A DNA stretch of 64,000 bases from Nicotiana tabacum (lineage: Eukaryota; Streptophyta; Magnoliopsida; Solanales; Solanaceae): positions 156,537,436 through 156,601,435 of the forward strand of contig NC_134087.1 of assembly GCF_000715075.1 (NCBI RefSeq). Reading direction: 5' to 3'. Below, piece after piece: positions 1 through 64,000 of the stretch. Every line of letters starts with the position of its first letter. The first letter of the stretch is position 1. Position numbers and translations under genes: made by a program. The notes below the pieces were generated by a model that was not told the origin of the DNA, did not search any database, and was given only the letters and a program-made list of their open reading frames with translations.

Positions 1-96
1 GCTAGAATATTATCAAAGACATCCATTCTTTTCACTCCAATGCCTCCTTCCTCCAAGGGGAAGCATAAATATTTTCACGATATCCAATGATAATTT

Positions 97-1281
97 TTAT
101 GTTCCCCTAAGTAGCCCTAGAAAAAAATTAGCAAAATATTTCTCAATCAAGTAAAAAGTGCTCTTGGGAGGGGACATAGCAGATAAAGTATATATAAGGA
201 GAGATTGTAGGACATGCTTAATAAGAATAAGTCTACATCCATATAAAAGTATTTTACCATGCGACCCATTATGTTTCTTAATTATTTTATTAACCAAGTA
301 ATCAAAGTAAGCAATCCTCTTTCTCCTTGTATAAATTGGACATCCTAGGTATGTTAAAGGAAAGTTCTTGTCCATGTAGCCTGTAGCATTCTTGATTCTA
401 GTAGCACAAGTATGAGGAGAAGTTAAAAAGAAACTTTTTGTCAATATTAACCTTCTGACTAGAGCTATTCTCATAGTTCTTAATGGTCTCCATGATAAGG
501 TTAACAGAATCATTATTACCACTGGTGAATATAGCAATATCATCAGCATATGCCACATGGTTGATTTGGGTACCTCCCTTAGGCATAGAGAAAGGGAAGA
601 AATTGTCGTGTAAAAGAAGATTATTCAGAGAATAAGTAAGAACCTCAGTAACTAAAACGAAGAGGGAATGCGATAAAGGATCACCTTATTTTAAACCTTG
701 ACTGAATGTAAAGAAGCCTTTTCTATTACCGTTAATAATAATAGAATACCAAATTCCAGATAAAAGATTCATAATCATGTAAATCTAGAATTTAGAGAAA
801 CCAAATTTTCTATGAACAGAATTAACAAAGGTCCAAGACATCCTATCATAGGCTTTAGCCATATCCAATTTCTAAATAATATTGTCCCCTTTATTCATAT
901 GTGAGATAGATAAAATAATTTCTTGTGATAATAGAATATTTTCAGAAATGAGTCTTTATTTAACAAAATCATTTTGATTTATGGAAATAAGAGTGGTCAA
1001 TAGAGGGTTAAGTCTATTAGAGATGATCTTAGAAATAATCTTATTAATAAAATTCGAAAAACCTATAGGCCCGAAATCATTAAAGGAAGAGGGGCCATCT
1101 ATCTTAGGAATAAGAACAAGGCAAGTATGTGTGTAAAATTTAGTAAGAGGAGTGACTTTGAAGAAATCCCAGATAAAAGCATTGATATCCTCTTTAATGA
1201 TGTCCCAACAATTATGGAAGAATGTGCCATTGTAGCCATCTGGACCAGCTGCACTACAAACAGACAAGCTAAAAACTGCAA
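97..1281 (-). pseudogene. LINE reverse transcriptase remnant
   Basis: The RT of the same LINE. The block at 956-1267 carries AAGPDGYNGTFFHNCW and LVLIPKID, typical of the start of plant L1 RT. The block at 398-586 carries the catalytic motif HVAYADDIAIF. A block in a third frame at 97-558 carries YLGCPI and the thumb/connection region. At least two frameshifts and several stops separate these pieces, so no functional protein can be made. The 588 bases between 1281 and 1869 correspond to the endonuclease-RT linker and hold no readable domain. Confidence 0.85.
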
Positions 1282-1868
1282 GTCTAATTTCTTCTTAACT
1301 TGGTTCTTTATTAAGGTTGTCGCTTTCTTTCTCTGTGATCCTTTTAGAAATACAATTCAGTAAAATAAGATCCAATCTAGCTATAGGAAGATTGAATATG
1401 GAATTGAAATGTGTAATAGCAACTTTAGCTATTTTATCGCCTCCCTGTATCCATTTGCCTTTATGATTTTGATCCTGCTTAGCTGAAACTTTCTTCTTTT
1501 TTCTCTGATCATACTAAGAAAATATATGGTGTTTCTGTCTCCGTCCCCAAACCCTTTGACATTTATTTTTTTCTTTGAATTATTAGGGAATCTTGCATAT
1601 TTAACCATCTAATATATTCCGCATGTGCCTTGTTGGTTTGTTATCGAGCTGCCTCAATATTGTTGATAATCTCAAGTTCTTCAAGGCTCTGGATTTTTTT
1701 CTCCCATTTTAGAACTTGTTCATGAATATCGCCAATTTCCTCTCTAGACCATTGAGATAGCCTTCTGCTAAAGAGCTTTAATTTATACTCGAGTCTCCAC
1801 ATGCTATTGCCAATAATATTAGTACGCCAAACTTCATTTACAAGATTGTGGAATCCCTCCTGTAAAGT

Positions 1869-2633
1869 CTAAAATTTAAGGAATTTGAAATACTTAATGT
1901 GAGTATTATTGGAGTCAAAAGATTTCATGAGTAATGGCTTATGATCTAATCTAGTCCGCACTAAATGTCTGATGGTAGTGTTTTGAAAATTTTGAGACCA
2001 CTTATCATTAATGAAAACTCTATCAAGCCTTTTCCAATTTCTTTTCTGAGGTCTCCTATTATTGCACCAAGTGAACTTTGGACCTGTATAACCGATATTA
2101 GTAGTTCTGCAATTATCGATGCAATTCCGGAAATCTATACTCATTTGCATCCTGTACATGAAGATTGCCATCTAATTTCTCTTCAGGATCCAAGATAACA
2201 TATAGTCACCTCCAATGCACCAAGGTCCATTTATAGACAAACTGATGTTCTCCAGGCTACTCCACAGTTCTCTTCTCTCCATATTACTACACTTAGCATA
2301 AACTGCAGTGATAACTATTGGGTGGTTGGTTAATCCATCATCAATTTTGATGGAGATCTGTTGCTCCTTATTGTTAATAATAGAAATTTGACTGATATTA
2401 TTCCAGAAGCACCAAATCTTTCTGTTGTCATTAGAAATGCATTGCTGATAACCCAAGAATTTTATGTACCCCTCAATTTTATCCTTGTCAACCATAGGTT
2501 CCATAATTGTAGTAAAGAGAGTGTTATTGATGTCAATAAGTTGTTTTAGCCTATGGATGACCTTTTTTGACCTTATCCCCGTAATATTCCAAAATATTAT
2601 ATTAACAGTGGAGTCTTTAGAGGGAAGTATCAT
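1869..2633 (-). pseudogene. LINE endonuclease (EEP/APE-like) remnant
   Basis: This is the N-terminal part of a LINE ORF2 polyprotein, which in live elements nicks target DNA for target-primed reverse transcription. Recognisable blocks are IIFWNITGIRS near the start, a Glu in TIMEPMV, VYAKCSN, GPWCIGGDY (usually GGDFN), then GYTGPKFTWCNN, RLDRVFIN and RLDHKPLL, which stands where SDHxPLL is expected. A TAG at 2172-2174 splits the domain into two pieces lying in the same frame. Loss of the Ser and Asn in the two catalytic motifs, together with the stop, means it is inactive. Confidence 0.8.
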
Positions 2634-2895
2634 TCTTTTGTGCCTTCTTCACAGAAGATGTGGTTCTGATTTTGTTTTTTCTATTGGAGTTTCTGGATCT
2701 GCTTCTTTCCCTTCCTTCTAGTATATATTCTTCTTCTTCTTCTTCTTCTTCTTCTTCTTCTTCTTCTATTTTTGTCTTGTCTGCTCTCTTCAATATGATT
2801 GAGTCCTTCAAGAAATTGATGTAATGAGGCGTCTTGTATCGGATGATCAATAGTTCTTTCAGTGTTGTTATAGGAGGTTTGTCTCTAATTTGCAC
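2617..2895 (-). pseudogene. Short Glu-rich ORF upstream of LINE ORF2
   Basis: This 92-codon frame overlaps the start of the endonuclease region. It has a run of 13 Glu encoded by a GAA microsatellite, followed by a basic Arg/Ser/Asn/Lys stretch. It may be the tail of LINE ORF1 or only a by-product of the microsatellite. I recognise no domain, and whether it was ever a gene is uncertain. Confidence 0.3.
2728..2767. repeat. (TTC)n microsatellite
   Basis: About 13 perfect TTC units on the plus strand (GAA on the LINE sense strand) form a simple-sequence tract. Confidence 0.95.
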
Positions 2896-2976
2896 ACAGC
2901 TCTACCGTTAAATCTATACTAGGATGCTCAATAATATTTATTGGCAGACATGTGGAACAAGAACTAGATTCAATAG

Positions 2977-5900
2977 TGTAACGATTCGATCGGTTATTTT
3001 GAGTAGTTGCACTTCGCTTGGTTGTTTGAGGGTATGAGTAGCTCCGTATGATGTATTGTGACTTATGTGAATTGTCGTTTTTTGTTTTCAGAAGTTATTC
3101 AGAATTGAGTTAGAAGAATGATTCTCTACTAGAAACTTTAAATTTAAAAGGGTTGACCAAGTTTGAATTTTTAGCATTTGTTCTCAGATTGGATTTCTGA
3201 TTGTTCCATTAACTTAGTTGGGTGATTTTGGACTTAGTAACGCGTCCGGATTGTAACTTGGAGGTCCGTAGTAGAGTTTGACTTGAAATAACGAAAGTTA
3301 GAATTTTGGAAAGTCTGACCTGGAGTGGAATTTTTGATACCGAGGTCAAATTCCGATTCCAAAAGTTGTAGCAGGTCCATAATATCAAATGTGACTTGTG
3401 TACAAAATTTGAGGTCAATCAGACGTGATTTGATAGGTTTCAGCATTGGTTGTGGAAGTTAAAGTTTCAAGTTCATTGATTTTTGAATTGAGGTGTGATT
3501 CGTCATTTCAATGTTGTTATGTGTGTTTTGAGGCCTTGAGTAGGTCCGTGTTATGTTATAGGATTTGTTGGTATATTTGGAAGTGGTCACGAGGGGCTCG
3601 GGCATGTTTCAGATTGATTTCAGATTATTTTCTTCATGTTTCCATTGCTGGGGAGCTGCTTATTTTGGTATGACCGCACTTTTGGCTGGTTTGCATAGGT
3701 GCTATGGTCGTAGAAGCATTAGTGGAGTCGCAGAAGCAAGAAGAGGCTGGGTGAAGAAGATCGGAGAAGCGGATTTTTGTAGTGCATGTGTGTGCGCGCA
3801 GATGGGAGATTTGAATCGCAGGTGCATAAGGTTTCGCAGAAGTGGAATTTGACATCCGCAGGCGCGGGGGTTTCTGGGCAAGGCTATTTTCACTGAAGTG
3901 AAGTTTTTACCACAGATGCGAGTATTTGTTCGCAAATGCGGAAATCCTGGATAGAAGCTATAAAAATCGAGGGTTTTTTTCTTTCTTCACATTTTGAGAT
4001 GTGGGACTCGGATTGAGGCAATTTTTGGAGAAATTTTCATCACAAGGATTGGGGTAAGTATTCTACCCTTGATTTTGATCTTATTCCATGAGTCTATCTT
4101 AATTTTCTGCAATTGGTTGATGAAATTTTAAAGAAAAATTAGGAGTTTTAGCCTAAAGGTTCATAATGTGAATTTTTGAGTTTTGAACATCGATTCGGAG
4201 TCAGATTTGAGTGAAACTAATGTGGTTGGACTCGTAATTGAATGGGCTTTCAGATTTTGTGAGTTTTGTTGGGTTCCGAGGTGCGGGCCTAGGTGTAATT
4301 TTTTGGCCAGATTTGGAATTTGATTTAGGATTCGATCTTTATCATTTGGAATTGCTTCCTTGGGCTTTATTTGATGTATTTGAGTTGCTTTTGGCTAGTT
4401 TTGAGCCGTTCGGAGGTTGCTACTCACATGATGGAATTCTTGGAGCATCGCTTGGCTTGCTCGGTATTAGGATTGGCTTGTTCGAGGTAAGTAACTCTTC
4501 TAAACTTAGTGCTGAGGATATGAACAACTTACGTGCTATGTGATTGATGTTGAGGTTATGCACATGCTAGGTGACAGGCATGTGGGCGTGCACCCTGTGA
4601 ATTGTGGCTCCGTTGTTTTCATGGCACTATTTTTTGGCTCTATTTTGTTTATATCTATGTTTTCACCATGTGATTAAGTAACTGAGCTGTCAATCATGCT
4701 AGATATCATGTTTAGGCTTTATGCTGATATTGTTAGGACCCATAATGGTCGTTTCTTACTGTCATCTCATTGATTTCATTGATATTTCGTACTTAGTCAT
4801 ATTCATGCATTCATATCATATCTCAGTCTCAGTTATTGTTTATTGATACATCATATCATTGTTGTCGGGCTAGTTTTATGACATTGTGAGCCCGTGAGTG
4901 AGACTGGAGAGATTGATGACCGAGTGAGGCTGAGAGCATGATTATGAGTGACAGTTATGGGATCGGCTGCACGCCATAACATGGTATATTGATTTATGCC
5001 TGGATCTGGCTTATGATAGCGCTTGGGCTGTAGGAGCCCCTTCAGAGTCTGTACGCACCCCCAATGACCGCGGTTGATTATATTGAGGGATGCATCTTCC
5101 CTGGACATGGATCTTGTCCGAAGCATTTATATACCTGGAGATGGATCTTCTTCATGGGCCGGATTGGCCTTCCTCGGTACTGAGTGACTGATGGTCAGTG
5201 ATGTATTCTTTGGACCGTATGGGCCATATACAGTACCGAGTGGTTGAGCATGATGAGTGGAAAGTGTGAGATAGTGAGATTGAGTACTTTGAGAGTGTGA
5301 GTACATGATTCATCTCTGAGATACATGACATTAGCATGCACACATGACATACAGGCATAGAGATGCATTTTTTCTCACGATGTACGGTATCATTCATGAC
5401 TTTTTACACACATTGATATGTGGGCATAGAGAGGTATTTTACACTTGCTATCTGGAAAGAAAATGAAACAACTTATTTATTATGGAAAGGATATTTGGAA
5501 ACAAAATTACAGTTTTCAAACTTACTCGTATTTTACGACGATTTCGGTAAAGGATTTGAGTTTTCATTGATATTCTTTAAAAGAAAAACTATTTTCGGAA
5601 AACTGAGAAAAATCTAAGCATTTTTATCTCTGAGTTCCTTATTTATATGCTCTACATTGTTATGAATTGTTGTTGGCTATTGGTGTTGGACCCGACCATG
5701 TTCTAGCTCGTCACTACTTTTAACCTAAGGTTTGGTTTGTTACTTGCTTAATGCATGGGGTCGGTTGTACTGATACTACACTTCCGCACATTGCATGCAG
5801 ATGTTGGCAGCTGAGGTTGATGTGTTCGATCGGAGCTGGATTTAAAGATTTACCCGCGTTCTTGTTGTAACTGCCTCTTGTTCATGGTAGCCTTAGATTT

Positions 5901-6139
5901 ATAAAACTCTGTTTATGTACTTTTCAAATAGAAGATGTATTTCTTTCATATCAGCTTTGTCAACTCGATTCTTAGAAGCTCATGATTTGTACTATCAGTC
6001 CTTGAGAAAGGTTTAAGATTCAGATAATTCCTTTGTTTGATTGCCATATTACTATTATTGAATTTGGGCAGTCATTAGTTGGCTTACCTAGCGGGTTATG
6101 TTAGGTGCCATCACTACTAGCGGGTTTTGGGTCGTGACA
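2977..6139 (+). repeat. Tekay/Del-type (chromovirus) LTR
   Basis: The stretch starts TGTAACGATTCGATCGG and ends GGGTCGTGACA, termini I recognise from Tekay/Del chromoviral LTRs of Solanaceae. It is followed at once by a primer site of the initiator-Met type. The length of 3,163 bp is long but acceptable for this lineage. A TATA box lies at 3959-3967. Only one LTR and the first 0.5 kb of internal region are present, because element A begins at 6643. No 3' partner is in the window. The ORFs inside it look like chance. Confidence 0.75.
3959..3967 (+). promoter_or_regulatory. TATA box of the Tekay-type LTR
   Basis: TATAAAAAT lies about 980 bp into the LTR. It is the best TATA match in the LTR, followed by a T-rich stretch about 25 nt downstream. 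The start of the R region near 3990 is inferred. Confidence 0.5.
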
Positions 6140-6142
6140 GAT

Positions 6143-6156
6143 TGGTATTAGAGTCC
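6143..6156 (+). promoter_or_regulatory. Primer binding site, initiator-Met tRNA type (Tekay)
   Basis: TGGTATTAGAGTCC lies 3 nt after the LTR end. It matches the usual TGGTATCAGAGC site apart from C-to-T changes, which is the decay expected of methylated transposon DNA. Confidence 0.8.
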
Positions 6157-6642
6157 TAGGTTCATATGTTCTACAAATCATGAGCAAGTTTCTAGTAGAG
6201 TCTTGCGGATCAGTATGATGATGTCCATACCTATATTCGAGAGTCTATAAAGCATTTGGGATATACTTCTCATTTTTCTTTCCTTATCGTGTATCATTGA
6301 TTCATCTTGAAGCATAACTCCTTGAATTCCTTCAAAGCATTCGTATGCACATATGAGTGCTCGGTATTAGTTGTGCTTCGACGACTTATGATTCCATGGA
6401 TGAGGTGCGAGATATGATTTCAGTATGCTGATAATTGGCTAGTCTGTAGGACTTGGGGCCGAGTTTTGACTGTAGCTTGAGCAGAGAGATATTGGTAATG
6501 TGAGCACGTGCTTTTGGACTTATATGTCCAGCAGAGTCCCTATGAGTGGAATTTGTGACTAGATGAGTGTTCAGATAGATATATGATGAGTATGATGTGG
6601 TTACGGGTGTGTTCAAATAGATTGGATTTGACGAAATAGGGT
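6157..6642 (+). mobile_element. Truncated internal region of the Tekay-type element
   Basis: This is the non-coding leader that follows the primer site. No gag is reached before element A starts at 6643. The remainder of the Tekay element is not recognisable after element A, so it was deleted or lies beyond sequence I can classify. Confidence 0.6.
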
Positions 6643-6663
6643 TGTTGATACCCAATTTTTCCT

Positions 6664-6665
<2 letters not shown>

Positions 6666-6721
<56 letters not shown>
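6666..6721. repeat. (TA)n microsatellite in element A LTR
   Basis: About 28 TA units stand where element C's LTR has only a short AT-rich stretch. This is a local expansion after insertion. Confidence 0.95.
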
Positions 6722-6722
<1 letters not shown>

Positions 6723-7255
6723 TTTTAAAATAGCACATATGCAGTTATAAGCATGCATGAGTATTTTTATAATTTTTCTATTATTTTTAAAAGCTCCAAA
6801 TTGATTTACTTCTCACCTTTTATTTATAAAATCTCCAATAATTATCCTTCAAATTATTTTTTGTGGTGATTTAGTCATCTAAATTCTTTATTTATGCTAA
6901 AATATTGTTTAAATATTTTTAGTGTATTTTTTTTATATTTGCATTTACATTTTTAAGCTAAATTGCATATCTTTGCAATGATAGTCCTACTAATGCATAA
7001 TTACATTATTGATGCATAAATAATCTTTTATATTTTTAAAATTTTAAACAACTATTTTTAATCATTTTAGTATACAAATGTATTTTTTAGGAATCATTTA
7101 TTATTTCTTATAAATTATATAGCATTAAAAATGGCTATTTAAAATCTAGCCTATTTTATTTTCAGTTTCAGCCCCAATTTAACCCAATTACCCGCCTAAC
7201 CCAATTCACTACAGGCCCAAATTCAATTAGACCCAACCCAAACCCCCTTAATCTT

Positions 7256-7282
7256 GGCCGTTGATCTTAGAGATCAACGGCC
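7256..7282. promoter_or_regulatory. Perfect inverted repeat in element A U3
   Basis: Two 12-bp arms (GGCCGTTGATCT / AGATCAACGGCC) are separated by TAG. Related inverted repeats occur in the LTRs of element C (near 51129) and element B (near 14729), all upstream of the predicted TATA box in element sense. Confidence 0.7.
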
Positions 7283-8576
7283 CATTTTCGTTCTTACCAT
7301 AATTAACCTAACGATCCCCTCTAACCTAATTCATTTTCCATCTTACTCCACCGCACTCAGCTCCATTTTCTCTCAAACGCTCTCAAACCTAACCCTAATC
7401 AAACCTTGCTAACACTCATCTATGGCTATCTCCGGTGGTTTCTCACCACCTCCCAGGCCTCCAATGGCCTCTCTCATATTATTCTTGCCATCTCCAAGGC
7501 CCTCAAGGGACCAAGGCTAGTTGGCTTGCATTTATGGTCCTCTCTCGCCTGTTTCAGGCCATTCCAGTATGATTCTGAGTAAGATCGTCCTATATTGACT
7601 ACGATCTATGGTTTTCTAAGCAGGTTTCTTCAGCTCTGTATGGTCCTATTCGAAACCCTAATTTTTTTTTTCTAAACCTCTTAGATCTGTACAAATTTAA
7701 GATGATTTGGGTTTGTTTTATGTGAGTTTTACAACAACCTTAAGATTCTTTACAAGTATCGTATGATTTTCATCTTTTCCTAAACTAGGGTTTCCGGAAT
7801 TTCTTTTTACAAATTGTTTGATGACTTTTTGTGTTTAATCTTCTGCTTCTCATGTATTTTGACTCGTTTTGTAAGTCTTCTACAAACTTAGCTCGCTTGT
7901 ACTGAAAGCCCTAGTATTTTGGAGTTCTTCGTCTGGTTTCTGAGTACTGGTACACCCCAGTGTGTTCTTACTTTGGGTGCTTGTGATTTCTCATGATTTT
8001 CTTGTCCTAATATGCTTCTACTGAATGTCTTAGTTCAACCCTTTCAATGATTCTATATTGCTTGTGTTCATCCTGGCTATTCATGTCAAAATCTGTATCT
8101 TTCTCATCAAATCAGTGCTATTTAACTATTTGTTTTGTTAAAGTTATATGGAGTCCAGACGATTCATGTTCTACCTTATTTTATATGCTAAACATGCTTA
8201 CTCTTTCATGACTTTCTCTTAGATTATTCTGAATCCCTTATTTCTTGGTTTGATTTGAACACTTTCCCTTAAACTTTCGATTCTTGCCTCTCTACTCGAT
8301 TTGATTGAACTGCATGCCTTAGTTATTTTTTCCTTGCCTTGTTTAAATTTTGCCGATTCTTACTGATTTGTTTCCTTAATTAAAACTTCTATTCATTTAC
8401 CCCTAATTACCTACTCTATACCAAACCTTACTTGATTCTTTTCCTTAAATACTTAGCATGCTTTACCGCTGATTTAATTGTCCCTTGATTTAGGGAAAGA
8501 CTTGCTGATTTACATTTGGCTTCTCTGATTTACTACTTAATTGATCTCTTACCTTATTTGTCAAGATTTTGATTAC

Positions 8577-8585
8577 TATATAAAC
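8577..8585 (+). promoter_or_regulatory. TATA box of element A LTR
   Basis: TATATAAAC lies about 1.93 kb into the LTR. Element C has TATAAAAG at a matching place (52753). Transcription would begin near 8610, leaving a U3 of about 2 kb and a long R-U5. Confidence 0.6.
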
Positions 8586-9827
8586 CCCCTCTTATTTTAA
8601 GTTCAAGACAATGAACATTAGTTCAAAATCACTACTCCTTACACTCTAAAGTCTTCTTTCTCTTCTGCTACTTGTGTTACTCACCGATCTAGCCGGCTGA
8701 AAGCCAAGGGTAGATATTGGAACTTTACTTGCTTTATATTCTGCACCCTCTTTTCCAACTGGTATGTCTCCAGTTAGATTTTGAAACTCAACTTTATGTG
8801 TTCTATGCCTATACCTCTATGCTTGTTCCTGTATTAGTTATTCAATTTGGTTTCTCTATTTGTTGTTATTAAGCATGTCTAAATTTTGCCTTATGTGTAA
8901 TTAGCATGACTGACTTCATTTAGTTTACTTATTTCCCTTACCCCCTCCCTTTAATTAGTATGACTATGTTAGTTATTTAGTACTCTAGTGCATTCAATTG
9001 GTCCTGATTGTGTCTAATTCTGTTCAACACATCTTTGTTTTCAACATGATTCTGTTACATTCTTTCTCTATGTCTTAACTGTCTATGACTAACTTGTTCA
9101 GTATATTCCTGGTTGTTCTAGACATTTGTTGTATCAGTTTCCCTGTTTATGTGGTCTCAACCCTATATGCTTCCTAATCCCCTTCACCCCTTGTTGGTAA
9201 GCCTACTTGTTAAGTTAATCTGGTTGTCCTTGAATAATTAGGTTGTTTGCTAAGTGTGTTTTTCTCAGAATGATTTCAAAACTGTTGCTCTTACTCCTAG
9301 CATTCTTCTCAAAAATTGGTCACTCCCAGTATTTTTAAAAGAAAACTGTTTCTGAATCTTTTCACGGCTAACTGTTTTACCAAACTCTTTCAAAGTCATC
9401 ATGCACTCTCACATTACTCCTAGAATGTTAGGTTCTGCCCCTCAGGCATGTGTACTGCCTTGAGATCCTGGAGATCTCTTTGAACTCTGGCATGTCAGAG
9501 TTGGCCTTTCCATACTGCACCTAAATCAATTATTATTTGAGAAAAGGTGTAGGTGCGAGCACTACCCGGGATCCTTGAGGTCCTTAGGGAACTCTGGCAC
9601 ACCTAGACATGAGATTGTCTTTGAGACTTTATTGTCTTTGAGACTTTGGCATTTGAGGCTATTGGAGGCTTGGAAGTCATTTGGGCCTACTGCAGGCTCC
9701 CTATAGATTAACTTCTGTTCATTTATGTATTTTAATTCATTGGTCTGTAATAATTATTGTAAACAACATTGGGGTGATTAGTGAAAATCGGTGGGTAGTT
9801 ATATATATGGTGGGTAAATCGGGTAGA

Positions 9828-10380
9828 TGCTATGCCTATAGGGTTGTGTTAATTCAAATGCATTTGCTATGTTTGCTTTACTTCCACAATATTAGAAACC
9901 ATGTCTATATCATCTAAATGGTTTTAATAATAGAAATCATGCCTATAGGGTTAAAATCAGCCTTATAATTAGATATCATGCCTATAGAGCATAAAGTAAT
10001 TAAATTTCAGCTTTTGTTACAACATGTATTCATGTTCTTCTTCTTAGATATCATGCCTATAAGTTCAAGAGTAGCTTTAATAACTAGATACTATGCCTAT
10101 AGGGATTAGAATCAGCGCTAATAGAAATCATTCCTATAGAACTTAAAATCAGTTTAGTTAAACAAATCAGCTTAATTCATGTTTGAATTAGTTTAATTAA
10201 CTGTCCGTTTCTTTAAGTGAGTTTCAAACACTGCCTTAAATTAATGCTGCTAGATAACATTTCTATAGGATCTCAAGTTGTCCGCTTAAAAATTTATCTA
10301 TGTTTTACTGCATTCCTAATAAATATCATGCTCTTAGGAAACCACTGTTATGCGTTTAGGCAAGCCTATAGGGCGATTCA
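9828..10380 (+). repeat. Dispersed CCTATAG motif cluster, element A LTR
   Basis: About ten copies of a motif near AGATATCATGCCTATAGG (for example near 9933, 9963, 10047, 10086 and 10363) occur at irregular spacing. It lies 1.2-1.8 kb downstream of the TATA box and is shared with element C's LTR. The function is unknown. Confidence 0.75.
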
Positions 10381-11239
10381 AATTCTGCAGCTATAAAACT
10401 GTGCTTTGTTATTCGAGATTGTTCAGATTTAACAGGTCTAAAATTAGTAGTCAAGCTAAATAGGTCTTTGACACTTTGTCCTAATTAAATATTGTATAAT
10501 CCCTGCTGACCTAGATATCATGTACTAGGATTTTCTCTTAAATACCTGACTGTTGTTTGAAGATGTGCACTTACTTGTTATATTTGTGGAGGTGATAGTG
10601 AGCCCATAATTTGTTCTCTTTAAATGCAGTCCTAATTGTTCTTGTTTGACGCCTAGACTTTTATCCTTTAAAACCTTAGAAAGTTCTAGAACTACCCTAG
10701 TTAGAGGTCCTAAATACCTCCAAGGCCACAAGGAAGGACGGGTAGTGCACGCATAGGATATTTATCAAGGCTATTAGAACACTTTAGGCTATGACCAAGG
10801 GGAGGGAATTGGATAGTAAGGATATGATGACTACATGCTAATGTCACGTGTAGCCCCTCATTGAGGAGTGTTTACCAGCCATTGCATGGGGTGATCCTGT
10901 AGGCTAACCAACCTAGGACCCCTCTTTCACAATTCCCGATGTTTAAACTTTACTTTACACTATATATGTGCAACTTGTTCAAAGTCTTTCCCCTTTGTCT
11001 CATTTCTTGATTCATACAATGTCCAAAAGACATGTCTTATTCTCAATTATGTGTTTAAACTATTTATTAGGACTAATTCATAAGTACAAGTTCGGTTGGG
11101 ACCCACTGTTGTGGACCGCGAGGGGTTCCTAACACCTTCACCTCAAAGTTATTTCGAGCCATTACCTAAATCTTTGGTAATGCAAACTAGTCTAAGAGTT
11201 AATCACTCTAGGTGCCCTAACGCACCATAATCCGTTAGG

Positions 11240-11250
11240 TGGCGACTCTT
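11240..11250 (+). other. Primer-site-like sequence inside U5 of element A
   Basis: TGGCGACTCTT matches the first ten bases of the Ogre-type tRNA-Arg primer site. It lies 97 nt before the true LTR end once element B is removed. Confidence 0.6.
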
Positions 11251-11302
11251 CAAAAACCCAAATTCCCAAAAAGAAATGAGTTATTACCCCCATGAATGTC
11301 GA

Positions 11303-11307
11303 AACCC
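11303..11307. repeat. Target-site duplication of element B, left copy
   Basis: AACCC here is repeated at 33588-33592, directly outside both LTR ends of element B. Five bases is the size expected for Ty3/gypsy integrases. Confidence 0.9.
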
Positions 11308-11396
11308 TGTCACACCTCCTTTTTCCGCACCCGCGGGGTGCAAGGGAGTTTTTTCCAATTAAAGGACAATCGAAACGGGATTTGTTTATTTATTTC

Positions 11397-11406
11397 AGAG
11401 TCGCCA
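11397..11406 (-). other. Primer-site-like sequence inside U5 of element B
   Basis: On the minus strand this reads TGGCGACTCT, identical to the start of the tRNA-Arg primer site, 89 nt before the LTR end. The other LTR has TGGAGACTCT at 29569-29578, a single substitution. Confidence 0.6.
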
Positions 11407-14232
11407 CTTGGGAGATTTAGGGTGTCCCAAGTCACCAATTTTAATCCCGAATCGAGGAAAATAATGACTCTATATTACAGTCTGCGTACCAGAAATCCGG
11501 ATAAGGAATTCTGTTAACCCGGGAGAAGGTGTTAGGCATTCCCGAGTTTCGTGGTTCTAGCACGGTCGCTCAACTGTCATATTCAGCTTGATTATCTGAT
11601 TTTGTACAAGTGTGAACTTATGTGCAAAATTTAACCTTTAGACCGCTTTTGTCATTTTACTGTTATTTTATCAAGAATTGCAACATCGTGAAAACATATC
11701 TCGAACCACGTTACATCAATGCACCCATGGTTGTTGACATATTTCGACTCGGTTGAGATTTGGATTTGGGTCGCATAAATGCGCACCTGAATTAAGGAGA
11801 ATAAATTATTAAGACGTGCCTAAAGCAACTAGCGTATTGTTGTTTTGGGTAAGGCCGAAAAATTCGCTAAATGGCCTGTCCCGAATTATAAGTGTTGTAA
11901 TGTATATACAGTTAGAGGGCCCCGCAGCTGTGTCTATTTTTATGTGACGAGGCTCGTCTCGTTCTACTTTTAAAAGGAATTCGCGACGTCATGGATATGC
12001 CTCTCGGATCACGTCACAATCAATATACCCGTGATTAGAAATACATTTCGAATCCGTCGAGATTAGGATTTGGGTCACATAAATGTGCACCCGAGTTTAA
12101 GAAGGTAAGGTTTATTAAAGCGTATCCTAAAGAGACTGACGTGTTGTTATTTTAGTAGGGTTGTGAGATTTGCTAAGCAACCCGTCCTGGAAACTAAATG
12201 CTTCAATAATATACATTTAACGAGGGCCCCGCACCTGCGCGTTTTGTTTATTTTCATCGAGGCTCGTCTCGTCCTTATTTTAAAAGGATATCCTATAGCA
12301 ACTATGTTTCTTGTGGTGTTTGTCTCTACTAATTGAAAACAGTAAATAGCCTTAATCGATTACATGCTTGCAAGCTTACTTATAACAGGATTTTAAAATG
12401 CTTTTACAGAGTAATAAAACGTGACTGCGCTTATGGACAACTAGTCGAAAATTATGGGCCCAAACCTAGCTCATGCGAGATGGCCAGACTTGGGCCCCTG
12501 TCTTTCCGATATGGGCCTAACTGATCTGTTTCGACTTGGGCTCGGCCTTTATGGGGTTTATATTACAAATTTATGTTCTTTGTCTTAACAGGTAGTTTAC
12601 TAGTTATATGAGACCATTAATCAGGAAAGGAAGAACTGAACCCCTTGTGTACAGTTTTCATGTTTGGCATACGTTACAGCATATATGGCAAAGTAAACTA
12701 AATCTGAGATGCAAACTAATTCATTGAGACCACCTTTATCTAACAACATACATATACAATTATCATTCGATACCCTACATTGACATCTACTATGCTTGCA
12801 AGCTAACTTCAGTATCCTAAAATATGAGCTATTAGACATTACTTGACATTCAACACAACAGTACATATATATAAACAACATCTGCAGATCTTCTCTTTAT
12901 ACTCATTGCTCAAACTTTCGAGTTACATTGGTAGTGTAATTGTGTACCTGGTATGGAGGACAAAGAAGAAAGGAATGATCAGCTGGGCAGTATGCAGTAA
13001 ATACAGCAACAACAGGTACACAGCAACAACACAGCAACAAAATCAACCAACAAAGATGAAGCTCCCGAGTAGTCGAGCAACAAACAACAATCCCAGAAAC
13101 AGAGTATGAACCAGCAGAGACAGCAGAGTATTCAATGTAAACACCCCAGCAATTCAACAACCACAAGCAGCTCAAATAGGCAACCAACAGTAATTGGCCA
13201 AGACAGCTAAACCAACATAAACTCTTATGTAATTTTCAGACAGTGTTTGGTTACAATATTCTGAGACTTTATGTTTCTTGTTTTTCTTTTCTGAAGACTA
13301 AGAAATGTCCAGCCCCTTTTTAAGTTTTCGAATGGCCTATTTATAAGCCAAAGTGACCAAGTGTAGCTAAGCTGCCCTCATCTGCAACTTGCAGTCTGCC
13401 CATACCCCTTAAACCCATGCCTGAGCATCTTTTGTGCCAGCCATTGGTTCCCCACGCCTGGTTTTGTTTAATCAAGAGTGATGGGCTCATTTTATTATTC
13501 ATTTTAAGCCCCATACCCTTGTGTCTTGTTCCCCATTAGTATTAGTTTAATCTTAATTAGTATCCTACTTGTCAGCTTCATTTAAACTAACCTTTTCTGC
13601 CATTTTCAAACCCCAGGTTACCCCGTTTAACCTTGATTATTACTGCCCTGCCTATTGCAGCATCAGGGCACTTTGGGGCTTTGATTATTCGATTTCAGAA
13701 CTGCCCCAGCCTGGCCTTTTTTAATTGTTTACAATGTAGTCACAAACTAATATTCATAGGTAATGCCCAACATTCAAATCACAATACAGGCCCATTCAGA
13801 ATATTTGAACATTCAGTCGTAGGAAACTAATCGACGACATTTATCAGGTCGACTACACTAATTATAACAGGTAATAATCAGTCGCTCATATAAACAATAC
13901 GTTCAGGGACCTAAAGGGCATCAAACAACTTTTGTTCAATTACTGGGGGGCCTATATGAATTAACTCATTTGACGACTAATCTAATTGACGCACATGTAT
14001 GTCACAGAGTACATTTAGAACACAGACAGAAAACCAACTGACCAAATAAGAGGCCTTTGACAGAGATGGAAGAAATTCGAATGAAAATAACCAAATAACA
14101 AACAAACACAAAGAAGCATGCTGACAACTTAATTAGAACCAAACAAAGAGAAAAGGAAACTTACTGAAAAAGTTTGAAATCAAAACGGACCCAAATCAAA
14201 CTCAACTTCGAACTCTTGAGGCCGAACAAACT

Positions 14233-14270
14233 TTAATCAGGGTGTTCTCACATGAGAACACCTTGATTAA
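14233..14270. other. Long inverted repeat 1 in element B LTR
   Basis: Two 18-bp arms with one mismatch are separated by only CA. The copy in the 5' LTR is at 32405-32442. On the element's RNA it lies about 400-450 nt after the predicted start site, so it would fold in the leader. Confidence 0.8.
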
Positions 14271-14379
14271 GGTCTATTAGACCTCAAACCCTTGTCCAGA
14301 CCGGCCGAATTCCCCAGGTGCATGTGTTCTAAGGTCTGGATTTCCAGATCTGATTTTTAGGGAGTTGTGGGTAGATTTG

Positions 14380-14403
14380 GACCAAACCAAGCTTGGTTTG
14401 GTC
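14380..14403. other. Perfect 24-bp palindrome in element B LTR
   Basis: The arms are GACCAAACCAAG and its exact complement with no loop, centred on AAGCTT. The second copy is at 32552-32575. Perfect self-complementarity would allow two RNA copies to pair. Confidence 0.85.
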
Positions 14404-14465
14404 ACGAGGAAGGTCAGGGGAGTGTCTGATACAAAGATGGTGAGGTTTGGTGTAGATCGAGTTTT

Positions 14466-14495
14466 GTCTCGAATCTTCAAATCCAGATTCGAGAC
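14466..14495. other. Inverted repeat 3 in element B LTR
   Basis: Eleven-bp perfect arms (GTCTCGAATCT / AGATTCGAGAC) flank an 8-nt loop. It is the first of the three hairpins met on the element's RNA. The second copy is at 32638-32667. Confidence 0.8.
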
Positions 14496-14710
14496 GATAG
14501 GAGATGATTCGAGGTTCGTGGTTAGCAGATTCGTGTTCAGGGGAGTGAGGGGGTCTTAGGGTGTTCGGGAGGTGGCCACCGGCGTTCATGCCGCCGGGTT
14601 TTGGTGGAAGGGAAACCAGGGCGGCTTGCTAGGGTTTGGGGTTTCAGCTTGGGGAAGGAGACGAGTGAGGGGTGGGGTTCGGATAGGGGGCGTGGGGTGA
14701 AGGGTTGAGT

Positions 14711-14719
14711 TTATATATG
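14711..14719 (-). promoter_or_regulatory. TATA box copy in element B 3' LTR
   Basis: The minus strand reads CATATATAA, followed by a C-rich start region. The working copy for the element is the one in the 5' LTR at 32883-32891; this one could drive read-out into element A sequence to the left. Confidence 0.6.
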
Positions 14720-15414
14720 GGGAAGGGATTGGATCTGAGCCGTTAGATCAGATGATCTCAACGGCTTGGATCTGATGCTGAGAAATGAGACGGGGTCGTT
14801 TGGTAGTTAAACGGGGTCGTTTGGTTTAAGTGAGGGGTTGGATCGGATTGGTTCTTGGGTCGGGTTTTGAAACGGGTTACTGATAGAGGTCCTGAGCCGT
14901 TGGATCGAGAGTTTGAACGGCCCAGATCAGACGCATGATGCGGCGTCGTTTCGGGAGGTGGTCAGGGCAGGCCTGGTTTGGACCGGGTCAGATCGTTGGT
15001 TTGGGCCTGTTTTTGTCTTATTTTTTGGGCCCAAATTGATTTTAGCTTTCTTTTGTTTTCCAATTTAAAGAAAAATAAAAATAACTAATAAAACAAATGA
15101 AATTAAAACAAATAACAATATAGCACTTCAACATAATTATCATACCAAATAAAAATGTTTAAGTAAGTTAAATCACAACCTAAAACGGACGATGCACACA
15201 TATATATTTTGAATTTTCTTTTAATGACACATATTTTTTGTATTTTGTTTGATAATGATTAAAATGCAAAATGGACAGACCTACAAAGGACTAATAACAC
15301 ATGTCACGGAAAAGAAAAAAAAAAAATTGTACAGCGAAATCATTCGTCACTATTTTTATTTTTTTATTTTCCTTTTGGAGTGATTGCTCGTGAAGCAAAA
15401 ATCACTTGCTTACA

Positions 15415-15427
15415 GCTGCCCCTCTTT
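15415..15427 (-). promoter_or_regulatory. Polypurine tract of element B
   Basis: On the minus strand AAAGAGGGGCAGC directly precedes the 3' LTR (TGTAAGC). It is very close to element C's AAAGCGGAGCAGC before its 3' LTR. This primes plus-strand DNA synthesis in LTR retrotransposons. Confidence 0.8.
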
Positions 15428-15545
15428 GCACGAAGACACTAAGGGTTTTCGCGCAAAGATAAAGCGAGCGATTTTTGCCTGTCCGAATACTCCGTGTGAA
15501 GCATTTTTGAAAAGGATTTGACCGAACCTTTGCTTCAAAGGTTTC

Positions 15546-15584
15546 CTACATATCCTGGGCTGAACAGGAATCAGGTCAATGTAG
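15546..15584 (-). other. Conserved hairpin module, copy B3 (next to the 3' LTR)
   Basis: On the minus strand it reads GAACTAC, then TGACCTGATTCC, and ends ATATGTAGG. The outer stem CTACA/TGTAG and inner stem TCCTG/CAGGA are both perfect. It starts about 130 nt before the 3' LTR, matching the place of copy C2 in element C. Confidence 0.7.
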
Positions 15585-16157
15585 TTCGTGAAATTTTTGG
15601 TAGCTGGGACTACCGTGTGACTGTAGTGTTTGCTGTTGTTGTGCGCTGTTGTATGCTGCTGTAGGATGCTACTGCTCAACCGATCTCCCTGTTACATTGC
15701 TCAAAAAGGAAAACAAGAAGCTAAGCTAGACTGAGGATCATGAAATCCTGTCCATCTTCAACTTGTTCTTGCTGCCTTGCTTTCTTGTCGGCTAACGCTT
15801 TCCTCTGATGCCTTTATCTTGTGACTTTGGGAGATGACGCCGGTCCTTCGCTGACGTTTGAATGCCAGTTTTCATCACTTTGCTTGATTCGCTGGGAACA
15901 TGGCTTTCTTCTTTAAATCTTCCACTGGTTTCTTCAGTGGTATGACTCTTCATCAGTATTGTCCTACTGGGCATGTTACAATGTTTCCGAACTGCTTCTT
16001 CTGAGACGCGTTCTTTCTTCCTTTTGAATGTGCGCTTGCTTTGGCAGACTTTTGCTTCTTGGCGCTGGGGATTTTATTGTTTTTTCCTGCTTGGGGCTCT
16101 CTGTTGTAACCTTCCGTCTTCAGGTGGGGCTACTGATTCCAAACTCTAGAGCTAGAA

Positions 16158-16938
16158 GTATTCCCGCATTATACTGGTGGGCGACCTAGAACTTAAATGT
16201 ATTCCCGCATTATACTGGTGGGCGACCTAGAACTTAAAAGTATTCCCGCATTATACTGGTGGGCGACCTAGAACTTAAATGTATTCCCGTATTATACTGG
16301 TGGGCGACCTAGAACTTAAATGTATTCCCGCATTATACTGGTGGGCGACCTAGAGCTTAAAAGTATTCCCGCATTATACTGGTGGGCGACCTAGAGCTTA
16401 AAAGTATTCCCGTATTATACTGGTGGGCGACCTAGAACTTAAAAGTATTCCCGCATTATACTGGTGGCGACCTAGAACTTAAAAGTATTCCCGCATTATA
16501 CTAGTGGGCGACCTAGAACTTAAATGTATTCCCGCATTATACTGGTGGGCGACCTAGAGCTTAAAAGTATTCCCGCATTATACTGGTGGGCGACCTAGAG
16601 CTTAAAAGTATTCCCGCATTATACTGGTGGGCGACCTAGAACTTAAAATTATTCCCGCATTATACTGGTGGGCGACCTAGAACTTAAAAGTATTCCCGCA
16701 TTATACTGGTGGGCGACCTAGAACTTAAAAGTATTCCCGCATTATACTGGTGGGCGACCTAGAACTTAAAAGTATTCCCGCATTATACTGGTGGGCGACC
16801 TAGAACTTAAAAGTATTCCCGCATTATACTGGTGGGCGACCTAGAACTTAAAAGTATTCCCGCATTATACTGGTGGGCGACCTAGAACTTAAAAGTATTC
16901 CCGCATTATACTGGTGGGCGACCTAGAACTTAAAAGTA
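16158..16938. repeat. Tandem array, about 19 copies of a 41-bp unit
   Basis: The unit begins GTATTCCCGCATTATACTGG and ends CTAGAACTTAAAA. Copies differ by few changes (CGC/CGT, GAAC/GAGC, AAAA/AAAT), and one copy lacks a G. The homogeneity shows recent amplification or ongoing unequal exchange. There are no unique spacers between units, so it is not a CRISPR array. Confidence 0.95.
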
Positions 16939-17689
16939 TTGAAATTGCTTCCCCGTTCTTCCGAGAAAATTTTCGACAATTGGCAGAAAATTTTCTGCCC
17001 CGGTTTTTGGTGACTTCCCTGGCGTTGCATCTTGCTGCCATTGTCAATTCTTTGTTCTCCTGCAATAGACAAAAGGATTTAGTCAGTTTTAATCGTGGTG
17101 GTAGAGGGTGCCTTTCCGGCGAGCGATTTTTCTCTCTTCCCCTTTTCTTGCTCTATGTCCCCATAATCGATTAACGGGCAGAGTTGCCTGCTGGGGGGGG
17201 GTCTCTAGCTTGCTGGGGATTGGCTTTCAATTTATCCCCTTTTCTGCTTTCTCTTTAAACGCGTGATGTGGGAGTCTGCTTCTAACTCCCGAAACCACTC
17301 CCTTTTGGAGCTTACTTCTTCCAACATTTCCGGGCACAATCCCTGCATTGCCCGGGACCGGCCTTCAAGACTGTTTGTATTATCATGCATTGGGATGAAT
17401 TCCCCTTCGGTTTCTGGTAGTAAGCTTTGAAAAATCCTTTCAAGATACATTTTAGGAAAAGAAATAAAGATATGGAAAAGGAGAAGATCTTTCTGAACGA
17501 ATATTTTGGTGGGAGAAGAAACTCAAAAGAACTTATCTGGAGGATACAACTGGTCCCCGTGATCATGACGTGCACCATAGATTCCCGACCCAGTCTATTT
17601 GTATCAATCGATTTGCCCGATGGTCTGACTTGCTGGGGATGATAAAGGAGTGTCCGTTTCGGATGTTGTAGCTTTTGCTGATCTGTCTT

Positions 17690-17880
17690 GTCGCCTCATA
17701 GTGCCCTTCGAGGGGTTTTCACTAATGAGACTCTCTCGTTTCTCTCATCTCCCGGCGCCTTATGGTGCCTGTGAAGGTTTTCACCAATAAGACTCTCTCA
17801 TTTCATATCCCTCATCTTACATCGCCTCTCGGTGCCTGTGAAGGTTTTCACCGATAAGACTCTCTCATTTTATTTCTTTC
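17690..17880. repeat. Three diverged tandem units in element B 3' UTR
   Basis: Three copies of a unit of about 70 bp contain GTGCCTGTGAAGG, TTTTCACC and TAAGACTCTCTCATTT. It is an older, smaller array than the 41-bp one. Confidence 0.75.
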
Positions 17881-18313
17881 GAGGATCCGGGGTGTTGTAG
17901 ATACGACCCTCTCTTCCGGGGATTCTTTTGACTATCAACTCATTCCCAGTCTTACGATCCTCTTCTTTGCTGGGGATCAGTGTATTATTCTCGGCCTTAT
18001 TTGCCGGATTTGGCATCTCTCGAACATTGATCGGGAGGTCTTTTGGATGTTGATGTTGGTTTTGGTGTGGGATTGAAGAAAGGCTATAAAAATGAAAACA
18101 ACTTGAAGGGTGATGTGCTACAACTTTTGGAATCAAACCTTTGTTGGAACTTAAAACATAACCTCTACCCCAGTTTTCTTGCTTGGGGAATTTATTTTTT
18201 TACGCTTATGTTGAGTTACGTGCGTTACGCACATTGTGCTATATTGTGCACACTATGTACATTATGCATCCTATATTTGCTATGATGCATACTATGACCG
18301 AGCCGTGAGGCGC

Positions 18314-18349
18314 CTACGTATCCTCTTTGAGGAATCAGGTCAAATGTAG
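18314..18349 (-). other. Conserved hairpin module, copy B2 (after pol)
   Basis: Minus strand: GAACTAC, TTGACCTGATTCC, then GATACGTAGG. The outer stem is CTAC/GTAG (18346-18349 with 18314-18317) and the inner stem is TCCTC/GAGGA around AAA. It lies about 280 nt after the pol stop. The flanking CTCGGTCAT also matches elements A and C. Confidence 0.7.
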
Positions 18350-18370
18350 TTCCTACGGTTTTATATTCCT

Positions 18371-18452
18371 TGATTTTTCTTTTCTTTCTTTTCATTTTCT
18401 TTTCTTTTCTTTTCCCTTTTCTTTTCCTTTCTTTTCTTCTCTTTTATTTTTC
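18371..18452. repeat. Pyrimidine-rich low-complexity tract
   Basis: Repeats of TTTTC/TTTC on the plus strand, which are purine-rich on the element's sense strand, lie just downstream of pol. Confidence 0.9.
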
Positions 18453-18629
18453 ATATCTTTCCCATTAGTGATTCCAAAAGAGGGGTATGAAAGAATAACT
18501 TAAGGCTCAAAAGGGGGAAGCAAGGGTTAAACAGTGTTTGGGTATAAGAAAGAATTGCCTCCATCATCTCATTATTCAACAAATGCCAAATACAAACAAA
18601 TAAACCAAAAATTGCCATAATTAAAGAAA

Positions 18630-21600
18630 TTACGCATAATATCTCTTGACTGCATCTGAATTGATAGCCATGTCGACACATCTACCTTCGACATCTGTCA
18701 AACACAAAGCACCATTGGCCAATACTCTGGTCACGATATAAGGCCCTTGCCAATTTGGGGCGAATTTGCCTTTTGCCTCGACCTGATGTGGGAGGATCTT
18801 CTTCAATACCAGCTGCCCTACTTCAAACTTCCTGGGGCGCACCTTTTTATTATACGCTCTTGCCATTCTCTTCTGGTACAACTGACCATGGCACACTGCT
18901 GCCAATCTTTTCTCATCTATCAGGCTCAACTGTTCCAATCGAGCCTTGACCCATTCATCATCATCAATCCCGGGTTCAGCGACAATTCGGAGGGACGGAA
19001 TTTCGACCTCCGCTGGTATCACGGCCTCAGTTCCATACACCAACAAATAAGGAGTTGTGCCTATGGAAGTCCGGACGGTAGTGCGGTAACCCAACAAGGC
19101 AAAGGGTAATTTCTCGTGCCATTGTCTGGACCCTTCCACCATTTTTCGCAGTATCTTCTTGATATTCTTATTGGCTGCTTCGACTGCTCCATTTGCCTTA
19201 GGACGATATGGGGTGGAATTGCGGTGTGTAATCTTGAATTGTTGGCATACCTCTCTCATCAAGCTGCTATTAAGATTCGCACCGTTATCCGTGATGATCA
19301 CTTTTGGGATCCCAAATCTGCAGATGATATGGGAGTGAACAAAGTCCACCACTGCCTTCTTGGTTACTGATTTGAAGGTTTTAGCCTCAACCCATTTGGT
19401 GAAGTAGTCAATGGTCACTAGAATGAACCTATGACCGTTGGACGCTGCTGGCTCGATGGGCCCAATGACATCCATGACCCATGCTACAAACGGCCAGGGT
19501 GCTGACATCGTATGTAACTCTGTTGGCGGAGAATGAATCAAGTCTCCGTGTATCTGGCACTGATGGCATTTCCTCACGAAAGTGATACAGTCGTGTTCCA
19601 TGGTGAGCCAATAACACCCTGTTCGAAGGATTTTTCTTGCCAATACATATCCACTCATGTGTGGCCCACAAACTCCAGCATGTACTTCTGCCATAACCGT
19701 TGTTGCCTGCCTAGCATCTATGCATCTCAACAATCCCAGATTCGGGGTTCTTTTGTACAATATTCCCCCACTGAGGAAGAAACCATTCGACAACCGCCGG
19801 AGGGCTCTTTTTTGGTCTCCAGAGGCATGTTCTGGATATATCCCCATCCTGAGGTATTCCTTGATATCATGAAACCAGGGTTCGCCATCTGCTTCTTCTT
19901 CTATGGCATTGCAGTAGGCGTGCTGATCACGGACCTGGATGTGTAGAGGATCAACATACATTTTGTCAGGGTGGTGCAGCATTGATGCCAAGGTGGCCAA
20001 GGCATCCGCAACCTCATTGTGAACTCTCGGGATGTGTTTGAACTTTACCGATCGAAATTGCTTGCTCAGATCATGCAAGCATTGTCGGTATGGTATGAGC
20101 TTTAAATCTCGTGTTTCCCATTCACCCTGAATTTGATGTACCAAGAGGTCCGAGTCTCCCAAGACCAAGACGTCTTGGACATCCATGTCGGCAGCCAAGC
20201 GCAGACCCAGAATGCAAGCCTCATATTCGGCCATATTGTTGGTGCAATAGAAGCGTAGTTGAGCCGTAACAGGATAATGCCGTCCTGTTTCAGAAATGAG
20301 TACTGCTCCTATTCCAACCCCTTTTGCGTTTGCAGCTCCATCGAAGAAAAGCTTCCAACCCGGTTCCTCGGGTAATTCCAACTCATTCGTATGCATCACC
20401 TCTTCGTCAGGAAAATACGTTCTTAAGGGCTCGTATTTTTCATCAACGGGATTCTCTGCCAAATGGTCTGCCAGTGCCTGGGCTTTCATGGCCGTCCTCG
20501 TTACGTAGATGATATCAAACTCCGTGAGCAGAATTTGCCACTTTGCCAACCTTCCCGTGGGCATAGGTTTCTGAAATATATATTTCAATGGGTCCAAACG
20601 GGATATGAGATAAGTAGTATATGAAGACAGGTAGTGTTTCAACTTCTGAGCTACCCAAGTTAGGGCGCAACATGTTTTCTCGAGTTGAGTGTACTTGACC
20701 TCATGCACTGTGAATTTCTTGCTAAGATAGTAGATGGCCTGTTCCTTCCTTCCTGTGTCGTCATGTTGCCCCAGTACACAACCAAATGAATTTTCCAAGA
20801 CTGTCAGGTAAAGGATTAGGGGTTTCCCGGGCTTAGGCGGGACCAATACGGGTGGATTAGACAGATACCCTTTGATTTGGTCGAAGGCTTCCTGACACTC
20901 TGCTGTCCAACCTACCGCAGCATCCTTTCTCAACAGCCAAAATATGGGCTCACAAGTTGCTGTGAGTTGAGCGATGAACCTGCTGATATAATTGAGTCTA
21001 CCCAGCAAACTCATTACCTCTATTTTGTTCCTTGGCGGTGGCAAATCTCGGATGGATTCAATTTTGGATGGGTCTAACTCAATCCCCCGTCGACTGACGA
21101 TGAATCCTAGCAACTTTCCTGATGGAACCCCGAATGCGCATTTGGCCGGGTTAAGCTTGATATCATACCTCCGGAGTCTTTGGAAAAATCTCCTTAGGTC
21201 TGCTACATGGTCCTCCTGATGCCAAGATTTGATGATCACATCATCGACGTACACCTCAATTTCCTTGTGTATCATGTCATGAAACACCGCAGTCATTGCT
21301 CGCATGTATGTTGCCCCAGCGTTCTTTAACCCGAACGGCATTACCCGATAGCAGTAGGTTCCCCATGGCGTAATAAACGCTATCTTCTCAGCATCCTCCT
21401 CATCCATTAGGATCTGATGATAACCTGTATAGCAATCCACAAAGGATCCGATCTCGCGCCCTGCGCAATTGTCGATCAAGATATGAATGTTGGGTAGCGG
21501 AAAATTGTCTTTGGGACTTGCTTTGTTGAGGTTGCGGTAGTCAACGCACACCCTGATTTTTCCATCCTTCTTTGGGACTGGTACCACATTGGCCAACCAC

Positions 21601-22130
21601 TCGGGATACCGAGTGACCCGAATGACCTTCGATTGCAATTGCTTAATCACTTCTTCTTTAATCTTCACGCTCATTTCTGTTTTAAATTTCCTTAGTTTTT
21701 GCTTGACCGGAAGGTATGCCGGGTCAGTGGGTAATTTGTGAACCACTAAATTGGTGCTTAATCCAGGCATATCATCATATGACCAGGCAAAAACATCTTT
21801 GAATTCCCTGAGAGTTTTGATCAATTCTGTTCTGACATTCGGCTCAATATGGATGCTAATTTTGGTCTCTTGGACGTTATCAGCGTCTCCTAAATTCACA
21901 GCCTCGGTGTCATTTAAGTTAGGCTTGGGTTTCTCTTCAAATTGGCACAGTTCTCTGTTTATTTCTTCGAAGGCTTCACCTTCGTCACATTCAGATTCAT
22001 CGTCACAAACGACCTTTTGCATCATTGAGTCGGTTTCAGATTGATTTATTAGACTAGCTCGAAGATCCGCTGTGCATGCCATGTCATTAGAACCAGTAAA
22101 AAGAGAACTGTTCAGAAAGAAAAAGAACAA
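18630..22130 (-). CDS. pol: Element B pol: RT, RNase H, second RNase H, integrase
   Basis: An uninterrupted 1,166-residue frame. RT spans about 180-345, with D197 and YVDD at 294-297. The first RNase H (about 405-530) looks degenerate, with Glu in ENSFG where the first catalytic Asp is expected. The second (archaeal-type) RNase H at about 590-715 keeps D597, E635, D659 and D709. Integrase has H817, H824, C855 and C858 (zinc finger), then D887, D948 and E984 (a D-35-E spacing), and a GPY motif near 1129. Dual RNase H is a Tat-lineage mark. The first ATG at 22130 lies inside a predicted intron; by splicing the coding exon starts at 22107, so the first eight residues are probably never made. The protein would copy the element's RNA and integrate it in the nucleus. 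Confidence 0.93.
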   Translation of the reverse strand: MFFFFLNSSLFTGSNDMACTADLRASLINQSETDSMMQKVVCDDESECDEGEAFEEINRELCQFEEKPKPNLNDTEAVNLGDADNVQETKISIHIEPNVRTELIKTLREFKDVFAWSYDDMPGLSTNLVVHKLPTDPAYLPVKQKLRKFKTEMSVKIKEEVIKQLQSKVIRVTRYPEWLANVVPVPKKDGKIRVCVDYRNLNKASPKDNFPLPNIHILIDNCAGREIGSFVDCYTGYHQILMDEEDAEKIAFITPWGTYCYRVMPFGLKNAGATYMRAMTAVFHDMIHKEIEVYVDDVIIKSWHQEDHVADLRRFFQRLRRYDIKLNPAKCAFGVPSGKLLGFIVSRRGIELDPSKIESIRDLPPPRNKIEVMSLLGRLNYISRFIAQLTATCEPIFWLLRKDAAVGWTAECQEAFDQIKGYLSNPPVLVPPKPGKPLILYLTVLENSFGCVLGQHDDTGRKEQAIYYLSKKFTVHEVKYTQLEKTCCALTWVAQKLKHYLSSYTTYLISRLDPLKYIFQKPMPTGRLAKWQILLTEFDIIYVTRTAMKAQALADHLAENPVDEKYEPLRTYFPDEEVMHTNELELPEEPGWKLFFDGAANAKGVGIGAVLISETGRHYPVTAQLRFYCTNNMAEYEACILGLRLAADMDVQDVLVLGDSDLLVHQIQGEWETRDLKLIPYRQCLHDLSKQFRSVKFKHIPRVHNEVADALATLASMLHHPDKMYVDPLHIQVRDQHAYCNAIEEEADGEPWFHDIKEYLRMGIYPEHASGDQKRALRRLSNGFFLSGGILYKRTPNLGLLRCIDARQATTVMAEVHAGVCGPHMSGYVLARKILRTGCYWLTMEHDCITFVRKCHQCQIHGDLIHSPPTELHTMSAPWPFVAWVMDVIGPIEPAASNGHRFILVTIDYFTKWVEAKTFKSVTKKAVVDFVHSHIICRFGIPKVIITDNGANLNSSLMREVCQQFKITHRNSTPYRPKANGAVEAANKNIKKILRKMVEGSRQWHEKLPFALLGYRTTVRTSIGTTPYLLVYGTEAVIPAEVEIPSLRIVAEPGIDDDEWVKARLEQLSLIDEKRLAAVCHGQLYQKRMARAYNKKVRPRKFEVGQLVLKKILPHQVEAKGKFAPNWQGPYIVTRVLANGALCLTDVEGRCVDMAINSDAVKRYYA

Positions 22131-22286
22131 GACAAAAATTAAAATGAGACAAAAGAAGAGAACTTTATTAAATTTGCGGGATAAAAGGGTTCACACTTTT
22201 ACAAAACGAAAGTAAAATTTGGATTACACCCTTGAATAATCCGATCAAACAAATAAACAAACAAAACATTAATCAAAGCCTACTAC
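22108..22286 (-). other. Predicted 179-nt intron between gag-pro and pol, element B
   Basis: The donor is TTG/GTAGTA at 22287/22286, overlapping the gag-pro stop codon. The acceptor is a long pyrimidine tract ending CTGAACAG/TTC at 22108/22107. A possible branch point (TTTAAT) lies about 30 nt upstream of the acceptor. Splicing removes the stop and joins gag-pro to pol in the same frame, with the junction codon split 2+1. A spliced intron at this place is established for Ogre elements. Element A has a 180-nt counterpart at 39480-39659. Confidence 0.8.
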
Positions 22287-25200
22287 CAAGACTCCCCTCG
22301 GACAGGAAGAGGAGTAACCGTCCAATTGTTGGTCTTGGCCTCAGGCCCCACAAATTGTATCTCTGCTCTGCTGGAACCTTCTCCAGCTTCCACCATACTG
22401 ACATCCGCGAATAGTCTCTCAAAACTCTGATTCAGGTCTTCATTTATGCCGATCAAAGGTCCTCGAATCTTCGGGATTGCTGACCCCTTGGCACTTGCTT
22501 TAACAAAAGACCTTGAGAGGCGTGGCACTGGTTTAGGCAGAAACCAGACCCTCTTCTTCATTTTTCGCGCTTGCTTCCTGTCTGCTGCGGTTGGTTTGAA
22601 CCCCAACCCGAAGGTTTCCAGATTCTTAGGAAGGGAAACAGGTTGGACTATCCCTTGAAGCTCAACTCCCAGGCCTTTTCCCGGCACAAATCCATTACCC
22701 AGCATTTCTGATACCATCATGACTGTTGCGGCAGCTACCCTAGGGTGCGGGATGATTTCTCCCTCAGAAATTTTGTTGGCCGACCCTGTATCGAGAATCT
22801 GATAGAACCAAGGACCTTTGTCATCAGTGGTCTCTATGAAAGGCACAATGGTTCCGCTCATGGTGCATGTTGTATCCTCGCCGTGCAACACGACCTCTTG
22901 TCTTTCCCACTCGAACTTCACTGTCTGATGTAGGGTGGAAGGCACCGCTTTAGCTGCATGAATCCAGGGTCGTCCTAACAGCAAGTTGTAAGATACCGTG
23001 GCGTCCAATACCTGGAATTCCATGGTAAACAGGACCGGACCAATGGTCAGTTCAAGTACAACATCCCCCACAGTGGCTGTTCCGTTTCCGTCAAACCCCC
23101 GGACACAGATGCTATTCTCCCGGATTCTTCCACGGTCAATCTTTAACTGGTCCACGGTGGATAATGGACAAATATTGGCGCTTGAGCCGTTATCCACCAA
23201 TACTCGGGTTACCACCGAGTCTTCACATTTGACAGCTAGGTATAGAGCTTTATTGTGCTCTGTTCCTTCCACCGGCAGGTCATCATCTGAGAATGTCACT
23301 CTGTTCACCTCGAAAATCTTGCTGGCAATGGTTTCCAGGTGGTTTACAGAAATCTCACTGGGTACGTGAGCCTCGTTCAATATCTTCAACAGGGCCCGAC
23401 GATGTTCCTCAGAATGGAGGAGTAATGACAATAGTGAGATCTGGGCCGGTATTTTTCTCAGCTGCTCAACCACAGAATAATCTTGTACTTTCATCTTCCT
23501 CAGGAATTCTTCAGCCTCTTCTTCAGACACTGGCTTCTTGGTTGCCACTGGGTTGGTTTTTCTTAGCTCCACCGGAGCAAAACATCGACTTGATCGAGTC
23601 AGCCCTTGCGCTTCACAACTGACTTCTTCCACCTGTTTTCCTTGATACGTCACCACTGCCTTTTCATATTTCCAAGGCACAGCCTTGCTGTCAATCATCG
23701 GTAGTTGGACCACAGGCTTTATGGTCACCCGTTCTCTACATACCCCTTTCAACATGACTGCCGGTGTGGGCAGGATCCCTGGTATTACCAACTTGCTTGG
23801 CTCGGGTTTGCTTGCTATGACGGACGGGCTCTTCCCCAATATCACTACCGGCTTGACGCCTTCTCCCTGCGACTGTACACTCATTCCTCCACTGGTTAAG
23901 ACTTCTTTCGGGGCGGCTTGGATCATCATCACTGTTTGTGAGGGTTTTCTTAATTCTCCTCCCTCACACACCAACTCAATCATGTGAGTTTCGTGGTGCG
24001 CTGGCAGTGGGTTTTGGTTGATGTTAGGAGCCTCCGGTGTCTGGACCTCGATCTTATTGGTGTCAATAAGATCCTGTATGGCATGCCTTAACTTCCAGCA
24101 CTTCTCGGTATCGTGCCCGAGCATCCCTGAACAGTATTCACAACTGATTGAACGATCCAAATTCTGAGGCGGGGGATTTGGTTCCCGAGTATGGACAGGA
24201 CTAACCAAACCCAATTGCCGCAGCTTATGGAACACAGCGGTGTAGGTTTCTCCCAGTTCGGTGAAGGTTCTTTGCTTCCGCAACCTGTCATTCCTAGCAT
24301 CTGGATTTCCCCGGAAACCTGCCCCTGAAGGGTTTCTATATGCCCTTGGTTGAGGGTAGGTGTTTTGTGGCGGTGCATATATGTTCTGGGGAGCCGGTGC
24401 GCGCCATTGTGGGCGAACCGGAGGCTGAGTGTATACCTGGGCTTGGTGTACGGAACAATGTGGTTCTCGAGGTGGATAGAAATTTTGTGGTGGGTTGTAT
24501 GGGTAGTTTGACCTGTGAGGCCTGGGTTGGTTGTAATGTGGCCTGCCAGCCCTGGACCAACTGCCTGCCTCGATCGTGGCAACCTCTTCTTTCTTTCTTC
24601 TCAACGCACCTCCCGTGCCGCTTTGAATAGCCTGGGTTGTGGCTTTAAGTGCCGAATAGTTCAAGATCTTGTCCGACCTCAAACCTTCTTCTATCATGAC
24701 CCCAATTTTGACCACCTCGTTGAAAGATTTTCCAACCGTCGTCACCAAGTGACCAAAGTAGGTTGGATCCAATGTCTGCAAAAAATAGTCCACCATCTCT
24801 CCCTCTCTCATGGGAGGATCGACTCTAGCTGCTTGTTCTCTCCAGCGGAATCCGAACTCGCAAAAACTTTCCCCGGGTTTCTTCCTAGTTCTCAATAACG
24901 TGAGACGGTCAGGGACTATCTCTAGATTGTACTGGAAATGACCTGCAAAAGCCTGCGCCAGATCATCCCACGTGTACCACCTGCTGAAATCCTGCCTGGT
25001 ATACCATTCCAGTGCAGATCCGCTCAGACTTTGGCCGAAATAAGCTATCAAAAGCTCATCCTTGCCTCCTACCCCTCTCATTTTGCTACAGAATCCCCGC
25101 AAATGTGCCATGGGATCACCGTGCCCTTCATATAAATCAAACTTGGGCATCTTGAACCCAGCCGGGAGTTGGACATCTGGGAAAGGGCACAGATCTTTGT

Positions 25201-25741
25201 ATGCCACGCTGACTTGATTGCCCAGCCCGTGCAAGTTCCTGAAGGATTGCTCCAGGCTTTTGAACTTTCTCAACACTTCATCCTGTTCAGGGGCCTTAAC
25301 CGGCTTCTCAACCTCTGCCGGTACTTCCAAATGGGGATTGTAAGCCTGTGGTTCCGGTGCGTGGAATGTAGGCTCGGGGGGATAGTATTGGGTGTCGTGA
25401 GCCTGAAACAATGGCTCACTAGTCGTTCGCTGCAAAGGGGCTGAGGTAGGTCCCACGAAAATGGGAATGTTGGGTGTTGGGAGAGGTTGATGGGGTGGTG
25501 GAGCTTGGGAATCGTGAGGGCTTCTTTCTTGATGATAGAGGGGATTTGGGCGGCTTGTAGAAGGGCCAGAGTGAGGGTATTCCGGCATGTGTCCCAGTGT
25601 CTCAGGGCTCTTTTGTGTTTTGGCTAGGGCTAGCTGCATTGCATGCATCTCTAGTCCCATCCTTTCAATCTTTTCCATTGCTTCTTTTAGCAATTGGCTC
25701 ATCGGCCTTTCTTCTTCATTGCTATTCTCCGAAGTAGACAT
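22283..25741 (-). CDS. gag-pro: Element B gag-protease with G-patch-like tail
   Basis: An open frame of 1,152 residues. A short helical start (1-45) is followed by a Pro-rich stretch, then the capsid-type gag domain at about 195-355 (WYTRQ, FREF-like FCEFGFRWREQA). Next come a Pro/Tyr-rich linker and one zinc knuckle, C534-x2-C537-x5-H543-x4-C548. The aspartic protease starts at LVDNGSSANI (D850; N replaces the usual S/T/G) with the late block LLGRPWIHA at 921-929. A G-patch-like motif, GNGFVPGKGLG...LQGI, lies at about 1015-1031. Gag packages the RNA and protease matures the polyprotein. The stop is predicted to be spliced out to reach pol. I chose the first ATG, which precedes the conserved acidic start. 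Confidence 0.92.
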   Translation of the reverse strand: MSTSENSNEEERPMSQLLKEAMEKIERMGLEMHAMQLALAKTQKSPETLGHMPEYPHSGPSTSRPNPLYHQERSPHDSQAPPPHQPLPTPNIPIFVGPTSAPLQRTTSEPLFQAHDTQYYPPEPTFHAPEPQAYNPHLEVPAEVEKPVKAPEQDEVLRKFKSLEQSFRNLHGLGNQVSVAYKDLCPFPDVQLPAGFKMPKFDLYEGHGDPMAHLRGFCSKMRGVGGKDELLIAYFGQSLSGSALEWYTRQDFSRWYTWDDLAQAFAGHFQYNLEIVPDRLTLLRTRKKPGESFCEFGFRWREQAARVDPPMREGEMVDYFLQTLDPTYFGHLVTTVGKSFNEVVKIGVMIEEGLRSDKILNYSALKATTQAIQSGTGGALRRKKEEVATIEAGSWSRAGRPHYNQPRPHRSNYPYNPPQNFYPPREPHCSVHQAQVYTQPPVRPQWRAPAPQNIYAPPQNTYPQPRAYRNPSGAGFRGNPDARNDRLRKQRTFTELGETYTAVFHKLRQLGLVSPVHTREPNPPPQNLDRSISCEYCSGMLGHDTEKCWKLRHAIQDLIDTNKIEVQTPEAPNINQNPLPAHHETHMIELVCEGGELRKPSQTVMMIQAAPKEVLTSGGMSVQSQGEGVKPVVILGKSPSVIASKPEPSKLVIPGILPTPAVMLKGVCRERVTIKPVVQLPMIDSKAVPWKYEKAVVTYQGKQVEEVSCEAQGLTRSSRCFAPVELRKTNPVATKKPVSEEEAEEFLRKMKVQDYSVVEQLRKIPAQISLLSLLLHSEEHRRALLKILNEAHVPSEISVNHLETIASKIFEVNRVTFSDDDLPVEGTEHNKALYLAVKCEDSVVTRVLVDNGSSANICPLSTVDQLKIDRGRIRENSICVRGFDGNGTATVGDVVLELTIGPVLFTMEFQVLDATVSYNLLLGRPWIHAAKAVPSTLHQTVKFEWERQEVVLHGEDTTCTMSGTIVPFIETTDDKGPWFYQILDTGSANKISEGEIIPHPRVAAATVMMVSEMLGNGFVPGKGLGVELQGIVQPVSLPKNLETFGLGFKPTAADRKQARKMKKRVWFLPKPVPRLSRSFVKASAKGSAIPKIRGPLIGINEDLNQSFERLFADVSMVEAGEGSSRAEIQFVGPEAKTNNWTVTPLPVRGESW

Positions 25742-26294
25742 GCTTGATGCTATCGGTCCTTTGGATCTGGTTTGGTATGAATGTGTTGCCAGAATTCTTT
25801 AACAACTAACTGTCTGGTATCAGACAACCATAAACTTTGTTAGTGTTAGAGCTTAACAAATTTGATCATAACACATAGAGGATGCAATGCACCTAGGTAG
25901 TTAACCGTTTCTACATGCTTTGCTTCAAACCACATGCGTCATCCCGGCTTGTTCATTCGTCTCTTTTAAAGTATTTTGCGAAACTCTGTGTTTTATTTTA
26001 TTTATATTTTCTTTTCTTTATTTATTAAAAGTGGTCGAATCTTATGGGGATTGCCTACGTATCACGTCCCCGCGTGAATCAGACCAGGCGTAGTTCTGCC
26101 TCAAAGTAAAGACACATAGAAATTCTTCCGGAGTCACTTAATTTCATTATCAAAATTTGCTATTACACATTGCTTCAAACAAAATAGCAACAGTACAGAC
26201 TCCACGGTTCTTTGACCCTATTTGATTGAAGGAAAATGGAAAACAACATATGGGAAAACATCAAAGCTCAACTAAAACAAGACTCGACCAGAGG
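25742..26294 (-). other. Spacer between ORF1 and gag in element B
   Basis: No gene is present. It contains hairpin module copy B1 (26055-26093). Close upstream of gag is a stretch resembling the bases before gag in element A (ACCA...AGATCCA). Confidence 0.6.
26055..26093 (-). other. Conserved hairpin module, copy B1 (between ORF1 and gag)
   Basis: Minus strand: GAACTACGCCTGG, TCTGATTCACG, then GATACGTAGGCA. The outer stem is CTACG/CGTAG. The inner stem is TCACG/CGTGA, a different sequence from the other copies but still perfectly paired. This is the only copy outside a 3' UTR. Confidence 0.65.
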
Positions 26295-28339
26295 TTAATT
26301 TTCCAACTTAGGGACCCGCGAGGCATCGTTCGGCCTTTTCGCGGTTCTAGGTGCGAGATCACTTTCGAGCTGCTCCAACTCGTGCATGGTCTGTTTGACA
26401 TAACCCATCACTGCTGGGAGAACGGTAACGCAGGTCATGTTTTCACACCGTCGACACCTTCTGATGATGGCATGGGCAATGGCCCTGATCTTGTCTCTGG
26501 TTTTTTTCTTCTCTATGAGTAGGTGTCTTATCTGATCACTGCACGTCTTGAATACCTGTGAGTCCTGTATATGCTGATCCCTCAGCTGCCGCACTTCTTC
26601 CTTCATTTGGGCCAACAAGTCGTAACAGTATCTACTCTCCGATTGGAAATCCCCGGCCTGCTTAACTGCTTTAAACTCAAGTGTAGCCATCTCCCTCTTT
26701 ATTTTGGACACAGTCTTCTCGTGGTCACGTTTCAATTGGTTCAAACATCGGCGATGCTTATCTACTCTTGCTCCCCACCGTGCCTTGAACTCTGTCATGA
26801 CCTTTTCGGATTCTTCTAACCTGTCTCACCATTCCGTGATCTCTCTTTTCAAACCCTTTATCAACCGCTGGTCTGATCGACTTCTGGGCTGCTCATCGAG
26901 AGACAATCTCAATTTTTGGACTTGGGCCTTAAGCTCTTCATTCTCTTGGATCAATCTATTCTTTTCGCTTCGATCCGCCGCGATTTGTACGCTGTTATCG
27001 AATTTCAGACTGTCCATTTGTAGCTTCAAATCGCCAATCTCTGCCCGATAACCCTTCTCTTTTGCTAACCAGTTCCATTGCCCTTGGGATGATTCTACGA
27101 AATCTTTGAGATGCGGCCTCTTAGCCGGTCTTTCGTAGAACAGGCTACCTCTAAACCAAGCGTGATATTCTGGGGCGACTTCCCCTTTTGCCGTATCAAT
27201 CACACAAGTGTTTGCTGTCAGATGTTGGCATTCACTCCAGATTTGGCGAACTTCTTCTTCAGGGAAATGACCGTTCGGACTGATTTCAATCACTTGGGTA
27301 CTCAAATCTTCATCTTTCGGTACCACTTGGTACCTCCCAAGTTGCCTCAAAACCCGATACGGTGCATAGGGTTGGATACTTTTCAGTCCCATCAACAGAA
27401 AGTGAGGCCGGGTTGCCGGCATGTATATGATTTACTCGATAGGTGACCATCCGAGTGTCCATTGGATTTGGCTGGCAGTGAGAGTTCGGAGAAATGCGGT
27501 CCATGATGTGACTCCCTCAGGTAAATTAAGCCCTTTGATTCTCGTGTAGAATTCTCCAATACAAGTTTTCTCTGGCGAACCATAACCCAAAAGTGAGGAG
27601 CGATGGCATAAATGATCGGTCATCCACATTTGCAACAGTAGGTTACATCCTTCGAAAGAGTCGCCCCTGGCTCGACAAGCAGTGAGAGCCCGGAAAATGT
27701 CAGCCATAATCATAGGCGCCAGAGTACTTTTATCTTGGGTAAGCAAAGTATTGACGACCCCGGTTATCTTTAGATCAATGTTTCCATCTTTCCTAGGGAA
27801 CACTATAAGACCCAGAAAGGCTGTCATAAAAGCCACTAGCCTGTGTTCGTCCCACTTTTGTCGGTTGCCTCTACTGCATAGTTTGAAATCCGGCTTATTG
27901 AACCCGCCCACATGGCCGTATCTAGCATATATGAGGTGGAGACTGCAGAATCCTTTGGCAATATCTGGATGGTGGAATGTCCGAGGTATTTTTAGGAAAT
28001 CTAGAAACCTGTGTACCGTGACAGCTCTAGGTGCAATCAAGTATTTGAACCTAAAAGGGGCTTCATCAATCCCGATGTACCTGCTATTTCTTCCAACGTC
28101 GGGGTGAGCTCGAAGTCCGAAAAATGGAACACGTTGTGTGCGGAATCCCAACAAGTGACCAATGATCTGATGATATCACCCCGAGGCTGAACGTTTAGTA
28201 GGTCTGGGAGACCTTTCAGATATTTCCTTACTTTGTCTTGCCCTTCTTTGCCTAAGTCGTTCCACCATAACCGCAATTCAAACGGGATCTTGGTCATTAC
28301 TGAAAAAGGTTCGTTTTGTACCGTGCTCATCCTGCACAT
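26295..28339 (-). pseudogene. Element B ORF1 (extra ORF upstream of gag), broken
   Basis: A protein of about 680 residues of unknown function, homologous to ORF1 in elements A (34348) and C (55475). The best-kept block is PMIMADIFRAL...FEGCNLLLQMW. The C-terminal third is a long coiled coil rich in K, E, Q and R. It is inactive here: a one-base frameshift near 28060-28100 separates the first 90 residues, a TAA at 27432-27434 and a TGA at 26826-26828 interrupt the rest, and all pieces after the frameshift share one frame. An upstream ORF1 is known for Ogre elements, and I recall an uncharacterised plant domain family (possibly DUF7745) covering it, which I could not check. GCAG directly precedes the likely start. 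Confidence 0.8.
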
Positions 28340-28627
28340 TTATTAGGGTGATTATGCCAAGTGAATAAAAAATAAAACTTTATTTAGACGTATACTTTTT
28401 ATAAAACTTTATGAAAAACCCTGCACATTTATTACTGTGCTCATCCTGCACATTTATTACTTTTTTTTTTGAAAATTAAGGGTCTAAAAACTTTCATGAC
28501 TTTTGGCAAAACAAGTATTTTTTGCCACAAATAAAGACATATATTTATATTTATATATATATATGTAGAGATATATATATATATCAAAAATAAGACTCTT
28601 TTCCATCTTCATTTTTGTGACAGGACA

Positions 28628-28672
<45 letters not shown>

Positions 28673-29458
28673 TTTTATAAAAAGTATATAAAAGCAGAAC
28701 GACGACCCCTTTTTTTCTCTTCTTTTCTATTTTTCCTTTGCATTTAATAAAACAAAACTAATAAGACATTTTCTTTTCATTTTCTCAAAATTTCGGCAGA
28801 GTTTTGACGGTATTTTGGCATTGGCCTTTTTTTTCAAAAATAAACAATTAACTCCTTAACCGCTATTCCTTCCTTTTTTTTTCTTTTTTTTTTCAATTTC
28901 ACATTATTCAAACACTGGTCAGCATGCGGGCTCGAGACAAATAAATGCACGGAAAACAAATGGGATGCATTAGGATGGTCCTTTCATATCAGGTTGCTAG
29001 TCCTAGACGGACCCAACCCCTGTGTTGAGTCCCCTAAGTCATATGCAACATGATGCAAATAAGCGTTCCTACTAGGGATCCGGCATGAAGTCACGTTATT
29101 CTATGTTCAAAACCTGGGTCAGTGTTCTAGACAGTGTACCCGAGCAGACAACTCGAGCCGAGGAGGGGCAACTTACCGGGAACCAAAAGGCCGTCCGGCT
29201 TCGTAACTTATCCGTACTCTTTCTTATTTCGGGTATTGACACTAACAGAATAGGGAGTCTCGACCAGCGAGCCTTTCCCCGGAGGAAAGAAGAGATGGGT
29301 TTCGGCACAGTTTATATACAGTTCAGATAATATCAAAGCGGTAAAAGCAATATTTAGCACATTGGGCTCAAACATGTGAACATCAGATATAACCAAATAT
29401 AACAATTTATCTAAGCTCGAATTTCTAACCCTGAACCAGTGGTTCTGGGTCAAAAACT
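28340..29458 (-). other. Element B leader between primer site and ORF1
   Basis: About 1.1 kb, AT-rich and non-coding. It holds a local duplication of CTGCACATTTATTA (28327-28460), TA microsatellites near 28551-28583 and 28631-28669, and homopolymer T runs. I see no gene. Confidence 0.7.
28631..28669. repeat. (TA)n microsatellite
   Basis: About 19 TA units in the element B leader, followed by a T run. Confidence 0.95.
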
Positions 29459-29475
29459 CCCCAGCAGAGTTGCCA
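29459..29475 (-). promoter_or_regulatory. Primer binding site of element B (tRNA-Arg type)
   Basis: Minus strand TGGCAACTCTGCTGGGG, 4 nt after the 5' LTR end. It resembles the complement of the plant tRNA-Arg(ACG) 3' end as I remember it, and is the type reported for Ogre. Elements A and C have near-identical sites. Confidence 0.8.
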
Positions 29476-29479
29476 GAGC

Positions 29480-32400
29480 TGTCACACCTCCTTTTTCCGC
29501 ACCCGCGGGGCGCAAGGGAGTTTTTTCCAATTAAAGGACAATCGAAACGGGATTTGTTTATTTATTTCAGAGTCTCCACTTGGGAGATTTAGGGTGTCCC
29601 AAGTCACCAATTTTAATCCCGAATCGAGGAAAATAATGACTCTATATTACAGTCTGCGTACCAGAAATCCGGATAAGGAATTCTGTTAACCCGGGAGAAG
29701 GTGTTAGGCATTCCCGAGTTCCGTGGTTCTAGCACGGTCGCTCAACTGTCATATTCGGCTTGATTATCTGATTTTGTACAAGTGTGAACTTATGTGCAAA
29801 ATTTAACCTTTAGACCGCTTTTGTCATTTTACTGTTATTTTATCAAGAATTGCAACATCGTGAAAACATATCTCGAACCACGTTACATCAATGCACCCAT
29901 GGTTGTTGACATATTTCGACTCGGTTGAGATTTGGATTTGGGTCGCATAAATGCGCACCCGAATTAAGGAGAATAAATTATTAAGACGTGCCTAAAGCAA
30001 CTAGCGTATTGTTGTTTTGGGTAAGGCCGAAAAATTCGCTAAATGGCCTGTCCCGAATTATAAGTGTTGTAATGTATATACAGTTAGAGGGCCCCGCAGC
30101 TGTGTCTATTTTTATTTGACGAGGCTCGTCTCGTTCTACTTTTAAAAGGAATTCGCGACGTCATGGATATGCCTCTCGGATCACGTCACAATCAATATAC
30201 CCGTGATTAGAAATACATTTCGAATCCGTCGAGATTGGGATTTGGGTCACATAAATGTGCACCCGAGTTTAAGAAGGTAAGGTTTATTAAAGCGTATCCT
30301 AAAGAGACTGACGTGTTGTTATTTTAGGAGGGTTGTGAGATTTGCTAAGCAACCCGTCCTGGAAACTAAATGCTTCAATAATATACATTTAACGAGGGCC
30401 CCGCACCTGCGCGTTTTGTTTATTTTCATCGAGGCTCGTCTCGTCCTTATTTTAAAAGGATATCCTATAGCAACTATGTTTCTTGTGGTGTTTGTCTCTA
30501 CTAATTGAAAACAGTAAATAGCCTTAATCGATTACATGCTTGCAAGCTTACTTATAACAGGATTTTAAAATGCTTTTACAGAGTAATAAAACGTGACTGC
30601 GCTTATGGACAACTAGTCGAAAATTATGGGCCCAAACCTAGCTCATGCGAGATGGCCAGACTTGGGCCCCTGTCTTTCCGATATGGGCCTAACTGATCTG
30701 TTTTGACTTGGGCTCGGCCTTTATGGGGTTTATATTACAAATTTATGTTCTTTGTCTTAACAGGTAGTTTACTAGTTATATGAGACCATTAATCAGGAAA
30801 GGAAGAACTGAACCCCTTGTGTACAGTTTTCATGTTTGGCATACGTTACAGCATATATGGCAAAGTAAACTAAATCTGAGATGCAAACTAATTCATTGAG
30901 ACCACCTTTATCTAACAACATACATATACAATTATCATTCGATACCCTACATTGACATCTACTATGCTTGCAAGCTAACTTCAGTATCCTAAAATATGAG
31001 CTATTAGACATTACTTGACATTCAACACAACAGTACATATATATAAACAACATCTGCAGATCTTCTCTTTATACTCATTGCTCAAACTTTTGAGTTACAT
31101 TGGTAGTGTAATTGTGTACCTGGTATGGAGGACAAAGAAGAAAGGAATGATCAGCTGGGCAGTATGCAGTAAATACAGCAACAACAGGTACACAGCAACA
31201 ACACAGCAACAAAATCAACCAACAAAGATGAAGCTCCCGAGTAGTCGAGCAACAAACAACAATCCCAGAAACAGAGTATGAACCAGCAGAGATAGCAGAG
31301 TATTCAATGTAAACACCCCAGCAATTCAACAACCACAAGCAGCTCAAACAGGCAACCAACAGTAATTGGCCAAGACAGCTAAACCAACATAAACTCTTAT
31401 GTAATTTTCAGACAGTGTTTGGTTACAATATTCTGAGACTTTATGTTTCTTGTTTTTCTTTTTTGAAGACTAAGAAATGTCCAGCCCCTTTTTAAGTTTT
31501 CGAATGGCCTATTTATAAGCCAAAGTGACCAAGTGCAGCTAAGCTGCCCTCATCTGCAACTTGCAGTCTGCCCATACCCCTTAAACCCATGCCTGAGCAT
31601 CTTTTGTTCCAGCCATTGGTTCCCCACGCCTGGTTTTGTTTAATCAAGAGTGATGGGCTCATTTTATTATTCATTTTAAGCCCCATACCCTTGTGTCTTG
31701 TTCCCCATTAGTATTAGTTTAATCTTAATTAGTATCCTACTTGTCAGCTTCATTTAAACTAACCTTTTCTGCCCTTTTCAAACCCCAGGTTACCCCGTTT
31801 AACCTTGATTATTACTGCCCTGCCTATTGCAGCATCAGGGCACTTTGGGGCTTTGATTATTCGATTTCAGAACTGCCCCAGCCTGGCCTTTTTTAATTGT
31901 TTACAATGTAGTCACAAACTAATATTCATAGGTAATGCCCAACATTCAAATCACAATACAGGCCCATTTAGAATATTTGAACATTCAGTCGTAGGAAACT
32001 AATCGACGACATTTATCAGGTCGACTACACTAATTATAACAGGTAATAATCAGTCGCTCATATAAACAATACGTTCAGGGACCTAAAGGGCATCAAACAA
32101 CTTTTGTTCAATTACTGGGGGGCCTATATGAATTAACTCATTTGACGACTAATCTAATTGACGCACATGTATGTCACAGAGTACATTTAGAACACAGACA
32201 GAAAACCAACTGACCAAATAAGAGGCCTTTGACAGAGATGGAAGAAATTCGAATGAAAATAACCAAATAACAAACAAACACAAAGAAGTATGCTGACAAC
32301 TTAATTAGAACCAAACAAAGAGAAAAGGAAACTTATTGAAAAAGTTTGAAATCAAAACGGACCCAAATCAAACTCAACTTCGAACTCTTGAGGCCGAACA

Positions 32401-33587
32401 AACTTTAATCAGGGTGTTCTCACATGAGAACACCTTGATTAAGGTCTATTAGACCTCAAACCCTTGTCCAGACCGGCCGAATTCCCCAGGTGCATGTGTT
32501 CTAAGGTCTGGATTTCCAGATCTGATTTTTAGGGAGTTGTGGGTAGATTTGGACCAAACCAAGCTTGGTTTGGTCACGAGGAAGGTCAGGGGAGTGTCTG
32601 ATACAAAGATGGTGAGGTTTGGTGTAGATCGAGTTTTGTCTCGAATCTTCAAATCCAGATTCGAGACGATAGGAGATGATTCGAGGTTCGTGGTTAGCAG
32701 ATTCGTGTTCAGGGGAGTGAGGGGGTCTTAGGGTGTTCGGGAGGTGGCCACCGGCGTTCATGCCGCCGGGTTTTGGTGGAAGGGAAACCAGGGCGGCTTG
32801 CTAGGGTTTGGGGTTTCAGCTTGGGGAAGGAGACGAGTGAGGGGTGGGGTTCGGATAGGGGGCGTGGGGTGAAGGGTTGAGTTTATATATGGGGAAGGGA
32901 TTGGATCTGAGCCGTTAGATCAGATGATCTCAACGGCTTGGATCTGATGCTGAGAAATGAGACGGGGTCGTTTGGTAGTTAAACGGGGTCGTTTGGTTTA
33001 AGTGAGGGGTTGGATCGGATTGGTTCCTGGGTCGGGTTTTGAAGGGGTTACTGATAGAGGTCCTGAGCCGTTGGATCGAGAGTTTGAACGGCCCAGATTA
33101 GACGCATGATGCGGCGTCGTTTCGGGAGGTGGTCAGGGCAGGCCTGGTTTGGACCGGGTCAGATCGTTGGTTTGGGCCTGTTTTTGTCTTATTTTTTGGG
33201 CCCAAATTGATTTCAGCTTTCTTTTGTTTTCCAATTTAAAGAAAAATAAAAATAACTAATAAAACAAATGAAATTAAAACAAATAACAATATAGCACTTC
33301 AACATAATTATCATACCAAATAAAAATGTTTAAGTAAGTTAAATCACAACCTAAAACGGACGATGCACACATATATATTTTGAATTTTCTTTTAATGACA
33401 CATATTTTTTGTATTTTGTTTGATAATGATTAAAATGCAAAATGGACAGACCTACAAACGACTAATAACACATGTCACGGAAAAGAAAAAAAAAAAAAAT
33501 TGTACAGCGAAATCATTCGTCACTATTTTTATTTTTTTGTTTTCCTTTTGGAGTGATTGCTCGTGAAGCAAAAATCACGTGCTTACA
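29480..33587 (-). repeat. Element B 5' LTR
   Basis: A 4,108-bp repeat, partner of 11308-15414. The promoter copy used for the full-length RNA is here: TATA box at 32883-32891, predicted start near 32850. Thus U3 is only about 0.7 kb while R plus U5 is about 3.3 kb, an unusually long leader. Confidence 0.95.
32883..32891 (-). promoter_or_regulatory. TATA box of element B promoter
   Basis: CATATATAA on the minus strand, followed by CTCAACCC and a C-rich segment as in many plant start regions. It lies between a GCCGTT/AACGGC inverted repeat (upstream in element sense, near 32910-32936) and the three leader hairpins (downstream, 32405-32667). Confidence 0.65.
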
Positions 33588-33592
33588 AACCC
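33588..33592. repeat. Target-site duplication of element B, right copy
   Basis: AACCC, identical to 11303-11307. Element A's LTR resumes directly after it. Confidence 0.9.
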
Positions 33593-33632
33593 AGACTTCT
33601 CTCTCCGTAGAGGGAAAAATGGGGGCGCGAGA
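33593..33632 (+). repeat. Element A 5' LTR, last 40 bp
   Basis: This aligns with the end of element C's LTR (55085-55124). Element C ends CGACA; A has CGAGA, so the terminal CA has mutated. Confidence 0.7.
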
Positions 33633-33635
33633 GCA

Positions 33636-33651
33636 TGGCAACTCTGCTGGG
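33636..33651 (+). promoter_or_regulatory. Primer binding site of element A (tRNA-Arg type)
   Basis: TGGCAACTCTGCTGGG, three bases after the LTR end, in the same arrangement as element C. Confidence 0.75.
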
Positions 33652-34347
33652 TATACCTTTAGGCTCTTACCATAACTAACTTATCTTTTGTGAATTAGTC
33701 CAAGCATGCTCCATTCAACGTACCCTTTTCCCCTTATTTGAATTTGACTGTCTATTTTCAAGCATTTATGACTTCTTTATTCCTAAAACTAACTTGTCTC
33801 CTTTCTTTCTTTTTCTAACTGTCTTTCTATCATTTAATACCGCATTTATTATTTTCTTACGTGCAAATACTTGACTACATGCTATTTATTGCTGCATAAA
33901 TCATGCTCCACATCATACTCCACTCGTGCGTATCAAATCCTATAGAAATGCTTGATGAGTGGTTGCGCTCTTTCTATTTACTACCCTTAAATTCAAAAAG
34001 GCTTATTTGCGGTAAAACTAATCGATTAGCGGTGCAATCGACGGTTTCGTGCCTTTCCCCCTCAAGTTGTCCGCTTGAGGGTACCATTCTAGACCCTATA
34101 GTAACCTTACACTGATTATAATTGTGCATGCATCATGGTCAAACCTATTCAGATTAATATGTTGTCCATATAATATTCCTTTAAGACGAGCCTTATCCAA
34201 AAGTCCACCGGGGTTTCCATAATCCCAACGGACACAACCACATTTTGTGCATCAATTTGGAGAATAAATGCCAATATGCTAATCATGAATGTATAAATAG
34301 TCAAGTCTGGTAGGGCAGAAGGGCCTAAACCCTTTATTTTGCAGAAA
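33652..34347 (+). other. Element A leader before ORF1
   Basis: Non-coding. From about 34020 it aligns with the element C leader (shared TTGTCCGCT and TGCATGCATCATGGTCAAAC). It ends with a pyrimidine-rich stretch and TTTTGCAG at 34344, which looks like a splice acceptor in front of ORF1. Confidence 0.6.
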
Positions 34348-35657
34348 ATGAGGCACAAGGTCCCCAGATTTGGTATGGTTAGCAATATTCCACCATTGCT
34401 ATTGGATTGAGGGGAGGACCTTTCCTTAAGTGACAAGAAACATGTAAGTAAGTACCTGGGTAACTTGCCTTCCCTGCTAGACATTGAGCCAAACAATAAG
34501 TTGATCTAGGATGCCACTTTGTTCCGGGAAAGTGAAAGTTCTGTGTTCCATTTCGGCGACATAGAAATGACACCACTTCTAGAAGAAATTGGACAGCTTG
34601 CGGGATTGACTTGGGATAGTCCATGGTCGCCAAGACTTTGATGGAAGGGATCAATGGACAAACATACACTATAGTCCCCATGATCATAGCCGACATCTAT
34701 AGGGCTCTGGAGCGTTGTCAAAGAGGGGTCAAGCATTTCGAGGGTTGTAACTTGTTGCTGCAGTTGTGGTTATTAGAACATCTTCAAAAAGGGCACTATC
34801 ACCAAGAATTTCCACGAAGGGATTGGAACGACCATATTGACTTCCATCACCCCAAGCGGATGACTTACATTCCAGATAAGTTTGCTCAGCCGGAAAGTGC
34901 CAAAGAATGGGTAGAGTTCTTCGACAATTTGATCGAGGAACAGGTGCAATAGATGTTTGAGTGGTTCCCAATAGACATATTCATCATCAGATCCAAGGAC
35001 GCTCCACACTTGGTGCTGATTGGGCTGAGAGGGATATACCCTTATGTCCCTATCTGAGTTACGAGGCAAGCAAGTAGAAAATAGGTTGTACCAAGGGTTG
35101 CCAAGATGAGTCATTTCAGAGCAAACTTTCAAGACGGCGACGTCCCTTACAAGTGCCAAGATCAGCACATGTGGCACTGCAAAATCATTGTGGAAAAGAA
35201 CACCATTGAGCCAGATAGGTATCATGCTGGGTGTGAACTTCTTTACCCAGCATGGTTAGAGGACAATCTAAAAGGAATGGTGATTCCAGGAGCTGGTCGA
35301 GGGAATAGAATCATAGACGAAGAAGCTGAAGCTCAAGTCAAATACAACAGGCTACGCAAGAGGGTCCACGACTCTGATAATGAGCACCGAGAAATACATG
35401 AGAGGAATGTAAGGTTTACCGAAGAATGGAAAGAAATGGCAGTCACTTCCAACAGGAAATTGGAATATCTGGAGTGAGGAATAGTGGAGCTGGAAGGTAA
35501 AGTCATAAAGAGGATCGAGGATTGCCAGAACGCTGAAGGAACTGAAGGATTACATATGGCCAGAACCTACTTGCTGCTGGGTCTGCGCGAACTAGGGGAC
35601 CTGTATGATGGAGTTAGGAAGATCGAATCTGGGGAAGGTCCTTCTGGGACCAAATAG
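34348..35657 (+). pseudogene. Element A ORF1, broken
   Basis: Homologue of ORF1 in B and C. Conserved blocks include VFHFGDIEMTPLLEEIG, PMIIADIYRALERC, FEGCNLLLQLW, KMSHFRANFQ, HMWHC and RYHAGCE. A charged coiled coil follows, and the ending is SGEGPSGTK. Stops include a TAG at 34950-34952 and others near 35057, 35090 and 35476, and the N-terminal part is out of frame. The conserved Cys/His residues (MWH, YHAGC) recur in C and may matter for fold or metal binding, which is inference. Confidence 0.8.
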
Positions 35658-36064
35658 GCTAGATTTATTTGCTTTCCTAAATGTAGTAAGGCCAAGTGCC
35701 AGTAGTTCGTTACTTTTCTATTATCTTAGTGTCATTTTGGGATTCGTCTATTTTTACATTATGAAATGAAGTATTTATTGGCATCCAAAGTTCTCCAAAT
35801 CTATTTATCGTTAGGCCTACCTCGGGCATAATGAGGCTCCCAAATTAGGACACGAATTTACATTTCTACAATATGTGTTTAAATACTGCAAACATTTCAG
35901 AATCTTCACTGACTTGTTACCTTTTTTGTTTTTCCTTATTTTGATTATTCCCATCCCCTTAGGTTGGTTCACTCACACTGGCCTCATTAGCGTATCATAC
36001 CAGATCCAGAGGCCCTCCACCTCCTCCTCCTCCAAGCAATACAAAAGGCAGAGGAAAAGAAAAA
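35658..36064 (+). other. Spacer between ORF1 and gag, element A
   Basis: Non-coding, about 70-80% alike by eye with the element C spacer (56891-57298). It contains a CTGAC branch-point-like sequence near 35910, a long T-rich tract and TTAG/G at 35961, so it could be a splice acceptor ahead of gag. Confidence 0.5.
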
Positions 36065-39000
36065 ATGGATGATTTAAGTGGTATCCGAAAGGAGAATGTT
36101 GAGAACACAGAAACTTCAGATGAATGGAGTACTTCGACACCAAAAAACCTAGTCTTAAGATTGGAACAAAAGATACTGGAACTGCAAGGAGAACTTGAGC
36201 AGGTTTGCAACTTGGCAAACTTGTCACTCACCCTGAATGTCCCTGACATCAACCAATAGAACACAAAGAACCCAGCACCTCCCCAAAACACACAAAACCA
36301 ACATCCACAAAATCCTCCCGCACCAAATCAATACGCAACTCCACCCCAAAATCTTAATCCATTACAAATACCAACTCCGCCACAACATCACCACCAACCA
36401 ATTCAATACCCACCAACCACAACTTACCACACTCCCCAAAATACACAACAACCCATTCCCGATCCTCAAAACTTCACCAATAACCATTATTACAACCAAG
36501 TCCCTAGCACTCATCAAAGCAACCCTATATATGTAAAAACTGTGCCTCACTCTATCCAACTAATATCCTATACACTGAAATCCTTCGAGAAGGGCCTGCT
36601 CACTAAGAACATGGCTGAAGAACTCAAAAAGTTGACGAGCCGAGTTCAGGATGTTGAAGGGGACAAAGGAATAGAAGGTTTAAACTATGAAGACCTTTGT
36701 ATATAGCCAGATGTAGAACTGCCAGAGGGATACAAACCTCCCAAGTTCGAGATGTTCGATGGTATATGTGATCCCAGGGTTCATCTGAGGACCTATTGTG
36801 ACAAGCTTGTCGGGGTCGGGAAAGACGAAAAGATCCGAATGAAAATCTTTATGAGGAGTCTTACTGAGGATGCTTTGTCTTGGTACATCAGCCAAGCTCC
36901 CAATAAATGGTCCAATTGGGTGAGTATGGCATCAGATTTCATGGACCGATTCAGGTTCAATACGGAGAACGCACCGGATGTTTTCTACATTCAAAATCTT
37001 AAGAAGAAACCTACTGAGACTTTTCGCGAGTATGCTACTCGTTGGAGATCGGAAGCGGCCAAGGTCAGGCCATCTTTGGACGAGGAACAGATGAACAAGT
37101 TCTTCGCCAGAGCACTGGATCCGCAATATTATAAAAGGTTGATGGTTATCGAAAATCATAAATTCTCTGATATCATCAAACTTGGAGAAAGAATTGAAGA
37201 AGGAATCAAGAGTGGGATGGTAACGAATTTTGAGGCACTACATGCCACAAATAAGGCATTACAATCAGGTGGCATATCGAAGAAGAGAGATGGTGGGGCA
37301 GTAATGGTGGCTTAGGTCCCGAAATCTCCACTTACATATCAAACACCTCCTCCTACATATCAAACACCTCCACCCACAAATCAAAAGCGTCCACCCACAT
37401 ATCACACACCTTAACTCACATACCAAGCACCACCGCCCACATATCAACCCTCATCTCCCAGATATTCCCAACCAACTGTTGTCCATCACACCTATAACTC
37501 TCAACCATCTCATTTCCAATCACCTCTAACTCGCCAAAACTTTCCAAGACCAAGACCCAATTTCGACCGAAAGCCACCCAGACAATACACCACCATTGTT
37601 GAACCCATCGACCAACTATATGAAAGATTGAAAGCCATTGGTTATGTCACCCCCATTCCCGCCGTAGAATTGGAGAATCCATCCCAATGGGTTATTCCGA
37701 ATAAAAATTGTGCGTACCACTCCTATATGAAGGGGCACACCACTGATGAATGCAGGACATTGAAAGATAAGATCCAGACACTAATTGACAACAAGGTCAT
37801 GCAGGTAAAAGAAGTCGCGCCCAATATCCGCAACAACCCCCTCCCTGATCATAAAGGTGGTGGGGTACATGTTATAGAGACAAACGAAGAATTGGACCCT
37901 GAAGGGTCGATTGGGCTTATTCGAGAAGGCGATGACTTTAAAGTTGCAGTTACGCTTACTCCTATTGTGGTAGAGACTCAGTCAGCAATCAAGGTCGAAG
38001 TAGCTGCACCGATTCCATTTGAGGTAGAGGTAGCTCCACCTGCGGCCACCCCCGCTCCATTTGAAGTAGAAGTGGTCACACCTTTCATAGTGATAGTGTC
38101 AACTACACCTCCTTTCGACTCAAAAGTAATACCTTGGGATTACGTTGTCGAAGCTCGGCAAAAAAGGAAGGCGAAGGTAGAGGAATATGATGCCACATAA
38201 GGAATGACGAGGACTGGAAGAGTCTATACGCCTGAACATTTGGGAGGACCAAGCAAGGATGCCACTACCAGGCAGCCTGTCATTGAGACAGGGCCAGATG
38301 ACTTGTGGAGGAATGTACAAGCAAAGGAGTATTCCATCATTGACCATCTGAACAAAACCCTAGCTCAGATATCCATCCTGTCACTGTTGCAAAATTCAGA
38401 GGCACTTAAGAATACTTTAATGAAGGTGTTGAGCGAGACTTATGTACCCATTAACATCACTGGCAGAGAAATGGCCAATATGGTAGGGCAAGTACTGGAA
38501 TGTCATAACATCATCTTGCATGAAGATGAGCTACCGCCTGAAGAGCTTAATCACAATTGAGCATTGCACATCACAGTGTAATTTGAAGACAAATTCATTG
38601 CTAGGGTCCTGGTTGCCGGAGGTTCGATCCTCAATATTTGTCCGTTGGACACTCTGAAAAGGTTGGACAAAGGTTTTCATAAAATACGGGTAGGAAGCAT
38701 GAACATGAAAGATTTTGATGGGTCCCAAAGGGCCACAATCGGGGAAATCAACCTTTGCTTACAGATGGGGCCAACTTGGTTTGACGTCAAGTTTCAGGTG
38801 CTCGACATGCCAGCTTCATATAATCTTTTGTTGGGCCGACCATGGATCCATGCCGTTGGAGCCGTGCCTTCCACACTACATCAAGCTGTGAAATTCGAAT
38901 GGAATCGTTAGGATGTAATCATTAACGGAGATGGGAGTAACCCCATTTACACCAGTCAAACCATCCTGGTAATTGGACATAGAAGAAGTCTAAGAGAGGA

Positions 39001-39479
39001 AACTTATCATCACATTGCGCATATCAATGCTGTTGAGAAGGACAAATGGTGGAGTAGCAAAATAGAAAGCATATTGGCATGGTCTGGGTATGAGCCCGGC
39101 AAAGGGCTGGGAAGAACCTCCAAGGTATCACTAAACCGATATGGCTGAAAGGTCATGGTACCACTTTTGGGCTCGAATATCAGTACACATGGCAAGAATA
39201 CAATGATTGGTCACCTCCATGGTGCGGACCGTATTACCCTCTCGAGCAACTAGTGCCACACTTAGAACAATCTTTGTACCAAACTGATACGATATGGGGG
39301 ACTGCAGAAGAGGAAACATTAGTTGGGTTGAAAAATATGTTCTTGGAGGATGAAGACATGGACTACAGTGCCATAATTGAGGAGGAGGAGGAAGAAGGCC
39401 TCATTATTTAGACTGTAAAGAAAGGAGATGTTCTCAAGAACTGGACCGCCATACCATCCCAGGCCCGCCGAGTCCTTGG
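36065..39479 (+). pseudogene. Element A gag-protease, broken
   Basis: In order: coiled-coil start (RLEQKILELQGELEQ), Pro/Gln/Asn-rich linker, capsid domain (36720-37260; EDALSWYISQ, FREYATRWRSEAAK), a Pro/Tyr-rich repeat, a zinc-knuckle-like CAYH...GHTTDEC near 37709 (His in place of the second Cys), and protease near 38600. The catalytic Asp is lost (VAGGS for VDGGS), but the late block LLGRPWIHA is kept. Next comes a G-patch-like GYEPGKGLG at 39089, followed by a frameshift. Most stops lie in one frame (36704, 37313, 38198 and 38558 areas), so point decay dominates. The protein would be non-functional. Confidence 0.85.
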
Positions 39480-39659
39480 GTAGCATGGCACATTTTCTTT
39501 CTATAGCCATCCTAGGCATTTAAGATTTTCACTAATTTTGATTTAAAGACTTACTTGTTTCAAAATAAATGCTCGATTCATCAAGCCGCACTTATCTGGA
39601 TGTTGTTTAATTTTAATCAAACGCATTTGCTCTTTATTATTCACTACTATTTTCTACAG
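39480..39659 (+). other. Predicted 180-nt intron between gag-pro and pol, element A
   Basis: The donor CTTGG/GTAGCA (39479/39480) and acceptor TTTTCTACAG/TG (39659/39660) sit where element B has its intron, with almost the same length (180 against 179). Joining the exons keeps the reading frame into the pol start. The unspliced path hits a TAG at the donor, as in B. Confidence 0.75.
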
Positions 39660-42600
39660 TGTTATTATTACTTTTCCTGATGAACTGGTGACTGTGACAT
39701 ATAATGAGGCAACACAACATAAGGATAGTGATTCAGATGAAGAAGATGAGATACCCGAGGAAGTTGTCAGGGAAGTTGAAAATTGTAAGAATAAGCCCAA
39801 GTCCAATCTGGACGAAACCGAAGCAGTAAATTTGGGGGACGCCGAGACCGTCAAGGAGACTCGCATTAGCATTCACTTGTCACCAACAGAGAAGGAAGAG
39901 TATATTCATTTCCTAAAAGAGTATGAGGACATTTTTGCATGGTCATATGATGACATAACCGGTTTGAGCGCGTCCATAGTGGCTCACAAGTTACCTACTA
40001 ATCCTATGTGTCCGCCAGTAAAGCAGAAACTCAGAAAACTCAAACCCGACATGAGCCTGAAAATCAAGGAGAAAGTTAACAAGCAGATCAAAGCCAAAAT
40101 TCTCAGGGTACTCAAGTACCCAACTTGGTTAGCTAACATTGTGCCAGTTCCGAAGAAGGATGGGAAAGTTAGGGTATGTGTTGACTATCGAGATTTAAAC
40201 AAATCAAGTCCCAAGAATGACTTTCCACTGCCAAACATACACATTTTGATCGATAACTGTGCCAAGAATGAACTCCAATCCTTTGTAGATTGCTTCGCGG
40301 GTTATCACCAGATCTGGATGGATGAAGAAGACACGGAAAAAACAGCTTTTATCACACCATAGGGAGTATACTGCTACAAGATTATGCCATTTGGTCTAAA
40401 GAATGTTGGGGCTACCTACATGAGATCCATGACAACCATCTTCCATGATATGATACATAAGGAGATAGAGGTGTATGTAGATGATGTCACTATCAAATCC
40501 AAGAGGGCCGAAGATTACATAGCGGACTAGAGAAAGTTCTTCGACAGGCTAAGGAGGTACAATTTGAAATGAACCTAGCAAAATGTGCATTCGGGGTTCC
40601 CACAGGAAAGTTATTGGGATTCATTGTCATTCATCGAGGGATCAAGCTCGATCCATCTAAAGTCAAAGCTATTCAAGAGTTATCGCCACCTAGTAGCAAA
40701 AATGACGTGATGAGCTTCCTAGGATGCCTCAACTACATCAGTCGCTTCAAAGTACAATCCACAGTAATATGTGAACCCATTTTCAAGATGTTGAGGAAAG
40801 ATGCCGAGACAAGCTGGATAGAGGATTATCAGAGAGCCTACGACACAATCAAAGAGTACTTATCCACACCACCAGTTCTGTCCTGCCGGAACCCGGATGG
40901 CCTTTGTTACTCTATCTATTTGCCTTGGACGGAGCCTTCAGATGTGTTCTAGGACAACATGACGGGACATGAAGAAAGGAGCAAGCCATATATTACTTGA
41001 GTAAGAAGTTCACACCATATGAAGCACGATACTCTCTACTGGAACGCACTTGTTGTGTTTTGACCTGGACGACTCAGAAATTGAGGCATTACTTCTGTAC
41101 CTACACTACATACCTCATATCCAGGATGGGCCCTCTGAAGTACATATTTTATAAACCCATGCCGACTGGGAAATTAGCCAAGTGGCAGATACTATTGAGT
41201 GAGTTCAAGATCGTTGATGTAACTCAAAAGGCGGTCAAAGGACAGGCATTGGCAGATCATCTTGCTGAAAACCCGGTGGGAGGAGAATACGAACCCTTGA
41301 AAACGTATTTTCCTGATGAAGAAGTATCATTTGTAGGAGAAGACATTACCGACGCATACGACGGTTGGAGGATGTTCTTTGCTAGAGCTGCAAATTTCAA
41401 AGGAGTGGGCATTGGAGCAGTTTTGGTATCAAAAGCGGGTCAACATTATCCGGTATCTGCTAAACTCAAATTTTCCTGCACCAACAACATGACGGAATAT
41501 GAAGCCTACATACTAGGACTCGACATAGAAATCGACATGAATATTTAGGTGCTACCGGTAATCGGCGATTCAGATTTGCTTGTGCACCAGGTACAAGGAG
41601 AGTGGGCCACCAAATATTCCAAGATATTGCCATTTATGAACCATGTGCAACAATTGAGAAAGAGTTTCACAAAGATAGAGTTTCGATATGTGCCCAAAAT
41701 TCAGAACGAGTTCGCCGATGCATTGGCCACTTTATCATCCATGATACAACATCCAGATAAGAATTACATTGACCCTATCCCCGTGAGGATTCATAATCAG
41801 CTGACATATTGTGTTCATATTGAAGAAGAAATAGATGGAAAGCCTTGGTTCTATGACATCATGGAGTATTTGTCGAGGGGAGAATACTCGGAGCATGCAA
41901 ACCACACTCAGAAATGTGCACTCTGGAGATTGTCCAATCACTTCTTCTATAGTGGAGGAAATTTGTATAGAAGAACTCCCGATTTGGGATTTCTAAGATG
42001 TGTCGACGAGAAAGAAGCTTCTAAGCTGCTTGAGGATGTGCATGCCAGAACCTGTGGCCCGCACATGAATGGTTTTGTCTTGGCTACGAAGATACTCAAG
42101 GTCGGTTACTTTTGGATGACCATGGAGACAGATTGCATCCAGTATGTTAGCAAATGCTTTCAATTCCAGATGCATGCCGATATGATAAAAGTGTCGCCAA
42201 ATGAGCTCAATGCAACAATCTCACCTTGGCCATTTACTTCAATTGAGCCCACTGCTTCAAACGGACACAGGTTTATTCTAGTAGCCATTGATTACTTCAC
42301 AAAATGGGTAGAGGCTACATCTTACAAAGCTGTAATCAAGCAATTCATTGCAGATTTGTCAAAGATCATATTGTTTGCCGATTTTGAGTTCCCGAGTCCA
42401 TTATTACTGATAATGCCACCAATCTCAACAGAGATTTGATGAAGGCCATGTGTGAAAATTTCAAAATCAAGCACAAGAATTCCACAGCCCATAGACCTCA
42501 TATGAATGGAGCCATAGAAGCCGCCAACAAAAATATCAAGAAGATACTAAGGAAGATGGTAGAGAACCACAAACAATGGCACGAGAAGCTACCTTTTGCT

Positions 42601-43068
42601 TTATTGGGATACCGCACTACAGTTCGCACATCAACCGGGACAACTCCCTACATGGTTGTTTATGGTACCAAGGCTGTCATCCCAGCCGAGGTAGAGATTC
42701 CTTCTTTAAGAATCATATAGGAAGCTGAACTCAACGATGCAGAATGGATAAGAAGTCACTATAAACAATTGACCCTTATTTATTGAAAGAGGATGAACGG
42801 AGTATGTCACGACCAACTTTATCATAATAGAATGTTCAAAGCTTTCAACAAAAAGGTCAAACCAAGGCAATTTGCACAAGGTCAGTTGTTGCTGAAGAAG
42901 ATCTTCCCGCATCAAGATGAAGCCAAAGGGAAATTCTTTCCCAACTAGAAAGGCCCGTACATGGTTTACAGGGTGCTGATGGAAGGAGCACTCATACTTG
43001 AAGAAATGGATGGAGAAATATGGCAAAAATCAATTAATTCAGACGCAGTCAAGAGATACTATGCTTAG
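39660..43068 (+). pseudogene. Element A pol, broken
   Basis: All parts are present but scattered over frames: acidic N-terminus, RT (39990-40620; VCVDYRDLN and EVYVDD), degenerate first RNase H (40860-41300), second RNase H (41360-41740; FFARAANFKGVGIGAVL has lost the first Asp, DGA to RA), and integrase (42020-42720). The integrase has an HHCC region, the NGHRFILVAIDYFTKW block and GAIEAANKN, which retains the last catalytic Glu. The end is DAVKRYYA at 43066, matching element B exactly. TAG stops at 40360 and 40528, several frameshifts and a short loss before the integrase core make it dead. Confidence 0.9.
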
Positions 43069-43101
43069 ATTATTTACATTTTCTTATCTGATGTAATTGA
43101 A

Positions 43102-43141
43102 CTACGCTTGACCTGATTCCCATTTAAGAGGAGATACGTAG
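43102..43141 (+). other. Conserved hairpin module, copy A1
   Basis: GAACTACGCTTGACC, TGATTCC, then GATACGTAGGCAGCC. The outer stem CTACG/CGTAG is perfect; the inner stem is weak here (TCC/GGA). It lies 33 nt after the pol stop. Confidence 0.65.
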
Positions 43142-43197
43142 GCAGCCTTATGGGTTCGGTCATATCATAATAAAATTTCCATTTCCCCCAAGATCAG

Positions 43198-43420
43198 AAA
43201 CTGGGGCAGAATTTTGAGGAGGACCCTTAAAATTCCGGAACAAGTCTAGCCAAGCCAACATGTGTCAGACGGTCATATATCAGTTAAGAAACTGGGGCAA
43301 AATTTTGGGAATGATTCTCAAAATTCCAAAGAAGGTGCACCAAGGCCTATTAGTCGCAAGCGGTCAAAAGATCATCTACCAAACTGGGGCATAATATTGA
43401 GGAGGACCCTCAAAATTCCA
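43198..43420 (+). repeat. Three copies of an AACTGGGGCA hairpin repeat, period about 91 bp
   Basis: Copies start near 43198, 43289 and 43380. Each has AACTGGGGCA followed by a stem-loop; in the first, GAATTTTGAGG pairs with CCCTTAAAATTC with one wobble or mismatch. Element C has two related copies at 61683 and 61776. Confidence 0.75.
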
Positions 43421-43904
43421 ACATAAGAAAGCTGCAGTGTCTCTGAAATATGTCACAATCACTAGTTCATCTAGAAAGCACTTGATATATCAAAACGTTC
43501 CTAAAATAACTCTATTTTTATTAATAATTGCATATTTTTAAAAATTCTATTTCCGTAATAGTCAGGTGTTACCCAGGGAAACTCGAAAAGACCTCCAGAA
43601 CAGAGCAAAGCAAGGCCAGCAAACGAAGGCACGAATCAACCTCCCCTCACCAAACTTACAATTTTTCTTTGAATGCAGGCACATATGACGTAGAGATAGC
43701 ATCCGAAAATATATACACGTAACAAATTCGCTATCAATCAGGACATCAGACACCGAATATATCTGCAGCAAAGAAATATACTACTCTTATTTGATACTTG
43801 CTCTCTACATGATTACTTCACAATATATTTTCGACTTATTACTTTCAGAAGCGACTATAATATACGGTTTTCCTTATTTGTTATTTTCACATATAATTTG
43901 CATG

Positions 43905-44324
43905 CAGGGGTAGATTCATGTATAATGAAGCGTGACACCGCTTCATCAATTATTTTTACCAAATTTCATACAAATAATACAAATTTTTTATCAAATAAGT
44001 ATATATAGCAGATGAGTGGTACCACTTAACACAACTCTTTTCTTAGTCCGATAATTTAGTGCCTGCATCATTTCCTCTAGGTCTAGTGTTCGATCCTCCT
44101 TAGTAGCTATTTTTAGCAAATTTTCAAGCTTATTTTTTTTGAAAAAAAAGTAGGTTGAGCAGGATTTGAACTCCTGACCTCCTATAAACAAAAAACTCTT
44201 ATAACCAGCGGGATAACACCCAATCTTTTTTTATTATGAGAAAAAAAATATAATAAGTAATTAGACTATTAGTTCCTTTATTTAAATGTGACACCGCTTG
44301 CAACAAATTTTGCGTACGCCCTTA
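43905..44324. mobile_element. hAT-like MITE
   Basis: The left end is CAGGGGTAGA and the right end reads TAAGGGCGTA on the other strand, giving weak but hAT-style termini. Flanking 8-mers TTTGCATG (43897-43904) and TCTACATG (44325-44332) match at 6 of 8 bases, as an aged 8-bp duplication would. There is no ORF. GTGACACCGCTT occurs near both ends as a direct repeat (43932 and 44288). Inside are two B-box-like stretches (GTGTTCGATCC on plus near 44088, GAGTTCAAATCC on minus near 44167), so SINE-derived pieces are an alternative. Confidence 0.45.
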
Positions 44325-45658
44325 TCTACATGACCGCGTGATTTCCTAGTAACAAATAGACACACATTTAACCCTTCATCGGAGAGCTCCATGCGTGAGC
44401 AACGATTAAGCAACATCCAATCTTTCTTAACACTTTGTACGCTTGAAGGTCTCTCTTCTACGGAAGGGTACAGAGACGAGGCCTTTGATCCAACTCTTTT
44501 TTACTTAAAGAAATGAAAATCCAAAAATCAGGTAATCCATAGGTCGGATAACAATTTTTTCTAGTAGCACCCACGACAAATGTACCTCTGCAGGATAGAC
44601 CTCAACAAAAAATTTAAGAGTTACGACAACAAGTGATTGAGTTCAGTAGTTCCTCATATAAAATTATGATTTCATCACGAGTTGACTTAAATTTTTTTTA
44701 TAGCCAAGTTGGCCCAATTTTTAATAGGCTATAACATTTCAAGATTTATTTTTTAGTGGCAACTAGATTCGCCACAGAAAGTTTAAATGTCGCTACATAA
44801 TAGCATTTATGGTAATAGCATGGTGCCGAGTAGTTGTTGACTATAGTATGTGGCAAATACTTATCGGTAGTGACACATAATGGTCGCCCCAAAAAAATTG
44901 ATATTTCATGGCTATATATGTCATTGCAAAAGTTAATTTAGATAGCCACCAGAATTTACTCTAGAAAAGTCGTTATATGAGCAAGTGCTGAACTCAATGA
45001 TTCAAAATGAGCAAGAATCAATAATGAAAATAACCCAAGCTATATAAGTAAGGTTTGAATGATTCTACACAATGTACAAACGCTAAGATATAACAAAAAT
45101 TTATAACAATAAAAATATTTTGGATATTCTCAAAAATAATTAGACACCAAAGAATGGTCTTATGAAAGATAACTCCTGAAAAGAAAATCAAGTCAATTAT
45201 CATGTAAGGTTAGAATAAGTTTATTTTTTCCCTTATCAAAAAGTAAAGAACCTTTTTTTCTAAATTTAATTAATGAGCTCTCTCATTAAGACTCATAATT
45301 CAGAAGACTTAGCCAATTGATTGATAATTTAACGTCAATACAAATTTAATATAGAATTACTTAAATTAATAGATGTAATCAGTTATAGTGTTGGTCAAAC
45401 AAAAATAGATTACTTAATAAAATTTCGATAGAAATAAACTCACTAAGAACGAACATACAATCAAACTTCTTTATATAAACCTCATGTGTTCCGAATTTTG
45501 TTTTATTATGACGAAATGTTGTATAAAGACAATATATTACTTCCTGCATTTTAAATTATATGAACATATTTTATTTTTTGTCTGTGCAAAAAAGAATGAC
45601 CCCTTTCCATATTTGAATATAATTTATTTTTGTGCAATGATTTATCACCACACAAAAT
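44325..45658. other. Unclassified AT-rich region
   Basis: No coding signal. From about 44750 short stretches such as AGTGGCAACTAGATTCGCCAC recall the GTGGCGAC/GTCGCCAC inverted motifs of some plant DNA transposons, but no termini can be defined. Confidence 0.5.
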
Positions 45659-47502
45659 TGTGATAGCCCGATAGGTCATTTTGAGTTTTAGCCTCTATTT
45701 CCGTATTTTGAATCCTCGATTAGATCAATTTAGCATTTTTAAATTTGCGTTTACATTCCGTGTCTTATTCTGAAAAGTCATTATGTGAAAAATTGAAGAA
45801 AATGCGAATTTTTGTCTTAAAAATGGTTTGCGTTGACTATGGTCAGTATTTTGTGTAAACAAACTTTGATCGATATTTTGACAATCCTAGCGGGTCTGTA
45901 TCATGATTTGGGACTTGGGCGTATGCCCAAAATTGAATTCAGAACTCCCTAACTTGTTTCGACGTGAATTGTTGAAAACTAGCATTTTTGGAAGTTGAAT
46001 TTTTTTAAAATTTGACCGTAAGTTGACTTCTTAGCTAACGAGTTCAAATATTTGATGTTCAAACTTGGAATACGGCTGTATCTCTATTTGAAACTTGTAT
46101 GCAAAAGTTGGTTCAATTCGGAATTGATTTGATATGATTCGTACGCTTAAATGTGATTCTAGGGTTCTCTTGGGCTTAAACCTAAGAGATCCAACGGCCC
46201 ATGCATTTTATCATTTTAAAATGTTAAAGTCAGAATTATTAGGGCCATGGTTCTAAAGATCCAATGGCCCAGATCTCCCTCACCCATTTTATTCCTAGAG
46301 ACAGACTATCTCAACTAAGAAACCCTTATCATTCTCTATTGACCGTGCCACCCCCTTTCCCTTTTCTCTCTTCTTTTTCCCGTCTTTCCAGTCCGAATCA
46401 ATTACAAAAACCTTGCACGAATTCGTGCAAGGTTAACAAATAAATCATGAATCCATCCTTTATGTCTTCCCCAACCGCGAATCTCGTCGATTAATTCCCG
46501 TTTCATCACACAAATTTGAAATCCCCAAATCCTAACCCTAGACTCAGAGGTGAAAGTTCAAATCGTTAGCTTTCTGTTATGTTATTTCAAATCGTGGAAT
46601 GGATGGAAATTTTCTCAGGGGTTATCATTATTATTCTTGGTCCAAAGGTCAAGAGAAGCGACCTCTATACATTAGGGCTCTTACCCGATGATTTTTGTCC
46701 TCAATGGTCGACCTGTCTTATCTCAGGTAAACTCGTCACTATTTTCCCTCTGTGTTCTCTGATTTTACCTCTACTTTTGTCATCATCAGCTCATCGTCAT
46801 CTTCCACTATCTAATTTAAGTTCTGTTGAAACCCTAGAGCCTTAATGGAACAATAAATAGGGCTTTAATGTTTTCATCTAACATCACGAACCACAAAAGA
46901 AAAACACAAACATTTCAATCATCTAAGAAATTTAGGATTCAAAGCCTTAGGTTTGCTTACTGTTTCCTTTCTTTTGTTTGTTGAGTACTGTTGATGGTTC
47001 AAACTTGGGGTTTCTAGGGTCTTAAGCAACTAAAAAGAACTCTCGTTTGGTCTGCTTCTCTAACAAAGGTCATTACATCTGTCATTCATCTCTATTGTTC
47101 ATCTCTATCAAATACTGCAAATATATTAGTTATATTTTGAGTATTACAATTGTATCAAGGTGTTCAGTATGTTAATACTTATGTTCTGTTAAGTTTAATG
47201 GCTACTTGTGATTATTTGTCATGCCTTGAGTCTTTAATCGATGATTGATTAAACCACTAACTGATTCCTGCTAATCTTTGTTCTTGAGTTTCCAACAGTA
47301 TACATGGCTAAGTTATTATATGTTCATGTTCACATGAACTTCAACACTTTCATTGATCTACAGTAACTTTTAACCTTATTTGTTGCATTTATGTAGTTTG
47401 TGAGTCTTGAAGTTGAGCTTATTAATTGATAATTATGACTGAACGAATCTAAAGGTGTTAAGTTTATATATTCTATCCTTCAACCTTAAGCATAAACTCT
47501 AA
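45659..47502 (+). other. Unclassified region starting with LTR-like sequence
   Basis: TGATAGCCCGATAGGTCATTTTGAG at its start resembles Tekay-type LTR starts, and TCCAACGGCCC near 46190 and 46265 is common in plant LTRs. No primer site or matching end was found, so a decayed LTR is possible but unproven. An 88-codon frame at 46579-46845 has no recognisable domain. Confidence 0.35.
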
Positions 47503-47838
47503 GGGGTCGTTTGGTATGAGGTATAAGAAGGTATAAGGGTGGTATAAAAATTTAATACCACCTTAATACTATGTTTGGTTAGCAAACCAGGTATAAGTTA
47601 TCTTGGTATTAATTTTAACACTAGGATAACTTATACCTTATAGAAGGTGGGGTAATTAGCACTGGTATAACTTATACCTTCTTTTTAGAAATTATGCAAT
47701 TGTCATTCTTAATACATCATACCAAACAATGAATAAACAACAATCCCAGCATAACTAACTCCAGCATAACTTATCACACTATAACTTATACTGGCATAAC
47801 TTATACCGGTATAAATCGTATTCCAACCAAATGACCCC
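47503..47838. mobile_element. Tourist-type MITE (PIF/Harbinger)
   Basis: A 336-bp element with terminal inverted repeats GGGGTCGTTTGGT and ACCAAATGACCCC (one mismatch), flanked by TAA on both sides (47500-47502 and 47839-47841), the classic Tourist duplication. The interior is AT-rich with repeated (A)TAACTTATACC stretches on both strands. There is no ORF; it would depend on a Harbinger transposase elsewhere. Confidence 0.85.
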
Positions 47839-47841
47839 TAA

Positions 47842-50519
47842 GTGTTTATATGTTTCCCTCTCTACTTGTGTTTGTTAAATTGTTTCTGAGTAGTAACTAT
47901 GGTCTTTTATTTTGTTTAGTTGTTGTTGCTTCTGTTGACCTACTCTTGTTTGAATTAAACTCTCTTCTCTTCTCCTAGTGATCCTATTGTACATATCTGT
48001 TAAGGCTAAGTTATTTTTCCTCATAACTCAATCATGATCCTGTTTCTTTTCTTTGTTATAAATACTGATAATTTGTTAGGCTAAACTTAATTGTTTCTTG
48101 ATTAGTCAACATCTTCAACTGCATACTTGCTTGGTATCATACCTATAGTCTCTAATCCTTTAGGGTTAACATTAATCTTTGAAAACTGACATGCATCTTA
48201 TCTTTTAAGATTGTCCTTGCTGAAAAGGACCTAGTTACTATGCTATAACCAATTGATAACTTGTAAAAACAAAAGCATGATCATTTTCATATTCACGTAC
48301 TAACCTAGACTTAAGTATAAGTTAAACATGTTCTAATGCAATATCTTTCCTTTATCTGTGACTCTTCCCCATCATGTCATGCTTAAGCTAATTCTACAAA
48401 ATGTGTAAAGTTTCCCATGTTTACATAGAATCGTCACTGATTTGAAGTATTTATGTAGTTAACTGAATACTGCATGTTCTTGCTTAGTTCCTGATTTCAT
48501 ACATTGTCTAGAACTGCTCCAGTCCTTTCCCCATTGCTAATTTTAAAACCAAAATCTGACTCCCTAAGGTCTTATAAGGACCTCTGCTGATTCTATTTGA
48601 ATATGATGATTTGTTTGAAGTCAACACTATTAGGGATATAATCCTGTAGAGATCCTTAGGGATTCTATATTTTGATCCGTGAACTTGCAAACTTATTGAA
48701 AGGCTTGATCATGTCCTAGATGTCTTTGACAACCTCTGTAAAATGATTAGTCATGACTGTATTTCCTGAATTTTTATTGCTGACTATCTTTAAAAGTGTT
48801 AAGATAGTATTATCAACCTGTGTATGTGTTGAAAGAAAAACCAGTCAATTCACACTAGGTTTGCCACACACAAGAAACCTCTGTATATGTTGAGTTGTCG
48901 TTTTATAGCTTTACCTTTCCTTGGAATATTACTCTGCTCTAAATTCAGACTTTTGTAATATGCTTATGATGCTTCTGTTCCTCACCTGTATGTGTTTCAA
49001 AGTCAGATCTTTAGAATTCATGTGATATATATTTGTTCGGTAATTCAGTATGGACTATATGTTTGGGAGTGGAGTTTGACTCTAGGTTGGATTGCCCCCC
49101 CTCCCCCCCCCCCCGACACAAGTATTTCCCTGGGCCTTGAGTCCCTTGAGAACTTTGAAGTGTCAAGGGATTCAAAGGGAGCATCAACCTTGACCGGAAT
49201 TTCCTCCTTAGCCCTTAACTCGTTGACAAATTAAGTTCTTTGGGGGTTTAATATTTAATGACAACGAAAGGTTTTCAATGTGAATTATTTGCTAAGTAGA
49301 ACCACCACATTAATATAATTTTTTCACAGTATAGATTCTTTTCTTGTTCTAATTGCTTAATTTATGTACATGTCATATATGTTTTGAATATGTTGAGAAC
49401 ATGGGATTACTTCTAATGACTTTATTTTATTATTTTTTGGGCATTTATGGATTTGGGCCTGCTGAGTTCCTCAGGAACTCAGACCCAATCCAGCTTCGTT
49501 ACATCCTTCTGAAGAGTCCAGTCACCGATAGTCGCGCTTCTCAATCGCTGGGCCTATCTTATTGAGTCCCAACCATCAGATTCTAGTCATCTCTCCCTTC
49601 TTTCATTTATGGCTCATTATTTCCATAATCTAGATTACTGCTTCATTATTTTCGCATGTTGCTTCTGTTGTTGTATTACATTTCATCATCATGTACATGT
49701 TTGACCAAAAAATATAAACCTTGGTTCAATTAATTAATTCTAATTAAATAGAGGTTAATCTTAGTTAAGGATAATTTCCTCAAATCCTGATATCAAAGAG
49801 GTAATTGAAAAGTATCTATGAAGATTATAGCAGTTCCTTGCAACAAATGCCTTATAATTGATAAGAACAATAACTATACGTAATTTATTCAATAAATGTC
49901 CATTTGATGGTAATCACGTAATTAAGAGGAATAACTTAAGCAATAAAAGGTGAACAAAGGAACCTTTCACCTTACAATGATTGGGTGACAGATCTTCAAT
50001 CAGTCGAGGATCCCTCAGATCTGGCAAGAATATCAACAAAAAGTAAAGTCCTGTATTGAGTAGAGAATAAATCTTTTGTTAAAGTGTATTTCTTACAAGA
50101 ATCAATTTTCACGTGCTTTTCATCTCTCTCTTCCTTCTATTTATATGAGATCTTTTCTCGAAAAATCCTAATAGTACAAAGGTAAGCATTATTCATTGGA
50201 ATATTCCCTTCCTAATTCCATTCTGAAAACTAGCTGTAACAACTCTATTGTCAATTTTTGATCAGGACCCTCCTCGACTATTCGACTATGATCCTCATTG
50301 ATGACTTGACTGTGACTCTCATAGACTTCTTGTCCTTGATCCACCTCGGTATTTCAATAACGACTTTCTCGGATTCCTCGACCACGGCTAATATGACTTC
50401 ATGACTGTCTTTAAATGATGGTTTACCGATCCTTCTCTTAGTGTTATTTTGACCCGGATATCCTAAAGGCATATTTTGACCCATACAATTAGTCTCTCTT
50501 CTTATTGAAGCCGGCCTCG
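47842..50519. other. Unclassified region before element C
   Basis: No gene is seen. It contains a C-rich tract at 49097-49114. Phrases such as GGTATCATACCTATAG (48133) recall the motif in the LTRs of A and C, so part may be an old relative of those LTRs. The stretch from about 50000 has an LTR-like look but no defined ends. Confidence 0.4.
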
Positions 50520-52752
50520 TGTTGATACCCAATTTTTCCCTGTATATTTTTATATGCAAAATACTTTCAAAATAGCATGCATATGCATATATAAGTATGT
50601 CCAAGTGTTTTAGTATTTTTCCCAATTTTTAAAAAGATTTTTTAATCAATTTCTTGCCCTATTTTAACAGTACAAAAACCAATAATTGTTCCTCAAATTA
50701 TCATTTTGGTGATTAACTTATTTTATTCTCATATTTATACCAAAATATAGCTAAGGTAATTTTTACACATTTTTACAAATTTATTTAGCATTTTAAAGTT
50801 AAATTAAATATAATTGCAATTTTAGCCTATTTTAAAATTTAATTATGTTTATAATTACAAATTTGATTCCAGTATTTTTAATTTAATATTTACATATTAT
50901 TAATCTATTTATTACCTTTAATTTGTTTCCATAAATCATTTTACTATTTTTATAAAATAAAAGAGAAAATGTGGCTATTTAAAATTTAGCCCTAACTATT
51001 TCGATTTTAGCCAAATCAGCCTCCCCAATTAACCCAATTTCAAACCCCAAATTGACCGACCCAGTTTCAATTTAACCCTCCCCTAACCCATTTATTTTTA
51101 CCCGCCCGACCTTCCCTTTTGATCCAGGCCGTTGATCAAAATGATCAACGACCACAATTTCCCCTTTCATTTTTTAATTCACAAACACCCCCAACCCTAA
51201 TTCAGTTCACCTAACCAGCCGCCTCTAAACTCTCAAACTCTCTCAAACTCTCTCGAACATTCCCTAACACTAATCGCCTCTTACCACCACCTCCACCTTG
51301 AAACCCACCGGAATCCATGGCTTCTCAGGCTATGGGAGTCTTATACTCACCTTCTCTTGCTCCCAGGCACTTGATACCTGAAGATTCGAGGCCTGACCTC
51401 AAAGGTCTGCCCCCAGACCTCTGTCGATTCAATGTTCCACGACCATCTTCGGCGTTACTCCAGTGTACCATGGTGGTTTGAGCCTGATTCCGACCTTCTC
51501 CAACTCAGATCAGTGACCTTGTCAAAGCCTTTCTCATTCTAGGGTTCTCTTAAAACCCTAACTCTTCGAGGTTTTCTCCGATTTTCTTAGATCTGTTGTG
51601 TATCCACGCTCTACTTGAGTTTTCAAACGATTTCCCCAACTTTTCTTTCAAAAATTACTTTCAAAATCGCTTCTTTTCGATTTAGGGTTTTATGAAAATG
51701 CTTAAAGTGTTTCTCTGACTTTTCTTTTCCTTTTCTTTTGTGTGTATTTGTCTTTGCTGTGTTCTTATGTTTTCTTCTACCACGTATGCTCTTATATTGT
51801 ATTTTCTATACCCCGTTCTTGTATATTCTTCTACTGTGTTTCTATAGTATGTGCTAGTATGCTTTTCTACTATGTTCTGCTATTTTCTTCCCCTATGTTC
51901 TGATATGCTTTGCCTACTGTATACTTCTACCATGTTCTTAAGCTCTTACTATTTTACCTTGTTTAAAAGACCTGCTTAAGCTTGCTTCTTCTACTATCAG
52001 TTGTTCTCTCATTATGCTACTGTGTTTGCATGATTTTCTCATGGGTTTCTGAAAGAAACCTCTGAGTCTGTTTCAACTACTGGCCTCCTCATCTCTGCAT
52101 TTGATTCAAGGTGGAAACTCTAGAATTTGGGGATTTTGCCGAGGTCTGATTATGTGGACTGCGGTTTTATTTTTTAGAAACCTTAACTCTTTCAGATTGA
52201 TTCTGAGTCTCTGAACTGAGTTTGGACATCTTTGTTTTCATACAATGTTGAAACTTTTTCTAAACTCTTCTACACTGGAGTTTCTACTGATTTTACAATG
52301 GCATACCAAGTTTTTTTCATGTTTAACGTGTCAGTATGCTTATTAAATGTGATGTATCTTTCTTTCAAAAGGTTTTCAAACTAGTGATTGATTCAAAATT
52401 CCTTTTTAACAGGTCTAATTGATTGTCTGCTGATATTCCTTAAGTTAAAACCTTTTCCATCTTTCTAACTTGGTTCATTCATAACAAATATCTGACCTCT
52501 GATTTCTTGGCTGTTAATTGATTTTCTTTCCTTAAATGGTACAACCATATATGTCAAAAACCTTGTCCTTAAGTAACTTTTATGTATTTGCCCCTAATTT
52601 GCTACTTTCCACAAAGGGTTTGTTGAATTTCTTTCCTTAATTGATTTATACCCGTGAATCTGAATCCCTTAATTAAGGGAAGCCTTGTGTAATTGATTGA
52701 CAATCAGTTTTTAAACTATTTTTCTTACCTTATTTCTGCCTGCTTTCTACAC

Positions 52753-52760
52753 TATAAAAG
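52753..52760 (+). promoter_or_regulatory. TATA box of element C LTR
   Basis: TATAAAAG, 2.2 kb into the LTR, in the position corresponding to element A's TATA box. The predicted start is near 52785. Confidence 0.6.
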
Positions 52761-53529
52761 GCATTACCCTTTTTCACAAACAGATATACTACAGACTTCA
52801 CAATTCACAATCTCTTCTGAACTCACACTCATAGTATTATGTCTTCCTATTTGCACTTTGGCTTTTGCAAGTCTACTGCTTTTTCTACTTATTTCTTCGA
52901 AACTAGTATGTCCTGATTTAAGTTTCAGCATCACCCACAATGTGTTTACTTAAAGCTTTCTGCATCTATGTCTACTTTACTACTTCTGCAGAGTTAAACA
53001 CTTAAACTAGCATGTTGATTTCCTTTTGCTTGTTTCTGCTATGAATCCCATTCCCTATATCCCTATGTGTGATGTTCCCCTTTCCCTTTCCCCCTTTCAG
53101 AATTCTGCATTTACACTCTCTCTTAGTTCCTAAGTTCTGCCCCACTCTTGAGAGCCTTGCCTTGGGACCTTGAGTTCCCTCTGAACTTGGACACCTGAGG
53201 GCTAGCCTTTCTACACTGCACTTTGGCTTAATATGGTGATATATTTGGGTGTGAGCACTGCCCGGAGTTCTTATGAAACTCTTAGGGAACTCTGATACAC
53301 CCAAGTGGGAGAAAGGCTTTGAAACATGATCTTTGGAGTTGGTTTACTTCATATTTCTGATAGGAAGTCTAAATCAGGCTCTTCTTGGTTGTAATTTTCA
53401 ACTTCTGATATACTTTTTTTACTTTATTTTCTTTCTGGACTGTAATAATTTTTTAATAAACTCTCGGGGATGGATAGTGAAAAGGGAGGGTTAATTGTCT
53501 ATGCAAAAAAGGGGTAGATAAACTGCCTA

Positions 53530-54160
53530 TAGGAATTTATGATTTTTGCATTCTCATATAGATAATCTGCCTATAGGAATCTTACATTCTCATATAGATA
53601 TCATGTTTATAAGAATTTCTGCATTCTCATATAAATACCATGTCTATAAGAATTTTCGCATATCACATAGATATCCTCCCTATAGAAATACTGCACTTTC
53701 ATATGTAGATACTATGCCTATAAGGAATTCTGCATTCATATTGATATCCTGCCTATAGTTAAATTTCTGCATCTCTCATATAGATACCATGCTCATAGTT
53801 AACTGGAAATCCGAATCCTGCATATGCATCTGTCACTGGGCAAGCCTGTTATAGGGCTTAAATAACTAACTGTATCTAAATATCATGTTCATAGGCTTAA
53901 ACGATGTACTTCATTTAGATGCCATGCCTATAGGATTTCTGCACTCTTGCTATGTCTGTAAAAGTGTTTAAAATCGACAACGCATAAAAATCATGCCTAT
54001 AGGAGCTTTAATCGAATCTGAACCGCTTCACTCGCTTATAAGTCTAAAACCAGTAGCAATGACGAATGATCTTTTGTCAAAACTCGTCTTTCCTGAATAA
54101 CTGACAACCTTTTTTCTAAAATTAGTATACTTCATCTTTTCTGAAACCAGTAGACATCAT
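53530..54160 (+). repeat. Dispersed CCTATAG motif cluster, element C LTR
   Basis: About twelve copies related to AGATATCATGCCTATAGG with irregular spacing, 0.8-1.4 kb downstream of the TATA box. It matches the cluster in element A. Confidence 0.75.
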
Positions 54161-55028
54161 GCCTATAGGTCTTCGTCTAACACTTAGGCAAGCCATATGA
54201 TAGTTTATAAACTGAATAAGATTTTTATATGCTACAACCATCAGGCAGGCTTGACTCGGGCTTCTTATCTGAAATATGCAATAAATCAGTCTGCCCCAAC
54301 TGTTAAGTTTAATCAGACCCTAATCAGTACTTGTAAGACATGCTAAACTTTATGCTTTTCTTTGGTTTAAAGAGGTCTGTTTGAGCCTTATTTGTTTATG
54401 TGTTTTCCCATATTTTCTATATATATGCTTTTGCTTGTCACTTTAGTATTTTTACCTTTGAAACCATAAATAAGCCCAACATACCTCCCCTTTAGGATTA
54501 GTAGTCCCAAATGCCTCTAGGACCGATAGAATTGGGGCGGGTAATAGCATGCAATAAGTAAACGAGACCATTTCGCACTTTAATACCTCAACGGGGTAGG
54601 GAAGGGTAGATATGGATATGATGACCACGCGGTAACATATCGTGTAGCTCCTCATTGAGGAGTGATTACCGGATGTTGTGTGAGTGATCCATATTATTAA
54701 TAAACCTAGGACCCCCCTTCCTTTTGTTTTCTTTATTTTTTTTAATTTTTTTTTTACCATTTCTTTTAATCAACTCCTTTTAGTTCATTTTTCTTACTTT
54801 TGTTTATTTGTAACCATTACGTGAAAATCCCCTCTTATTTGAAGTCTTTATTTTCCTATGTGTTATTTGCACTTAAGTCACAACAATAATATCTTGGCCG
54901 GGAAGCACACTAGTGGATCTTGAGGGGTGCCTAACACCTTCCCCTTGAGATAATTTTGAGCCCTTACCCAATCTCTGGTTGTTCAAATCAAACCTTCCTT
55001 AGTGTCCTAATGCACTCAAATCATTAGG

Positions 55029-55038
55029 TGGCGACTAT
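55029..55038 (+). other. Primer-site-like sequence inside U5 of element C
   Basis: TGGCGACTAT, nine of ten bases of the true primer site start, 86 nt before the LTR end. Confidence 0.55.
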
Positions 55039-55127
55039 TCAATTAAAACCCAATTCCTAAAAGGGAACGAGTTGTCCTCCCAAATGTCATGAAGCCGATT
55101 TCTCGAGAAAAAAGGGGCACGACAGCG

Positions 55128-55144
55128 TGGCGACTCTGCTGGAG
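55128..55144 (+). promoter_or_regulatory. Primer binding site of element C (tRNA-Arg type)
   Basis: TGGCGACTCTGCTGGAG, three bases after the LTR end. It is the least mutated of the three sites. Confidence 0.85.
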
Positions 55145-55474
55145 ATATCTTTTAGTCGATGGTGTAGTCGACGGTTCCGTGTCTTTCCCTCTTGAGTTGT
55201 CCGCTCAAGGGTACCAGTCTACAACCCCCCATAGAAACCTTACTCTGTTTAATTGTGCATGCATCATGGTCAAACTTAGCCGAGTCAGTTATGTTGTCTA
55301 CATAATGACTCTTTAAGATAGCCTTTTCCAAAGTCCACTGGGTTTTCCAAAAACCCAAACGGACACTACCACGTTTTGTGCATTTATTTGGAGAACTAAA
55401 TGCTTTTATGCCAATTACTTGTATTTAATAGTAGAATATGGTGGGGGTAAGGGCCTAACCCTTTTGTCTTGCAG
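55145..55474 (+). other. Element C leader before ORF1
   Basis: Non-coding and alignable with the element A leader. It ends CCCTTTTGTCTTGCAG, a good acceptor-like sequence directly before ORF1. Confidence 0.6.
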
Positions 55475-56890
55475 AAACAAGAGGCGCGAAGTCCTCAGAT
55501 TCGGCATGGTCACAAACATCCACCCAAGGTTGCTAAGCTGATGGGAGGATCTTCATTCCAGTGATCAGACTCTTGTCCGGAAATACCTAGGAAATCTACA
55601 TTCTCTCCTGGAGGTCCAACCCAACAAAAAAATCATAGAAGCTGCTACTCTATTCTGGGACTGTGATAGGTTTGTGTTTCGCTTCGGAGAGATTGAGATG
55701 ACACCCTTGCTAGAGGAAATAGGAGGATTGGCCGGTATACCATGGGAGACCCCGGATTTGTTAATGCCGGAAAATTGCAAGGGTAGGGGTTTCCTCAAAA
55801 TGACGGGCCTAAAGAAGAATCCATACTTGACATGTTTGAAGGAGTCTTACATTCCATGGTCACTAAAACATTGATAGACGGAATTGGTGGACAACCATTT
55901 AGCATAGTGCCCATGATCATCGCAAAGATATACCGAGCCTTGGAAAAGTGTCAACAAGGAGCCCCACACTTCGAGGGATGCAACTTGCTACTCCAACTCT
56001 AGCTCATGCAGTATCTTCAAAGGGGTGAATATCGGCAAGAGATTCAGCGTAGAGACTAGGACGATCATATAGCCTTCCATCAACCAAGGCGAATGAACTA
56101 CGTGCCCAACATGTTTTCTCAGCCAGAAGATGCCAAGGGATGGATGGAGCTGTTTGAAAATCTGACTGAGGATCAAGTACAATGGATGTTCGAGTGGTTC
56201 CCTACTGAAGAGTTCATCGCCCGATCTATGGACGCACCATTTTTGATACTGATCGGTTTTAGAGAAACCTACCCTTATGTCTCTCTCCGGTTTATGAGAC
56301 AGGGTAGTAGGAAGCAGGTTATACCAAGGGTAGACAAGATGAGTCACTTACGGGCTGAGTTCCAAGTTGATGACCATCCTTATAAGTGCCAAGTTCAACA
56401 TATGTGGCATTACCAGTTCATCATGGGAAGAGATAATATCGAACCTGACAAATACCATGCTGGCTGCACCCCATACTATTCAGGATGGCTGGAGGATAAT
56501 CACAATGGTCTGGGCCAACCTGTATTTTTTCGAGGTCACAGAATCATCGATGAAAGGGCTGAAGCACAGGCCAAATACAATCAACTGTGCAAGAGGATTC
56601 GGGAATGTGAAAGAGAGCACCGAGAGATTCAAGAAGCCCAACAAAAACTGATTGAAGAGTGGAAAGACATGGCTGTCAGTGCCAACAAGCGACTAGGATA
56701 CCTGGAACGAGGTTTAGTGGAGCTGGAAAGGATGTTTCTCAAGAGGATCGAGGACTTCCAGAATGCTAGAGGAAACGAGGTTGGACACCTGGCCAGGGCC
56801 TACCTGCTGCTGGGACTTCGCGAGCTGGTGAAGCTGTTTGATGGGGCCAAAGATGCCGAGTCTGGGGAAGGTCCTTTTGGGACCAAATAG
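55475..56890 (+). pseudogene. Element C ORF1, C-terminal 265 residues still open
   Basis: The best-preserved ORF1 of the three. From 56093 to 56890 the frame is open: NMFSQPEDAKGW, QVQWMFEWFPTEEF, HMWHYQF, YHAGCTPYYSGW, then a coiled coil of about 90 residues and the ending SGEGPFGTK. Upstream, PMIIAKIYRALEKC and FEGCNLLLQL are interrupted by TAG at 56000-56002 and 56057-56059, and the first part is in another frame. The function is unknown; coiled coil and position next to gag suggest a structural or RNA/particle role, which is inference. Confidence 0.8.
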
Positions 56891-57298
56891 ATAGGAGTTT
56901 TCTTTTGCTTTATAAAATGTAATAAGGCCAATGCCACTAGTGACATTTTATTCCTTGTTATTTAGTGTCGATTTGGGACTCGTCTACTTTTTATCAATAA
57001 AATGAGGCATTTAGCATTCTAAGTTCTCCAAATCAACTTGTCGCTAGTCCTACCTCGAGCATAAAGAGGTTCTTAAATAGGACGCGATTTACATTCTTGC
57101 ACTATATGTTTAATTATCGCAACATTTTCTTATAATCCTCACTGACTTGTTACCTTTTTGTTTTTACTTTTTGTTTATTTACTCCCCTTCCCAAAGGTTA
57201 GTTCATGTACACTGGCATCGTCATCACATTCCACAAGATCTAAGGGAACTTCACCCACTCCTCCTCCTAGTCCTATCAGAAGCAGGAACAAAGGAAAG
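56891..57298 (+). other. Spacer between ORF1 and gag, element C
   Basis: Non-coding, aligned with 35658-36064 in element A, with the same CACTGACTTGTTACC plus T-rich tract. No gene. Confidence 0.55.
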
Positions 57299-60130
57299 AT
57301 GGAAGATTTGAACAACACCAAAAAGGAAAACTCAACTGAACAGGTAGAGGTCACTCAAGGTGCTCAAGTCTCCAAAGAAAGTGCGTTCCAACTCGAGCAG
57401 AAACTGTTGAAATTTCAGGAGGAACTTACCAGGTTTGGAATCTGGTAAACTTGTCATTTTCCCTCACCACTCCAGATATCAATTTTCCAAACGCTCAGAA
57501 CCCCACGCCTCCACAAAACATCCCAAAACCACAAAACCATCCCGCTCATCACCACCACTGCAATACATGTCATACATCCAGCAATACTCCACTGCTCATC
57601 TCAGAAGCTCTGAATTCCACAAATGATCATTTCCACGCCCACCATAACACCCCCATCTATGTGGAAACCATGCCACACTCCCCCCAACCTTTCTCAAGCA
57701 CACCCGAATCTGATGATAAAGACTTACTCATTAGAAACCTGGGTGCAGAACTCAAGAAATTGACTAGTCGAATTCAGGGTGTCGAACGAAGCAAGGGGAT
57801 TGAAAGGTTGAACTACGAAGATCTTTGCAGACAACCGGATGTCGAACTACCCGAGGGGCACAAACCTTATAAGTTCGAGATGTTTGATGGTATAGGGGAT
57901 CCGAGAGTCCACTTGAAAACATACTGCGACAAGCTGGTCGGAGTAGGGAAAGATGAAAGGATTCGCATGAAGATTTTCATGAAGAGTCTGAAGAGAGATG
58001 CTCTGTCTTGGTACATTAGCCAAGACCCGAAGAAATGGTCGAACTGGGTGAGTATGGAATCCAACTTTATGGACAGGTTCAGGTTCAATACAGAAAATGC
58101 GCCAGATGTGTTCTATATCCAAAATTTAAAGAAGATGCCCACAAAAACATTCTGTGAGTACGCTACTCGTTGGAGATCAGAAGCTGCTAAGGTCAGACCA
58201 GCTTTAGAAGAAGAACAGATGAAAAAGTTTTTCGTCCGGGCTCAGGACCCGCAATACTATAAAAGGCTGATGTTGACTGAGAGCCAAAAATTTTCCGGCA
58301 TTATCAAGTTAGGGGAAAGGATTGAAGTAGGCATCAAAAGTGGTATGGTTACGAATTTTGAAGCCTTACAAGCTACCAATAAGGCTTTACAATCTGGTGG
58401 TACATCCAAGAAAAGGGACGTGAGTGCCGTAATGGTTGCACAAAGAGCCAAATCCTCTCAATTTGATTGGGATCCCAAAGGATCAATCAGTTTAATCATA
58501 GAAGGTGACGAACCAAAGAAGCCAATAGTCACCCTCCATTCGATTGGGATCCCAAAGGATCAATCAATTTAATCACAGAAGGTGACGAACCAAAGAAGTC
58601 AATAGTCACCCTCAATTCGATTGTAGTACAGATTCAACCTTCTGGGGATGCCGAGGTAAACATGTCTATACCACTTGAGTTTGAAGCACCACTCCCCACA
58701 AAGACACCAACACCAATTGAGGTCGAGTTTGGGTCTCCAGCAAACACACCTGCACTGTTTGAAGTTACAGTTTTACCCTCCAAAATACATGCTCCGTTCG
58801 GAGTAAAGGTGCCCATCCCAGTAACAATGTCGGCCATAACACCGTTCCATACAAATTCCATACCTTGGGATTACACAGCCGAGGCGAGAAGGAAAGAGAA
58901 AGCTAAATTCGGGGAAATAGTTGCGGCACAGGGTATGACAAAAACCGGCATGGTTTATACTCCGGAGCATTTAGCTGAGTCCAGTAAGCAGGCCTCTGGT
59001 CAACCGACCATCACTGAAACCAGGCCCGATGATCTCTGGAGAAAGATACAAGCCAAGGAATACTCAATCATTGATTAGATGAACAAAACACCGACACAGA
59101 TTTCTATCCTAGCTTTGCTGCAAAGTTCTGATGCACATAAGAATGTCTTGTTGAAGGTGCTGAGTGAGGCATATGTACCAAGCAACATCACCCGAGGAGA
59201 AATGGAAAACCTAGTAGGGCAGGTATTGGAAAGCCACAAGATCAATTTTCATGAAGATGAGCTGCCACCAGAAGGGTTAAGTCACAACAAAGAATTGCAT
59301 ATCACCGTATAATGCGAAGATTATTTTATCACTAGGGTACTAATTGATGGAGGTTCCAACCTCACTATTTGTCCGTTGGTAACACTTAGAACATTGGGAA
59401 AGGGGCTGCATGAAATCAAGGACCGGGCCATCAACGTCAAAGCTTTCGACGGTTCCCAAAGATCCACCATTGGGGAAATCATCCTATGTTTGAAAATGGG
59501 ACCTACTTGGTTCGACGTTGATTTTCAAGTTATAGACGTGTCGGCATATTACAATCTGCTGTTGGGACGGCCATGGATTCATGCCACTGGGGACTTAGCG
59601 TCAATACTACATCAAGCGGTGAAATTTGAATGGAACTACCAAGAGGTGATCATTCACGACGACGGTAGAAATCCCATATACAGTCGTCAAACCATCCCAG
59701 CAATTGGAGGAAGGAGAAAGATAGGTAGGGAAACCTATCACCACATCAAGCGAGTCAACGCCGTTGACAAAGACAAATGGTGGGACAACAAAATTGAAAG
59801 CATATTGAACTAGAGGGGGCAAGGGACATGGCAAGAACCTCCAAGGAATCGCCAAGCCTATCAAACTGAAGAAACATGGCACCACTTTCGGTCTGGGATA
59901 TGAGTATACTTGGTAGGAGCTCAACAACTGGTCTCCACCACGGTGCGGTCCATACTACCTACTGGAGCAGCCAATACCACATCTGGAGAAGACTTTTCGA
60001 CCAGGCGATGTCATCTATGGGTCAGAAAAAGAGGAAGCACTGGCAGTAGTGAGGAATTTGTTCATAGAAGATGATGACATGGATTGTTGTGTCAATTTCG
60101 AGGAGGAGGGGGAGGAAGGCCCTTATACAG
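57299..60130 (+). pseudogene. Element C gag-protease, broken and internally deleted
   Basis: Gag begins at the ATG at 57299 with a coiled-coil start, then shifts frame at about 57445. The capsid domain is open to 58440 (RDALSWYISQ, FCEYATRWRSEAAK). The Pro-rich and zinc-knuckle segment present in A (about 37320-37900) is missing, so the capsid runs straight into WDPKGSISLI. A 77-bp direct duplication at 58465-58618 shifts the frame. Protease near 59330 keeps LIDGGSN and LLGRPWIHA but lies behind stops at 59076 and 59310. The G-patch-like motif near 59815 is damaged, and the block after it (TTFGLGYEYTW) is kept. Confidence 0.85.
58465..58618 (+). repeat. 77-bp tandem duplication within element C gag
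   Basis: Two near-identical copies start at 58465 and 58542 (GATTGGGATCCCAAAGG). The length is not a multiple of three, so it breaks the frame. Confidence 0.9.
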
Positions 60131-60179
60131 GCCGTAAGCCGAGGAGCATGCCTCAATAATTGGACTATCAGAACCACCA

Positions 60180-61556
60180 GAGCCTGGACGAGACTGAGAT
60201 TGTTAACCTGGGAGATGCAGAAAATATCAAAGAAACTCGGATCAGTGTTCATTTGTCACCGTCAGAAAAGGAAGAATACACAGAATTTCTGAAGGAATAT
60301 GAGGACATATTCGCCTAGTCATATGATGACATGACTAGTTTAGGTACATCTATTACGGCGCACAAACTACCAACTGATCCGACATGTCCACCGGTGAAAC
60401 AAAAGCTCAAAAAGTTTAAACCCGATATATGTCTAAAATCCTCAGGGTAGTAGAATATCCAACATGGCTAGCCAACATTATGCCGGTGCTGAAGAAGGAT
60501 GGGATGGGAAGGTCAGAGTCTGTGTCGATTGCCGGGATCTCAATCGGGCCAGTCCAAAGGAAGACTTCCCCTTGCTGAACACACACATCCTGATTGATAT
60601 GAGTTGCAATCATTTGTAGATTGTTTCGCTGGATATCATCAGATCTGGATGGATGAAGAAGATGCTGAGAAAAGGATTTCATTACGCCGTGGGGGATGTA
60701 CTGCTACATGATGATGCCATTCGGGTTAAATAATGCAGGGGACACCTATATGAGGGCCATGACTATTATCTTCCATGATATGATACACAAGGAGATTGAG
60801 GTGTATGTAGATGATGTCATCATAATGTCCAAGAAAGCCACTGACCACATGGAAAATTTGAGGAAGTTCTTCAACAGACTGAGAAGGTACAACCTGAAAC
60901 TGAATCCCGCAAAATGTGCATTTGGGGTTTCTGCCAAAAAACTACTTGGGTTTATCAAACACAAGAATTCTATAGCCTACAGAACTCAGATGAACGGAGC
61001 CGTAGATGCCACCAACAAGAATATCAAGAAGATACTAAGGAAAATGATAGAGAAGCATAAGATCTGGCACGAGAAGGTATCATTTACTTTATTGGGGTAC
61101 CGCACCATAGTCCGCACATCGACAGGAGCAACCCCCTATATGCTGGTTTATGGTACAGAGGCAGTCATTCCCGCCGAGCTGCAAATTCCTTCCTTAAGGA
61201 TCATACAGGAAGCAGAGCTCGACGACACAGAATGGGTGAAGAGTCGTTACGAGCAACTAGCTCTTATAGACGGAAAGAGAATGAATGCAGTTTGCCACGG
61301 TCAGCTCTTTCAGAACAGAATGTCCAGAGCCTTCAACAAGAGAGTCAAGCCGAGACAATTCACACCAGGGAAGCTGGTGTTAAAGAAAATTTTTCCGCAT
61401 CAAGATGAAGCCAAAGGGAAATTCTCTCCCAGCTGGCAGGGTCCGTACATGGTTCACCGGGTTCTAACAGGAGGAGCCGTCATACTCGCAGAAATGGACG
61501 GAGAAGTTTGGCCATAGCCGTTCATTTCAGATGCAGTCAAGCGATATTATGTGTAA
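60180..61556 (+). pseudogene. Element C pol remnant: RT joined to integrase by deletion
   Basis: The N-terminal part (LDETEIVNLGDAEN, EYEDIFA then TAG) and RT fingers are broken by several small losses. From 60696 a 273-residue frame is open: RT palm with EVYVDD, up to KLLGFI, then directly the last part of the integrase core (MNGAVDATNKNIKK, where the catalytic Glu is now Asp) and the GPY region. RT thumb, both RNases H, the zinc finger and two of three integrase acidic residues are gone. Against A about 1.85 kb is deleted (40625 to 42470). The end DAVKRYY matches A and B. Confidence 0.88.
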
Positions 61557-61584
61557 TCTTTATGCTTTTCTTATGTAATTTGAA

Positions 61585-61624
61585 CTACGCCTGACCTGAT
61601 TCCTGTTTAAAAGGGGATACGTAG
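61585..61624 (+). other. Conserved hairpin module, copy C1 (after pol)
   Basis: GAACTACGCCTGACC, TGATTCC, then GATACGTAGGCAGCC. The outer stem is CTACG/CGTAG; the inner stem is weak (TCC/GGA). It lies 28 nt after the pol stop and is nearly identical to A1. Confidence 0.65.
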
Positions 61625-62264
61625 GCAGCCCTATGGGTTCGGTCACAATTCAATAAAAATTTCCATTTCACCCGCTATTAGAAAATGGGGCAGAATTTTG
61701 AGGAGGACCATCAAAATTTCGAAGTCGATTCCAGCCATTTATCTTTAACAACTGTCAGGAGCAGCAACCCAATAAACTGGGGCAGTATTTTGAAGAGGAC
61801 CCGCAAAATTCCGGAGCAAGAGAAGTTGCAATGTCTTGAACCATGTCGCAGTCGTCGGTTCCTCTAAAGAAAACTATTCTTAATTATGTACTTACATTAT
61901 GCATTTACTAAATCATGCATGTTTATTACTAAATTGCCTTGTTTAGCAACGCTACCCTATTGATATGTACAGTATCTCCAGATCAAAGCCGAGCAGGTCA
62001 AGCAAAGCCAGCGGGGATACGAACTAACTTTTCCCCCTTTACAAACTCATGATTTTTCTTTGGATGCAGGCACTTGAGTTGCAAAATCATCAAATATACT
62101 ATATGTTCACTAATAAAGTTCAAGAATACAACTCTCTGAACCGTTGCACTTGCTCGCAACTGTTATCCGCATAACAGTGTCCCCTAGCAGGCACAATATC
62201 CCCAGTAATCACGATACCGTAATCCACTATCAGCTAAGAAAACTCTATTGCCATTTGCCATTTT

Positions 62265-62755
62265 TACTTCCTGTATAAGGCTACCATTCTGCCTTCCGAG
62301 ACTAAGCTCTGTCTCCATCTGCATTTTCTGCATTGCATAAAGCTACCATTCTGCCTTACGAGATTAAGCTCTATCTCCATCTACATTATCTGCATTACAT
62401 AAGGCTACCATTTTGCCTTCTAAGGTTAAGCTCTACCTCCATCTGCATTTTATGCATTGCATAAGGCTACCATTCTGCCTTCCGAGGTTAAGCTCTACCT
62501 CCATCTGCATTTTCAGCATTGCATAATGCTACCATTTTGCCTTCGGAGGTTAAGCTCTACCTCCATCTGCATTTTTTGCATTGCATAAGGTGACCATTTT
62601 GCCTTCCGAGGTTAAGCTCTACCTCCATCTGTATTCTTGCATTGCATAAGGCTACCATTCTGCCTTCCGAGGTTAAGCTCTACCTCTATTTGCATTCTTG
62701 CATTGCATAAGGCTACCATTCTGCCTTCTAAGGTTAAGCTATATCTCCATCTACA
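62265..62755 (+). repeat. Tandem array of about eight 61-bp units
   Basis: The unit contains AAGGCTACCATTCTGCCTTC, GAGGTTAAGCTCTACCTCC and ATCTGCATT. Copies differ by 5-15% by eye, older than the array in element B. Confidence 0.9.
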
Positions 62756-63130
62756 TGGCTGAAAAATCGCCACCTCTACATTTGCATGGCTAAAAGATTG
62801 CCACTTCATTTATATCTTGCATGGCTAAAATATCGCCACTTCATTTACATCTTGCATCAGCTGAAAGATCGCCACTTCATTTATACCTTACAGCGGCCGA
62901 AAGATTGTCACTTCATTTATACCTTGCATCGGCTGAAAGATCCCCACTTCATGGCTGAAAGATCGCCATTTCATGGCTAAAAGATTGCCACTTCATCTTG
63001 CATGGCTGAAAGATCGCCACTTCATTTACATCTTGCATCGGCTAAAAGATCGCCACTTCACTTACATCTTGCATCGGCTGAAAGATCGCCACTTCACTTA
63101 CATCTTGCCTCGGCTGAAAGATCGCCACCT
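62756..63130 (+). repeat. Tandem array of about ten 36-bp units
   Basis: The unit resembles GGCTGAAAGATCGCCACTTC followed by ATTTACATCTTGCATC, with some shortened units. It is adjacent to but unrelated to the 61-bp array. Confidence 0.9.
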
Positions 63131-63616
63131 TCTGTATCTCATGGGCTAAAAGATTGCCAATCTGTCCAAAGGCATCATTGTTCGGAGGCACGATCTTTAT
63201 AGCCCGAGAACGCCATGCCATGGCCTGAGGACTCCTTTTATCTTTTGAATATCATTATTTAGAGGCATCATAGTTCGGAGGCATCATTATCATAGCCCGA
63301 GAACATCATTTCATGGCCTGCGAATCCTTATTATACGCTTCATGGACCAGGACGTCATGGTTTGAGGACGTCATCCTAATCGTCCAAAAACAACATTCAT
63401 GGTCCAACGGGAACTTGCATCACGTTTAAAATTTTCGCACAGTATACACTTCTATTACTTATTTGCAGGTAAACTGGAAAGCAACGGTCGTCTCAGCAGG
63501 AGCAATCCCACTCCAGTTCTCGCAACCCTGGCAGATTTTAACCGTCCATCCCAACCCAAAATAGCGTGTCCGTCTTGGAAAACCTCCATCGGCATATTCC
63601 GCCGACGGATCCTGAA

Positions 63617-63656
63617 CTGCATATGGCCTGACTCCTGTAAGACCAAGGATATGTAG
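63617..63656 (+). other. Conserved hairpin module, copy C2 (next to the 3' LTR)
   Basis: GAACTGCATATGGCC, TGACTCC, then GGATATGTAGGCAA. The outer stem is CTGCAT/ATGTAG (one G-T wobble) and the inner stem is TCCT/AGGA. It ends 115 nt before the 3' LTR, matching copy B3. Confidence 0.65.
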
Positions 63657-63758
63657 GCAACTCAGGATCCAGAGCTTGGTCAAATTCTTCAAACCATTTC
63701 GTTCGGTCAAAATTAGCCATCATATCTTTACCCGATAACTCTACCATCCTTCCCGGGT

Positions 63759-63771
63759 AAAGCGGAGCAGC
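63759..63771 (+). promoter_or_regulatory. Polypurine tract of element C
   Basis: AAAGCGGAGCAGC directly precedes the 3' LTR. It closely resembles element B's tract. Confidence 0.75.
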
Positions 63772-64000
63772 TGTTGATACCCAATTTTTCCCTGTATATT
63801 TTTATATGCAAAATATTTTTAAAATAGCATGAATATGAATATATAAGTATGTCCAAGTATTTTAGTATTTTTCCTAATTTTTAAAAAGATTTTTAATCAA
63901 TTTATTGCCCTCTTTTAACAGTACAAAACCAATAATTGTTCCTCGAATTATCATTTTGGTGATTAACTTATTTTATTCTCATATTTATACCAAAATATAG
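63772..64000 (+). repeat. Element C 3' LTR, first 229 bp
   Basis: It matches the start of the 5' LTR at 50520 with about nine substitutions and two 1-bp indels. It is cut by the window end. Confidence 0.9.

Follow-up and report, generated by a model that had tools for sequence, protein, structure and literature searches.

The 64-kb window analysed here, from the genome of Nicotiana tabacum, holds three LTR retrotransposons, referred to as elements A, B and C. Element B is an Ogre-type element on the minus strand (11308..33587) that has both LTRs and a target duplication, GGGTT, and has inserted into the 5' LTR of element A, close to the end of that LTR. Its 5' LTR (29480..33587) and 3' LTR (11308..15414), delimited by LTR comparison and by reading of their termini, are 99.3% identical. 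Between them, on the same strand, lie a probable primer binding site (PBS; TGGCAACTCTGCTGGGGA, 29458..29475); ORF1, a plant mobile domain/DUF7745 reading frame that is a single frame with stop codons, the last of them at 26295 (26295..28175); a gag-pro frame of 1152 amino acids from its ATG (22283..25741); and a pol frame with reverse transcriptase, RNase H, a second RNase H-like domain and integrase (18630..22190). The gag-pro frame is named from its position and size, its Pfam match being limited to a sub-threshold G-patch. On the plus strand, the internal coding part of element A consists of a PBS, an ORF1 remnant, gag and pol in broken frames (33636..43101), and element C extends over 50520..63771, from the start of its 5' LTR (about 50520-55125) to the start of a 3' LTR that leaves the window. 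A PBS of the element B type, with one mismatch, is found at 33636 in element A and at 55128 in element C.

All three hosts are Tat/Ogre LTR retrotransposons. The marks of this group, as given in passages of PMC6317226, are an extra RNase H domain between RNase H and integrase and, in 57% of Ogres, an ORF encoding a plant mobile domain. In element B, RVT_3 occupies residues 615-733, between RT_RNaseH and integrase, and ORF1 matches the plant mobile domain just at cut-off, together with DUF7745. In element A, where the domain scan left ORF1 aside, RVT_3 precedes an integrase zinc domain, the latter below cut-off; in element C, where it left pol aside, ORF1 matches DUF7745 below cut-off. Elements A and C can be aligned to one another and, over pol, to element B as well.

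The non-coding parts of these elements contain six copies of one module. A first-pass annotation of this DNA had described six blocks of about 45 nt, and re-reading of the sequence bore out their coordinates and strands; the blocks are real, but the true 3' edge of the module lies 19-27 nt beyond the ends then noted, giving a length of 55-66 nt. Three copies belong to element B, on the minus strand, where the lower coordinate is the 3' edge: B1 (26032..26093, 62 nt), in the spacer between ORF1 and gag; B2 (18295..18349, 55 nt), 280 nt past the pol stop and preceded by a purine-rich array; and B3 (15519..15584, 66 nt), with the 3' LTR starting 104 nt further on. On the plus strand, where the 3' edge is the upper coordinate, are A1 in element A (43102..43162, 61 nt), with the pol stop 33 nt before it, and two copies in element C: C1 (61585..61645, 61 nt), 28 nt downstream of the pol stop, and C2 (63617..63682, 66 nt), with the 3' LTR starting 89 nt further on. 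Each copy is on the sense strand of its own element, as had been claimed (6/6).

That the copies occupy non-coding stretches of Tat-type elements also stands, but there are three kinds of site rather than one. A copy follows pol in every one of the three elements, 28-280 nt from the pol stop, and another lies 89-104 nt ahead of the 3' LTR in both elements with a visible junction (B and C); the tandem arrays at 16156-16940 and 62275-63128 each lie between the two 3' modules. The ORF1-gag spacer is occupied once only, by B1, with the last ORF1 stop 201 nt upstream of it and the first gag-pro ATG 290 nt downstream. With a covariance model of the module, no copy was detectable in this spacer in elements A and C, or between PBS and ORF1 in any of the three elements, and none turned up in antisense orientation or away from a Tat element in the 64-kb window. 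All copies detected lie in internal non-coding parts, with none in LTRs, in long ORFs or outside the elements on either strand of the window.

The module folds as an H-type pseudoknot with the helix order P1a-P2a-P3-P1b-P4-P2b. P2, P3 and P4 meet in a three-way junction, and P1 arises where the 5' flank (P1a, CTACR) base-pairs with P1b (YGTAG), which links P3 to P4. P1 is the outer stem of the first-pass annotation and is present in all six copies as described there: CTACG/CGTAG in B1, A1 and C1, CTACA/TGTAG in B3, CTGCAT/ATGTAG with one G-U in C2 and, in B2, CTAC/GTAG, where an A-C mismatch accompanies the four pairs. The arm spacing of 28-30 nt given with it holds if stems of 4 bp and 6 bp are taken at that length, but not with 5-bp arms, which by hand count are 26 nt apart in B2 and 29-30 nt apart in the other copies. 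The inner stem is paired in the four copies for which this had been claimed (B1, B2, B3 and C2); C1 has four pairs, one of them U-G, and A1 has one mismatch. The term hairpin, however, was too small a description for four helices and a pseudoknot, and P2 and P4 had been missed. In P2, TGACC immediately 3' of P1a pairs with GGTCA beyond P1b in six of six copies (100% of alignment cells), and P4 is a further stem between P1b and P2b. A nested two-stem hairpin was rejected as incomplete, having no place for TGACC/GGTCA or for the fourth stem. Between P2a and P3 there are four letters, and between P3 and P1b two, TA, in all copies. As aligned, J4/2 consists of one letter, T in C2 and C in the other five copies; in B2 it has two if P4 is set one register off. 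The letters conserved outside the helices (GAA before P1a, TGA after P2a, TA before P1b and G after P1b) probably make tertiary contacts or offer a surface for protein binding.

With any five copies as a profile, the sixth is recovered in the 64-kb window, with E-values from 3.6e-6 to 7.1e-18, while the best non-copy in the same leave-one-out search has an E-value of 0.21; the left-out copies score 22.8-60.5 bits, against a best of 7.3-7.8 bits in ten dinucleotide-shuffled windows. Run without filters on both strands of the 64 kb, the covariance model (R1) gives the six copies from which it was built 67.7-86.6 bits, and there was no convincing seventh copy on either strand, the next match having 13.4 bits and an E-value of 0.32. 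Pairwise identity among the modules is 54-91%. Their flanks (200 nt) are both within the range of 50 shuffles for 11 of the 15 copy pairs; three pairs are slightly above the shuffles downstream, and A1/C1 alone is clearly above. Simple pairwise local alignment does not always score the module above the flanks (for B1/B3, 16 for the module and 31 for the downstream flank); it is the profile test that carries the signal.

The 20 pairs of the four helices are paired in 93.2% of 118 alignment cells, compared with 18.3-38.7% when partners are slid by 1-3 columns. Changes on both sides were seen at nine pairs, a number reached by one of 500 shuffles; the number of further pair types is unremarkable, with 93 of 500 shuffles as high. 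RNAalifold picked P2, P3 and P4 without a supplied structure. The earlier claim that paired changes indicate selection on RNA folding holds, through compensatory changes, the covariance model and RNAalifold, with a covariation set that is thin: six sequences from one window, in which P2 contributes two compensatory pairs in B1 (TGGTC/GACCA) and one G-U in another copy. Single-sequence folding energies are ordinary (z from -1.32 to +1.01). A shape-only descriptor used without sequence gave 145 + 123 raw matches and was too loose to be useful; after thinning, C1 ranked first and A1 third on the plus strand, and B3 first and B1 third on the minus strand, and B2 and C2 were not among the matches listed. 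We rejected a coding function on reading the three sense frames by eye: inside the module, A1, B1 and C1 meet a stop in each of them, and B2, B3 and C2 have a single open frame each. A tRNA search with the bacterial setting found no tRNA gene.

No Rfam family matched at the gathering cut-off across the window. With E-values up to 10, a search around B3 and C1 gave just weak matches far under the cut-off, the other four copies being covered at gathering level only. DNA-pattern searches of further sequence collections, including viral contigs, found no copy, and comparison of the pol protein with viral contigs gave nothing useful. A search with the B2 translation found five metagenome ORFs, all of which carry GTTFDLIPQRGYVGASRL-(G/S)-H, as would suit a module found more widely than in this window; eight module translations returned the same five ORFs, and a protein search with the B3 translation returned none. 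Literature searches by topic and by sequence string gave no description of the module among the titles and abstract beginnings of the matches listed; for the string TACGTAGG, the papers examined carry unrelated gene primers, and the others were judged from their titles. The first-pass annotation knew of no named element of this kind, which agrees with Rfam and with the titles, abstract beginnings and open-paper passages in these listings.

Starting from what is seen directly, namely the presence, strand, positions and conservation of the module and the pairing support for four helices, we suggest that the six copies are a single conserved structured RNA module of Tat/Ogre genomic RNA whose most likely role is that of a cis-acting transport or stability element, a reading to which we give a probability of about 0.4. 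Action at the RNA level, a binding partner and a role in export or stability are what we infer: a host RNA-binding protein would recognise the fold in untranslated stretches behind ORF stops, and the very long element RNAs could thereby be exported and spared decay. The musD MTE, the IAP RTE and the CTE of type-D retroviruses play such a role in animal elements; the type-D CTE is a structured cis-acting RNA, and all three resemble the module in being structured cis-acting RNAs of LTR elements. In contrast to the module, and as far as their descriptions allow comparison, they have another fold, are larger (MTE positions run up to nt 189) and use the animal TAP/NXF1 pathway. Because the TAP/NXF1 receptor of the animal elements is reportedly replaced by TREX in plants (passages of PMC12786077), only the general role could be carried over. 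Moreover, its position outside the presumed intron means that the module would not mark unspliced RNA. Two kinds of feature reported from the same region differ from it. A stem-loop that exposes the polypurine tract is mentioned for an LTR element and HIV in passages of PMC3601003; like the module, such hairpins are structures near the 3' LTR, but their pairing joins the LTR to sequence that precedes the polypurine tract, whereas pairing in the module is internal, and its copies lie 89-104 nt ahead of the LTR as well as far away from it. The hypervariable tandem-repeat 3' UTR of Ogre/Tat belongs to the same region of the same elements, but its descriptions, in the passages of PMC7004042 consulted, cover repeats and no conserved structured module.

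The most interesting rival is a block to exonucleases. In an exoribonuclease-resistant RNA (xrRNA), the 5' flank held in a three-way junction would close a ring and halt 5'-3' exonucleases of the XRN type, so that stable 3' fragments remain or what lies downstream is protected. In flaviviral xrRNAs the 5' end pairs with a junction strand other than the one used in the module. As described in passages of PMC5760640, they combine a three-way junction, a 5' end paired into it, a pseudoknot and a location in the 3' UTR, with two copies in some viruses. The module shares the three-way junction, the 5' flank paired to junction nucleotides, the pseudoknot, conserved junction letters, a 3' UTR location and the presence of more than one copy, behind pol and then again ahead of the 3' LTR. 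It departs from them in that its 5' flank pairs with the linker between two hairpins and through 4-6 bp, compared with two pairs described for the flaviviral RNAs, and there is no Rfam match. The flaviviral RNAs also have a second, loop-to-3' pseudoknot; inspection of our alignment, short of a systematic search, brought none to notice. On balance we consider this reading unlikely, though worth attention, and its stronger form, a new exoribonuclease-blocking class in plant LTR retrotransposons that yields stable 3' fragments or shields element RNA from XRN decay after small-RNA-guided cleavage, more unlikely again. Somewhat more doubtful than either is a packaging or dimerisation signal recognised by Gag at several sites of the genomic RNA. 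Multiple copies, the sense-only orientation and the conserved single-stranded letters would suit it, but packaging signals usually lie between PBS and ORF1, where no copy was found in any of the three elements, and copies outside the presumed intron could not discriminate spliced from unspliced RNA.

The position of B1, between the last ORF1 stop and the first gag-pro ATG, would fit an element for internal initiation or reinitiation at the ORF1-gag junction, or one that enhances translation from the 3' UTR. We consider this improbable, given that five of the six copies are downstream of pol, with no listed ORF of more than 89 amino acids beyond them in elements B or C, and that the spacer in A and C has no detectable copy. 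Elements that stimulate stop-codon readthrough need a short, constant distance from the stop codon, and 28-280 nt from the pol stop is too far and too variable. Ordinary folding energies and a sample of only six sequences could point to a feature of the DNA, such as a conserved protein-binding site, or to a passively inherited remnant with no role as RNA, but compensatory pairs in register across four helices, constant strand and mostly unalignable flanks make this very improbable. HDV-like ribozymes share the helix order P1a-P2a-P3-P1b-P4-P2b, and such ribozymes are carried by retrotransposons. The catalytic C of these ribozymes lies in J4/2, together with an A that is constrained. Passages of PMC4908430 and PMC3774820 describe them as a nested double pseudoknot with P1, P2, P3, P4 and J4/2, and in PMC3774820 P1 is about 7 nt and P1' comes directly after L3/P3. 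In the module, by contrast, P1 has 4-6 bp, P2a and P3 are four letters apart, letters also intervene between P3 and P1b, and a single-letter J4/2 leaves no A-bearing strand, so that with the L3/J4/2/P1.1 core absent or different, and with other lengths and junctions, we rejected membership of this class on P1 length, P1' position and the J4/2 strand. There is also no Rfam match, and cleavage in the 3' UTR of the genomic RNA would presumably harm reverse transcription; a self-cleaving activity is the least probable of these readings.

The Ogre share of plant genomes can be large (45% of the Lathyrus sativus genome, according to passages of PMC7004042), yet little is known of how the very long RNAs of these elements are handled. 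A compact, recurring fold with defined pairs is a concrete target for structure probing, compensatory mutation and reporters, and its covariance model could help to annotate Tat/Ogre elements in genomes. The module matched no RNA family checked, and it may help the RNA of these elements to survive or to exit the nucleus.

Six copies of a recurring RNA fold of 55-66 nt are carried by three Tat-type LTR retrotransposons, nested or neighbouring, in the window. The six blocks were located by the first-pass annotation and confirmed from the sequence, all on the sense strand of their elements: B1 (26055-26093), B2 (18314-18349) and B3 (15546-15584) in element B, on the minus strand, A1 (43102-43141) in element A, and C1 (61585-61624) and C2 (63617-63656) in element C, the latter two elements being on the plus strand. 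When a profile was built from five copies, the sixth was always recovered, with E-values from 3.6e-6 (B1) to 7.1e-18 (C1); the top match in the window that was not a copy had an E-value of 0.21. In these profile searches the left-out copies scored 22.8-60.5 bits, versus 7.8 bits or less in 10 dinucleotide-shuffled windows. A covariance search of both strands of the window with filters off scored the six copies, from which its model had been built, at 67.7-86.6 bits and found no further match above 13.4 bits. The weak match at that score, at 45935-46009 on the plus strand in the 3' region of A (E 0.32), is probably due to chance and possibly a decayed seventh copy.

The module had been described as a hairpin with an outer and an inner covarying stem. 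That structure is real but too small: in the alignment of the six copies, two further helices extend it into a pseudoknot. With the outer stem as P1, the inner as P3 and the 5' and 3' arms as a and b, the order is P1a-P2a-P3-P1b-P4-P2b. P2 joins TGACC, 1-3 nt past P1a, to a complementary GGTCA starting 14-22 nt past P1b. It is formed in all six copies, as TGGTC/GACCA with two compensatory changes in B1 and as TGGCC/GGTCA with one G-U in C2. P4, a fourth stem between P1b and P2b, has the arms AGCCC/GGGTT in C1, AATC/GATT in B1 and, with eight pairs, AACCTTTG/CAAAGGTT in B3; it is shifted one register in B2 (GCC/GGC) and has one unpaired position in C2. RNAalifold, which is unable to draw P1 alongside the other helices, picked P2, P3 and P4 without an input structure. 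P1 crosses P2, and therefore the whole module is a pseudoknot, in which P2, P3 and P4 make a three-way junction and the linker from P3 to P4 is paired with the 5' flank. A short P1a-P2a link across a 5-bp P2 is usual in H-type pseudoknots. Nine unpaired columns are invariant in the six-copy alignment: GAA before P1a, TGA after P2a, TA before P1b and G after P1b.

The four helices comprise 20 pairs, and 93.2% of their 118 alignment cells are paired, versus 18.3-38.7% after the partners are shifted 1-3 columns out of register. Changes on both sides occur in nine pairs, a count reached by one of 500 shuffles, and there are 15 further pair types, equalled by 93 of 500 shuffles; both counts come from a small sample of six sequences with partly gapped P4 columns. 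Single-sequence folding energies, from a tool blind to the pseudoknot, are ordinary (z -1.32 to +1.01); C2 folds no better than 172 of its 200 shuffles. The energy-predicted folds of B2 and B3 are P2/P3/P4, while the best structures depart from the model in part for A1, B1 and C1 and largely for C2.

Judged from these plant-type Tat elements, the window DNA appears to be that of a plant. Element B (about 11308-33587, minus strand) has two 4.1-kb LTRs that are 99.3% identical, TG...CA termini, a GGGTT target duplication and a probable primer binding site at 29475 (minus). Its ORF1, a single frame with internal stops, encodes a plant mobile domain/DUF7745; the gag-pro frame was identified by position, with a sub-threshold G-patch match alone in Pfam, and the pol frame encodes RT, RNase H, a second RNase H-like domain and integrase. 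In a survey, Ogre and Retand elements are distinguished by an additional RNase H domain located between the first one and integrase, and 57% of Ogres have a plant mobile domain (PMC6317226); because B has both features, it is Ogre-type. Element A (plus) has a 5' LTR that starts at 6643 and is interrupted by B near its end; its primer binding site is at 33636, and its pol ends just short of 43102. Element C (plus) starts at 50520, with a primer binding site at 55128 and a 3' LTR from 63772. Both A and C have disrupted reading frames.

The covariance search of both strands placed all six copies inside the elements, and none of them overlaps an LTR or a long frame. All three elements have a copy after pol, 33 nt (A1), 28 nt (C1) and 280 nt (B2) past the stop. 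In B and C, the two elements for which the window includes the start of the 3' LTR, a copy also precedes that LTR, by 104 nt (B3) and 89 nt (C2). Past the pol end of A, about 7.3 kb (43237-50520) run without a recognisable 3' LTR start before the insertion of C, so that a pre-LTR module of A, if any, is out of view. The spacer between ORF1 and gag has a copy in B alone (B1, with the last ORF1 stop 201 nt upstream and the first ATG of gag-pro 290 nt downstream). The two 3' copies are separated by tandem-repeat arrays at 16156-16940 in B and 62275-63128 in C (units of 41 nt x 19.2 copies, 62 nt x 7.8 and 36 nt x 10.5); they lie in the hypervariable 3' UTR described for Ogre/Tat elements (PMC7004042).

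Other repeats lie close to the modules. A purine-rich (GAAAA)n array at 18375-18450 (minus), immediately 5' of B2, may be an additional plus-strand priming site. Behind the post-pol modules of A and C, a second recurring unit has five plus-strand copies (43198-43245, 43289-43336, 43381-43428, 61682-61729 and 61774-61821), with the consensus AACTGGGGCAGAATTTTGAGGAGGACCCTCAAAATTCC, which consists of a purine tract and then a possible stem, AATTTTGAG/CTCAAAATT; the unit is similar to the purine tract at the 3' LTR of B, GAGGGGCAGC. Directly past C2, at 63683-63715 (plus), there is a second TTCGGTCA, which may be left over from a duplication of the module's 3' end.

Pairwise identity of the copies is 54-91% (alignment columns 8-77). 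For 11 of the 15 pairs, both 200-nt flanks score inside the range of 50 shuffles; the downstream flank slightly exceeds the shuffle maximum for B1/B3 (31 versus 27), B1/C2 (25 versus 23) and B3/C2 (26 versus 24), and flanks are clearly alignable only for A1/C1, the post-pol copies of related elements. Plain local alignment gives the modules scores of 16 to 92, and for B1/B3 the flank (31) outscores the module (16); the membership of B1 thus rests on the profile test. Divergence between copies inside one element (60-75% identity in B, 66% in C) is similar to that between copies from different elements, which suggests that the multiplicity of module sites is old.

The view that no named element matches the module held up: Rfam gave no match at gathering scores across the window, and when thresholds were relaxed for B3 and C1, no hit approached a cut-off. 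The literature searched yielded no published description; older Ogre papers lie largely outside it, and a prior description is possible. Structured cis-acting RNA is a known kind of feature in LTR elements, of which this fold, recurring at three kinds of site, is to our knowledge a new form. The DNA patterns tried found no copy in viral-contig and genome-contig collections. B2 is open in one frame by chance, and its translation served as bait in a protein search. Five short ORFs on metagenome contigs (three JGI, two ENA) have in common GTTFDLIPQRGYVGASRL-(G/S)-H, the extent of the module, an identity biased upwards because the search selects proteins with words common to the query. Ahead of this segment, each ORF is rich in lysine, glutamate and arginine, which would fit a purine-rich lead-in like that of B2. 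The flank of P0001 also matches the query, those of P0002-P0005 are unlike it, and P0003 and P0004 are alike. These matches support a wider occurrence of a B2-type module; their amino acids do not reveal the underlying bases, and they lend no support to the covariation.

The sense-strand placement, the untranslated stretches, the several copies and the paired changes in four helices indicate that the module probably acts as RNA. The strongest rival to a role in transport or stability is a block to exonucleases, since flaviviral xrRNAs are likewise described as a three-way junction with the 5' end paired into it, and are placed in the 3' UTR, doubled in some viruses (PMC5760640). A packaging signal, a translation element or a ribozyme would fit less well. 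In plants, TREX is said to be used in place of TAP/NXF1 (PMC12786077), which weakens a direct parallel to animal transport elements. We nevertheless favour a transport or stability element, by analogy with LTR elements whose structured RNAs are known and reported to act in this way (PMC12786077), and because the RNA of an element of 22 kb with a long 3' UTR would presumably need such help.
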